A stretch of 39,117 bases of DNA from an uncultured Bacteroidales bacterium (GTDB taxonomy: Bacteria > Bacteroidota > Bacteroidia > Bacteroidales > Bacteroidaceae), in NCBI GenBank assembly GCA_902798615.1, contig CADBXL010000033.1, positions 1 to 39,117 on the forward strand. Direction: 5' to 3'. Of this stretch, positions 1 to 39,117 are shown piece by piece. Within the stretch, counting starts at the first letter, position 1. The number at the start of each line of letters is the position of its first letter. Made by a program: the position numbers and the translations under genes. A model generated the notes under the pieces. That model was not told the origin of the DNA, did no database searches, and saw only the letters and a program-made list of their open reading frames with translations.

Positions 1-32
1 AAAAATGTAGAAACATATTGATAGAAAACCAA

Positions 33-40
33 TATATTTG
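33..40 (+). promoter_or_regulatory. Possible -7 box of the VapE-family gene
   Basis: TATATTTG fits the Bacteroidetes TAnnTTTG -7 consensus and lies 48 nt before the start codon at 88. The matching -33 region would fall near the window edge and no clear TTTG is visible there, so support is limited to one box. Confidence 0.3.
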
Positions 41-87
41 GTAGTAGAGTTTATATTATTCAATTTTTAATCTAATCAAATCGTATC

Positions 88-1272
88 ATGGCAAAAATGA
101 AACTTGCTGATCAGGTAGCTCTCGTGGAGAGATTCCTGAATGAGAACTTCGCCTTCAGATACAATGAAGTGCGTGACACATTTGAGTTTAAGGTTCTCAA
201 TCCCGAAATGGGTGGGAGCCTTACTAACACCGACTTTGTGCCTCTTCAAGACGAGGCACTCAACTCCATCATCCTTGAGGCGATGAAGGCTGGCATTGAG
301 GGAAAGGTTACTGACCTCGTAAAGCGTATCATCTACTCAGAGGCTACAGAATCTTTCAACCCTCTTCTGTCCTATCTCAAAGGCCTTCCGAAATGGGACG
401 GCAAGGATCGTGTGAGTGAAGTCATCAGTAGCATACCTTCTGTTGACGATGAAAAGGGGCATTTCGTCCGCATCTGGTTCAGGTCTGTTGTGGCTCATTG
501 GCTATGTATGGAAAGCATCTATGGCAATCAGCTCGTGGTGATGTTCATAGGTGATCAGGGCTGTGGAAAGGGCTCTTTCATCAAGAAACTCCTTCCTGAA
601 CAACTCCAGATGTACTATCTCGATCACATCAATCTTGTCAACAAGCACGACACAGACATGGCACTCGCCAACTGCGGACTTGTGAATCTTGATGAGTTTG
701 ACCGCTACACGAAGAGCCAGCAGGCTACCCTGAAGTACATCATCACAAAGGCAGATGTAAATGCCCGAAAGATCTTTGGAGGCAACATCACCTATCGTCA
801 TCGTATGGCTTCATTCGTAGCTACCACCAATGAGACTCGTCCTTTGAAGGATAAGACAGGAACCCGCCGTTTCATCGTTATCAATGTCCCTTCAGGTTCT
901 CAGATGCCTAACCTTGAGATTGACTACGACCAGTTCTATGCCCAGCTTGTATATGAGGTATGCGAGCAGAAGGAAGTGTACTGGCTCAATCAGGAGGAGA
1001 ACCGTCGTTTGCAGATACTCAACAAGGACTATTGTGAAGTAGATGACTTTAGTACAATGATCAGCACATGTTTCCGTAAGCCGGAAGAAGGAGAAGAAGG
1101 TTGTGAGATGTTAAGTGTGGATATTCTCAGAGTAGTTCAGATGAGATATCCGGGTGTGAAGATTGACCATAGGACTCGTTCCATCCTTGGTGCTAATCTC
1201 TCGTCAATGGGTATCAAGAGTCATCGCACGAACAAAGGGTATTGCTATACCGTGGTGCAGATAGCTGCATAG
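88..1272 (+). CDS. VapE/VirE-family P-loop ATPase
   Basis: The 394-residue protein carries the core of the VirE/VapE family (virulence-associated protein E), ATPases with similarity to superfamily 3 helicases that occur mostly on phage-like and integrative elements of Bacteroidales. Visible motifs are a Walker A GDQGCGKGS at 155-163, a Walker B-like LVNLDEFD at 198-205, a sensor-like ATTNE at 245-249 and GTRRF at 258-262. Before the P-loop lies an alpha-helical region containing LSYLKGLPKWDGKDR, typical of the family. No primase domain is fused and no primase gene lies in the window. A DNA-binding or DNA-unwinding role is inferred from the family. The gene stands alone, is followed by a hairpin terminator, and converges with hsdR, so it may be the edge of a mobile element extending left of the window. 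Confidence 0.85.
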   Translation: MAKMKLADQVALVERFLNENFAFRYNEVRDTFEFKVLNPEMGGSLTNTDFVPLQDEALNSIILEAMKAGIEGKVTDLVKRIIYSEATESFNPLLSYLKGLPKWDGKDRVSEVISSIPSVDDEKGHFVRIWFRSVVAHWLCMESIYGNQLVVMFIGDQGCGKGSFIKKLLPEQLQMYYLDHINLVNKHDTDMALANCGLVNLDEFDRYTKSQQATLKYIITKADVNARKIFGGNITYRHRMASFVATTNETRPLKDKTGTRRFIVINVPSGSQMPNLEIDYDQFYAQLVYEVCEQKEVYWLNQEENRRLQILNKDYCEVDDFSTMISTCFRKPEEGEEGCEMLSVDILRVVQMRYPGVKIDHRTRSILGANLSSMGIKSHRTNKGYCYTVVQIAA

Positions 1273-1290
1273 GTTGTCAGAGTTAATGAA

Positions 1291-1326
1291 AAGGGCAGTC
1301 AAGCGTAATGCTTGGCTGCCTTTCTT
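1291..1326 (+). terminator. Intrinsic terminator after the VapE-family gene
   Basis: A 14-bp stem with two G:T pairs (1291-1304 with 1310-1323) and a 5-nt loop is followed by a T-rich stretch. It lies 18 nt after the stop codon. Confidence 0.8.
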
Positions 1327-1370
1327 GCCGTAATAATGTTACGTCAGTTCGATGAAAAATAAGGGAAGCG

Positions 1371-1440
1371 GATTTATCTGATTTATCTGAAAATTAGCGG
1401 AATACATGTCGTGCCAGCTATCAGATAAATCAGATAAATC
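1371..1440. repeat. Perfect 20-bp inverted repeat, each arm a tandem 9-mer
   Basis: Arms at 1371-1390 and 1421-1440 are perfect reverse complements separated by 30 bp. Each arm is itself about two copies of a 9-mer (gatttatct). It lies between the convergent VapE-family and hsdR genes, where it could act as a bidirectional terminator or a protein-binding or element-end signal. There is no T tract. Confidence 0.7.
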
Positions 1441-1457
1441 TGTTTCTTCCATCCTCA

Positions 1458-3932
1458 CTAAGCCAGATTTCCTGACATCGTTGTAGGCAAGGCATACAAC
1501 TGCTGCTGCAATTCGATATAGTGCTCACGCATCTGGGTGGGAGTCCAGCCAAGCGAAACCTTTGCATCCTTCGTTGACTTGTATTTGATTGACACAAACT
1601 GCGATAGCTTGTCAGCACCAAGTTCCTTGAAGCCGTTGTTTACGTAATACTGGAGAATGAGGTTGTCAAACTCCTGCTGCGATACGGTGAACTGCTTCAA
1701 CCATTGCTTCTGCACTATCCTTACGCGCTCTGCACGCTCAATAGGCGTACTCTCGTAGGCTATATACTCAAGCACGTCGAGCAAGTCGCATTTCTCCAGT
1801 TTCAGCATCTTCTTTATCATTTCTAACTTCGCCTCGCCAAATCCCGATTGGTCAAGCACGCCAAGAAGCTGTTCCCTTGTCTCAGGATGCTCCCATTGCC
1901 TGCGCAAGTCCTCTGCGCTGCTGAAGAAATTCGGTATCTTGCCAAAGAGAATCTGCACAAACTCCCTCAGGGTAACGAACTTACCGTCATACGATACCGT
2001 CTCTGTCCAGTCGGTATGCAGCTCGATATTTCTGTGTTCAGACAGTCTTACAACTATCTTCTTGCTGTTACCACCATCACAGGTGCAAGGCAGATGTCCG
2101 CATTTTGGACAAGGTTTTGCTATTGACTCCTGCACCATAGCTGGATTATCTGGATTATCCGGCACGCGCTGATATTTGTTACAAGTGCAAGGATAGTTGC
2201 CGCACTTAGGGCAGAACGGATCACCATCCCAGTCCTCATCCTTGAATCGCTCGTTAGCACCCACGAAGTCATATATCGTGAAATAATACTTCTCGTCAAA
2301 CAGGCGAGTGCCGCGACCTATGATCTGCTTAAACTCCACCATATTGTTTATAGGGCGCATCAGCACTATGTTCCTCACGTTGCGTGCATCCACACCTGTA
2401 CTCAGCTTCTGCGATGTAGTCAATATCGTTGGGCGTAGCTTCTCATTGTCCTGAAAAGTCCTCAGAATCTTCTCGCCCTCCTCGCCGTCGTCAGCGGTAA
2501 CACGCTGGCAATAGTTGCTGTCAGGGCATTTCTTGTGCTTGTTTATCATGTCGCGCACAATCATGGCGTGTTCCTGAGTGGCACAGAACACAATGGTCTT
2601 CTCGTCAGGATTTATCTTTGCCAGAAACTCCTTAACCCTGTGCTCGTCCCTCTCCTTTATCTTGATGTAGCCATTGGCAAAATCCTTCTCGGTATATACC
2701 TTCTCCTTGTCAATCTCACCGCTCTTCACCACATCGCCCACGGCATATTTATAGTCGTCGATGTTGCTCGTGGCTATATCCACGCGGAAAGGCACGAGGA
2801 AGCCGTCCTCTATGCCCTGTTTCAGCGAGTAGCTATACACAGGCTCGCCAAAGTAGTTGTAGGTGTTCGCGTTCTCCTTACGGCGAGGCGTTGCCGTCAT
2901 GCCAAGCTGACAGGCATAGTCGAAATACTCCATCAGCTTTCGCCATTCGCTCTCGTCGTTAGCACCTCCACGATGGCACTCGTCAATGATGATGAAGTCG
3001 AAGAAATCCTTCGGGTACTGCGTGTAGTAAGGCATATTGCCTTCTGCCGATTTCCTTCCTCCCTTTTCCTTCTCCTCTGCCTTCTGTTCGTTGGGCGAGG
3101 TCATCATTGTCTGGAAGATGGTGAAATACAGATTCCTTGCCGTAGGCACCTTGTAGCCGTTCTTTTTCAGTTCCTTCGGGGTAATGCGGCACATGGCATC
3201 CTCGTCAAACTGGTCAAAGTCGTTAACAGCCTGATTGGCAAGGATATTCCTGTCGGCTATGAACAGTATTCTCGGCTCTTTGTCCGTGCCTTTTATGTTC
3301 CATTTCGTCTTTGTCAGCTTCCAGCATATCTGAAACGCCGTGTATGTCTTTCCCGTGCCAGTCGCCATTGTCAGCAGTATGCGGTTATGCCCGTCAGCCA
3401 CGGCATTAAGCACATTGTTTATGGCTATCTCCTGATAGTATCTCGGCATTCTGCCAGCCCCACGGTTCAGAGGCTCAAGGTTGAACTTGTCGCGCCATGA
3501 GTTCTCCTCGGGGTATGTCATCTGCCATAGCTCCTGTGGCGTAGGGAACTTGTCAACCTCATGCTCTGTGCTTGGGATTATGTAGTTGCCCTGCCTGTCC
3601 TTTACGCCCATGTCGATAAACCAGATGTCATCGCCATTGGTGCTGTATGTGAAGCGAATCTGAAGCATACGGGCATATTCCTTTGCCTGAGCCACACCTT
3701 CCGACACATCCTTCTCATCGCTCTTTGCCTCAATCACAGCCAGTTTCTTGCCGTGATATTCCAGAATATAGTCGGCTTTCTTCGGATGCTTCGTAGCTCC
3801 TTTCTGTATTCTGCCCGGCGCAATCTCGTATGCACGCTGTTCGTAGAGTATCTGCGAGCCGGGCACGCTGTCCCAACCCTCATTCAGCAAACGAGGGTTT
3901 ATCTTCTTTATTCTGGTTGTGGTTTCATCCAT
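1458..3932 (-). CDS. hsdR: Type I restriction enzyme, R (helicase-nuclease) subunit
   Basis: HsdR is the ATP-dependent translocase and nuclease of a type I restriction complex (R2M2S). The 824-residue protein has the PD-(D/E)xK nuclease region at about 50-72 (D54, then E69 and K70 within VIEAK), Walker A ATGTGKT at about 190-196, a DECH motif II at 317-320, TATPRR at 346-351 and a late helicase motif IIGRGTR at about 537-543. Its overall form resembles the EcoEI-type R family. An unusual insertion at about 574-618 has two CPKCG..PCTC elements, likely two zinc knuckles or one split ribbon, joined by a linker containing PDNPDNP encoded by a short DNA repeat. It is the last gene of the operon, 104 bp after the four-helix gene, and that gap is filled by a 9-bp repeat tract. 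The frame is intact. Confidence 0.93.
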   Translation of the reverse strand: MDETTTRIKKINPRLLNEGWDSVPGSQILYEQRAYEIAPGRIQKGATKHPKKADYILEYHGKKLAVIEAKSDEKDVSEGVAQAKEYARMLQIRFTYSTNGDDIWFIDMGVKDRQGNYIIPSTEHEVDKFPTPQELWQMTYPEENSWRDKFNLEPLNRGAGRMPRYYQEIAINNVLNAVADGHNRILLTMATGTGKTYTAFQICWKLTKTKWNIKGTDKEPRILFIADRNILANQAVNDFDQFDEDAMCRITPKELKKNGYKVPTARNLYFTIFQTMMTSPNEQKAEEKEKGGRKSAEGNMPYYTQYPKDFFDFIIIDECHRGGANDESEWRKLMEYFDYACQLGMTATPRRKENANTYNYFGEPVYSYSLKQGIEDGFLVPFRVDIATSNIDDYKYAVGDVVKSGEIDKEKVYTEKDFANGYIKIKERDEHRVKEFLAKINPDEKTIVFCATQEHAMIVRDMINKHKKCPDSNYCQRVTADDGEEGEKILRTFQDNEKLRPTILTTSQKLSTGVDARNVRNIVLMRPINNMVEFKQIIGRGTRLFDEKYYFTIYDFVGANERFKDEDWDGDPFCPKCGNYPCTCNKYQRVPDNPDNPAMVQESIAKPCPKCGHLPCTCDGGNSKKIVVRLSEHRNIELHTDWTETVSYDGKFVTLREFVQILFGKIPNFFSSAEDLRRQWEHPETREQLLGVLDQSGFGEAKLEMIKKMLKLEKCDLLDVLEYIAYESTPIERAERVRIVQKQWLKQFTVSQQEFDNLILQYYVNNGFKELGADKLSQFVSIKYKSTKDAKVSLGWTPTQMREHYIELQQQLYALPTTMSGNLA

Positions 3933-3964
3933 AGTCGTATTATTTTTATTAGTGGTTATTGCCA

Positions 3965-4066
3965 GTCCCTCCGGTCCCTCCGGTCATTCCGGTCTATCCG
4001 GTTAATCCGGTAAATCCGGCCTCCGGCCAATCCGGTCTATCCGGAGTCTCCGGCCAATCCTGCCTT
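3965..4066. repeat. 9-bp tandem repeat tract between the four-helix gene and hsdR
   Basis: About eleven imperfect 9-bp units of the form gtNNNtccg (for example gtctatccg, gttaatccg, gtaaatccg) run through this interval. The tract includes the last codons and TAG stop of the four-helix gene. One unit is shortened (gcctccg). A related pair of units occurs inside hsdR near 2140-2162. Such tracts can change length by slippage. Because 9 bp is a multiple of three, most changes would alter the protein tail or intergenic spacing rather than the frame. Confidence 0.75.
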
Positions 4067-4771
4067 TACCGCCTCCAGCTCCCTCTGCAAACTGGCTACC
4101 TGTGCCCTTAGTCGGGCGTTCTCTGCCTCAAGCTGGGCTATTCTCTGCTTCTGCGTGCCTCGCATATCAAGGCGTGCGGCCGTCATGCGCTCGCGGATGC
4201 CACCCTCCTCAACAAACTCATGGTCTCGCTTCTCTATGAAGGTTGTCATCATCCTGTCCACCATGTGGCACAGGCAGATTGCCGTATTGGCCATTTCCTC
4301 GTCCGTCCAGCGGTAATAGTAGTTGCGATAGTCCTTGTCGTCGCTATGCTCCTTGCAGAAAGCGTGCAACTTGTTGAAACGAATGAGATTGCCTGGGTTT
4401 TCTTTTGTCTTTCTCGCTTCTGCCCATTCGCTCAGTCCGTGGTGCTTCAGATAGTCCTGATAGTCTTCAAGCAACTCCTGATTGCTTCCCTTTGCTATGC
4501 CAAGAAGTTTTATCTCCACCTCAAACGATGTCTGACCGTCGGTAAGTCCCTCTGCTATGTTCTGTTTTATCGAGCGGGCTGCCTGCACCATCTGATCCAC
4601 CGTCCTATCGCCATATTTAGGCAGAAAGCGTTCACAGAACACTTTCGTCAACTGTACCAGTACATCGCTCTTACGATAAAAGAACAGTTCCGTATATACT
4701 GTTTTCTTTCGTAGTATGCTCGGTGTGCCATCATTATAGCGCTCAAGCTGTATGTTTCGTGGATCTGGCAT
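4037..4771 (-). CDS. Four-helix-bundle accessory protein of the type I R-M locus
   Basis: The 244-residue protein matches the pattern of the four-helix-bundle (S23/Avd-like) fold with the 'four helix bundle suffix' extension. Residues about 25-110 contain the family core, including RTVDQMVQAARSIKQNIAEG. Residues about 205-238 form a strong heptad coiled coil (QKQRIAQLEAENARLRAQVA and onward). Such proteins recur beside restriction-modification loci in Bacteroidetes, but no biochemical role is established to my knowledge; a scaffold or nucleic-acid-binding partner of HsdR/HsdS is an inference. It starts 34 bp after hsdS and precedes hsdR in the same direction. Its C-terminus is encoded by the 9-bp repeat tract, so tail length may vary between strains. 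Confidence 0.8.
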   Translation of the reverse strand: MPDPRNIQLERYNDGTPSILRKKTVYTELFFYRKSDVLVQLTKVFCERFLPKYGDRTVDQMVQAARSIKQNIAEGLTDGQTSFEVEIKLLGIAKGSNQELLEDYQDYLKHHGLSEWAEARKTKENPGNLIRFNKLHAFCKEHSDDKDYRNYYYRWTDEEMANTAICLCHMVDRMMTTFIEKRDHEFVEEGGIRERMTAARLDMRGTQKQRIAQLEAENARLRAQVASLQRELEAVKAGLAGDSG

Positions 4772-4805
4772 AATTATTGGTTTTAGTATTGCTGTTGTTG
4801 GTTAC

Positions 4806-5942
4806 TCACTCAAACACTTGCCTTAGTATAGCCTGTTTCAATGCGTCACACTCATCGCAGATGCGTGAGTAGTTCTGCTGAAGAGTATTTACCTTCTCGT
4901 TGAGAGAATCGAGGAAAGAAACGATTGATTGCTGCTCGGAGAGAGGAGGGAGAGAAATTGGTGCATTTTCTAAAGCTGGTTTTAAAAAAGAACAGATTTT
5001 TCCTTCATGAACATAATCAACTAGATACCAATGATAACGAGACGACCTTAAATAATATGAAATATACATTGGATTTTGTTGATGTCTTAAGATGAAACAA
5101 GCATCATGCACAGCTGCAGGCTCTTCTCCCATATATGCTACTCCAACGCCAATATCCCATTTATTTTCACCAGCTTGTACAACAACTACATCATTTTTAT
5201 TTGCAAATCTCATTTTTTTTGCAAGCTCTGGATTGATACATCCTTTTGTCTTTGTTGTAGATAACCCATAGTGCGTGTATAAATCGCCATAATGAATACA
5301 AGGTACTCCATTTTCAACAATGTCTGCACGAACAAATCTTTTACCGCGTATTATTTCACAGATTTCTCCCATCGTTTTCTCTTCCCATCCTTCTTTTGGC
5401 TCAAGAGCGTCTTTTAAGGCTGATTGGAAAAGGGCTTTTGCTTCTTCAAGATTCTTGGCTGCATTTTCCTTTAGCTTGTCAATCTTTGCAAAAGAAGAAT
5501 CAAGATATTCTACGATTTCTTTTTGCTCAGAGAGGGGAGGAATAGGGATACTTATATTCTTTATATTCGGTATTGTCAATTGTGGAATAGAAGTTCCACT
5601 ATTTCCTATTGTTAGAATTTTTAGTGCATAAAACAGATAGTCAATACTTAATATTTCTTTATTAGGAACGGCTGTTATCAATCGTATTGCGGGGAAAAAT
5701 GGCTCGTATCGTCTGAATGTTGCGCCAATAGTACCTCTTGCAGATATTGTCACTGCCTGTTCTTTAATTTTTGCGCTGTTCGTATATCCATATAAACCTT
5801 CATTTTCTACACCATTTGAATATATAGGCACAGAAAATTCTTTCGTTTTAGTCTTTGATATATAAGGCTTCGGAACATCTCCTCCTGCAAAAAGTTGTAT
5901 ACATGCTTCTTTCAGCGTTTTATACTCCCAATCCTTCTTCAT
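4806..5942 (-). CDS. hsdS: Type I restriction enzyme, S (specificity) subunit
   Basis: HsdS recognises the bipartite DNA target for the methylase and nuclease subunits. The 378-residue product has the usual two target-recognition domains, each followed by a conserved helical spacer starting with a PLSEQ motif (IPPLSEQKEIVEYLDS after the first, LPPLSEQQSIVSFLDS after the second). I chose the ATG at 5942 because it overlaps the fic stop in an ATGA and has a GAGGAGGA sequence just upstream; an upstream in-frame ATG at 5972 would add ten residues within fic. DNA of the recognition domains is more AT-rich than its neighbours, as expected for exchangeable specificity domains. No second hsdS copy or recombinase is nearby, so there is no visible shuffling system. 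Confidence 0.93.
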   Translation of the reverse strand: MKKDWEYKTLKEACIQLFAGGDVPKPYISKTKTKEFSVPIYSNGVENEGLYGYTNSAKIKEQAVTISARGTIGATFRRYEPFFPAIRLITAVPNKEILSIDYLFYALKILTIGNSGTSIPQLTIPNIKNISIPIPPLSEQKEIVEYLDSSFAKIDKLKENAAKNLEEAKALFQSALKDALEPKEGWEEKTMGEICEIIRGKRFVRADIVENGVPCIHYGDLYTHYGLSTTKTKGCINPELAKKMRFANKNDVVVVQAGENKWDIGVGVAYMGEEPAAVHDACFILRHQQNPMYISYYLRSSRYHWYLVDYVHEGKICSFLKPALENAPISLPPLSEQQSIVSFLDSLNEKVNTLQQNYSRICDECDALKQAILRQVFE

Positions 5943-6940
5943 CCTTGTTCCTCCTCTTTGATAATCTCCCATCGGCCAGTTTTGTCAGAGCCTATGCGAC
6001 GAATGAAGTTATTATTCTGCAATGTTTTGACGGAACGGGCAATTGTGGGACGGGAAAGTTTACAATGTGCTGCTAATTTCTCGTATGAATAGTCTGGGTG
6101 CAAACCGATGGCTTTCAATATGGTTTGCTCGGTTTTTGACAATGGCTTACTGTCTGCTTTTACAGTATCATTTACAGTATCATTTACAGTATCATCGCTT
6201 TCCCGCATCAATCTGAGCAGGTCGAGTTGGGTGGCTATCACACGGTCGGCAATAAAGCTGGTGAACACCTCTGGACGAGTGTGGGCTGTCTCTAACGAAT
6301 AGATGTATTCGTGGCGCAGGATGGCAGGAATGATGGCGATAGTATAGCCGTTGCGCAACAGAGCGAGATTCATCAGCAGACGTGCCACACGCCCATTGCC
6401 ATCAATAAATGGATGGATAAACACGAAACGTTTATGCAATTCGGCAGCAAGCTCTACAGGGTGGAGCTTCTTCTCGTTATCGTTATACCATTTCACGAGT
6501 TTCTGCATTTCTGCAGGTATCTTGGAAGCGGTTGCCACACTATAGTGACTGCCACTTATATATACTTTCACGTTGCGGTATTGACCTGCCTTTTCCGCAT
6601 CAATCTGTTGATAGAACAGGTAGTGCAAGCGGAGAATATCTTCTTCTTCCAGTTCTGCCTTTTCTGTAATCTGATAGATATAGTCGTAGGCTTTGGCATG
6701 ACCTACGGCCTCGTAGTGGTCGCGTAATGGCTTGCCCTCAATAGTCAAACCGTCTTCAACAACTACCTTGGTTTCTGATTCTGTCAGGCTGTTACCCTCA
6801 ATGGCATTGCTCGTATAGGTAAGACCTACACGATAGTATTCACGCAATGACTTCAGCGTTTCGGGAGGCAAAGGTCTGTATGCAGATAACAGACGGTTAT
6901 TCTCGTCGGTTTTCTGGAATTTCTCTGTTATCTCTTTCAT
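5939..6940 (-). CDS. fic: Fic-domain protein (probable AMP-transferase) with C-terminal winged helix
   Basis: Fic proteins usually transfer AMP from ATP to a protein hydroxyl. The 333-residue protein has the complete active-site loop HPFIDGNGR at 176-184 and, near the N-terminus, SNAIEGN at 44-50, which fits the inhibitory S/TxxxE(G/N) helix of class II Fic proteins, so it is probably self-inhibited. Residues about 268-330 form a winged-helix domain (KTEQTILKAIG, then LSRPTIARSVKTL), suggesting DNA binding. The linker DDTVNDTVNDTVK is encoded by a 12-bp tandem repeat (6160-6195). Its start overlaps the hsdM stop and its stop overlaps the hsdS start (ATGA at both joints), so it is translationally coupled into the R-M operon. 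The target is unknown; control of HsdM or HsdS is a hypothesis. Confidence 0.92.
   Translation of the reverse strand: MKEITEKFQKTDENNRLLSAYRPLPPETLKSLREYYRVGLTYTSNAIEGNSLTESETKVVVEDGLTIEGKPLRDHYEAVGHAKAYDYIYQITEKAELEEEDILRLHYLFYQQIDAEKAGQYRNVKVYISGSHYSVATASKIPAEMQKLVKWYNDNEKKLHPVELAAELHKRFVFIHPFIDGNGRVARLLMNLALLRNGYTIAIIPAILRHEYIYSLETAHTRPEVFTSFIADRVIATQLDLLRLMRESDDTVNDTVNDTVKADSKPLSKTEQTILKAIGLHPDYSYEKLAAHCKLSRPTIARSVKTLQNNNFIRRIGSDKTGRWEIIKEEEQG
6160..6195. repeat. 12-bp tandem repeat in the fic linker
   Basis: Three copies of ttacagtatcat encode the DTVN-type repeat between the Fic core and the winged helix. Changes in copy number would keep the frame. Confidence 0.8.
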
Positions 6941-8379
6941 CTCACCATCTCCATTATTTCGTTAATAAGAGCCAGATTCTCTTGCCCAAGAGCCAAGATA
7001 GTTTCGGCTATCTCCTGTGGGGTGCGCTCGTCAACCTCTTCAACCTTGTTCGGATTTTTTACTGACAGGTCGTAGTCATCGCCAAGCGTACTGACATCCA
7101 GCAGCCATGAATGTTCAGACTCAGCCTTTGTCTTCTGCAAGGTAAGGAACTCCTCCAAGTCCTTCTCTGTCATAGGGTTGGTCTTGGTGAAGTGCTTGTC
7201 TATCTGATAGTACCACACCTTCTCGGTTGGCATTCCCTTTGTGAAGAACAGTACCACGGTCTTTACTCCTGCTCCTGTGAATACGCCTGATGGCAAATCG
7301 AGTACGGTGTGCAGATTACAGGTCTCCAACAGCATCTTCCTTATTGCAGCCGCATCGCCATTGCTAAGAAAGGTGTTCTTTATCACGATACCAGCCCTGC
7401 CGTTAGCCTTCAGCATCTTTACGAAATGCTGCATGAACATATAGGCGGTCTCAGAACTCCTTATCTCGAAGTTCTGCAACACCTCTCCGCGCTCGTTGCC
7501 ACCAAACGGCGGATTGGCAAGTATCACGTTCTTGCGGTCTTTCTCCTGTATCTGAGTGAGGTTGATAGCCAGAGTGTTAGCCTTGATGATGTTAGGGGCA
7601 GACACACCGTGGAATATCATGTTCATGGTGGCTATGATATAAGGCAGAGGTTTCTTCTCTATGCCGTAGAATGTGCTGTGCTGGAGAATATCATTGTCGG
7701 TTGTTGAGCCAATCTTTTCCTCCATATAGTTGAATGCCTCACAGAGGAAGCCGGCACTACCACAGGCAGGGTCATAGACGGTTTCGCCAATCTTAGGATC
7801 TACCACCTTCACTATGCTGCGGATCAAAGGGCGTGGGGTGTAGTATTCACCGCCGTTGCGCCCGGCATTGCCCATTCGCTGGATGTTGTTCTCGTAGAGC
7901 ACGGTCATTTCGTGCTTGTCGTCAGCCGACTCAAAATGCAGTTCGTCAATCATATTGATGACCTCTCGCAGATTGAAGCCCGACTTTATCTTGTTGTGCA
8001 ACTCGTCGAAAATCTCGCCAATCTTGAATTCAAGCGAATTGGTGCTTGCAGCCGTTGCCTTCAGGCTTTTGAGGAACGGGAACAGTTTGTTGTCAACAAA
8101 CTCCACGAGGTCGTTGCCCGTCATAGCGTTGATAACGTCTATCTTGCCGTCGGCAGTCTTAGGGGCAGCCCATTGTGACCAGCGGTTGAAGCCTGTGATG
8201 ATGCGCTTGTACTGCTTGCCTTCAAGTTCAGCCTCGTCCTCGCGCTCGCTCTCAAGGTCGTCAAGATACTTGAGGAACAAGAGCCACGACTTCTGTTCAA
8301 GGTAGTCAAGTTCGCTGCTACAGCCAGACTCCTTCCACAGAATCTGGTCAATAGCCTTGAATGTGTTCTCGTATTGCAT
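6937..8379 (-). CDS. hsdM: Type I restriction enzyme, M (N6-adenine methylase) subunit
   Basis: HsdM transfers a methyl group from S-adenosylmethionine to adenine N6 within the type I target. The 480-residue protein has the N-terminal helical HsdM domain (about 1-150), then GEYYTPRPLI at 177-186, the AdoMet-binding motif I DPACGSAGF at 203-211 and the catalytic motif IV NPPFGG at 289-294, the expected order and length. It is the first gene of the operon and is preceded by a TATTTTTG box. Its first 44 codons and upstream region (8250-8437) are duplicated with one mismatch at 11185-11372, which points to a past recombination event at this gene start. Confidence 0.94.
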   Translation of the reverse strand: MQYENTFKAIDQILWKESGCSSELDYLEQKSWLLFLKYLDDLESEREDEAELEGKQYKRIITGFNRWSQWAAPKTADGKIDVINAMTGNDLVEFVDNKLFPFLKSLKATAASTNSLEFKIGEIFDELHNKIKSGFNLREVINMIDELHFESADDKHEMTVLYENNIQRMGNAGRNGGEYYTPRPLIRSIVKVVDPKIGETVYDPACGSAGFLCEAFNYMEEKIGSTTDNDILQHSTFYGIEKKPLPYIIATMNMIFHGVSAPNIIKANTLAINLTQIQEKDRKNVILANPPFGGNERGEVLQNFEIRSSETAYMFMQHFVKMLKANGRAGIVIKNTFLSNGDAAAIRKMLLETCNLHTVLDLPSGVFTGAGVKTVVLFFTKGMPTEKVWYYQIDKHFTKTNPMTEKDLEEFLTLQKTKAESEHSWLLDVSTLGDDYDLSVKNPNKVEEVDERTPQEIAETILALGQENLALINEIMEMVR

Positions 8380-8437
8380 GCTTTATTATTTGGGATTATC
8401 GAAATGTTCTAAATGCAAAAATATAAAAAAATACGAG
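8250..8437. repeat. 188-bp direct repeat, copy 1 (hsdM start and promoter)
   Basis: The segment matches 11185-11372 at 187 of 188 positions; the one difference is C8338 versus T11273. It holds the first 44 codons of hsdM and 58 bp upstream. Both copies have the same orientation, 2.9 kb apart, so homologous recombination could delete the MerR/GyrI-like/DUF3795 operon between them. Confidence 0.9.
8416..8423 (-). promoter_or_regulatory. Candidate -7 box of the hsdM-fic-hsdS operon
   Basis: On the minus strand this reads TATTTTTG, matching TAnnTTTG, about 37 nt before the hsdM start codon. A TTTTTG occurs further upstream but not at ideal spacing, so the -33 element is uncertain. Confidence 0.45.
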
Positions 8438-8462
8438 GGGGCATTGAGGAAATCAAAAAGAT

Positions 8463-8493
8463 TTTGCATTTATAAAAAAAATATGTAGCTTTG
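8463..8493 (+). promoter_or_regulatory. Orphan Bacteroidetes-type promoter pointing away from hsdM
   Basis: TTTG at 8463-8466 and TAGCTTTG at 8486-8493 are separated by 19 nt, an excellent match to the -33/-7 consensus. No plus-strand gene follows within 2 kb. Transcription would begin in the 33-bp-period repeat region and run antisense to the DUF3795/MerR operon. It may drive a small RNA or be the remnant of a lost gene or insertion sequence. Confidence 0.6.
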
Positions 8494-8497
8494 CATC

Positions 8498-8553
8498 AAA
8501 AGTCGGTACTAAAATGTGTGTAGTCCCCCAAAAAGTCGGTACTAAAATGTGTG
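8498..8553. repeat. Two 23-bp copies at 33-bp period
   Basis: An identical 23-mer (aaaagtcggtactaaaatgt plus gtg) occurs at 8498-8520 and 8531-8553, offset by exactly 33 bp. It lies directly downstream of the orphan promoter and just before a second array with the same 33-bp period. It may be an insertion-sequence end remnant. Confidence 0.8.
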
Positions 8554-8600
8554 GCCACGAACTTATTTGATAGTTTTATGGTTTCAGATTTTTGCCTTTT

Positions 8601-8732
8601 ACTTTGGTTTTGTTACAAGAAATTGTGAATTTTACTTTGGTTTTGTTACAGATTTTTGTTAAATTTACTTTGGTTTTGTTACAAGAAATTGTGAATTTTA
8701 CTTTGGTTTTATTACAAAAATAGATGGCTCAC
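8601..8732. repeat. Four-unit 33-bp tandem repeat array
   Basis: The core actttggttttgttaca starts at 8601, 8634, 8667 and 8700 (the last with one change), exactly 33 bp apart. Units 1 and 3 are identical over all 33 bp. On the minus strand every unit carries an in-frame stop, so it is not coding. The spacing (about three helical turns) would place repeated binding sites on one face of the DNA. It lies in the 420-bp gap between the hsdM promoter and the terminator of the DUF3795 gene. Confidence 0.85.
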
Positions 8733-8746
8733 ATTATGTGAGCCAT
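8724..8746 (-). terminator. Terminator of the MerR/GyrI-like/DUF3795 operon
   Basis: A perfect 10-bp stem (8724-8733 with 8737-8746, 3-nt loop) is followed on the minus strand by CTATTTTTG. It lies 55 nt beyond the DUF3795 stop codon. Confidence 0.75.
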
Positions 8747-8800
8747 TCCTGTTCAAGTCATCGGTAATATTGTGAATAAAGTAATGTGGGTTAAATGACA

Positions 8801-9142
8801 TTACTTGCGCATGGTTTGTTCTCCTCGCTTTGTCATCTCTTCCGCAAAGGCTTGTTCTCCATTTTCACGGATGTATCGGATACAGGCTGCACGGTCGCTA
8901 CGGAAGACAAAAGCGAAGAATTTGCCTATCAGGTTATTGTGAAGCCGACATTCCTTTACGTCTGTCTTGCATTCTGCACAGGTCTGGAAGCCCTTTTCTA
9001 TACAGCATTTGCGGATCTTACACCACGATACTTTCTCATTTTCATGACATCCTGGGCATTTCCCTATGCGGTATTTTTTGCAAGCTCCGCAGTAAAGTCC
9101 GCAAGCTGCAATCATCTTTGTGTCAGCTGTGATTTCTTTCAT
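8801..9142 (-). CDS. Cysteine-rich DUF3795-like protein
   Basis: The 113-residue protein resembles the DUF3795 family. It begins with the family hallmark IAACGLYCGACKKYRIGKC, followed by PGC, WC, KCC, TCAEC and ECR, eleven or more cysteines in the first 70 residues, suggesting zinc or other metal binding. The C-terminal part (RAACIRYIRENGEQAFAEEM) is helical. The function of this family is not established. Its start overlaps the preceding gene stop as ATGA, so it is co-translated with the GyrI-like gene and probably responds to the same MerR regulator. Confidence 0.8.
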   Translation of the reverse strand: MKEITADTKMIAACGLYCGACKKYRIGKCPGCHENEKVSWCKIRKCCIEKGFQTCAECKTDVKECRLHNNLIGKFFAFVFRSDRAACIRYIRENGEQAFAEEMTKRGEQTMRK

Positions 9143-9804
9143 AATGTTTTTGCGTTTATGTCTGCTTCATTGTTGACTGGATATCTGATAACCGTCTTGC
9201 ATTTTGCAGGATCGGTTTTACGAGGATCTGACAAATAGATCTCGTGATGAAAATGATTTATATTGTCAATTTTTACAGAATATCCATTGTCGATGATGAA
9301 CTGTTCGAGCTTGGCGATTGTGGCAGGTTCTTCATCGTATGAGCCGATGTGCATTATCTGAGCACAGAGACCTTCCTCAATAGTCAGGAACTCTGCCTTT
9401 GAGCAGTCAATGCCTTTTTTATGGGAAGCCTCTGTCACAGCCCAATCAAACTCTTCGCGCGTTACGAAATCGGGTAGGCGTATCAAACTTATCCAGTTAA
9501 GGAGTGTTTTGTCTTTGTATGAGAAGCCCTTTTCGGTCTTTCCTTCTTCCCACCATAAGCCTTCGAGTGGCGGAACAACATAGTCAAAGTAACCTTCCAT
9601 CCTATGGTCGGTTTTCTTGCTCATCTTGATGGTGTAGGAAATGCTATAAAGAAGCTGCACAGCCTCCATATATAACCCATTGTCCTCGTTAGGATTACCC
9701 TTGCCACGAACAGCAACATAGTTCATGGTAGGAACCGGCACGAATGACGGTTCCTGCTTTGGGAGATAGAACTCCTTGTATTCCTTTTTGTAGTCGAATG
9801 CCAT
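9139..9804 (-). CDS. GyrI-like small-molecule-binding domain protein
   Basis: The 221-residue protein is of the stand-alone GyrI-like (SOUL/effector-binding) type; DYKKEYKEFYLPKQEPSFV followed by MNYVAVRGKGNPNE is the usual start. Such domains bind or hydrolyse small hydrophobic compounds. I chose the ATG at 9804, five bases after the MerR stop, over the in-frame ATG at 9852 because family members begin near MAFDYKKEYK and the longer form would lie inside merR. Together with the MerR regulator, which has the same type of effector domain, it suggests a drug- or metabolite-response operon. Confidence 0.82.
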   Translation of the reverse strand: MAFDYKKEYKEFYLPKQEPSFVPVPTMNYVAVRGKGNPNEDNGLYMEAVQLLYSISYTIKMSKKTDHRMEGYFDYVVPPLEGLWWEEGKTEKGFSYKDKTLLNWISLIRLPDFVTREEFDWAVTEASHKKGIDCSKAEFLTIEEGLCAQIMHIGSYDEEPATIAKLEQFIIDNGYSVKIDNINHFHHEIYLSDPRKTDPAKCKTVIRYPVNNEADINAKTL

Positions 9805-9809
9805 AGTGA

Positions 9810-10643
9810 TTATATTTCTTTTTCTACTGGAACTTGAAGGATAGACAACCATTTCTCTTCATTCTCTTGATTCCAAGGACCATCTATATAGCAAGTGCGA
9901 TGCTGACCAACGATCTTATAGCCTTGCTCGTCAATATACTTGAACAGTTCGATATATGACTCATAGAAGCGGTCGTAAGGACCGTAATGCTTCATGCAGA
10001 GCGCCTTAGGAATAGCAGGTAGAGTCTTAAACTGGATGATTGCAGAGTCAGTACCGAGTTCCTCTACCTGTTCGCAATATTCTATGTCGATGTCAGTAGG
10101 CTTGTACTCCTTGTTATGCTCAATGGTGAAGCAATATCCGGGAGGAGGGCATTTGCATCCGAGACGTTGCATCTCAGGAGCTATCTTATTGACACATATA
10201 GCACCTAATGCCTCGTAGTTAGGGATTATTTCACGATGACTTGCCACGATGATTTCTGGCAATGACTGAATAGAGAATTTTTCCATTGTCTTGATTTCTT
10301 TGCGAGAGTTCCTCCAGTCAAGCAGTTGGCGGCGCCGTGCAAGGAGCAGTTTCAGTTGCTCATCGGTTTCGCGTATCTTTTCCGTTATCTTGCGGATGCT
10401 TGGTGTATATGAACCATAGTCGTATAATTCCTTGATTTCTTCGAGCGAGAACCCAAGTCTTTGAAGATCGCGAATCGTGTTGAGTTTCTGCATCTGTTCG
10501 ATGCTGTAATAGCGATAGCCTGTCCACTCGTCTACCTCGTCAGGCATGAGTAGTCCTTTCTGCTCATAATGACGCAAGGTCTTTACCGTGACTTGCATCA
10601 TCTGCGAGAACTCTCCGATTTTTAATTTTGTTTTATAACTCAT
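9810..10643 (-). CDS. MerR-family regulator with GyrI-like effector domain
   Basis: The 277-residue protein has a MerR winged helix at about 7-75 (IGEFSQMMQVTVKTLRHYEQ, TGYRYYSIEQ, LGFSLEEIKEL), a dimerising coiled coil at about 82-112 and a C-terminal GyrI-like ligand domain at about 122-275. This layout is that of BmrR/BltR-type multidrug sensors, which activate promoters when they bind a hydrophobic cation. It heads a three-gene minus-strand operon with the GyrI-like and DUF3795 genes. Its 5' leader is long (about 210 nt) and contains duplicated hairpins. The ligand is unknown. Confidence 0.9.
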   Translation of the reverse strand: MSYKTKLKIGEFSQMMQVTVKTLRHYEQKGLLMPDEVDEWTGYRYYSIEQMQKLNTIRDLQRLGFSLEEIKELYDYGSYTPSIRKITEKIRETDEQLKLLLARRRQLLDWRNSRKEIKTMEKFSIQSLPEIIVASHREIIPNYEALGAICVNKIAPEMQRLGCKCPPPGYCFTIEHNKEYKPTDIDIEYCEQVEELGTDSAIIQFKTLPAIPKALCMKHYGPYDRFYESYIELFKYIDEQGYKIVGQHRTCYIDGPWNQENEEKWLSILQVPVEKEI

Positions 10644-10649
10644 AATCGT

Positions 10650-10865
10650 ACGATTTTCAATTTCGAGTGCAACGTGCAGAGCATCCTCGCACGATGACTT
10701 GCGTAGCTTGATGAGCTACAGCGAATAAAATAGTGCGTGTCAGCCTCTCAAAGGCTGGCGCACGTCTCTGATTTTCGAGTGCAAAGTGAATCTTCGCATG
10801 AAGAGAATAGTGCGTGTCAGCCCTCAAAGGCTGGCGCACGTTTCTAATTTTCGAGTGCAAAGTTA
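10650..10865 (-). promoter_or_regulatory. Promoter and repeated hairpin leader of the MerR operon
   Basis: On the minus strand TAACTTTG (10858-10865) follows a TTGA at 10887-10890 with about 21 nt spacing. The leader begins TTTGCACTCGAAAAT and contains two 77-bp-offset copies (10729 and 10806) of a unit starting aatagtgcgtgtcagcc whose ends pair (gtgcgtgtcagcc with ggctggcgcac). The CTTTGCACTCG start sequence is repeated before the second copy, and GTTGCACTCGAAA recurs near the leader end. The 10650-10790 part is homologous to the SulP leader at 13671-13775. Confidence 0.6.
10691..10728 (+). repeat. Dispersed 48-bp repeat, partial copy
   Basis: gacttgcgtagcttgatgag followed by ctacagcgaataa matches copies at 11920, 12176 (inverted), 35472 and 38060. 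The upstream AACGTGAG part is missing here. Confidence 0.6.
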
Positions 10866-10915
10866 TACTATGCCCTTAGGGACGAGTCAAGAGAAATCAA
10901 GAATTTAACAATTAA

Positions 10916-11314
10916 TTAACATTTTATGCGGTCGTGTTTATAGATATGCACCATGTCTTTATCACCTCCAACGAGATTGTTGCAGCGATGAAGCTTGCCA
11001 GTATCGTGAAATCCGCATTTTTGCATCACTCTGCCAGAGGCTGGGTTGCCAGTGAAGTAATCTGCCCATACGTTCTCGAAATGCATAGTGTTGACGCAGT
11101 AGTCGAGCAGAAGTTGTAAGGCTTCTGTGCAGATGCCTTTATTCCAATATGGCTTGCCTACCCAATAGCCTACCTCGCAATCGTTCTCAAGGTCGTCAAG
11201 ATACTTGAGGAACAAGAGCCACGACTTCTGTTCAAGGTAGTCAAGTTCGCTGCTACAGCCAGACTCCTTCCATAGAATCTGGTCAATAGCCTTGAATGTG
11301 TTCTCGTATTGCAT
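10916..11314 (-). pseudogene. hsdM-acetyltransferase chimera
   Basis: The open frame joins the first 43 residues of HsdM (identical to hsdM from MQYENTFKAI to YLDDLE) to the last 89 or so residues of a GNAT acetyltransferase beginning NDCEVGYWVGKPYWNKG, which is about 94% identical in DNA to the end of the intact GNAT gene at 12222. The junction is at about 11184/11185. The product lacks the N-terminal GNAT strands and any HsdM catalytic part, so an enzyme function is unlikely, but it has a copy of the hsdM promoter and could be expressed. Its own C-terminus (YKHDRIKC) differs from the intact GNAT. Confidence 0.8.
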
Positions 11315-11372
11315 GCTTTATTATTTGGGATTATCGAAATGTTCTAAATGCAAAAATATAAAAAAATACGAG
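11185..11372. repeat. 188-bp direct repeat, copy 2
   Basis: This is the near-exact copy of 8250-8437 carrying the hsdM start codon, 44 codons and promoter, now placed in front of a GNAT fragment. Weak similarity continues beyond it (cattgNgg..aatc words at 8442 and 11386), suggesting the original duplication was longer. Confidence 0.9.
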
Positions 11373-11685
11373 TTTTGCTTTTCGACATTGGGGGAATCTA
11401 AAGGGTTTGTTGGCAGTATCACCAGTGAGAGAATATGGCTATTTTTTTCTTTGCCTATATTTTTTTGACTCTTTTGTAATGTTTTTTCCTTATTTCTGAT
11501 TTTCTTAAAGTTGAAGATTTATATAGAATATAGCACTTTATAACTAATTGTAAATAAGCGCCTTTGCAAATATGCAACATGATATGCTACATTATTTATA
11601 CTATTGTGCAATAGTGTATTGCTCTATTGCGCGAATGTAAAAAGTGTTGCATGGTATAAATCGCAAACTTTATGAAACATCTTAT

Positions 11686-11717
11686 TTTGCGAGGATGTGA
11701 AAAACTTTATATCTTTG
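11686..11717 (+). promoter_or_regulatory. Promoter of candidate small RNA
   Basis: TTTG (11686-11689) and TATCTTTG (11710-11717) are spaced by 20 nt, a near-ideal Bacteroidetes promoter, with start expected near 11724. The sequence upstream (11373-11685) is AT-rich and holds no gene that I can see. Confidence 0.7.
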
Positions 11718-11723
11718 CACTCG

Positions 11724-11915
11724 GAAATAAGTGTAAGATTTATGTTAAAGTGACTATAAAGACGGTCACAGACATTTGTAAAACTGAGGTTTGATTAAAG
11801 GGGAAATATCTCGACGGAATTAGCTAAGAAGGTAAAACAAAGATTGTATTAATAGGATTAACAAAAGAACAAGGTCAATGTCAGCGATGAACTGATGTTG
11901 ACCTTGTTCTTTTAT
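11724..11915 (+). ncRNA. Candidate small non-coding RNA
   Basis: A strong promoter and a strong terminator define a transcript of about 190 nt with no start codon leading to a meaningful frame. Internal structure includes GTGAC and GTCAC at 11750-11769 that can pair across a 10-nt loop. The 3' end is a long hairpin (11863-11884 with 11892-11913, two mismatched positions) followed by TTTATTATTA. I do not recognise it as 6S RNA, tmRNA, RNase P RNA or SRP RNA. A leader of a lost gene is the main alternative. Confidence 0.55.
11863..11915 (+). terminator. Terminator of candidate small RNA
   Basis: A 22-bp stem around a 7-nt loop (cgatgaa) ends in TTCTTTTATT. The arms carry GAACAAGGTCAA and its complement. 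Confidence 0.8.
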
Positions 11916-11919
11916 TATT

Positions 11920-12225
11920 AACGTGAGTTCGACGACTTGCTTCTGCTTGATGAGCCATAGCGAATAATTCTACGAATGGCAGCAAGCTGCCTTAACCACT
12001 GCGTGGAGCCACACGAATTTATCATTAATTGCCCACAAATTATCCATAAATTTATATGGAGCGAAGAAAAATTAATAATTAATTCACGGTTAATTCACGG
12101 TTAATTCATGTAGCCAAGCGCAGCGTTTATTTTCGTCGAACTCACGTTAATTTATTCTTGTGGCAAGCGGTTTGTTTTATTCGCAAGGCTCACCAAGCTA
12201 AAGCAAGTCGTCTGACTCACGTTAT
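11920..12225. repeat. Inverted pair of the dispersed 48-bp repeat
   Basis: A plus-oriented copy (11920-11969, aacgtgagttcgacgacttg onward) faces a minus-oriented copy (12176-12225). A third partial minus copy at 12133-12148 is a perfect 16-bp complement of 11920-11935. The interval between them is AT-rich with short repeats such as ttaattcacgg twice at 12080-12105 and no gene. The layout looks like a small MITE- or REPIN-like unit. The right copy supplies the TAA stop codon of the GNAT gene. Confidence 0.65.
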
Positions 12226-12746
12226 TGTATAAATATGTCAAGTTTATAGATATGAACCATATCCTTATCACCTCCAACGAGATTGTTGCAGCGATGAAGC
12301 TTGCCAGTATCGTGAAATCCGCATTTCTGCATCACTCTGCCAGAGGCTGGATTGCCTGTGAAGTAATCTGCCCATACGTTCTCAAAATGCATTGTATTGA
12401 CGCAGTAGTCGAGCAGAAGTCGTAAGGCTTCTGTGCAGATGCCTTTATTCCAATAAGGCTTGCCTATCCAATAGCCTACCTCACAATCGTTTTCCCCTAT
12501 GGGAATATTACTTATGGCTTGAGTGAGATATCCCACGCAGCCAATAGGCTCATTGGTTTCATTGAGCACAATAGCCCATGTTGCATCGTTGGAGAAGAAA
12601 TTCCTGATAACCTTCTGGCTATCTTCAACAGATTGATGTGGAGGCCAGCCGGCACGAGGTCCGATGTCTGGATCAGATGCATATTTGAATAACGCCTCGG
12701 CATCGCTTTCCTGCCAACGGCGAAGATGTATTCTTTCTGTTTTCAT
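12222..12746 (-). CDS. GNAT acetyltransferase (RimJ/RimL type)
   Basis: The 174-residue protein has the RimJ/RimL-like GNAT fold: MKTERIHLRRWQESDAEALF at the start, a central acceptor region (WAIVLNETNEPIGCVGYL), the EVGYWIGKPYWNKGICTEAL segment whose GYWIGKPYWNKG stretch corresponds to the acetyl-CoA loop, and NPASGRVMQKCGF at the end. The acceptor could be a protein N-terminus, an amino sugar or a drug. It is translationally coupled (ATGA) to the CAT-like gene upstream. Its 3' half was copied into the chimera at 10916-11184. Confidence 0.88.
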   Translation of the reverse strand: MKTERIHLRRWQESDAEALFKYASDPDIGPRAGWPPHQSVEDSQKVIRNFFSNDATWAIVLNETNEPIGCVGYLTQAISNIPIGENDCEVGYWIGKPYWNKGICTEALRLLLDYCVNTMHFENVWADYFTGNPASGRVMQKCGFHDTGKLHRCNNLVGGDKDMVHIYKLDIFIQ

Positions 12747-13363
12747 AATAAATTGTTGATAGTATGCTGTAATATTTCAAGAAACTTTGCTCCATGTCCT
12801 CCGTCCATCTGAACGTGGTGAAATTGGAAGGACAAGGGTAGGGTGCTCTTGAACCATCCCTTGCGATATTTTCCCCACATCACCATAGGGTTGCAGAACT
12901 TATCGGTGTATTGATTTAAGATACAATCCAGTTCGGTGGCTATCATTGCAGATGTTCCAACAACCATAGCATCATCAACGAAACTGCTTTCGCAACTGTC
13001 AGATGCAGATTGAGTAAGAACGGAATACTTGTCTTGAAACTGCCTGATGTCTTCGCAGAAAGGGATATCGCATGAGTTTATGCCACCTTTCTTATTGTTG
13101 ACTATCACGTTGACAGCGAGTTTGTCGTATTGGTAAAGCTTGCCATTTTCAGGGAGGAGGTAGAATTCCTCCATCTTACTTGCTGCCTTGCCAATGCACC
13201 AGCAAAGAAGCATATTGAAACTCATGTCATGCCTCTTGCTATACTTCACAATCTTAGAAACGTTGAATGTCTTAACCAATGTCACCATAGGCATTGGCGA
13301 TGACATCCAAAGGCTGAAAGCATCAGCACGCGAAGTTTCCTGTGGGTTTATTTCTCTTTTCAT
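12743..13363 (-). CDS. Chloramphenicol-acetyltransferase-family protein (type A fold)
   Basis: The 206-residue protein has the family C-terminal active-site signature HHVQMDGGH at 182-190, with H183 the catalytic histidine and D187 the structural aspartate by comparison with CAT. The fold-typical WGKYRKGW..LPLSFQFHH segment precedes it. The N-terminus SRADAFSLWMSSPMPMVTLV corresponds to the FxxF start of CATs but is divergent. It may acetylate chloramphenicol or another hydroxyl compound; actual resistance cannot be inferred. It is the first gene of a two-gene acetyltransferase operon. A weak TACTTTCG box lies just upstream. Confidence 0.82.
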   Translation of the reverse strand: MKREINPQETSRADAFSLWMSSPMPMVTLVKTFNVSKIVKYSKRHDMSFNMLLCWCIGKAASKMEEFYLLPENGKLYQYDKLAVNVIVNNKKGGINSCDIPFCEDIRQFQDKYSVLTQSASDSCESSFVDDAMVVGTSAMIATELDCILNQYTDKFCNPMVMWGKYRKGWFKSTLPLSFQFHHVQMDGGHGAKFLEILQHTINNLL

Positions 13364-13640
13364 CTCTACGAAAGTAAATGACCAGTAAATATTATTCAGT
13401 AAATTTTATTGACCACAGATATTCAGGATAACACGGATGCAAATCACGAGTGTAATTATCCGTTTAATCTGAATTTTCTAAGTATCATATTATCTTTATG
13501 AAAAAAGTAGAAGAATACGTTTTGGTGTCAAAGATACGAATAAAAATCCAAATAAAGACACAAACAACGTTATTTTGCGTATTTATGTTTAATCTGCATC
13601 AATATATTAAGGTCAATAATGGTGTTTTTTGCTCAAAAAG
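13364..13640. other. Gene-free interval upstream of the SulP promoter
   Basis: The interval between the divergent CAT-like and SulP genes holds AT-rich DNA with an imperfect inverted repeat around attcaggataacacggatgc and ccgtttaatctgaatttt. No gene can be supported; a 70-codon plus-strand frame at 13498 has no family features and overlaps the SulP promoter. Confidence 0.4.
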
Positions 13641-13775
13641 TTGCTCATTTCGTGTTTTTTTACTACCTTTGCGCCCGCAAAATCAGAGGCGTCCACCAGC
13701 TTGCAGCTGACGTTGACTATTTTGCGGACACGAGGATGCTTCGCACGTTGCACTCTAAAAAATTATAACATTCAG
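13641..13775 (+). promoter_or_regulatory. SulP promoter and leader element
   Basis: TTGC (13641-13644) and TACCTTTG (13664-13671) are separated by 19 nt. The leader that follows contains CAAAATCAGAG, a CCAGC..GCTGAC hairpin, ACTATTTT, GAGGATGCT and GTTGCACTC in the same order as the MerR operon leader. It ends near 13775, and a low-complexity stretch of attcgtaattcgtaatta type (13787-13822) precedes the start codon. Confidence 0.65.
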
Positions 13776-13824
13776 GATAAAGACACGAATCGTAATTCGT
13801 AATTAGTCATTCGTCATTATTTTT

Positions 13825-15489
13825 ATGTACAAACCAAAGTTAGTCAGTTGTCTTCGTAATTACGATAAGAAGACATTTATGGCAGACCTTATGGCAGGTA
13901 TCATCGTGGGTATTGTAGCACTCCCACTTGCTATCGCCTTTGGTATTGCTTCAGGTGTATCGCCAGAGAAAGGTATTATCACCGCTATTGTTGCAGGAAT
14001 CTTAATCAGTCTTTTTGGAGGTTCAAAGGTGCAGATCGGTGGCCCTACGGGTGCTTTCATCGTCATCATCTACGGAATCATTGAACAATATGGTATGTCA
14101 GGACTTACCATCGCCACCCTCATGGCAGGTGTGTTCCTCATTCTCTTGGGAGTAATGCGCCTCGGAAGCATTATCAAATTCATTCCTTACCCTATCGTGG
14201 TGGGCTTCACATCAGGTATTGCCATAACCATCTTCACTACTCAGATAAAGGACCTCTTCGGATTGCAGATAGATAAGGTTCCAAGTGATTTCATCGAGAA
14301 ATGGTGGTGCTATATACAGAATTTCTCTACAATGGATATATGGTCATTCGGCATCGGACTGCTCAGTATCCTTATTATTGTTTTCACTCCTAAGGTCAGC
14401 AGAAAGATACCAGGATCGCTTGTTGCTATTATCTTTACAACAGTTCTTGTTGTAGTGCTGAAGCAGTATGCCGGTGTTGATAGCATAGAGACCATTGGTG
14501 ACCGTTTTACAATCTCAGCTACTCTTCCAAGTGTTGAGATGCCAGAACTCTCTCTTGACGTTCTCAAGGGACTTATGTCTCCAGCTCTCACCATTGCAAT
14601 CCTCGGTGCTATCGAGTCTTTGCTCTCTGCTACTGTTGCCGATGGTGTTATCAGCGATCGTCATAACTCAAACAATGAGCTTATTGGTCAGGGTATAGCC
14701 AACCTTGTAACTCCACTCGTTGGTGGTATTCCTGCTACTGGTGCCATTGCGCGTACAATGACTAACATCAACAATGGTGGTAAGACTCCAGTTGCAGGTA
14801 TCATCCACGCCATTGTATTGTTGCTCATCTTCCTTTTCCTCATGCCTTTGGCACAGTATATTCCAATGGCATGTCTGGCCGGTGTGCTGGTTGTTGTGAG
14901 CTATAACATGTGTGGTATTCCTTCATTCTTGGGTATTCTCCGTAATCCGAAGTCTGATGTAACCGTATTGCTCGTAACCTTCTTCCTCACCATAATCTTC
15001 GACCTTACAATCGCTATCGAGGTAGGTATCGTTATTGCTTGTCTGCTCTTCATGCGCCGTATGGCAGAGACATCAGACGTGAAGCTTGTGAGCGATATCG
15101 ATGTAGAGGAGGAATCCGACCTTCAGTCAAATCAGGATGAGCATCTTGTTGTGCCAGACGGCATTCAGGTATATGAGATCAACGGTCCTTACTTCTTCGG
15201 AGCAGGTAATAAGGCAGAGGAGCTTATGTCATCTCTGCGTGACCTTCCAAAGGTTCGTATCATCCGTATGCGTAGAGTACCGTTCATTGACTCAACAGGT
15301 ATCCATAACCTCACCAACATCTGTATTACTTCAAAGCATCAGAACATCGACGTAGTGCTTTCAGGTGTTAATCCAAAGGTACACGCGGTACTTGAAAAGG
15401 CGCATTTCTACGATATCATCGGAGAAGACCACATCTGTCCGCACATTGACATAGCCCTCGAAAAGGCTAAGGAATTGGCGTCAAAATAA
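13825..15489 (+). CDS. SulP-family anion transporter with STAS domain
   Basis: The 554-residue protein belongs to the SulP/SLC26 family, membrane transporters for sulfate, bicarbonate or other anions. Residues about 15-420 carry the hydrophobic transport core, with the conserved MADLMAGIIVGIVALPLAIA at 19-38 and GGPTGAFIVII near 72. Residues about 435-550 form a cytoplasmic STAS domain (VYEINGPYFFGAG, then RVPFIDSTGIHNL). Length and order are normal. No sulfate-assimilation or carbonic-anhydrase gene lies nearby, so the substrate is undecided. It appears monocistronic, with its own promoter and two terminator-like hairpins. Confidence 0.93.
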   Translation: MYKPKLVSCLRNYDKKTFMADLMAGIIVGIVALPLAIAFGIASGVSPEKGIITAIVAGILISLFGGSKVQIGGPTGAFIVIIYGIIEQYGMSGLTIATLMAGVFLILLGVMRLGSIIKFIPYPIVVGFTSGIAITIFTTQIKDLFGLQIDKVPSDFIEKWWCYIQNFSTMDIWSFGIGLLSILIIVFTPKVSRKIPGSLVAIIFTTVLVVVLKQYAGVDSIETIGDRFTISATLPSVEMPELSLDVLKGLMSPALTIAILGAIESLLSATVADGVISDRHNSNNELIGQGIANLVTPLVGGIPATGAIARTMTNINNGGKTPVAGIIHAIVLLLIFLFLMPLAQYIPMACLAGVLVVVSYNMCGIPSFLGILRNPKSDVTVLLVTFFLTIIFDLTIAIEVGIVIACLLFMRRMAETSDVKLVSDIDVEEESDLQSNQDEHLVVPDGIQVYEINGPYFFGAGNKAEELMSSLRDLPKVRIIRMRRVPFIDSTGIHNLTNICITSKHQNIDVVLSGVNPKVHAVLEKAHFYDIIGEDHICPHIDIALEKAKELASK

Positions 15490-15494
15490 GCAGG

Positions 15495-15519
15495 AAGTCC
15501 CTGTGCATGGGACTTTTAT
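15495..15519 (+). terminator. First hairpin after SulP
   Basis: AAGTCCC (15495-15501) pairs with GGGACTT (15509-15515), followed by TTATA. It begins 6 nt after the stop codon. Confidence 0.55.
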
Positions 15520-15523
15520 AACA

Positions 15524-15570
15524 GAATTCTCCCCCGTCATGCTGTAACAGTAGGACGGGGAGAATTTTTT
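15524..15570 (+). terminator. Main terminator of the SulP gene
   Basis: A stem of about 13 bp with one bulged C (GAATTCTCCCCCGTC region with GACGGGGAGAATT) is followed directly by a T run to 15571. Confidence 0.85.
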
Positions 15571-15576
15571 TGTAAA

Positions 15577-16296
15577 GGGGTGTCTCTAAAAATTATTGTA
15601 CTATTGTACCATTGTACCTAAAATTTCATTTAAACACATTAAATTCTTCATTTTATTACTGGACAAAGAAAGCCTTGTTGATGGTTTTGGCATTCCCTCC
15701 CCCCCAAAAAAACATTAATTCTGTAAAAGACACTTTTTAGTTCCTTTGAAAATTTAAGGGGAAATCGGTATAAATGGAAAATGTTGAACCATTATTCTTC
15801 TGAGATTTTTCTATAAGTACCATTTAAATTACTATCTATCAACACTTTGCTTTGTTAAAACTTTTTCTTGCTTGGTACAATGGTACAATAGTACAATATT
15901 TTTTTAATAGACCCTAAAAATATCGCTCTTCTAATTCAATAATATATAATATAATAATTTATTATATTATATATTATTGGCTGAAAAACTGGAAAAAGAT
16001 AGGGTGTGTGTGAAAAATGTTGTACTATTGTACCATTGTACCTTTTTTTGGGCTTTTTCACCTCCGTTCCAGGTCCGTTTCAGGTCCGTTTCAAGTCCGT
16101 TCCCATATATGAGAGATAGAAGCCCCATGAAGGGGAGTTTGCTTCTATTTGCAATAGTAGTGATAATTCACGAAACTTCAAAATAATCTCCTGTGTGTTT
16201 GCATGGCATTAGAGATTTTCAGGTTCGTAAACCCGAATAGCGAGGAACCTTTTTGGTACAATGGTACAATAGTACAATAATTTTTAGAGACACCCC
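15577..16296. mobile_element. 720-bp non-coding element with perfect 42-bp terminal inverted repeats
   Basis: The ends (15577-15618 and 16255-16296) are perfect reverse complements starting ggggtgtctctaaaaatt and continuing into three 8-bp units (attgtact, attgtacc, attgtacc). Two more copies of the octamer array lie inside, inverted at about 15876-15900 and direct at about 16019-16042. A perfect 41-bp AT-only palindrome with one central base lies at 15938-15978, and an 11-bp tandem repeat (aggtccgtttc) at 16071-16103. No transposase or other gene can be supported. No clear target duplication is seen at the flanks. A related end sequence occurs at 38124. A MITE-like mobile unit or structured regulatory island fits. 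Confidence 0.7.
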
Positions 16297-16508
16297 ATAG
16301 GTGATTAAGGAACTATTTCCATTTTATAAATGGCACCCTCTTATATGTATCTATTCCGTCTTTTTTGCAGTAAATACCGCCTAGCAATAGTTAAAACAGG
16401 TTAAAAAACCGTCACTTTACTATTTTTTTATGGATGATTTGATAGAATAAAACTATCTTTGTAGTGATTTTTTCGTCTATTATATCATAATCATAATAAC
16501 TAAAGATA
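16297..16508 (+). promoter_or_regulatory. Upstream region and likely promoter of the large operon
   Basis: TATCTTTG at 16454-16461 matches the -7 consensus, with start expected near 16468 and the first ATG at 16509. A clear -33 box is not seen at ideal spacing. This is the only recognisable promoter before the 15-gene cluster, so it probably sets expression of the whole system. Confidence 0.5.
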
Positions 16509-17144
16509 ATGACAGAACGATTGGTGATATGCACCTGTCGCTGGCGTAAGTTTATTTCACAGGAAAAACTTTCGGAACTTGTTGCACATGCCGAAGCAGA
16601 AGGTCGGGAAGTTGAGTACGTGGATGATTTATGCGAGTTGATAGAGAAAGGTGATGAGGCCGAGGTCTCTCGTCTGGCTAAAGGAACGATAGCTGCCTGC
16701 CATAAACGGGCAGTAAGGAGTTTGTTGCTTTGGCGAGGTGTAGAGGTCAAGGAACTTATTGACCTTAGGGAAGGAGCTGGCGATACTGGACCGGGCAATG
16801 ATGCTTGGTATCCAGTAATCGATAAGGATCGCTGCACGGAATGCGGGAAGTGTTTCGATTTCTGTCCCTTTGGTGTTTATGAAATGGTTGATGACCGTGT
16901 GCGGGTGATGAATCCTGCAAATTGCAAGAACAACTGTCCTGCCTGTGCCCGAAATTGTCCGTCGGAGGCAATCATCTTCCCTAAATACGGTCGAAGCCCT
17001 ATCAATGGTGGAGCCGAACAGGAAGAGCAGGCACTGAGAGTTGACCATTCAATGCTCTATGCTGATGCTTTTAGGGCAAGACTGTTGGAGAGGAGAAATT
17101 TCGGAACACCGTTGTTTAAGGATGATTCAAAGTCTAAAGGCTAA
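16509..17144 (+). CDS. Ferredoxin with HdrA-like cysteine N-terminal domain
   Basis: The 211-residue protein ends in a two-cluster ferredoxin domain: C109, C112, C115, C119 (CTECGKCFDFCPFG) and C139, C143, C146, C150 (CKNNCPACARNCPSEA), both followed by the usual short strand. The first 90 residues form a separate domain with VICTC at 6-10, DLC at 40-42 and TIAACHKR at 60-67. This pattern recalls the small cysteine-containing N-terminal domain of heterodisulfide reductase subunit A, which also has C..C, C and ACSPR-like elements. It is soluble, with no signal peptide. As first gene of the operon it may feed electrons to the radical SAM protein next door. The final codons (SKSKG) come from a repeat tract that supplies the stop. 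Confidence 0.8.
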   Translation: MTERLVICTCRWRKFISQEKLSELVAHAEAEGREVEYVDDLCELIEKGDEAEVSRLAKGTIAACHKRAVRSLLLWRGVEVKELIDLREGAGDTGPGNDAWYPVIDKDRCTECGKCFDFCPFGVYEMVDDRVRVMNPANCKNNCPACARNCPSEAIIFPKYGRSPINGGAEQEEQALRVDHSMLYADAFRARLLERRNFGTPLFKDDSKSKG

Positions 17145-17277
17145 AGTCTAAAGGCTAAAGTCTAAAGTCGAAAGTCAAAAGGCGAAAGTCTAAAGGCTAA
17201 AGTCAAAAGTCAAAGGACTAAGGTTCTAACCCCTAACCTCTCCACTCTAAACTCTAACCCCTAACCTCCCCTTATGA
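17120..17277. repeat. Low-complexity heptamer tract 1
   Basis: About fifteen words of type aaagtct/aaaggct/aaagtca are followed at aaggttctaacccctaac by a pyrimidine-rich half (actctaa, acccctaacc). The purine-to-pyrimidine switch at GGTTCTAACC is itself palindromic. The same design recurs inside the permease gene at 36203-36280. Confidence 0.85.
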
Positions 17278-17292
17278 GGGAAATAAATAACA

Positions 17293-18507
17293 ATGTTATC
17301 TGATTATACATCCATAGTAAAAGCTTCGTGTCGGGTTGTCAGAGGCACAACCCCTCGGTTACTGTGGAAGTTTGTCCGGAATTTTGGATTGCGCAACCTC
17401 TCGAATATGGCGGCTTTCGAGAGAAGGGTAAACAAAGGTAAACCTTTCTTTCCTGCCTTTATGATGATATCGGTGACGGAGGCTTGCAACCTGGCATGTT
17501 CAGGTTGCTGGGTGACAAGGGGAGGCAGGAAGAGTCTGACACCCGAACAGCTTGACGGTATCATCCGTCAGTCTAAATCGCAAGGAAGCTATTTCTTCGG
17601 AATATTAGGAGGAGAGCCGTTGATGTATCGCGGACTCTTCGATGTGCTTGAGAAGCATCCAGACTGTTATTTTCAGCTTTTCACCAATGCAACGCTGATT
17701 ACAGCAGAGATAGCTCAGCGCATGAATAAGCTTGGCAATGTTACGCCATTGATAAGCATCGAGGGATTGCGCGATGAGAGTGATCGCCGAAGGGGTAGGG
17801 ATGATGTCTATGAACGTACACTAAGAGGACTGCGAATGTGTCGTGAGGCAAAGCTTATTTTCGGTGTTGCTGCAAGCATCTGCAAGTCGAACTTTGACGA
17901 CCTTGTATGTCGTAAGCATTTAGAGGATATGGCTCGTGAAGGAGCCGCCTTTATGTGGTACTATATATACCGTCCTGTGGGAGCAGATGCCCATCCAGAG
18001 AATGCGCTGAGCAAGGAGCAGATACGTCAGCTCAGGGAGTTTATCGTAGAGCAACGTCGCAATGCCCCGCTTCTTATCATTGATGTATATTGGGATGCAA
18101 AAGGCAGGGCGATATGTCCGGGAGCTACGGGTATGAGTCATCACATATCGCCATCAGGCTATGTAGAATTCTGTCCACCATTGCAGATGGCGATGGAACG
18201 GCTAAATTCCGAAGGCAGTAATCTTGTGGAGATATGTCAGAAGTCGGAGTTTCTGGCAGATATGCGAAAGATGATAGCCGAGACAACGCGAGGCTGCATA
18301 TTGATGGAATCGCCTGAGAAACTTGCCGATTTCATCGAAGCGCACGGCGGTTTTGAAACGACTTCGCGTGCTACGTTCCTTGAAGAACTGAAACGGATGC
18401 ATCATGTGGCTGGTCACGATATGAAGGACGAAGCCATACCGGAGAAGAATCCACTCTATAAGACACTAAAGAAACGCTATTTTTTCGGATTTGGAGCTTA
18501 TGGTTAA
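17293..18507 (+). CDS. Radical SAM protein
   Basis: The 404-residue protein has the radical SAM cluster motif CNLACSGC (C65, C69, C72) and GGEPL at 106-110, and a C-terminal region with isolated cysteines (AICPGATG, EFCPPLQ, RGCILME) that may bind an auxiliary cluster like a reduced SPASM/Twitch domain. Radical SAM enzymes use the 5'-deoxyadenosyl radical; the substrate here is unknown. No small peptide gene is adjacent. Placement between a ferredoxin gene and a polyprenyl synthase gene, with an 8-nt overlap with the latter, makes a lipid or terpenoid substrate the best guess. It differs from HpnH (shorter, different C-terminus), so I do not call it an adenosylhopane synthase. Confidence 0.88.
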   Translation: MLSDYTSIVKASCRVVRGTTPRLLWKFVRNFGLRNLSNMAAFERRVNKGKPFFPAFMMISVTEACNLACSGCWVTRGGRKSLTPEQLDGIIRQSKSQGSYFFGILGGEPLMYRGLFDVLEKHPDCYFQLFTNATLITAEIAQRMNKLGNVTPLISIEGLRDESDRRRGRDDVYERTLRGLRMCREAKLIFGVAASICKSNFDDLVCRKHLEDMAREGAAFMWYYIYRPVGADAHPENALSKEQIRQLREFIVEQRRNAPLLIIDVYWDAKGRAICPGATGMSHHISPSGYVEFCPPLQMAMERLNSEGSNLVEICQKSEFLADMRKMIAETTRGCILMESPEKLADFIEAHGGFETTSRATFLEELKRMHHVAGHDMKDEAIPEKNPLYKTLKKRYFFGFGAYG

Positions 18508-19996
18508 CCGCATAATACCTCAGACATTGGCTGAACGCAGAAGGCTGCGCCAGATGGCTCACGACTTTGTCAGCGAAAAGGCATTGCATCCACCTGTGAT
18601 GCTCAGCGACCTTGAAGCATTGGCTGCTGAGTTTGTCAGGAGGAATAATCTTGATGAGGGATTGCGAGACTGGCTGATGGTCGAGATACACAATGCCGTG
18701 TGGTTGCCTATGGTGGCAAGCATCCCGTATTCGCGCCGTCTGCTGTTGTTGCCTAAATGCCTGAGAGACTCCATGCGTTGCGAGGGAGAAATGGATGACC
18801 TCGGACTGCTATGTCATCGCTGTGAGCGTTGTGTCATTCCTGACCTACAGACACAGGCAGACCATATCGGAATGCTATCGATGGTTGCGGAGGGTTTCAC
18901 TTCCGTTATCGAACTGATACGTCAGCATGTCGTGGATGCGGTAATAGGTATCAGTTGTCTCGATTCCCTTGAAAAGGCTTTCCCTCTGCTTGTAAGTCAT
19001 GCAGTTCCGGGAATAGCTGTGGCCCTTAATGATGGAGGATGCAAGGACACTCATGTAGATACCGACTATGTGGCACAGTTGCTGTCGAAGCGTAGTGAAG
19101 AAACAATGATGCTCCTTGATTATGACAGCGTGCGCGAGGAGGTGGACAGATGGTTTGAGCCTGAGGCACTTGCCACGGTGCTTACTCCTGCAAGAGACAC
19201 CACGACAAAGGCAGCGTTAGAGTGGATGCTGTGTGGAGGTAGCCGATGGCGTCCGTTCCTGTTGGCGGCGGTGTATAGTGCGATAAAAGTAGAAAGTGGA
19301 AAGAGCAAGGTTGAAGATCGTTTTTCAATTCCAGACGAGGTGAAGCGTACTGCCATAGCCGTGGAGTGCTTTCATAAAGCATCGTTGGTGCACGATGATA
19401 TACAGGACAACGATGAAGAGCGTTATGGTCAGCCTACCGTTCATGCACGATATGGCGAGGCGATGGCAATCAATATTGGAGACCTGTTGCTTGGTGAGGG
19501 TTATCGGTTGTTGGCATCCTTGCCTAATAAGGAACTGCTTGGTGTTGTTGCCAATGCCCATGTCAGCCTGTGTCTCGGACAGGGAGCGGAGCTGTCTTGG
19601 CAGTCAGGACAACCCGTAACAATTGAGGAGGTATTGCAGATATTCCGTCAGAAGACGGTGCCAGCCTTTGAAGTGGCTCTTTCTTTGGGATTGCTCTCAG
19701 CAGATGGTGACGAGCATACAGCCCAGAAGCTTCATGACTATTCGGAAGCATTGGGCATAGCCTATCAACTGAAGGATGATATGTCTGATATAGACAGCGA
19801 GCATACAGCCAAGCCTTCGGCTGTATATGCACTCAGACTACAATTCCCGGGAATATCGGATGAAGAGATAAGGGATAAGATGTCGGCCATGGTGGAGGAA
19901 TATCAAACCCGTGCTCTTGCATCATTGGCAGAGATAGACAGTTTCGAGTTAAAGCGACTACTATTTCAGGCAACGGAGAGAATTTTGAGAAATTAA
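18500..19996 (+). CDS. DUF116-polyprenyl synthase fusion protein
   Basis: The 498-residue protein has two parts. Residues about 1-205 resemble DUF116, with LPKCLRDSMRC, then LLCHRCERCVIPDL (cysteines near 87, 94, 105, 108 and 111) and GISCLDSLEKAF; this domain probably binds metal or Fe-S and has no settled function. Residues about 215-498 are a trans-polyprenyl diphosphate synthase with GGSRWRP at 246-252, the first Asp-rich motif HDDIQD at 298-303 and the second, DDMSD, at 426-430. The small residues before the first motif (ASLVH) resemble long-chain synthases rather than farnesyl synthase, so a product of C25 or longer is inferred. An ATG at 18500 overlaps the radical SAM stop; a TTG at 18491 is possible. 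A repeat tract encodes KVESGKSKVED (about 263-273). Confidence 0.87.
   Translation: MVNRIIPQTLAERRRLRQMAHDFVSEKALHPPVMLSDLEALAAEFVRRNNLDEGLRDWLMVEIHNAVWLPMVASIPYSRRLLLLPKCLRDSMRCEGEMDDLGLLCHRCERCVIPDLQTQADHIGMLSMVAEGFTSVIELIRQHVVDAVIGISCLDSLEKAFPLLVSHAVPGIAVALNDGGCKDTHVDTDYVAQLLSKRSEETMMLLDYDSVREEVDRWFEPEALATVLTPARDTTTKAALEWMLCGGSRWRPFLLAAVYSAIKVESGKSKVEDRFSIPDEVKRTAIAVECFHKASLVHDDIQDNDEERYGQPTVHARYGEAMAINIGDLLLGEGYRLLASLPNKELLGVVANAHVSLCLGQGAELSWQSGQPVTIEEVLQIFRQKTVPAFEVALSLGLLSADGDEHTAQKLHDYSEALGIAYQLKDDMSDIDSEHTAKPSAVYALRLQFPGISDEEIRDKMSAMVEEYQTRALASLAEIDSFELKRLLFQATERILRN
19284..19317. repeat. Heptamer tract 2, inside the polyprenyl synthase gene
   Basis: Words of type aaagtag/aaagtgg/aaagagc/aaggttg encode a charged insertion after VYSAI, in a loop between the first two helices of the synthase domain. 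The frame is kept. Confidence 0.6.
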
Positions 19997-20053
19997 GAGA
20001 TCATAAGTTCTTAATCTCACAATCATCTCTTCCTTTTAAAATTAAGAAAACAA

Positions 20054-20776
20054 TTGGCGCGTACATTATCATATCGATTGTTGCAGGCTTTGCAGCGTGG
20101 GGCAGAACAGCTGAGTGCTGATGCCCGTCAGCGTGTATGTCAGTATGTGAACAGTCAGCGTATGACGGATGAGGCCTTTATGAATCGTGGTGGGCAACCA
20201 GACCTTTACTACACGATGTTTGGTTGGATGCTATGCTATGTCTTAGGTATCAATACTGACAGTTCTCGGCGAAAGGCATACTTGAAAGCTATTGAAACGG
20301 CAGAGCTTGATGCTCTTCATCAGACTGTATTTACAGTATGTAAGCAAATCGACAGTCTCATGTCTTTGCCAAGGTTTATGCCTCCATCTCTATTGGAGAG
20401 GGCGAGTGGAGATACAATTCTCCGTTTCTTTGATATCTACCAGAGTCATGGTAGTGGAGAAGGAACCAACGCATGGGCTGCACGACTTGCCATTACAAAA
20501 GATAACGATGCCGGACTTGTTGATAAGCTGCTATCTATGCAGCATGAGACTGGAGGCTTCAAGGCTCATGAAGGAATAGTCTTGCCTGATATGCTTAGTA
20601 CTGGCGTTGCACTCTTTGCGCTTTATGAGAAGGGAGTCACACCAAAATATGATGTCCGCCCTTTCATCGAGGCACATTGGCAGGATGACGGTAGTTTCGT
20701 TGCTACCCTGCTTGATGAGCAAGGCGATGTGGAATATGAATTTTATGGTCTGCTAACATTAGGATGTTTGCTATGA
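20054..20776 (+). CDS. Short terpene-cyclase-like alpha-toroid protein
   Basis: The 240-residue protein looks like half of a prenyltransferase/squalene-cyclase alpha-alpha toroid, with GGQPDLYYTMFGWMLCYVLG near 46-65, MQHETGGFKAHEG near 161-173 and AHWQDDGSF near 209-217, each a degenerate QW-type repeat. It lacks the DxDD motif, so it may be a partner or regulator of the complete cyclase that follows. No in-frame ATG exists upstream; I used the TTG at 20054, with the ATG at 20162 (residue 37) as alternative. A 57-bp gap separates it from the synthase gene, and its stop overlaps the next start (ATGA). Confidence 0.72.
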   Translation: MARTLSYRLLQALQRGAEQLSADARQRVCQYVNSQRMTDEAFMNRGGQPDLYYTMFGWMLCYVLGINTDSSRRKAYLKAIETAELDALHQTVFTVCKQIDSLMSLPRFMPPSLLERASGDTILRFFDIYQSHGSGEGTNAWAARLAITKDNDAGLVDKLLSMQHETGGFKAHEGIVLPDMLSTGVALFALYEKGVTPKYDVRPFIEAHWQDDGSFVATLLDEQGDVEYEFYGLLTLGCLL

Positions 20777-22506
20777 CAACGGAAGAGAAGATACAGACGA
20801 TAGTAAGCGATGCGTCAAAGCGCCTGCTCTCTATGAGGCGCGAAGACGGAATGTGGGAAGGACACCTTTCGAGTTCTGCCATATCTACATCTGTCTCTAT
20901 ATTCGCCTTGAGTGTGATAGACCATGAAAGATATCAGAAGGAGATAGAACGTGGCATACTTTGGCTTAGACAGACTATGAAGCCGGAAGGAGCATGGGGT
21001 GACAGTATAGAAAGTCCTGTGAATATGACAGCGACACTTCTGTCATACACAGCTCTGAGCCATCTACATCAAGTACCCGAAGCCACCGAACACTATATTC
21101 GTGAAACGTTGGGCTGGAAAGATGAGGCGCAGCTTATCGATGGTGTATTAGCCTATTATGGTAAAGACCTGACTTTCTCAGTACCTATCCTGATGATGTG
21201 TGCCTTGGCAGGAGTAATCAGCAACTGGAAGCGCATACCGCCGTTTCCTTTCGAACTGGCAGTGTTGCCTCAAAGCACATTCCGATTCCTCAACCTGCCT
21301 GTGGTAAGCTATGCTATTCCGGCATTGATAGCCGTTGGAATATTGCAGAACAGACGAAATAAGACATTGGTCAGTCCGGTGCGTGAACTATTTGTGCCTA
21401 AAGCACTCCGTGTGCTTACCACTTTGCAGCCAGAAGACGGAGGCTTTCTTGAGGCGGCACCCCTGACGGCATTCGTCTCTATGTGTATGGCAGAAGCAGG
21501 ACTAAAGGAACATCCTGTGACACATCGCTGTGCTCAGTTTCTTCATCAGACGCAGCGTGAGGATGGAGCATGGCCCATCGACACTAACCTTGCGGGATGG
21601 GTAACGTCACTAAGCTGCCGTGCTTTAGGAGATATGTTATCAAAAGCCGATTGTAAGGCTCTCTCAGACACTATCCGTCAGAATGCTACTAAGCGGCGAC
21701 ATCCATTTACAGGCGCAGCTGCAGGAGGGTGGGGATGGACAAATCTGAGTGGTAGTGTGCCTGATGGTGATGATACTTCGGGTGCACTCGTTGCACTCCA
21801 TACCTTGCTCAAGGGACAGTATGTTCCAGAGGTAGGAGCTGGTATAGACTGGCTTATAAAACTCCAGAACCGTGATGGCGGTATGCCTACTTTCTGTCGA
21901 GGTTGGGGCAAGCTGCCTTTTGACCGTAGCACACCCGATATTACAGCACATGCCATCTTAGCCATGAGTCTTTGGTGCGATGCCCTGCCTGACAGTCTGA
22001 AGTCGAGATGCCGTAAGAGCATCACTCGTATGAAGTCGTGGTTGGATAAAACGATGACGAATGAAGGTTCATGGAATCCGTTATGGTTTGGAGATCAGGA
22101 TGCAACTTCACAGTTTAGAGTTGAGGGGTTAGAGTTTAGAGTGGAAGCCAATCCTGTCTATGGAGCTGCAACTATCATCGACTATATGAAGACTGCTGGA
22201 ATCACATTGACTTTGGATGCCAAGGATTTTCTGTTGAAGTGTCAGAATCCTGATGGAGGTTGGGGAGGCAATCGTGGTGTTCCTTCGAAAGTGACACTCA
22301 CAGCTAAGGCTATCGGTGCTTTACGCCATTTCCTTCCTGAGACAGATGAGGCTATCCGTCGTGCTGTTGACTATCTCTATGGCCGATATGAGTCAGGTAC
22401 GCTATATAGTCGCGAACCTATCGGACTCTATTTCTCACGTCTATGGTACTCTGAAGACTTGTATAACCCAATATATCTTCTCACGGCTCTTCGCCCCATG
22501 TTATGA
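20773..22506 (+). CDS. Squalene-hopene-cyclase-like class II terpene cyclase
   Basis: The 577-residue protein has the class II cyclase protonation motif DGDDT at 331-335 (DxDDT) and several QW-type repeats (QPEDGGF, QREDGAW, QNRDGGM, QNPDGGWGG), so it should cyclise a polyprenoid by proton attack. It is slightly shorter than typical squalene-hopene cyclases (about 630). NPLWFGDQ and NPVYGAAT correspond to the conserved FG..NY.YGT region but are split by a repeat-encoded insertion (about 446-459). No squalene synthase is present, so the substrate may be a long polyprenyl diphosphate or a derivative made by the fusion synthase. I chose the ATG at 20773 because it overlaps the previous stop; 20764 is possible. 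The protein is probably monotopic on the inner membrane. Confidence 0.85.
   Translation: MTTEEKIQTIVSDASKRLLSMRREDGMWEGHLSSSAISTSVSIFALSVIDHERYQKEIERGILWLRQTMKPEGAWGDSIESPVNMTATLLSYTALSHLHQVPEATEHYIRETLGWKDEAQLIDGVLAYYGKDLTFSVPILMMCALAGVISNWKRIPPFPFELAVLPQSTFRFLNLPVVSYAIPALIAVGILQNRRNKTLVSPVRELFVPKALRVLTTLQPEDGGFLEAAPLTAFVSMCMAEAGLKEHPVTHRCAQFLHQTQREDGAWPIDTNLAGWVTSLSCRALGDMLSKADCKALSDTIRQNATKRRHPFTGAAAGGWGWTNLSGSVPDGDDTSGALVALHTLLKGQYVPEVGAGIDWLIKLQNRDGGMPTFCRGWGKLPFDRSTPDITAHAILAMSLWCDALPDSLKSRCRKSITRMKSWLDKTMTNEGSWNPLWFGDQDATSQFRVEGLEFRVEANPVYGAATIIDYMKTAGITLTLDAKDFLLKCQNPDGGWGGNRGVPSKVTLTAKAIGALRHFLPETDEAIRRAVDYLYGRYESGTLYSREPIGLYFSRLWYSEDLYNPIYLLTALRPML
22112..22147. repeat. Heptamer tract 3, inside the cyclase gene
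   Basis: Words gtttaga, gttgagg, ggttaga, gtttaga, gtggaag encode FRVEGLEFRVEA between WFGDQ and NPVYG, in the most conserved part of the cyclase. The frame is kept. Confidence 0.75.
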
Positions 22507-23939
22507 AAATGAAGAAAAAAAGTCATTATATCACAATTGCCGTCATTGCCTTCTGGACCGTTGTTCTGATTGGTTGGCACTTATATGACCCTAGTTCCCG
22601 ATTCGTTAAGTTCGAACCGGGAGCTGATAAGCGTCCTGTGGGCAGTGCGCGTAAGGCAGATGACGTGGTGATAGGCGAGTTCTTTATGAAGTACGATGCC
22701 ACTTTCACGGAAGGCATGAAAGACCAATGGTCAGGATTTAGGGGGAAAGACAGGACTAATATTGTAAGCCATGCCGTTCCTATAAAGTTAGCGGAAGGAA
22801 ATTTTAAGGAGCTATGGACTGTTGAGACAGGTGAGGGGCATGCTGCTCCTGCTGTATGGAAAGGACGCGTCTATATGCTTGACTATAATGAGCAGCTTTC
22901 CAGCGATGCCCTTAGATGCTTCGACTTGAAGACGGGAGCAGAGCTATGGCGACGTTGGTATCGAGTTCCGATGAAGCGTAATCACGGATTCAGCCGTACC
23001 ATACCTGCGGTAACGGAGGATGGCAAGGTGATGACCGTCGGACCTGAAGGACATGTAATGTGCTGCAATGGTGAGACAGGCGATTTACTATGGACGCTGG
23101 ATCTCAAAAAAAGGTTCTCTACGGAAGTCCCATTCTGGTATGCAGGTCAGTGTCCTCTGATTGTGGGCGATGAACTTGTCGTAGCTCCTGCTGGAACAGA
23201 CACGCTGATGGTAGGTCTCGATGTGGCAACAGGATCTGTACGTTGGGCAACTTCCAATGAAAAAAAGTTGAAAATGTCGCATTCATCGGTGATGCCGATG
23301 ACTTTGGGTGGTAAATTAACTTTAGTATATGCCGGCATTGGTGGTGTTTGTGGCGTTTCTGCAGAAGGGGCTGACAAAGGTAAGATGCTTTGGTTTACTA
23401 ACCAGTGGCAGCCTAGTGTCATTGCACCGTCACCGCTACAACTCAGCAGCAATCAGATATTCCTTGTGGCGGGGTATGGTGCAGGAGGCGCATTGCTGCA
23501 AGTGGATAGGGCAGGTAACGGTTGGCAGGCAAAGGTTGTTGACCAGTATAAGGCAGACAAGGGTATGAGTAGTGAGCAGCAAACCCCGATACTATACAAA
23601 GGTAATGTCATAATCATTCTACCAAAAGACGGAGGAGGAATGCGAGAGCGCGTGTGTATCTATCAGCCTACGGATTTGCATCGAACCGTATGGACATCAG
23701 CCAGTGACGAGCGTTTTGGCTTAGGCCCTTATATCGTCATAGACGGATATCTCTTTGCTTTGAAAGAAGACGGACAACTGTTCGTGTATGAAATAAAAGG
23801 CAAGGAGATGAAATTGAGGAATAGGCAAAGCGTCATCAAAGATGGAGCAGACGCATGGGGACCGATGGCATACGCTGACGGAATGCTGTTGCTACGTGAT
23901 GCCAAGACGTTGAAATGTTTTAAGATAACCCAAAATTAG
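22503..23939 (+). CDS. Membrane-anchored PQQ-like beta-propeller
   Basis: The 478-residue protein starts with KMKKKSHYITIAVIAFWTVV, a positively charged segment and one TM helix (about 9-27), so the rest should be periplasmic. Residues about 80-478 are an eight-bladed-type PQQ-like/BamB-like propeller with repeats such as AAPAVWKGRVYMLDY, CFDLKTGAELWRRW, CCNGETGDLLWTL and GLDVATGSVRW. The DQWSGFRGKDRTNIV entry motif is typical of this quinoprotein-like class. PQQ binding itself is not shown. Its start overlaps the cyclase stop (ATGA), tying the propeller to the terpenoid enzymes. Confidence 0.85.
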   Translation: MKMKKKSHYITIAVIAFWTVVLIGWHLYDPSSRFVKFEPGADKRPVGSARKADDVVIGEFFMKYDATFTEGMKDQWSGFRGKDRTNIVSHAVPIKLAEGNFKELWTVETGEGHAAPAVWKGRVYMLDYNEQLSSDALRCFDLKTGAELWRRWYRVPMKRNHGFSRTIPAVTEDGKVMTVGPEGHVMCCNGETGDLLWTLDLKKRFSTEVPFWYAGQCPLIVGDELVVAPAGTDTLMVGLDVATGSVRWATSNEKKLKMSHSSVMPMTLGGKLTLVYAGIGGVCGVSAEGADKGKMLWFTNQWQPSVIAPSPLQLSSNQIFLVAGYGAGGALLQVDRAGNGWQAKVVDQYKADKGMSSEQQTPILYKGNVIIILPKDGGGMRERVCIYQPTDLHRTVWTSASDERFGLGPYIVIDGYLFALKEDGQLFVYEIKGKEMKLRNRQSVIKDGADAWGPMAYADGMLLLRDAKTLKCFKITQN

Positions 23940-23944
23940 AATAT

Positions 23945-24973
23945 ATGGAGAAAGAACAGAACAATATGTCACGACGCAGGTTTCTGCAAGTGGGAGGTTC
24001 TATCATGCTGGGAGCAGCCTTTGCCGGTGTGATGGGGCGCAGTCTGTGGAAAATGCTGACCAATCCTGCTGATATATTCTATGATGGCAAGGAGGCGAAG
24101 CGCATGAAGGATGAACTGGAGCGCGTGCAGTTCGTATCGCCTTACCGTCGTACGTTTGGTTTTGTGGTACCCGATGAAATCACGGCAATTGAACTGATTG
24201 GCAATCAGATAGTGGTGGGCACGTCGAATAACATATATAGATACGGCATAAACGGAGAGTTGCAGGGCAATTTTTCTGTGCGTAGCGGCTTACGTGATGT
24301 GGCAGTCTATAATGACAAACTCTATCTCCTTTTTCCATCGAGAATTGAGGTGTATGACAGACAGGGGGAGGCTATTCAGGAATGGGAGGCATGTAGTGAT
24401 GATGCCGACTATTGCCAGCTTACGGTATTGAAAGACGGTGTTTTTGTAACCGATGCAGCAGCGAAGAATATATGTCAGTATAAGCTTGACGGCACGTTGG
24501 CACGATTCATAAAGAGTCCTAACGGTTTCGTAGTGCCCAGCTATTCGTTTGGCATAACAAACATTAATGGTCATGTGTTCTGTAGTAATCCAGGTCGTCA
24601 TATAGTGGAGCAATACACGGTCAATGGTGAATATGTGGCATCGTTTGGAAAGTCAGGCATGGGCGCTGGAGAGTTCAGCGGTTGCTGTAATCCAGTGCAG
24701 ATCATAGCAACGGAAAAAGGAGAGTTGCTTACGAGTGAGAAAGGATTGCCTCGTATCAGTTGCTACGGAAGCGATGGCACGTTCCATAGTATTCTGCTCG
24801 ATGACAAGGCATTGGGAGGTGGACATTCGGCATACGATATGTGCATTATTGGTGATAAGCTTATCGTGGCAGGAGGCAATAAAATTTCGGTGTTTCAGTA
24901 TGATGCCCGCCATTCAGCGCAAACGCTTTGTGGGTCTTGTACTATAGAATGTCCGATGAAAGTGGTTAGTTAA
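23945..24973 (+). CDS. Tat-exported NHL-like propeller with C-terminal CxxCxxxCP
   Basis: The 342-residue protein has a twin-arginine signal (SRRRFLQVGG at 9-18, then a hydrophobic stretch) and a YncE/NHL-like propeller (repeats such as GNQIVVGTSNNIYRYGINGE, DKLYLLFPSRIEVYDRQGE and NGHVFCSNPGRHIVEQYTVN). It ends with CGSCTIECP (C329, C332, C336), the last three-quarters of a [4Fe-4S] motif, and has GCCNP near 228. Export by Tat implies folding, perhaps with an Fe-S cluster, in the cytoplasm. It precedes by six bases another Tat substrate that is a polyferredoxin, a likely partner. Confidence 0.82.
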   Translation: MEKEQNNMSRRRFLQVGGSIMLGAAFAGVMGRSLWKMLTNPADIFYDGKEAKRMKDELERVQFVSPYRRTFGFVVPDEITAIELIGNQIVVGTSNNIYRYGINGELQGNFSVRSGLRDVAVYNDKLYLLFPSRIEVYDRQGEAIQEWEACSDDADYCQLTVLKDGVFVTDAAAKNICQYKLDGTLARFIKSPNGFVVPSYSFGITNINGHVFCSNPGRHIVEQYTVNGEYVASFGKSGMGAGEFSGCCNPVQIIATEKGELLTSEKGLPRISCYGSDGTFHSILLDDKALGGGHSAYDMCIIGDKLIVAGGNKISVFQYDARHSAQTLCGSCTIECPMKVVS

Positions 24974-24979
24974 GGAGTT

Positions 24980-25558
24980 ATGGAAGAGAATGATAAGAAA
25001 CTAAATAGCCCAATGGCTCGACGCGAGTTTCTGCGAAAGTGTAGTGCAATGCTGACAGGAGCCTCGTTGGTTGCTGTTGGTGGAGTATTGACTTCGAAGG
25101 CATCTGTCAGGGAAGGTGAGATGATGTGGCAGATAGATCCGGAGAAATGCCTGCAATGCGGAAGATGTGCAACTGATTGTGTACTGCCAGTATCAGCGGT
25201 TAAATGCTTCCATGCTAATCAGGTGTGCGGCTATTGTGACCTCTGTGGAGGCTATTACAGAGCTAACGTGAAGGAACTGAACACGGCAGCTGAGAATATG
25301 ATGTGCCCTACAGGAGCCATTACGCGATTGTTTGTAGAAGAGCCATATTTTGAATATACCATTGATGAGAATCTCTGCAATGGCTGTGGCAAATGCGTAA
25401 AGGGCTGTACATCGTTTGGCAACGGTTCACTCTTCTTGCAGATTCAGCAGGAGCTGTGTCTTAATTGCAATGAGTGTAAGATATCAAAGGTATGTGTTTC
25501 GGGTGCCATCCAGCGCGTGCCTGTCAGTCAGGGCTATAAACTGAAAGATCATGCATAG
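24980..25558 (+). CDS. Tat-exported polyferredoxin
   Basis: The 192-residue protein has a twin-arginine signal (ARREFLRKCS at 13-22 and a hydrophobic core to about 38) followed by a cysteine-rich ferredoxin. Visible groups are C57, C60, C63, C67; C76, C83, C86, C89 with C109; C133, C136, C139, C143; and C160, C163, C166, C172, enough for up to four [4Fe-4S] clusters. It resembles periplasmic electron carriers of the DmsB/NrfC type in plan, though no molybdoenzyme is encoded here. It lies directly before, and overlaps by 8 nt, the membrane polyferredoxin gene, so electron transfer between the two is likely. Confidence 0.87.
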   Translation: MEENDKKLNSPMARREFLRKCSAMLTGASLVAVGGVLTSKASVREGEMMWQIDPEKCLQCGRCATDCVLPVSAVKCFHANQVCGYCDLCGGYYRANVKELNTAAENMMCPTGAITRLFVEEPYFEYTIDENLCNGCGKCVKGCTSFGNGSLFLQIQQELCLNCNECKISKVCVSGAIQRVPVSQGYKLKDHA

Positions 25559-26783
25559 AATATTAGGTGTAGCGCGATTTCCGAAACCCGATTTCACTTC
25601 GGGATATCAGTATCCGGAGATTATCCATGGAATGCCGTGGGAGACATTCTGGTCATGGCTCGATGTGGTACTGCTTCTGGGTATGATGAGTCTTGTTGCT
25701 TGGGCTGTACATCGTAAGCCGAGCAGGAGAATTCTCTTTTCCGTTAGTATCGTGTCGGTGCTGTATTTCGGATTCTTCCGCACAGGGTGTGTATGTAGTG
25801 TTGGGTCGATACAGAATGTAGTGTTGGCTTTGGCAGACAGCAGCTATAAGTTACCTTTCGTGGTGCTATTGATGTTTCTGTTACCCTTGGTGTTCACCTT
25901 GTTCTTCGGACGAGTGTTCTGTGCAGGAGTCTGTCCGATGGGAGCCTTGCAGGAACTGGTCAATGTGCGCAATTTCCGTATATCACGTGCCGTGGCATCA
26001 GCATTGAGTTTCTTTCCCTGGATATATTTAGGCTTTGCCATCCTCTATGCTGCTACACGTAGTCAGTTCATAATCTGCCGCTTTGATCCTTTCATACCTA
26101 TTTTCCGTCTGAGTGGCGATGTGGGAATGATAGTCTTTGGAGTGTCGCTGTTGGTGCTTGCCGTGTTCGTGGGACGACCTTTCTGTCGATTCCTATGTCC
26201 TTACGGAGCTATTCTCGGCGTTGTAAGCAATGTTGCATTGAAGCGTGTGGAAGTAACGAAGAAGCCATGCATCAACTGTGCGCTTTGTCATAATGCCTGT
26301 CCGGTAGATGCTATTCGTGAACCGTATGCCAACAAAGGAGGTGAGAATCGCATGACGGGAGTACGTCGTGTGTTACTTTATATAGTCCTGCTACCTATGC
26401 TCACTATTGGTGGTGGCTGGCTATTATCGAGTCAGAGCGATACGTTGAGCATTGCCCATCGTGATGTATATCTCTACACCTTGTTACAACGAGAAACTGA
26501 TAGCGATATTATGCCAGCTGAGGTAGAAGCCTTTCACGAGATGGGACGTTCGATGAAGGATTTGGAGGCATCGGTAGTCAGTGTGCGTGAGAGTTACAAC
26601 CGTTGGGCATGGTTGACAGGTGCCCTTATCGGTTTTGTACTTGGTTGCAAGCTTATCCGTCTCTCCGTGAAACGAACGCGAAGGACCTATGAGATAGAAC
26701 CGTCTGTCTGTGTGGCTTGCGGTAAATGCTTTGAATATTGTCCACAAAACATAGCTGTAAAAGATGAAAAGAAACGTATATAG
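25551..26783 (+). CDS. NapH/NosR-like membrane polyferredoxin
   Basis: The 410-residue inner-membrane protein has about seven hydrophobic segments (near 35-53, 60-77, 100-119, 152-168, 192-208, 272-292 and 353-370). It has two CxxxCP motifs after GR (FCAGVCPMG, C124/C128; FCRFLCPYG, C212/C216), the hallmark of the NapH/NosR/RdxA group. It has two ferredoxin motifs, CINCALCHNACP (C240-C250) and CVACGKCFEYCP (C387-C397). An extra GCVCSVGS at 79-86 precedes the third helix. Such proteins move electrons across or along the membrane, often from quinol or flavin carriers to periplasmic reductases. Here it probably links the NADH-side subunits to the Tat-exported ferredoxin. Confidence 0.9.
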   Translation: MHRILGVARFPKPDFTSGYQYPEIIHGMPWETFWSWLDVVLLLGMMSLVAWAVHRKPSRRILFSVSIVSVLYFGFFRTGCVCSVGSIQNVVLALADSSYKLPFVVLLMFLLPLVFTLFFGRVFCAGVCPMGALQELVNVRNFRISRAVASALSFFPWIYLGFAILYAATRSQFIICRFDPFIPIFRLSGDVGMIVFGVSLLVLAVFVGRPFCRFLCPYGAILGVVSNVALKRVEVTKKPCINCALCHNACPVDAIREPYANKGGENRMTGVRRVLLYIVLLPMLTIGGGWLLSSQSDTLSIAHRDVYLYTLLQRETDSDIMPAEVEAFHEMGRSMKDLEASVVSVRESYNRWAWLTGALIGFVLGCKLIRLSVKRTRRTYEIEPSVCVACGKCFEYCPQNIAVKDEKKRI

Positions 26784-28530
26784 GAATATAGCTTTGGTAA
26801 CTGCTATTTTCGCCCTCGTACTATTGGTGATGATGGGAGTGAGTTGGGTGCAGATGCGTCAGGTCACTCCGCTTCAGACAGAGGTGATGGAAACGCTAAA
26901 GCAATTGAATGAGAGTAATACGGAAAATGCGGAATTGGCAGAACAGATACGTCAGCTCGATCTGCTCTCTCGAAAGGCGTACTTCACACAGGAAACTCAC
27001 CTCAAGATAGGTGCATGGATTCTCTGTGCTATGGCAGTAGTCATAGGTCTGAGTCTGCGTATGTATTTCAAGGACACGAAGAACCTCCCAGAAAAAGAGC
27101 TCGACCCTATTGATGAGTGGATGATAAAATGCAATGCCCGCAAATATATCGGGTATGGGATGCTTGGTGTTGGGTGTTTAGTGTTGGTTTTTGCCGTGTT
27201 TACCTCAGGTACGCTACGAGGCTGGATAAATGGAATGCGTAATACGTTGGCAGCAAATGATTCTGTTGCTGCAGATACTACGAGTACCGCATTGATGTCA
27301 GGAACGACGGTAGCCGATACGCAGAAAGTTGATAGTGCGCTTGTGGCAGATACAGAGGAGCCTGCAGACACCTTCCCTATTCCAAAGCTCACCTCCAACG
27401 CTTTCCGAGGCAATAACTCTTCTGGTCATTCCTCAGCACGTAATATTCCCACGTCGTGGAATCTGAAGAATGGCAAGAACATATTATGGCAGAAAGCCAT
27501 TCCTAAGCATGGTTATAACTCACCAGTTGTCAATGGTCGTAATATCTTCCTGACAGGAGCAGACAAAAAGTCGCGTGAGCTTTATTGCTTCGACCTATGG
27601 ACGGGAGAGTTGCGCTGGACGGTGAAGGCTGACGGAATTAGCGGTTCACCATCGTCAATGCCTAATGTGACAGCAGACACGGGACTTGCAGCTTCCACTG
27701 TAGCCACCAACGGAAAGCAGGTATGTGCCATCTTTGCCACAGGCGATGTGATATGTGCCGATATGGACGGTAAGCGACTATGGGCAAAGAATCTTGGAGT
27801 GCCTGAGAACCATTACGGCTTTGCATCATCATTGCTCATGTATGGTAACGAACTGATTATTCAGTACGACAATAATTCGAATGCCAAGCTGATAGCACTC
27901 AGCACGATTAATGGAAATCAGTTGTGGAGCAAGTCCCGTAAGGACAAGATAGCGTGGAGTTCACCTATCATTGCTAAGGCATCTGGTCAGCAAGCAGTCA
28001 TTGTGATGGGAAATCCTGCTATTACAGCTTATAATGTTTCGAATGGTTCTGAGCTTTGGCGTGTGGAGTGCATGAGCGGAGAGGTAGGCAGTAGTCCATG
28101 TGCATCCAATGGTATTATTTTTGGTGCAAGCGAGTATGCCACCTGCATAGCTATCAATGCTGCAACAGGAGAGAAACTATGGGAAGCAGGCGACTGTCTG
28201 CCAGAGTGTTCCAGTCCTGTAGCTACAAAAGATATGCTTTATGTAGCTACGAGTTATGGAGCAGTATGTGCTTACGATGCAAAGGATGGCAAGGTTGTGA
28301 AGCAGCATGAACTTTCCACACCATTCTATTCATCGCCTGTCATTGCTGACGGAAAGATATGGTTGTTCAGTAATAGTGGTAAGTGCTATATCTTCTCCAC
28401 AGGCAAGGACTTCAAACTTATAACCAGTTTTGAGACTGGCGAAAAGACATTTGCTACCCCAGCCTTTACCGATAATATGATGGTTGTGCGAACGGATAAG
28501 AGTCTTTATGTAGTAAAGAAGAAATCATAG
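26764..28530 (+). CDS. Three-TM beta-propeller protein
   Basis: The 588-residue protein has TM helices at about 9-29, 80-97 and 130-148, a coiled-coil-like stretch between the first two (LNESNTENAELAEQIRQL) and a low-complexity Ser/Thr/Asp linker (about 150-210). A PQQ-like propeller follows at about 215-588, with repeats such as SRELYCFDLWTGELRW, CADMDGKRLWAKNL, NVSNGSELWRVECM and NAATGEKLWEAGDC. With an odd number of TM helices and a cytoplasmic N-terminus the propeller would be periplasmic. The gene overlaps the polyferredoxin gene by 20 nt, which suggests a physical complex of the two. Several cysteines in the blades are unusual for a BamB-like protein. Confidence 0.83.
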   Translation: MKRNVYRNIALVTAIFALVLLVMMGVSWVQMRQVTPLQTEVMETLKQLNESNTENAELAEQIRQLDLLSRKAYFTQETHLKIGAWILCAMAVVIGLSLRMYFKDTKNLPEKELDPIDEWMIKCNARKYIGYGMLGVGCLVLVFAVFTSGTLRGWINGMRNTLAANDSVAADTTSTALMSGTTVADTQKVDSALVADTEEPADTFPIPKLTSNAFRGNNSSGHSSARNIPTSWNLKNGKNILWQKAIPKHGYNSPVVNGRNIFLTGADKKSRELYCFDLWTGELRWTVKADGISGSPSSMPNVTADTGLAASTVATNGKQVCAIFATGDVICADMDGKRLWAKNLGVPENHYGFASSLLMYGNELIIQYDNNSNAKLIALSTINGNQLWSKSRKDKIAWSSPIIAKASGQQAVIVMGNPAITAYNVSNGSELWRVECMSGEVGSSPCASNGIIFGASEYATCIAINAATGEKLWEAGDCLPECSSPVATKDMLYVATSYGAVCAYDAKDGKVVKQHELSTPFYSSPVIADGKIWLFSNSGKCYIFSTGKDFKLITSFETGEKTFATPAFTDNMMVVRTDKSLYVVKKKS

Positions 28531-28534
28531 TGGT

Positions 28535-30925
28535 ATGACTTGCGAAAATTGTAACATTACTTCACCAGAGGAGGCTCGAGAGGCTATCCGTAATAGGACT
28601 GATGCCGTCATTGAGAGGATAGGTAAGGGGCGTGAGCATATAATCCCATTGTTACAGGCCTTGCAGACGGAGTTCAGCTATCTGCCTTCTGATGCCTTGG
28701 AACGTGTATATGAGACTACGGATATTGACCGAGCACAGGCCATTTCCGTAGCAACGTTCTATGCCCAGTTTCGAATGATTCCATATGGTAAGCATACCAT
28801 CCGCGTTTGCTGTGGCACTGCCTGTCATGTGAAAGGAGCTAATACCGTGTATGATGCTTTCCGACGCGAACTGAACATGAGCGAGGACACTATCACTACT
28901 GATGACCAGCGATACTCAATAGAGAAGATTGCCTGTTTGGGTTGCTGTGCGCTGGCTCCTGTGGTGCAGATTGATAATAAAATCTTCGGTCATGTGCAGC
29001 CGGGACGTGTTAATGAGGTTTTGGCGGAGTTCGAGCGTACGACGGCTGATTCTGATGAAGCTGATAAAGCCGAGGGCAGGAAAGCGGTTCAGGGCGAGGT
29101 TCGTATCGGTATGGAGAACTGTTGTCAGGCAAGTGGTACTGCCGAGGTGCGCGAGGCTGTTGAACAGGCTTGCCGTGAATTGGGCATCAACGTGTCACTC
29201 AAGCCAGTGTCGTGTGTAGGTGCCTGTAACCTTGTACCTCTTATCGATGTTGCTATGCCTGATGGCAAGATTACACGCTATCCCAACATACGTCCGGAGG
29301 AGGTGAAGGAGGTATTGTTGCATCATTTCCGTCCTGCATCTCGTTTGCTTCGTCTTCGCAATGCCCTGTTAAATCAGGTAGATACATTCCATACCGATCA
29401 GACTTGGGATAACATCGTCTATCAGAGTGACACACAACGTAACGAGAACATAAATACCTTCCTTGAAGGGCAGCACCGCATTTCTACAGAAGGCTATGGT
29501 CAGATGAATCCCCTTGATATTGACGAATACATTATTAGAGATGGGTTTGAAGGATTGCGCAAGGCTCTGACTATGGATAGGGAAGCCTTGATAGATGAGG
29601 TTCTAAAAAGCGGTATTCGTGGACGTGGTGGCGGTGGTTTCCCGTCAGGACGCAAATGGCAGATTGTATCGGGTGAGAAGGATCAGGAAAAGTACGTCAT
29701 CTGCAATGGTGATGAGGGCGACCCAGGTGCTTTCATGGATCGTATCCTTTTGGAGAGTTATCCATTGCGCGTAATCGAGGGCTTGGTGATTGCTGCATAT
29801 GCCGTGGGTGCGCGTAAGGCTATATTATATATTCGTGCTGAATATCCGCAGGCTGTGATTCGTATTCGTCGTGCATTGGAGATGTGCAGTGAACGTGGAT
29901 TTGTAGGAGAAAAAATACTAGGCACGGATTTCTCTGTTGATGTAAGAATCTTTGAGGGTGCAGGTGCTTTCGTATGCGGTGAGGAAACGGCATTGATAGC
30001 ATCAATAGAAGGTAAGCGTGGATTCCCACATCTGCGTCCTCCTTATCCTGCACAGCGTGGATTGTTCGGACATCCTACTCTGATAAACAACGTAGAAACG
30101 CTTAGCCAGATACCGTTTATCGTAAGTCGTGGGGCTGATGTATATCGGGAAGTAGGTACGGAGAACAGCAAGGGAACGAAGGTGTTTGCCTTGGCAGGAA
30201 AGGTGCGTCATGGCGGACTTATCGAAGTGCCTATGGGTATTACGTTGCGACAGATTGTGGAGCGTATAGGCGGTGGCATGGAGAATGGTGAGAAACTGAA
30301 GGCGGTACAGACAGGCGGTCCTTCCGGAGGTTGTATCCCTGCCGAGCTTTGCGATGTAGCTGTTGACTTCGATGCCCTCAACGAGATGGGGGCTATCATG
30401 GGGTCGGGTGGTCTCGTGGTGTTGAGCGAGAGCGACTGCATGGTGGATGTGGCGCGTTATTTCCTTAACTTCATATCTGGTGAGAGTTGTGGCAAATGCA
30501 CGTTCTGTAGGGTGGGTGCCAAGAGGATGTTGGACATCCTTGACCGTCTTGCATCGGGCAAGGGCACAATGACCGATATTGATAATCTGGAGGTATTGGC
30601 AAATGCAGTGAAGAAAGCCGCGCTCTGCGGATTGGGGAAAACAGCACCGAATCCTGTCCTATCCACTCTCCGACATTTCCGTAAGGAGTATGAGGAGCAT
30701 GTGCAGGGTATTTGCCGTACTGGCAGTTGCAAGCAGATGGTGACGCTTACTGTAACCGACGATTGTATCGGTTGTACTAAATGTGCTCGTTGCTGTCCTG
30801 CTGATGCCATTCCTTTCGCGCCATATGAGAAGCATACTATTGATACGGAGCGTTGCACTCTCTGCGGATTGTGCATAGACGAATGTGACTTTAATGCCAT
30901 TAAGTATGAGAATAAGCGTAAATAA
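28535..30925 (+). CDS. NuoE-NuoF (HydC-HydB-like) NADH diaphorase fusion
   Basis: The 796-residue protein is a complete NADH-oxidising module. Residues about 10-165 match NuoE ([2Fe-2S], C92/C93, C97, C134, C138). Residues about 188-262 are a second thioredoxin-like domain with C196/C197 and C227/C231. Residues about 325-710 match NuoF, with the NADH/FMN motifs RGRGGGGFPSG (362-372) and NGDEGDPGAF (391-400) and the N3-type cluster SCGKCTFC (C652, C655, C658) plus C698. Residues 744-784 hold two [4Fe-4S] motifs. The thioredoxin-NuoF-2x[4Fe-4S] order is that of HydB of bifurcating hydrogenases, here fused to HydC. It is soluble; its partner is the next gene, whose start overlaps it by 20 nt. 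Confidence 0.93.
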   Translation: MTCENCNITSPEEAREAIRNRTDAVIERIGKGREHIIPLLQALQTEFSYLPSDALERVYETTDIDRAQAISVATFYAQFRMIPYGKHTIRVCCGTACHVKGANTVYDAFRRELNMSEDTITTDDQRYSIEKIACLGCCALAPVVQIDNKIFGHVQPGRVNEVLAEFERTTADSDEADKAEGRKAVQGEVRIGMENCCQASGTAEVREAVEQACRELGINVSLKPVSCVGACNLVPLIDVAMPDGKITRYPNIRPEEVKEVLLHHFRPASRLLRLRNALLNQVDTFHTDQTWDNIVYQSDTQRNENINTFLEGQHRISTEGYGQMNPLDIDEYIIRDGFEGLRKALTMDREALIDEVLKSGIRGRGGGGFPSGRKWQIVSGEKDQEKYVICNGDEGDPGAFMDRILLESYPLRVIEGLVIAAYAVGARKAILYIRAEYPQAVIRIRRALEMCSERGFVGEKILGTDFSVDVRIFEGAGAFVCGEETALIASIEGKRGFPHLRPPYPAQRGLFGHPTLINNVETLSQIPFIVSRGADVYREVGTENSKGTKVFALAGKVRHGGLIEVPMGITLRQIVERIGGGMENGEKLKAVQTGGPSGGCIPAELCDVAVDFDALNEMGAIMGSGGLVVLSESDCMVDVARYFLNFISGESCGKCTFCRVGAKRMLDILDRLASGKGTMTDIDNLEVLANAVKKAALCGLGKTAPNPVLSTLRHFRKEYEEHVQGICRTGSCKQMVTLTVTDDCIGCTKCARCCPADAIPFAPYEKHTIDTERCTLCGLCIDECDFNAIKYENKRK

Positions 30926-32942
30926 CAAGGATATATCGGTCAGCGGTCAGCGCCCTCTTATTGAGGAACTGCGAGACATGGGCATTATGGTGCCTTCAAT
31001 GTGCTATGCGGAAGGAAAAGAGCATCAGCCTTCGTGCATGGTGTGTATGGTGAAGGATGTCAGGACAGGACAAATGATACCTTCTTGCTCCACAATGCCA
31101 TACGAAGGGATGCAGATAGAGACTGATAGTGATGAAGTAAAGGAACTGCGTCGCCTATCTCTGGAACTGCTGTTGAGTGACCATCGTGCTGATTGCGAGG
31201 GACCATGCACGATAGTATGTCAGCGTGGCATAGATGTAGCAGGTGTAATCAATCTCTATGATCTTGGCAGACTGGATGAGGCTCGTGAATTGTTGGGCGG
31301 TGTGTCATGTGAAGGTTGTAAGGCTCCGTGCGAGAAAGCATGTAGGCGTTCAACCGTTGACGAGGGTGTAAAGATTAGGGAGATTCTCTCCACACTAAAC
31401 ACTAAACCCTTAACTCTAAACTCTCAATCCTCCCCTCTCAACTCTCAACTCTCAACACCAACCTCTAAATTCAACAGCCGCTTAGGTCGTTTCACAGATA
31501 AGGAGAAACTGCGTTTGAAGGAAATTTATACGCAGCCGAGCCATTGTCTGCATTGTGCCTGTGACGGTAAGGAAAAATGCAAGTTGCGTAAGTATGCCAC
31601 GGAGGCAAACATCAAGGTTACTCGATATGGATTGCAGTCTTCGCTATCTGTAAAGGAACAGATTCCTGTTACTGGGCGTTTGGTTTACGAACCTGCCAAG
31701 TGCATTCGTTGCGGACTTTGTGTGTATAATACTAATGACGGCTTTACATTTGAACGCCGTGGCTTTGATATGCGTGTGGTTATTCCAGAGGAGAGCAAGA
31801 AGCATATTAGCGATAGGATTGCAGAACTCTGTCCTACTGGTGCCCTCGTTCTGAAACTTCTGCTGCCGTTACTGGTTCTGCTCACAGGCTGTCGCTCTTT
31901 GCCTGAGAGTATGTCGGTAAGTGCTGAACTGCCTGAACATCCAAAGTTGTTGTGGGAACATCGTCATAGCGTAAGGACGGTGGCTTCGCCTGTTGCATAT
32001 AACGGCATGATACTCACTTGCGACAAGCACGGACAGATGGTGGGGCTCGATGAGGAAACAGGTGAACAACGGCTTAGCCTTGCACTTGGTTCTGATATGG
32101 AGGCCTCGTTTACAATAGAGGATTCTACGCTCTATGTTGGAATGCTTGACGGTAAAGTGCGTTCTCTGTCTTTGCCTGACGGTTCAGAGCGATGGAGCTT
32201 TGCCACAGAAGGGCAGATTTTGGCGAAACCAACTTTAACCTCTAACCCCTCCCCTTCAGCCCTCTTCATAGGCAGCTACGATAATTACATGTACACGCTC
32301 TCACCTTTGACGGGTAAACTCATCAATCGGGTAGAAACAGGCAATTATATCAATGGTGCTGCTGTGCTTTGGAAGGATTATGTCCTCTTCGGAGGCTGCG
32401 ATTCATGGGTACGTATTGTTGACGGAACAACTGGAATTCTTGCTGATTCACTAAAATTAGATGCCTATATCCCTGCCTCTCCTGTGGTTGATGGGGATAA
32501 TGTGTATGTGGCTGATTATCGTGGCGATGTATATGAACTGACCCTTGCCGATGGAGGTCGCATAACGAACCATCGGAAGTTGCTTTCAGCTGCGGAGGAT
32601 GATGGTGGAATGCTTTCCGTACCTGTTGTTACTGAGGATGCACTCTATCTATTGACAACTGACCGCCGTTTGATGTGTCTCGATCGCAAGGAAGGAAAGG
32701 AGAAATGGTATGCCTTGCTTAAAGGTGATGCGGGTGAGTGTAGTCCTATATTGGTGGATAACCGTCTGCTGGTATGTACCAAGACAGGTATTGTCAGCAT
32801 TCATGAAGTTTCTACAGGAAGGCAGCTTTGGGAATATGAAACAGGAGAACAAATCATAGCGCAACCGCTTGTTATAGGTTCGCATTTTTACATACAAACT
32901 GCACGTGGCACCTTGCTGTGCTTCGGAGAACGTGAAGAGTGA
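30906..32942 (+). CDS. NuoG/HydA-type Fe-S domain fused through a lipobox/TM to a beta-propeller
   Basis: The 678-residue protein starts as a NuoG-like [2Fe-2S] domain (C33, C44, C47, C61). An alpha-helical ferredoxin-like section follows (DCEGPCTIVC at 96-105, C135-C146), then further Fe-S motifs (C214-C225; C266, C269, C272; C309). Residues 314-329 are hydrophobic and end LLTGC, a perfect lipobox, and residues about 345-678 are a PQQ-like propeller. The polypeptide would thus span from a cytoplasmic electron acceptor to a periplasmic propeller. I chose the ATG at 30906 (MRISVNNKDI) over 30885. The codon before the hydrophobic run is CTG at 31851, where an ATG would give an ordinary lipoprotein start, hinting at fusion of two genes. 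A repeat tract encodes residues 162-189. Confidence 0.85.
   Translation: MRISVNNKDISVSGQRPLIEELRDMGIMVPSMCYAEGKEHQPSCMVCMVKDVRTGQMIPSCSTMPYEGMQIETDSDEVKELRRLSLELLLSDHRADCEGPCTIVCQRGIDVAGVINLYDLGRLDEARELLGGVSCEGCKAPCEKACRRSTVDEGVKIREILSTLNTKPLTLNSQSSPLNSQLSTPTSKFNSRLGRFTDKEKLRLKEIYTQPSHCLHCACDGKEKCKLRKYATEANIKVTRYGLQSSLSVKEQIPVTGRLVYEPAKCIRCGLCVYNTNDGFTFERRGFDMRVVIPEESKKHISDRIAELCPTGALVLKLLLPLLVLLTGCRSLPESMSVSAELPEHPKLLWEHRHSVRTVASPVAYNGMILTCDKHGQMVGLDEETGEQRLSLALGSDMEASFTIEDSTLYVGMLDGKVRSLSLPDGSERWSFATEGQILAKPTLTSNPSPSALFIGSYDNYMYTLSPLTGKLINRVETGNYINGAAVLWKDYVLFGGCDSWVRIVDGTTGILADSLKLDAYIPASPVVDGDNVYVADYRGDVYELTLADGGRITNHRKLLSAAEDDGGMLSVPVVTEDALYLLTTDRRLMCLDRKEGKEKWYALLKGDAGECSPILVDNRLLVCTKTGIVSIHEVSTGRQLWEYETGEQIIAQPLVIGSHFYIQTARGTLLCFGEREE
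31389..31478. repeat. Heptamer tract 4, inside the Fe-S/propeller fusion gene
   Basis: About twelve pyrimidine-rich words (actaaac, tctaaac, tctcaac types) encode a Ser/Thr/Leu/Asn-rich linker between two Fe-S sections. The frame is kept over about 90 bp. Confidence 0.85.
32229..32264. repeat. Heptamer tract 5, inside the propeller part of the same gene
   Basis: aactttaacctctaacccct and adjoining bases encode TLTSNPSPSA between two blades. Confidence 0.6.
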
Positions 32943-33032
32943 ATAATGAATAGTGAATAGTGAATTTATCACTAATCTCTAAACTTTCAACTCTAAACTC
33001 TCAACCCTCAACCCTCAACTCTAAACTTTAAT
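32943..33032. repeat. Heptamer tract 6, before the ABC ATPase gene
   Basis: The intergenic gap starts with agtgaataatgaatagtgaa words, then runs through tctaaac, tttcaac, tctcaac, cctcaac words up to the start codon. It replaces any normal ribosome-binding sequence; TTTAAT just before ATG is all that remains. Confidence 0.85.
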
Positions 33033-33740
33033 ATGGCATATATCGAACTGAACAATATACAAAAGAGCTTTGCCGATGGCAATGGCGGGCAGCGCATTGT
33101 GCTCGACGAACTTAGTTTGGAAGTAGAACCGGGTGCCTTTGTGGCTGTGACTGGCGTATCAGGTACAGGCAAGACCACATTGCTGAATGTGCTTGGAACA
33201 CTTCTGAAGCCTGATGGTGGTACCTATCTGTTAGGCGAAGAGCAGATACCATACGATGATGAAGCAAGGCTGTTGCAGATTCGTAATCGTCAGATTGGAT
33301 TTATGTTTCAGGATTACCGTCTCCTGCCTCAGTTCACGGCATTGCAGAATATCCTGTTACCTACATTGGCAATCCATAGGAAACCTACAACGGAGGAAAC
33401 GCAGTGGGCTATGCAGCTTGCACAACAAATGGGTATAAGCGATATTCTGCAACAATTGCCAGAAACACTATCTGGAGGAGAGAAAAGTCGTGTAGCCCTA
33501 TGTCGTGCCCTTATTATGCGTCCTAAACTGCTCTTGGCAGATGAGCCTACAGGACAGCTTGACAGTCAGCATGCCAAGGAGGTTGGACAGTTGCTAAGGC
33601 ACGTAAACACTCAGATGGGCATGACCATTATCCTTGTTACCCACTCTGAGGAATTGGCTTCCATTGCCGATAAACGTTATGTGCTTAAGGAGGGAAAAGC
33701 GTTTAGTGTCCAACCCTCACCTCTAACCTTTAGCCATTAG
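33033..33740 (+). CDS. ABC transporter ATP-binding protein (LolD/MacB type)
   Basis: The 235-residue ATPase has Walker A GVSGTGKT at 41-48, a Q-loop at Q93, the signature LSGGEKSR at 146-153, Walker B LLLADE at 166-171 and the switch histidine in VTHSEE. Size and sequence fit the LolD/FtsE/MacB subgroup, which energises FtsX-like permeases in lipoprotein extraction, lipid or peptide export, or envelope control. The permease follows after 8 bp. The last residues (VQPSPLTFSH) come from a repeat tract. In this operon it may export or place the terpenoid product or the propeller lipoproteins; this is inference. Confidence 0.92.
   Translation: MAYIELNNIQKSFADGNGGQRIVLDELSLEVEPGAFVAVTGVSGTGKTTLLNVLGTLLKPDGGTYLLGEEQIPYDDEARLLQIRNRQIGFMFQDYRLLPQFTALQNILLPTLAIHRKPTTEETQWAMQLAQQMGISDILQQLPETLSGGEKSRVALCRALIMRPKLLLADEPTGQLDSQHAKEVGQLLRHVNTQMGMTIILVTHSEELASIADKRYVLKEGKAFSVQPSPLTFSH
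33708..33735. repeat. Heptamer tract 7, at the end of the ABC ATPase gene
   Basis: tccaaccctcacctctaacc encodes the C-terminal tail, ending 4 nt before the TAG stop. Confidence 0.55.
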
Positions 33741-33748
33741 ACATAAAA

Positions 33749-36715
33749 ATGAAAAGAAGTCGTTCATATTACAAAAAGTTCTATCGGCTCGTTGCTGTGG
33801 CTATCGCAGTAATGACAGCCGTGCTGACGGGCAGTCTCGTTTTAGGCGATTCTGTGCGTGGCTCTCTGATGGAACGTGTCAGCGAACGACTTGGAAACTC
33901 AGAAACAATAATCCAGACAGGCACAGGTTTTCTGAGCGATTCCATTCTTAACAACGAAATTCTATCAGATGCCAAAGGCTATCTGCTTTCCGAAGGCTTC
34001 ATTTCTTCTGAAGGCAAGATGATTCCTGTCATGGTTTGGGGTACCGACAATGATTCCCTGAATTATGATGAGGCTACTCTAAACCCTCAACTCTCAACTC
34101 TGATCTCTAACCCCTCCCCTCTAACCCCTAACCCCATTGTCCTTCATCTCCCCTCAAACAATCTCGTTGGTTCTAGTTCCCTTTTCATCTCCCAGAGTCA
34201 TGCCACGCAGTTGCGACTCACCGTAAAGGGAATAAAGTCGGCTCAGGATGGGGGAAACATATTGCTTCATAATGAGCAGGTACGTCCGCTTAACGTGTTT
34301 ATCAACCGTCAGCAGTTGGCAGAGGCATTGGGAGTGAAGGGTAAGGTTAATGTCATCCTGTCACCAAACAATATTACTTCCGATACCTTCTACGGAGTAT
34401 GGCGACCAGAAGATTCAGGACTGCAATTTAATAGTGACAGTATAGTTGGCATTGACCGTGTATTCCTGCCTCATAGCGTTGTGGAAACCCTCAACCCATC
34501 TACCCGCTATCTGGCTTATTTTGTCAACAGTCTCGGCACTATACCTTATTCGTTTGTTACGGCTACCGATAGGCTGAAAGGTGATGAGACCATACTGACT
34601 GACTATGCCGCCCAACGTATGAATGCTCATGTGGGCGATTCTGTCACTATGGAATATTATGTCTCACAAGGTGGATTGAAGAAATTACTGACACGCAGCC
34701 ATCGTTTCCGTGTGAGTGGCATTGTTCCTATTAATGAGTTCCAGAAACAGGCAGATATGATAACTGCTGATTTTCCGGGACTATCGGGCGTTAAGCGTTG
34801 TACCGACTGGAATAGCGACCTGCCTATTGACATGAGCCGTATAACAAAGGCTGATGAGGACTATTGGACTGCATATCGACAGACTCCCAAGGCTCTTGTG
34901 AGCCTCGATGTCGTTGGAAAGGATTGGATCGGTTCTTATGGTGTTGCAACAAGGGTGATGTGTGATACTGCTCGTATGAAACTACTCACTCCGCAATCAT
35001 TCGGTATAGCGGTGGTGCATCCTCGCATAGCAGCCCTGGATGCTGCGCAGAATGGCACAGACTTCGGTACGCTCTTCCTGGCTTTAGGCTTCTTCATCAT
35101 TATCGCTGCAATATTGCTGATGCAGAACCCTCTTTCTGAGATGTATCAGTTGCGACGCCCTGAGATACAATTGCTCAATGCTTTGGGATTCAGCAAGCGT
35201 CAGGTGTTCCGAAGACTGTTCTCGGAGGCTGTACCTGTAGTGCTCGTATCTGCGCCCATAGGTGTATTATTGGGCTATGCCTACGCTGCTGTTATTCTCC
35301 AGCTTCTGGCAGGTCCGTGGAGTGGGGTAGTGCATACCGATGGTTTTGCCATACATGCAAATACCACGACGGTTGTTCTGTCTTTTATCCTCTCTGTCAT
35401 CCTTGCCTTTGTTGTTCTTGCGCTTACTGTCAGGGGAGGTCAAAGGTCAAAGATCAAAGGTCGAAGTCGAAATAATCACTTGCTTCAGCTTGTTGAGCCT
35501 TGCGAAAAATTATCAATTATCAACTATCAATTATCAATTATAAAATACTTCCGCCACCAGCACCGTCTTTCGTTCATCACATTGGCATTAGGTGTTCTGA
35601 CGGTGTTTGCCGTGGGAGTAAACCGTCCTGATTTTTCCCATTCTTCAGAATCTGCAACAGGCGGATATCAGTATTATGGTGAGAGTCGCATCCCTTTGCA
35701 GTATGACCTCAACACGGCAGCAGGTCGCAATCATCTGCATCTTGACAACCTGCCATCCAATCTCCGTTTCCTCCAGTTGCCAAAGCATACTGAGGATGAG
35801 GCAAGCTGCATGAATCTGAATCATGTCGAGAAACCTTCAGTCTTTGGTATGTCTCTCGAAGATATGAAGGCATTCGGAATAAATATCTCGGAAGTAGAAG
35901 GTGTAAAGTATAAAGTAGATAGTGTAAAGTGGAACTGCGAAGCTGATGAGCTTGCGAATAAAGAAGAAAGTAAATGCACGATTCCCATCGCCGTTGATTC
36001 TGATGCTTTGCTTTGGAGTATGATGAAGAAGGTGGGTGATACGCTTACCTATCACGCAAGTGACGGACGTAAGGTTAATGTCGTTATAGCAGCCGAATAT
36101 CCTACAGGCATATTCCATGGAAATGCCATTATGCCTATCGACTGTTTCCGTCAGCTCTGGCCCGATGAAATGGGCAGTCGTGTGGTATTGGTAAAGGAAG
36201 ATGGTCAAAAGTCGAAGGTCGAAGGTTCTAACCCATCCCCTCTAACCCCTAACCCCTCAACCCTAACCTCCACTCTCACCACTTCGCTCTCCGACTACGG
36301 CTTCACCCTTATCCCATCCGTAGAGCGTCTACTTCATTTCTTCGAAGTGACTGATACCTATCTCCGTATCTTCCTCTCCCTCGGATTACTCGGTCTGATG
36401 CTCGGTTTGGTCAGTCTGCTAATCGTCATCCGTAAGAATCTGGTGGCACGTAGTGAGGAGATACACCTGTACCACGCTTTAGGTTTCCCTACAGCTACCA
36501 TAGTGCGTATGTTCCGATGCGAACAGCTCATCGTGCCTCTGCTTGCTATAATTACAGGTGCGGGAGTGTGTCTGTTGATTTCAGTCCTCCTTCCTACCTT
36601 CAGCTTCAGTCTTTCCACGTTCCTCCTATGCCTCTTGCCAATAATAGTATTTACATGCATAATCATATATATAAGTATAACTACAAAAACAATCAGACAA
36701 TGCGAAACGTGTTAA
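33749..36715 (+). CDS. FtsX/MacB-like ABC permease, two-domain
   Basis: The 988-residue permease starts with one TM helix (about 13-33), followed by a large periplasmic domain. TM clusters follow near 430-455, 485-510 and 530-555, a second TM start near 600, another periplasmic domain, and a final TM group in the last 130 residues (LRIFLSLGLLGLMLGLVSLL and after). It thus has two FtsX-like modules in one chain, partnering the ATPase 8 bp upstream. Four repeat tracts lie inside it, including one at about 560-600 that also contains a copy of the dispersed 48-bp repeat translated as NHLLQLVEPCEK. Despite these the frame is open. Substrate unknown. Confidence 0.88.
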   Translation: MKRSRSYYKKFYRLVAVAIAVMTAVLTGSLVLGDSVRGSLMERVSERLGNSETIIQTGTGFLSDSILNNEILSDAKGYLLSEGFISSEGKMIPVMVWGTDNDSLNYDEATLNPQLSTLISNPSPLTPNPIVLHLPSNNLVGSSSLFISQSHATQLRLTVKGIKSAQDGGNILLHNEQVRPLNVFINRQQLAEALGVKGKVNVILSPNNITSDTFYGVWRPEDSGLQFNSDSIVGIDRVFLPHSVVETLNPSTRYLAYFVNSLGTIPYSFVTATDRLKGDETILTDYAAQRMNAHVGDSVTMEYYVSQGGLKKLLTRSHRFRVSGIVPINEFQKQADMITADFPGLSGVKRCTDWNSDLPIDMSRITKADEDYWTAYRQTPKALVSLDVVGKDWIGSYGVATRVMCDTARMKLLTPQSFGIAVVHPRIAALDAAQNGTDFGTLFLALGFFIIIAAILLMQNPLSEMYQLRRPEIQLLNALGFSKRQVFRRLFSEAVPVVLVSAPIGVLLGYAYAAVILQLLAGPWSGVVHTDGFAIHANTTTVVLSFILSVILAFVVLALTVRGGQRSKIKGRSRNNHLLQLVEPCEKLSIINYQLSIIKYFRHQHRLSFITLALGVLTVFAVGVNRPDFSHSSESATGGYQYYGESRIPLQYDLNTAAGRNHLHLDNLPSNLRFLQLPKHTEDEASCMNLNHVEKPSVFGMSLEDMKAFGINISEVEGVKYKVDSVKWNCEADELANKEESKCTIPIAVDSDALLWSMMKKVGDTLTYHASDGRKVNVVIAAEYPTGIFHGNAIMPIDCFRQLWPDEMGSRVVLVKEDGQKSKVEGSNPSPLTPNPSTLTSTLTTSLSDYGFTLIPSVERLLHFFEVTDTYLRIFLSLGLLGLMLGLVSLLIVIRKNLVARSEEIHLYHALGFPTATIVRMFRCEQLIVPLLAIITGAGVCLLISVLLPTFSFSLSTFLLCLLPIIVFTCIIIYISITTKTIRQCETC
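34075..34137. repeat. Heptamer tract 8, inside the permease gene
   Basis: Words aaaccct, caactct and taacccc encode a Pro/Ser/Thr/Asn-rich stretch (TLNPQLSTLISNPSPLTPNP) in the first periplasmic domain. Confidence 0.8.
35435..35545. repeat. Composite tract 9 in the permease: heptamers, dispersed repeat, atcaatt words
   Basis: Purine-rich gtcaaaggtcaaagatcaaa words (35435-35471) run directly into a copy of the dispersed 48-bp repeat (35472-35511, acttgcttcagcttgttgag) and then (atcaatt/atcaact)n words to 35542. All are translated in one frame in the loop before the second FtsX-like module. Confidence 0.8.
35891..35931. repeat. Heptamer tract 10, inside the permease gene
   Basis: Words gtagaag, gtgtaaa, gtataaa, gtagata, gtgtaaa encode VEGVKYKVDSVK in the second periplasmic domain. 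Confidence 0.65.
36203..36280. repeat. Heptamer tract 11, inside the permease gene
   Basis: Purine-rich gtcaaaagtcgaaggtcgaa words switch at ggttctaaccc to pyrimidine-rich words (cctctaacccctaacccctc). This is the same purine-pyrimidine design and switch sequence as the intergenic tract at 17120-17277. Confidence 0.8.
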
Positions 36716-37980
36716 TCATGATGGCACTCGCTGTTAGTGCCTGCACATCAACGGCTCAGACGCAGTTCACCAAAGGTCCGAGTGTGAACGGATGGCGTGG
36801 AGCCCAGAACAATGGTTCCTATCCTGACAAGGGACTATTCAACCAGTGGCCTGCCGAGGGTCCTCATAAGATTTTCGAGGTAGAGGATGCCGGAAAGGGA
36901 TATTCCTCTGCACAGGTGGTGGGCGACCGTATCTACCTCACCGGTCTCAATGATCAGGAAGACAAGGAAATGCTCAGCTGTTATCGTCTTGACGGTACAA
37001 AGGTATATTCTGTTGAATATGGCAATCGTTGGACTGGTTCTTATCCAGAGGTTCGTACCACCCCTACATATAGCGATGGCAACATCTACGTGATTAGTGG
37101 TATGGGCGAGGTTGTATGTATCAAAGCTGAGGATGGAAAGATAGTATGGTCTGTGAATGGTGGCGAGAAGTACAGCCGTAGCACAGGCATGTGGGGCACA
37201 AGTGAGTGTCCGCTGGTGTATGACGACAAGGTAATCTATACTCCTTGTGGCAATCAGACCACTATGGTTGCCCTCAATAAGTTCACAGGCGATGAGGTAT
37301 GGAAGACTCGTGCCTTGAACAACAAGAGCGGCTATGTGTCACCTATCCTTATTGAATATAAGGGCAAGCGACAGATTATCAGCTCATCTGCTCTCACAGT
37401 CTTCGGTGTTAATCCAGAGACAGGTGAGATAGAATGGACCTTCGATGATTGGGGACCAAAGCACTATGGCAATTCAAGCCGTTTTGACAACATCGCCACC
37501 AATTCACCACTCTATCGTGATGGTAAGATATTCTTCTGTCATGGTTATGACATCAACGGTTTCCAGCTCCAGCTCGCTGATGATCTGAAGAGCGTTACCT
37601 GCGTATGGCGCACAGAGACTCTCGACACCCATCACGGCGGTTATGTACTCGTAGGCGACAATATCTACGGCTCTAACTGGATTAACAACAATGCAGGTAA
37701 CTGGTGCTGCATAGACTGGAACACAGGTAAGACCAATTACGAAACCGCTTGGCAGGGAAAAGGCAAAGGCTCTATCATTACAGCCGATGGCAAGCTCTAC
37801 TGCTATGACGAGCGTCGTGGTATGGTAGGACTTGTAAAGGCCGCACCTGATGCCTTCAACGTAGTAAGCGAGTTCCGTATTGTGAAGGGTAGCGGACCTT
37901 ATTGGGCACATCCAACCATTGCCGATGGCATTCTCTACGTCCGTCATGCCGGAGCATTCTATGCTTATAAGATAAAGTAA
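36700..37980 (+). CDS. Lipoprotein PQQ-like beta-propeller
   Basis: The 426-residue protein starts with a lipoprotein signal (MRNVLIMMALAVSACTS, cleavage before the Cys) and forms a PQQ-like propeller: WRGAQNNGSYPDKGLF entry, then blades such as EVVCIKAEDGKIVWSVNGGE, ALNKFTGDEVWKTRALN and GVNPETGEIEWTF. I chose the ATG at 36700; it overlaps the permease stop by 16 nt, and the in-frame ATG at 36517 lies deep in the permease gene. ATG 36718 would also leave a short signal. It is the fifth propeller protein of the operon and the last gene, followed by a terminator. It is probably attached to the periplasmic face of the outer membrane. Confidence 0.87.
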   Translation: MRNVLIMMALAVSACTSTAQTQFTKGPSVNGWRGAQNNGSYPDKGLFNQWPAEGPHKIFEVEDAGKGYSSAQVVGDRIYLTGLNDQEDKEMLSCYRLDGTKVYSVEYGNRWTGSYPEVRTTPTYSDGNIYVISGMGEVVCIKAEDGKIVWSVNGGEKYSRSTGMWGTSECPLVYDDKVIYTPCGNQTTMVALNKFTGDEVWKTRALNNKSGYVSPILIEYKGKRQIISSSALTVFGVNPETGEIEWTFDDWGPKHYGNSSRFDNIATNSPLYRDGKIFFCHGYDINGFQLQLADDLKSVTCVWRTETLDTHHGGYVLVGDNIYGSNWINNNAGNWCCIDWNTGKTNYETAWQGKGKGSIITADGKLYCYDERRGMVGLVKAAPDAFNVVSEFRIVKGSGPYWAHPTIADGILYVRHAGAFYAYKIK

Positions 37981-38023
37981 TCTATTATCCTAATAGTATC
38001 ATAGATTTATTTGATTATATATG

Positions 38024-38060
38024 CCAGTTCTAAATAAACTTAGGACTGGTATATTTTTTT
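38024..38060 (+). terminator. Terminator of the 15-gene operon
   Basis: A 10-bp stem (CCAGTTCTAA with TTAGGACTGG, one G:T pair, 38024-38033 with 38040-38049) is followed by a run of eight T at 38053-38060. It lies 43 nt after the last stop codon. Confidence 0.88.
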
Positions 38061-38112
38061 AACGTGAGCTCAATCACTTGCTTTAGCTTGATGAGCTTGC
38101 GAATAATTATCA
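38060..38112 (+). repeat. Dispersed 48-bp repeat, complete copy
   Basis: aacgtgagctcaatcacttg and the following gctttagcttgatgagcttg match the copies at 11920 and 12176; it sits directly after the operon terminator. Confidence 0.75.
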
Positions 38113-38120
38113 ATTAATAT

Positions 38121-38158
38121 AGGGGGTGTCTCTAAAAAATGTTTGACCATTTGACCTA
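38121..38158 (+). repeat. Single end sequence related to the 15577-16296 element
   Basis: ggggtgtctctaaaaaatgt followed by an octamer pair (gtttgacc, atttgacc) copies the layout of the 42-bp end at 15577, with different octamers. The partner end is not in the window and may lie beyond 39117. Confidence 0.6.
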
Positions 38159-38247
38159 AAAAGGCTCTCGTGTCAAGCAAAAATACGGGAGAGGGGTAAC
38201 GCATAGGATAATTGCAGGAGTTAAATGAACTAAATAATCGTGTAAAA

Positions 38248-38280
38248 TTGCCTGATTCTCAGGAATAATTTGTAACTTTG
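38248..38280 (+). promoter_or_regulatory. Promoter of the BspA-like gene
   Basis: TTG at 38248-38250 and TAACTTTG at 38273-38280, spacing 22 nt, about 80 nt before the ATG at 38362. Confidence 0.5.
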
Positions 38281-38361
38281 CCCCGCAAAAAGAAAGGGGT
38301 ATAGGTTCACATAACCACCTATTATTTATATCTTTAGGTCAGAAACAAATAAAATTTATAT

Positions 38362-38906
38362 ATGAAGACAAACTAATATTCCTGTTCAGCATACTCCTTA
38401 GCATGTTGGCAACAAACGCATCGGCTTACGACTTTGCAGTAAAGAATGCCAAAGGCGTAATGATTTATTACAACTACATCAATAACAAAAAAGAGGCGGA
38501 AGTTACCTATAAAGAGAATAACAAAGCCAGTTATAGTGGCTCGATAGCTATACCGAAAGAAATCACCTACAACAATATAACTCTTAAGGTGACAAAGATA
38601 GGAAACGAAGCCTTCTGGGACTGCAACAAAGTGACCTCCGTCACTATTCCAAACAGCGTAACGAGCATAGGATGGGGCGCTTTCGCATATTGCAAAGAAA
38701 TGACCTCAATCACTATTCCAAATAGCGTGACGACTATTGATGGCCATGCTTTTAAGTGTTGCAAGAGTTTGACATCTCTCCCAATTCCAAACAATTTGAA
38801 GATTATAAAAGATGAAGTTTTCAGAGGTTGCGACAAAGTGACCTCCGTCACTATCCCTAACAGCGTGACGAACATAGAGAACGAAGCCTTTTGGGGATGT
38901 ATTTAG
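38362..38906 (+). pseudogene. Truncated, frameshifted BspA-type leucine-rich-repeat protein
   Basis: The frame from 38403 encodes LRR_5/BspA-type repeats (VTSVTIPNSVTSIGWGAFAY, MTSITIPNSVTTIDGHAF, VTSVTIPNSVTNIENEAFWG), normally cell-surface proteins. The upstream part of that frame reads KLIFLFSILLSMLATNASAY, a fine signal peptide, but has no start codon. The nearby ATG at 38362 is one base out of frame and stops after four codons (ATG AAG ACA AAC TAA). A one-base indel at about 38365-38376 explains this. The repeat region also ends early with TAG after FWGCI. I therefore call it a decaying gene, though a short start at 38403 cannot be excluded. Confidence 0.7.
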
Positions 38907-38998
38907 AGTCCTCTAAACAACCATAAACAATGAAAAGTACATAGAGATAAACCTCTGTATATCAACTACTTTTAGATTTTAACACTTCGGACTTGCTT

Positions 38999-39030
38999 TT
39001 TGGTAGTTCTCAAAAATTCGCTTACCTTTG
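38999..39030 (+). promoter_or_regulatory. Promoter for a gene beyond the right edge
   Basis: TTTG (38999-39002) and TACCTTTG (39023-39030) with 20-nt spacing match the consensus well. Downstream are the imperfect direct repeats ggttgacaaa and ggttgacaag near the window end. Confidence 0.65.
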
Positions 39031-39117
39031 CAACGCATTTCTACCGCGGAGAATTTTGAGGGCTTTTATTTTGCCATCTCGTGGACAGGGTTGACAAAGG
39101 TTGACAAGAGTGTACAA

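Follow-up and report, generated by a model that had tools for sequence, protein, structure and literature searches.

What does a bacterium do with a block of fifteen genes that places a terpenoid cyclase beside an NADH-linked chain of Fe-S and propeller proteins? Such a block lies in the window, which here means the whole 39,117-nt stretch analyzed (contig CADBXL010000033.1, assembly GCA_902798615.1) and not the block alone. The original prediction was an envelope redox system that uses NADH electrons together with a cyclised terpenoid. The ORF check confirmed 15 ORFs between 16509 and 37980, all on the + strand, and these form two modules, module 1 (g01–g05, 16509–22506) and module 2 (g06–g15, 22503–37980; Table 1). 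The block seems to make a new cyclic isoprenoid lipid and to pass electrons from NADH to the other side of the membrane. The predicted pairing is real, but its halves are separable modules with different distributions. No description of this gene set was found in the open-licence PMC literature.

Table 1. Features in and around the block. Domain calls are Pfam matches over the curated cut-off; folds are stated from sequence alone.
Feature	Position	Strand	Evidence or remark
Candidate −7 promoter box TATCTTTG	16454..16461	+	Upstream of g01; weak
g01, ferredoxin, 4Fe-4S dicluster, Cys-containing N-terminal domain	16509..17144	+	Fer4 (Pfam)
g02, radical SAM enzyme	17293..18507	+	Radical_SAM (Pfam), CxxxCxxC
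g03, DUF116–trans-polyprenyl diphosphate synthase fusion	18500..19996	+	DUF116 and polyprenyl_synt (Pfam)
g04, small alpha/alpha toroid, prenyltransferase-beta/terpene-cyclase superfamily by sequence	20054..20776	+	Prenyltrans
g05, class II SHC-like terpenoid cyclase	20764..22506	+	SQHop_cyclase N and C; DGDDT acid motif
g06, PQQ_2-type beta-propeller	22503..23939	+	Pfam; hydrophobic N-terminus, membrane anchor by eye
g07, Tat-signal protein, conserved cysteines, weakly propeller-like	23945..24973	+	Tat motif in sequence
g08, Tat-signal polyferredoxin with two or more 4Fe-4S motifs	24980..25558	+	Pfam, motif
g09, NapH/NosR-like membrane polyferredoxin	25551..26783	+	Fer4_5/Fer4 (Pfam)
g10, PQQ_2-type beta-propeller	26764..28530	+	Pfam; hydrophobic N-terminus, membrane anchor by eye
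g11, HydC(NuoE)–HydB(NfnB)-type NADH flavoprotein fusion, C-terminal 4Fe-4S dicluster	28535..30925	+	Pfam, PDB comparison
g12, NfnA/NuoG-like Fe-S protein–propeller fusion	30906..32942	+	Fer2_4, PQQ_2 (Pfam)
g13, LolD/MacB-like ABC ATPase	33033..33740	+	ABC_tran (Pfam)
g14, FtsX-type ABC permease	33749..36715	+	FtsX (Pfam)
g15, PQQ_2-type beta-propeller, lipoprotein-like start by eye	36700..37980	+	Pfam
Intrinsic terminator	38019..38054	+	15-pair stem (4 G-C pairs), then T6

The genes overlap or are separated by tiny gaps, as predicted, except at three places. From g01 to g15 the distances are 148, −8, 57, −13, −4, 5, 6, −8, −20, 4, −20, 90, 8 and −16 nt, the exceptions being the 148 nt after g01, the 57 nt before g04 and the 90 nt before g13. 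The first of these gaps contains a 14-nt repeat array. The starts of g15 (near 36700, not 36517) and g12 (ATG 30906) were corrected, and g03 probably starts at ATG 18500. The expected strong terminator is present. The promoter, which had been rated good, fared less well. A single TANNTTTG box, presumably the −7 consensus, lies upstream of g01 (16454–16461), but the window holds 31 such boxes against 25.6 expected and a pattern scan found no two-box promoter upstream of g01; the box is therefore treated as a candidate. Promoter statistics on the window gave no clear support for a promoter. Repeats resembling mobile elements are seen on the flanks of this copy of the block.

Module 1 has the composition that was predicted, with the ferredoxin, radical SAM protein, DUF116–polyprenyl synthase and two toroids (one with DGDDT) all over the Pfam cut-offs. 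The N-terminal domain of g01 presumably resembles the N-terminus of HdrA, and in some other phyla g01 is represented by two separate genes. The CxxxCxxC motif of g02 (C65, C69 and C72) is invariant in 26 aligned sequences, and four more cysteines are invariant (125, 275, 294 and 335). The DUF116 domain of g03 has seven invariant cysteines. Its synthase half carries both Asp-rich motifs: the first, HDDIxD, is invariant in 28 rows, and the second reads DDxxD in 22 of the 28, including the window, DDxxE in L055 and NDxxD in five planctomycete rows. The toroid g04 scores 28.2 bits against Prenyltrans (cut-off 26.5). The DxDD motif of class II cyclases is kept in 89/89 aligned cyclases, namely the window and 88 of the 90 locus ORFs, two half-length pieces being excluded. 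Excerpts of an earlier paper mention a DUF116–polyprenyl synthase fusion for Pirellula Psta_0175 and propose an electron transfer role for DUF116 (PMC5898192); in these excerpts, neither a cyclase nor a radical SAM partner nor a comparable operon is named alongside this fusion or archaeal DUF116.

A cyclase and a radical SAM enzyme side by side recall the hopanoid pathway: both systems pair a radical SAM enzyme with a class II cyclase, and the two cyclases belong to one superfamily and have the DxDD motif. Module 1 could be a divergent version of it, with a squalene–hopene cyclase and an HpnH-like enzyme: g05 matches squalene-cyclase families, g02 matches HpnH (adenosylhopane synthase) weakly, and 19 of the 41 module-1 genomes searched have one or more squalene/phytoene synthase family enzymes (PF00494). 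However, g05 scores 71.6 bits where the squalene–hopene cyclase equivalog TIGR01507 has its cut-off at 431, and g02 scores 43.6 bits against 225 for TIGR03470. PF00494 has no match in 22 of the 41 genomes, among them that of the window (94.75% complete), so the pathway there is not the ordinary squalene–hopene one. Marinifilum sp. N1E240, which carries both modules, likewise gave no PF00494 match; Brevifollis gellanilyticus and Rubripirellula obstinata, which carry module 1, do have such enzymes. The cyclase is also constantly partnered with its own DUF116–polyprenyl synthase, and module 1 has a second toroid. The cut-offs and the missing PF00494 match led us to rule out the hopanoid pathway proper, and we consider a divergent one very improbable. 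Segments of the SQHop_cyclase_C type in the cyclases 7xqz and 8zg0, which we take to be drimenyl diphosphate synthases (bacterial class II sesquiterpene cyclases), are weakly similar to g04 and g05 (33–42 bits). Most likely module 1 turns the polyprenyl diphosphate that it supplies itself into a new cyclised polyprenoid.

Of the five propellers predicted, all within module 2, g06, g10, g12 and g15 exceed the PQQ_2 cut-off; g07 has weak sub-cut-off matches (16 bits for Pfam and 28.5 bits for NCBIfam models). The two Tat substrates were borne out by RRxFL motifs identified by eye in g07 (SRRRFLQ) and g08 (ARREFLR); TatC is encoded at G000:C45 and was found in 19/19 genomes tried, the window genome included. 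The ABC exporter (g13, g14) and the NapH/NosR-like polyferredoxin also hold. The latter, g09, has two Fer4_5 motifs and ferredoxin clusters, and its best matches are NapH/MauN and NosR, though at 59.1 bits it lies below the TIGR02163 cut-off for NapH/MauN of 213. NapG is a Tat ferredoxin, as is g08. Unlike the NapGH and NosR systems, the block has no nitrate or nitrous oxide reductase. The number of g15 copies near module 2 varies from 0 to 4 in the relatives fetched.

The predicted diaphorase, g11, stands as a fusion of NuoE, FMN and Fe-S parts (2Fe-2S_thioredx, Complex1_51K and NADH_4Fe-4S in Pfam), but a plain NuoEF assignment was replaced by the NfnB/HydB type. Among solved structures it is closest to NfnB 9n5u (665 bits), with formate dehydrogenase complex chains and HydB next. 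Like NfnAB/HydABC and related formate dehydrogenases, it combines NuoE with another thioredoxin-like region, an FMN domain and the 4Fe-4S dicluster. The B and C parts of HydABC/NfnABC are both found in g11, as a HydB/NfnB-type flavoprotein with its C-terminal dicluster and as HydC/NuoE. The site of the third partner differs: by Pfam and NfnA alignment, g12 contains no hydrogenase, formate dehydrogenase or NADPH domain. Nor does the block as a whole have a hydrogenase or formate dehydrogenase domain, and it is joined to the membrane protein g09. The NfnAB/HydABC-type complexes and the related formate dehydrogenases are electron-bifurcating enzymes; for 8a6t, the structure record itself names bifurcation.

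The NuoG/HydA-type Fe-S protein predicted for g12 was confirmed by Fer2_4 and by matches to NfnA, with the correction that a propeller is fused to it. The alignment covers just the two Fe-S ends of NfnA and lacks the middle, presumably the NADPH/FAD domain; this region is shortened in L181, L178 and L202. Separate ORFs encode the Fe-S protein and a lipoprotein-like propeller in L013, L017 and L027. The Fe-S part has different fusion partners, the propeller in the window and the flavoprotein in six Lentisphaeria stretches (L213, L214, L215, L217, L218 and L219), which ties Fe-S protein, propeller and flavoprotein together. Module 2 most likely moves electrons from NADH, perhaps also from ferredoxin, to exported Fe-S and propeller proteins, as its predicted domains suggest. 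A domain search of the 15 genes found no terminal reductase or known electron acceptor encoded in the block.

One suggested check was whether cyclase and DUF116 fusion occur together, and they do. Of the 198 genomes in the window's order, 10 have both and the rest have neither (in G137 the fusion is in two pieces on two contigs). A search of 35 cyclase genomes from other phyla detected the fusion in 31. These loci were picked mostly since no synthase had been seen beside the cyclase; L044, L053, L056, L066 and L086 did have an adjacent synthase, and without them the count is 26/30. In many Verrucomicrobia loci the fetched flank holds the cyclase and no other module-1 gene, the fusion being elsewhere in the genome. 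All five genes stand together in 36 of the 80 fetched loci, from at least six phyla as labeled in the records. Module 1 is a tight unit, and its product, if our reading is right, should therefore be a widespread bacterial lipid.

The Tat ferredoxin (g08 type) was used as the marker for module 2. In the window's order it is present in 8/10 cyclase genomes and in 27/188 cyclase-negative ones (p=1.6e-5; 20 of the 27 were fetched), or, by family, in 7/8 with the cyclase against 21/112 others (total taken as 120 families). Within Lentisphaeria, the class of G206, the numbers are 42/47 cyclase genomes and 3/150 others. The p-values overstate independence because the tested genomes are related; with this relatedness noted, the modules co-occur far beyond chance. 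Each also exists alone, and neither is restricted to the pairing. Most Acidobacteria, Planctomycetes and Verrucomicrobia searched have module 1 without module 2, and the marker is missing from 36 of 58 module-1 genomes (50 hand-picked from the 80 loci plus 8 cyclase genomes), so the product of module 1 has a use of its own. Cyclase without marker is also seen in G167 (97% complete) and in five Lentisphaeria genomes. Separate distributions, which would have counted against the original prediction, are thus found in part. The homologues are clustered and not scattered: of nine stretches fetched (seven chosen for markers known to be close together, two from cyclase-only genomes), the six Lentisphaeria stretches named above keep g01–g11 in the window's order. 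Most genes of the block therefore recur in the same order in a second, distant phylum.

From the gene set, motifs, order and co-occurrence observed here, we infer the substrate and product, the direction in which electrons flow and where they end, what the lipid does and how the two modules are linked chemically. The synthase half of g03 would build an all-trans polyprenyl diphosphate. With the toroid g04 as partner, g05 would protonate and cyclise this polyprenyl chain rather than squalene, and a reductive or radical modification may be added by the Cys-rich DUF116 domain and g02, both supplied by the ferredoxin g01. Electrons taken by g11 from NADH, possibly together with ferredoxin, would pass to the NfnA-like g12 and on to g09 in the membrane, and from there to the Tat-exported g08 and the propeller proteins outside. 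The exporter g13/g14 may move a lipid or lipoprotein part of the system. Where both modules are present, it is most likely the envelope section of the chain that the cyclised lipid supports.

That these are two co-selected modules in one operon, one for cyclised-polyprenoid synthesis and one for an envelope electron conduit, we hold to be about an even bet. We give distinctly less weight, though still some, to two independent operons that are merely side by side, a general membrane lipid next to a separate envelope electron system, with linkage due to co-transfer as an island. The unequal distributions given above agree with this, as do the repeats flanking the window copy and the genomes with the modules apart (G112, G197) or on different short contigs (G016, G100). 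Yet the modules co-occur even in G112 and G197, and the Lentisphaeria counts also speak against it. So do the layouts, of which three exist (module 1 before module 2, the reverse, and a convergent one in L033), and the cyclase tree, which requires at least four changes of linked state, 40 of its 87 rows having an unknown state. This tree excluded ORFs below 450 aa, and four unknown states were set by hand; the Bacteroidota locus L029 (Marinifilum), where module 2 was seen beside module 1, was set to linked by hand.

Two further readings are unlikely, to a similar degree. NosR and NosDFY serve the assembly of nitrous oxide reductase, and by analogy module 2 might be a maturation machine and not a respiratory chain, delivering electrons and parts for an exported cofactor or lipid-linked product. 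A NosR/NapH-like g09 with an ABC transporter, several propellers lacking a recognized enzyme domain, a block free of any terminal reductase and a glycosyltransferase in 13 of 40 loci scanned would fit, but no candidate client enzyme appeared among the gene clusters common to at least four fetched loci. Alternatively, module 1 might make a new membrane redox carrier with an aromatic or redox-active headgroup and a cyclised polyprenyl tail, which module 2 would charge from NADH or ferredoxin to reduce something outside the membrane. This is hinted at by a chorismate-lyase-like gene that follows the DUF116–polyprenyl synthase in 5/5 planctomycete loci with the cyclase-then-synthase order. Aligned by hhalign with E. 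coli UbiC as the single target sequence, its product gave a probability of 74 (E 2.8e-5), and M35, R77 and E156 of UbiC, presumably active-site residues, face invariant columns of the planctomycete protein (counted by eye). The PF01947 model did not match this gene (one 13-bit match lay elsewhere), and Pfam at E 1 and a PDB profile search returned nothing of the kind in these loci, so it stays a lead. For conventional quinones, a UbiA-family prenyltransferase is present in 47 of 52 genomes and missing from five.

If the two modules are indeed co-selected, Bacteroidales and Lentisphaeria have in common a so far undescribed system, one that puts a cyclised isoprenoid and an NADH-driven envelope electron conduit under joint selection. 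The lipid would be made by a DxDD cyclase in many hosts that have no squalene synthase to feed it, and DUF116, listed in Pfam as of unknown function, would gain a role. The neighbors of module 1 offer a further hint. None of them lies within the window operon, but in 32 loci, which include the Marinifilum locus L029 and also L090 (a weak synthase match in a genome without the fusion), a GcvH-like protein was seen near module 1 in 18, a CobW GTPase in 19 and a cysteine desulfurase, identified by reading alone, in 16, the models used having been trained on loci of this kind. These neighbors suggest Fe-S or sulfur chemistry.

The window makes up the whole of contig G000:C33 (39117 bases), in a genome of 3.46 Mb with 55 contigs that is 94.75% complete. 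The predicted fifteen-gene, one-direction block was recovered as 15 ORFs on the + strand (g01–g15), as was the strong terminator, a 15-pair stem followed by six T residues 3′ of the operon. Of the predicted overlaps and tiny gaps, 11 of the 14 junctions show an overlap or a gap of ≤8 nt; the remaining three have gaps of 148, 57, and 90 nt. The domain assignments agree with the original prediction except that the fifth propeller (g07) gave weak matches, and the upstream promoter was reduced to a candidate. Genes g01–g05 (ferredoxin, radical SAM protein, DUF116-polyprenyl synthase, small toroid, and DxDD cyclase) are called module 1 here. Module 2 comprises propellers (g06, g10, g15), Tat proteins (g07, g08), a NapH-type protein (g09), a flavoprotein (g11), an Fe-S–propeller fusion (g12), and an ABC exporter (g13, g14). 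Since g05 and g06 share four bases, translation of the two halves is probably coupled in the window. An imperfect 14-nt tandem repeat, AAAGTCTAAAGGCT, begins in the final codons of g01 and occupies much of the gap before g02.

A scan of public genomes for relatives of the cyclase gave 256 stretches, the best 80 of which were kept. Their hosts are rumen Prevotella/Bacteroidaceae, Tannerella, Marinifilum, Lentisphaerae, Kiritimatiellales, Acidobacteria, Planctomycetes, Verrucomicrobia, KSB1, Poribacteria, and others. Among these best 80 of 256, the order ferredoxin–radical SAM–DUF116-polyprenyl synthase–small toroid–cyclase is repeated across the phyla, and 36 of the 80 loci hold the complete five-gene module. 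Many loci of Verrucomicrobia have the cyclase and no other module 1 gene in the fetched flank; in some planctomycete loci the cyclase precedes the synthase and no toroid was matched. In a set of 32 loci matched by both synthase and cyclase (Marinifilum and 31 from outside Bacteroidota, among them L090 with only a weak synthase match), the toroid is present in 27, the ferredoxin in 24, and the radical SAM protein in 23. The cyclase was found in 10 of 198 genomes sampled from the window's order, and the full DUF116 fusion in the identical ten (the G137 copy is split over two contigs). Among the matches listed for these 198 genomes, the remaining synthases begin at model position 186 at the earliest and thus cover the ordinary synthase half only. 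The fusion is also present in 31 of 35 cyclase genomes of other phyla. Module 1 is a tight unit.

All 89 aligned cyclases carry the DxDD motif (DADDT in 70, DGDDT in 17, DADDS and DTDDT in one each). Seven cysteines of DUF116 are invariant (C87, C94, C105, C108, C111, C153, and C181; 28 rows), and the radical SAM protein has CxxxCxxC plus four further invariant cysteines (26 rows). The small toroid g04 keeps D50, Y52, Y53, D179, T183, D225, and E227 (28 rows); its nearest solved structures by sequence are RabGGTase β and class II cyclases. The window genome has no match to PF00494, the squalene/phytoene synthase family. Across 41 module 1 genomes, counting the window's, 22 lack such a match and 19 have at least one; the ten cyclase-bearing Bacteroidales split into five with and five without. 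These absences, and the fact that a polyprenyl diphosphate synthase is the cyclase's constant partner, suggest that the likely substrate of the cyclase is the product of module 1's own synthase, or a derivative.

We used the Tat ferredoxin g08 as the marker of module 2. It is present in 22 of the 58 module 1 genomes searched, with 1 of 9 in Acidobacteria (weak), 2 of 9 in Planctomycetes (one weak), and 1 of 14 in Verrucomicrobia (groups taken from record titles). Because module 1 mostly occurs without the marker in these three groups, the lipid has a use independent of module 2. Module 1 there often adjoins a CobW GTPase, a GcvH-like protein, and a putative cysteine desulfurase (assigned by reading). 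A lipoyl-lysine-like ExxK motif is visible in five of nine rows of the GcvH-like protein, the L072 row being in the wrong frame. Five planctomycete loci (L053, L056, L066, L086, and L092) show, in this order, cyclase, DUF116 synthase, and a gene resembling chorismate lyase (UbiC), which hints at an aromatic headgroup.

Within the window's order, the marker occurs in 35 of 198 genomes: 8 of the 10 cyclase genomes and 27 of the 188 that lack the cyclase, one of these 27 (G136) being a weak match (Fisher p=1.6e-5). Counted by family, the marker is in 7 of 8 with the cyclase and in 21 of 112 without it (p=1.3e-4). Stretches were fetched for 20 of the 27 cyclase-negative genomes. The marker lies with g07-type and NapH-type proteins in all 20, with a g10-type propeller in 18, and with the flavoprotein in 17. 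The common order is g15-type propellers (0–4), g06 to g11, Fe-S protein, propeller, glycosyltransferase, ABC, and FtsX, the last three being present in part of the loci. The window departs from it in two ways: the glycosyltransferase is absent, and a single fused gene encodes both the Fe-S protein and the propeller.

Residues 189–794 of g11 resemble NfnB most closely (9n5u_B, 665 bits); formate dehydrogenase complex chains and HydB come next. The Fe-S part of g12 resembles both NfnA ends (residues 10–172 and 581–702); the NfnA middle, an NADPH/FAD domain, is unmatched. A shortened NAD(P)/FAD-like domain is kept in the Fe-S subunits of the relatives' loci L181, L178, and L202; it is absent by Pfam from that of L190, and that of L179 is equally short. 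These variants seem to be stages in the loss of the domain, with L190 and the window at the point where it is gone. The complex thus looks like an Nfn/Hyd-type core with its third site reduced or lost, and its electrons may exit via the membrane protein g09.

A sample of 197 genomes was drawn from the class of Lentisphaerae bacterium GWF2_50_93 (G206, locus L030), here called Lentisphaeria. Of these, 45 have the marker and 47 the cyclase; 42 have both, 5 the cyclase alone, 3 the marker alone, and 147 neither (p=1.3e-33, a value that ignores kinship). Of the 42, 25 have marker and cyclase on one strand no more than 15 kb apart (23 as ordered in the window, 2 reversed); in the other 17 they are far apart or on different contigs. 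Nine stretches were fetched, seven of them picked for closeness of both markers. Six of the seven (L213, L214, L215, L217, L218, and L219) have g01–g11 as ordered in the window; L216 runs from the synthase through g10 to the contig end. Next comes an ABC ATPase in five of these six stretches, and four have FtsX matches. The g15-type propeller stands 5′ of g01 in five of the six, whereas it is the last operon gene in the window, and in all six the fusion partner of the Fe-S part is g11 and not a propeller. In five of the six, every same-strand ORF of ≥100 aa between g01 and g11 is a matched one; the exception is L218, with an unmatched ORF of 237 codons or, alternatively, a shorter one that overlaps it. 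In L220 and L221, from cyclase-only genomes, the cyclase alone is visible. Marinifilum (L029/L198) and GWF2_50_93 (L030/L199) have module 2 first and module 1 second, and the modules converge in L033/L201. Both are present but apart in G112, where two g06-type propellers lie directly upstream of module 1, and in G197; G016 and G100 have them on separate short contigs. At least four changes on the cyclase tree are required to account for the linked state. The cyclases of the window's clade adjoin those of Lentisphaerae L028 and L031, which makes transfer of the array between phyla plausible. Module 1 and module 2 belong together in certain lineages.

Module 1 would make a cyclised polyprenoid altered by reductive or radical chemistry. 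Module 2 would pass electrons from NADH across the membrane to exported proteins of the Fe-S and propeller types, and in lineages with both modules the lipid would serve this envelope electron chain. This joint reading is the one we prefer, and we put its chances as even. The 15-gene block encodes no final electron acceptor. The individual parts are members of known superfamilies. To our knowledge, the system fits under no known system, and we rate it as new on that ground, not on function. Among the best 25 NCBIfam matches per protein, none of g01–g15 reached a curated cut-off. The open-licence literature searched yielded no description of such a system; one paper notes the DUF116 fusion in Pirellula and suggests an electron-transfer role for DUF116 (PMC5898192).

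Coordinates of features in the window and of module 2 Fe-S subunits in related loci
Feature	Position	Remark
Type I restriction-modification locus (HsdR, HsdS, HsdM)	1458-8379	Fic-domain gene between HsdS and HsdM
CatA-like O-acetyltransferase family 2	12743-13363	326 bits (cut-off 250); adjoins GNAT-like gene, upstream of operon
SulP/DauA-like anion transporter	13825-15489	immediately upstream of MITE-like element
MITE-like element	15577-16296	
Operon g01–g15	16509-37980	+ strand
14-nt tandem repeat	17129-17226	
Terminator	38019-38054	
Further copy of MITE-like end sequence	38123	
Module 2 Fe-S subunit	L181:16264-17847	NAD(P)/FAD domain shortened
Module 2 Fe-S subunit	L178:16064-17665	NAD(P)/FAD domain shortened
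Module 2 Fe-S subunit	L190:13919-14974	NAD(P)/FAD domain gone, as in window

In the restriction-modification locus, the protein adjoining HsdS gave a borderline 23S-IVP match. The MITE-like element is 720 bp long, is bounded by inverted repeats of 47 nt that are 98% complementary, contains no ORF of ≥80 aa, and ends 213 bp 5′ of g01. Its end sequence, GGGGTGTCTCTAAAAA, has one further copy in the window, approximately 70 bp past the operon terminator.
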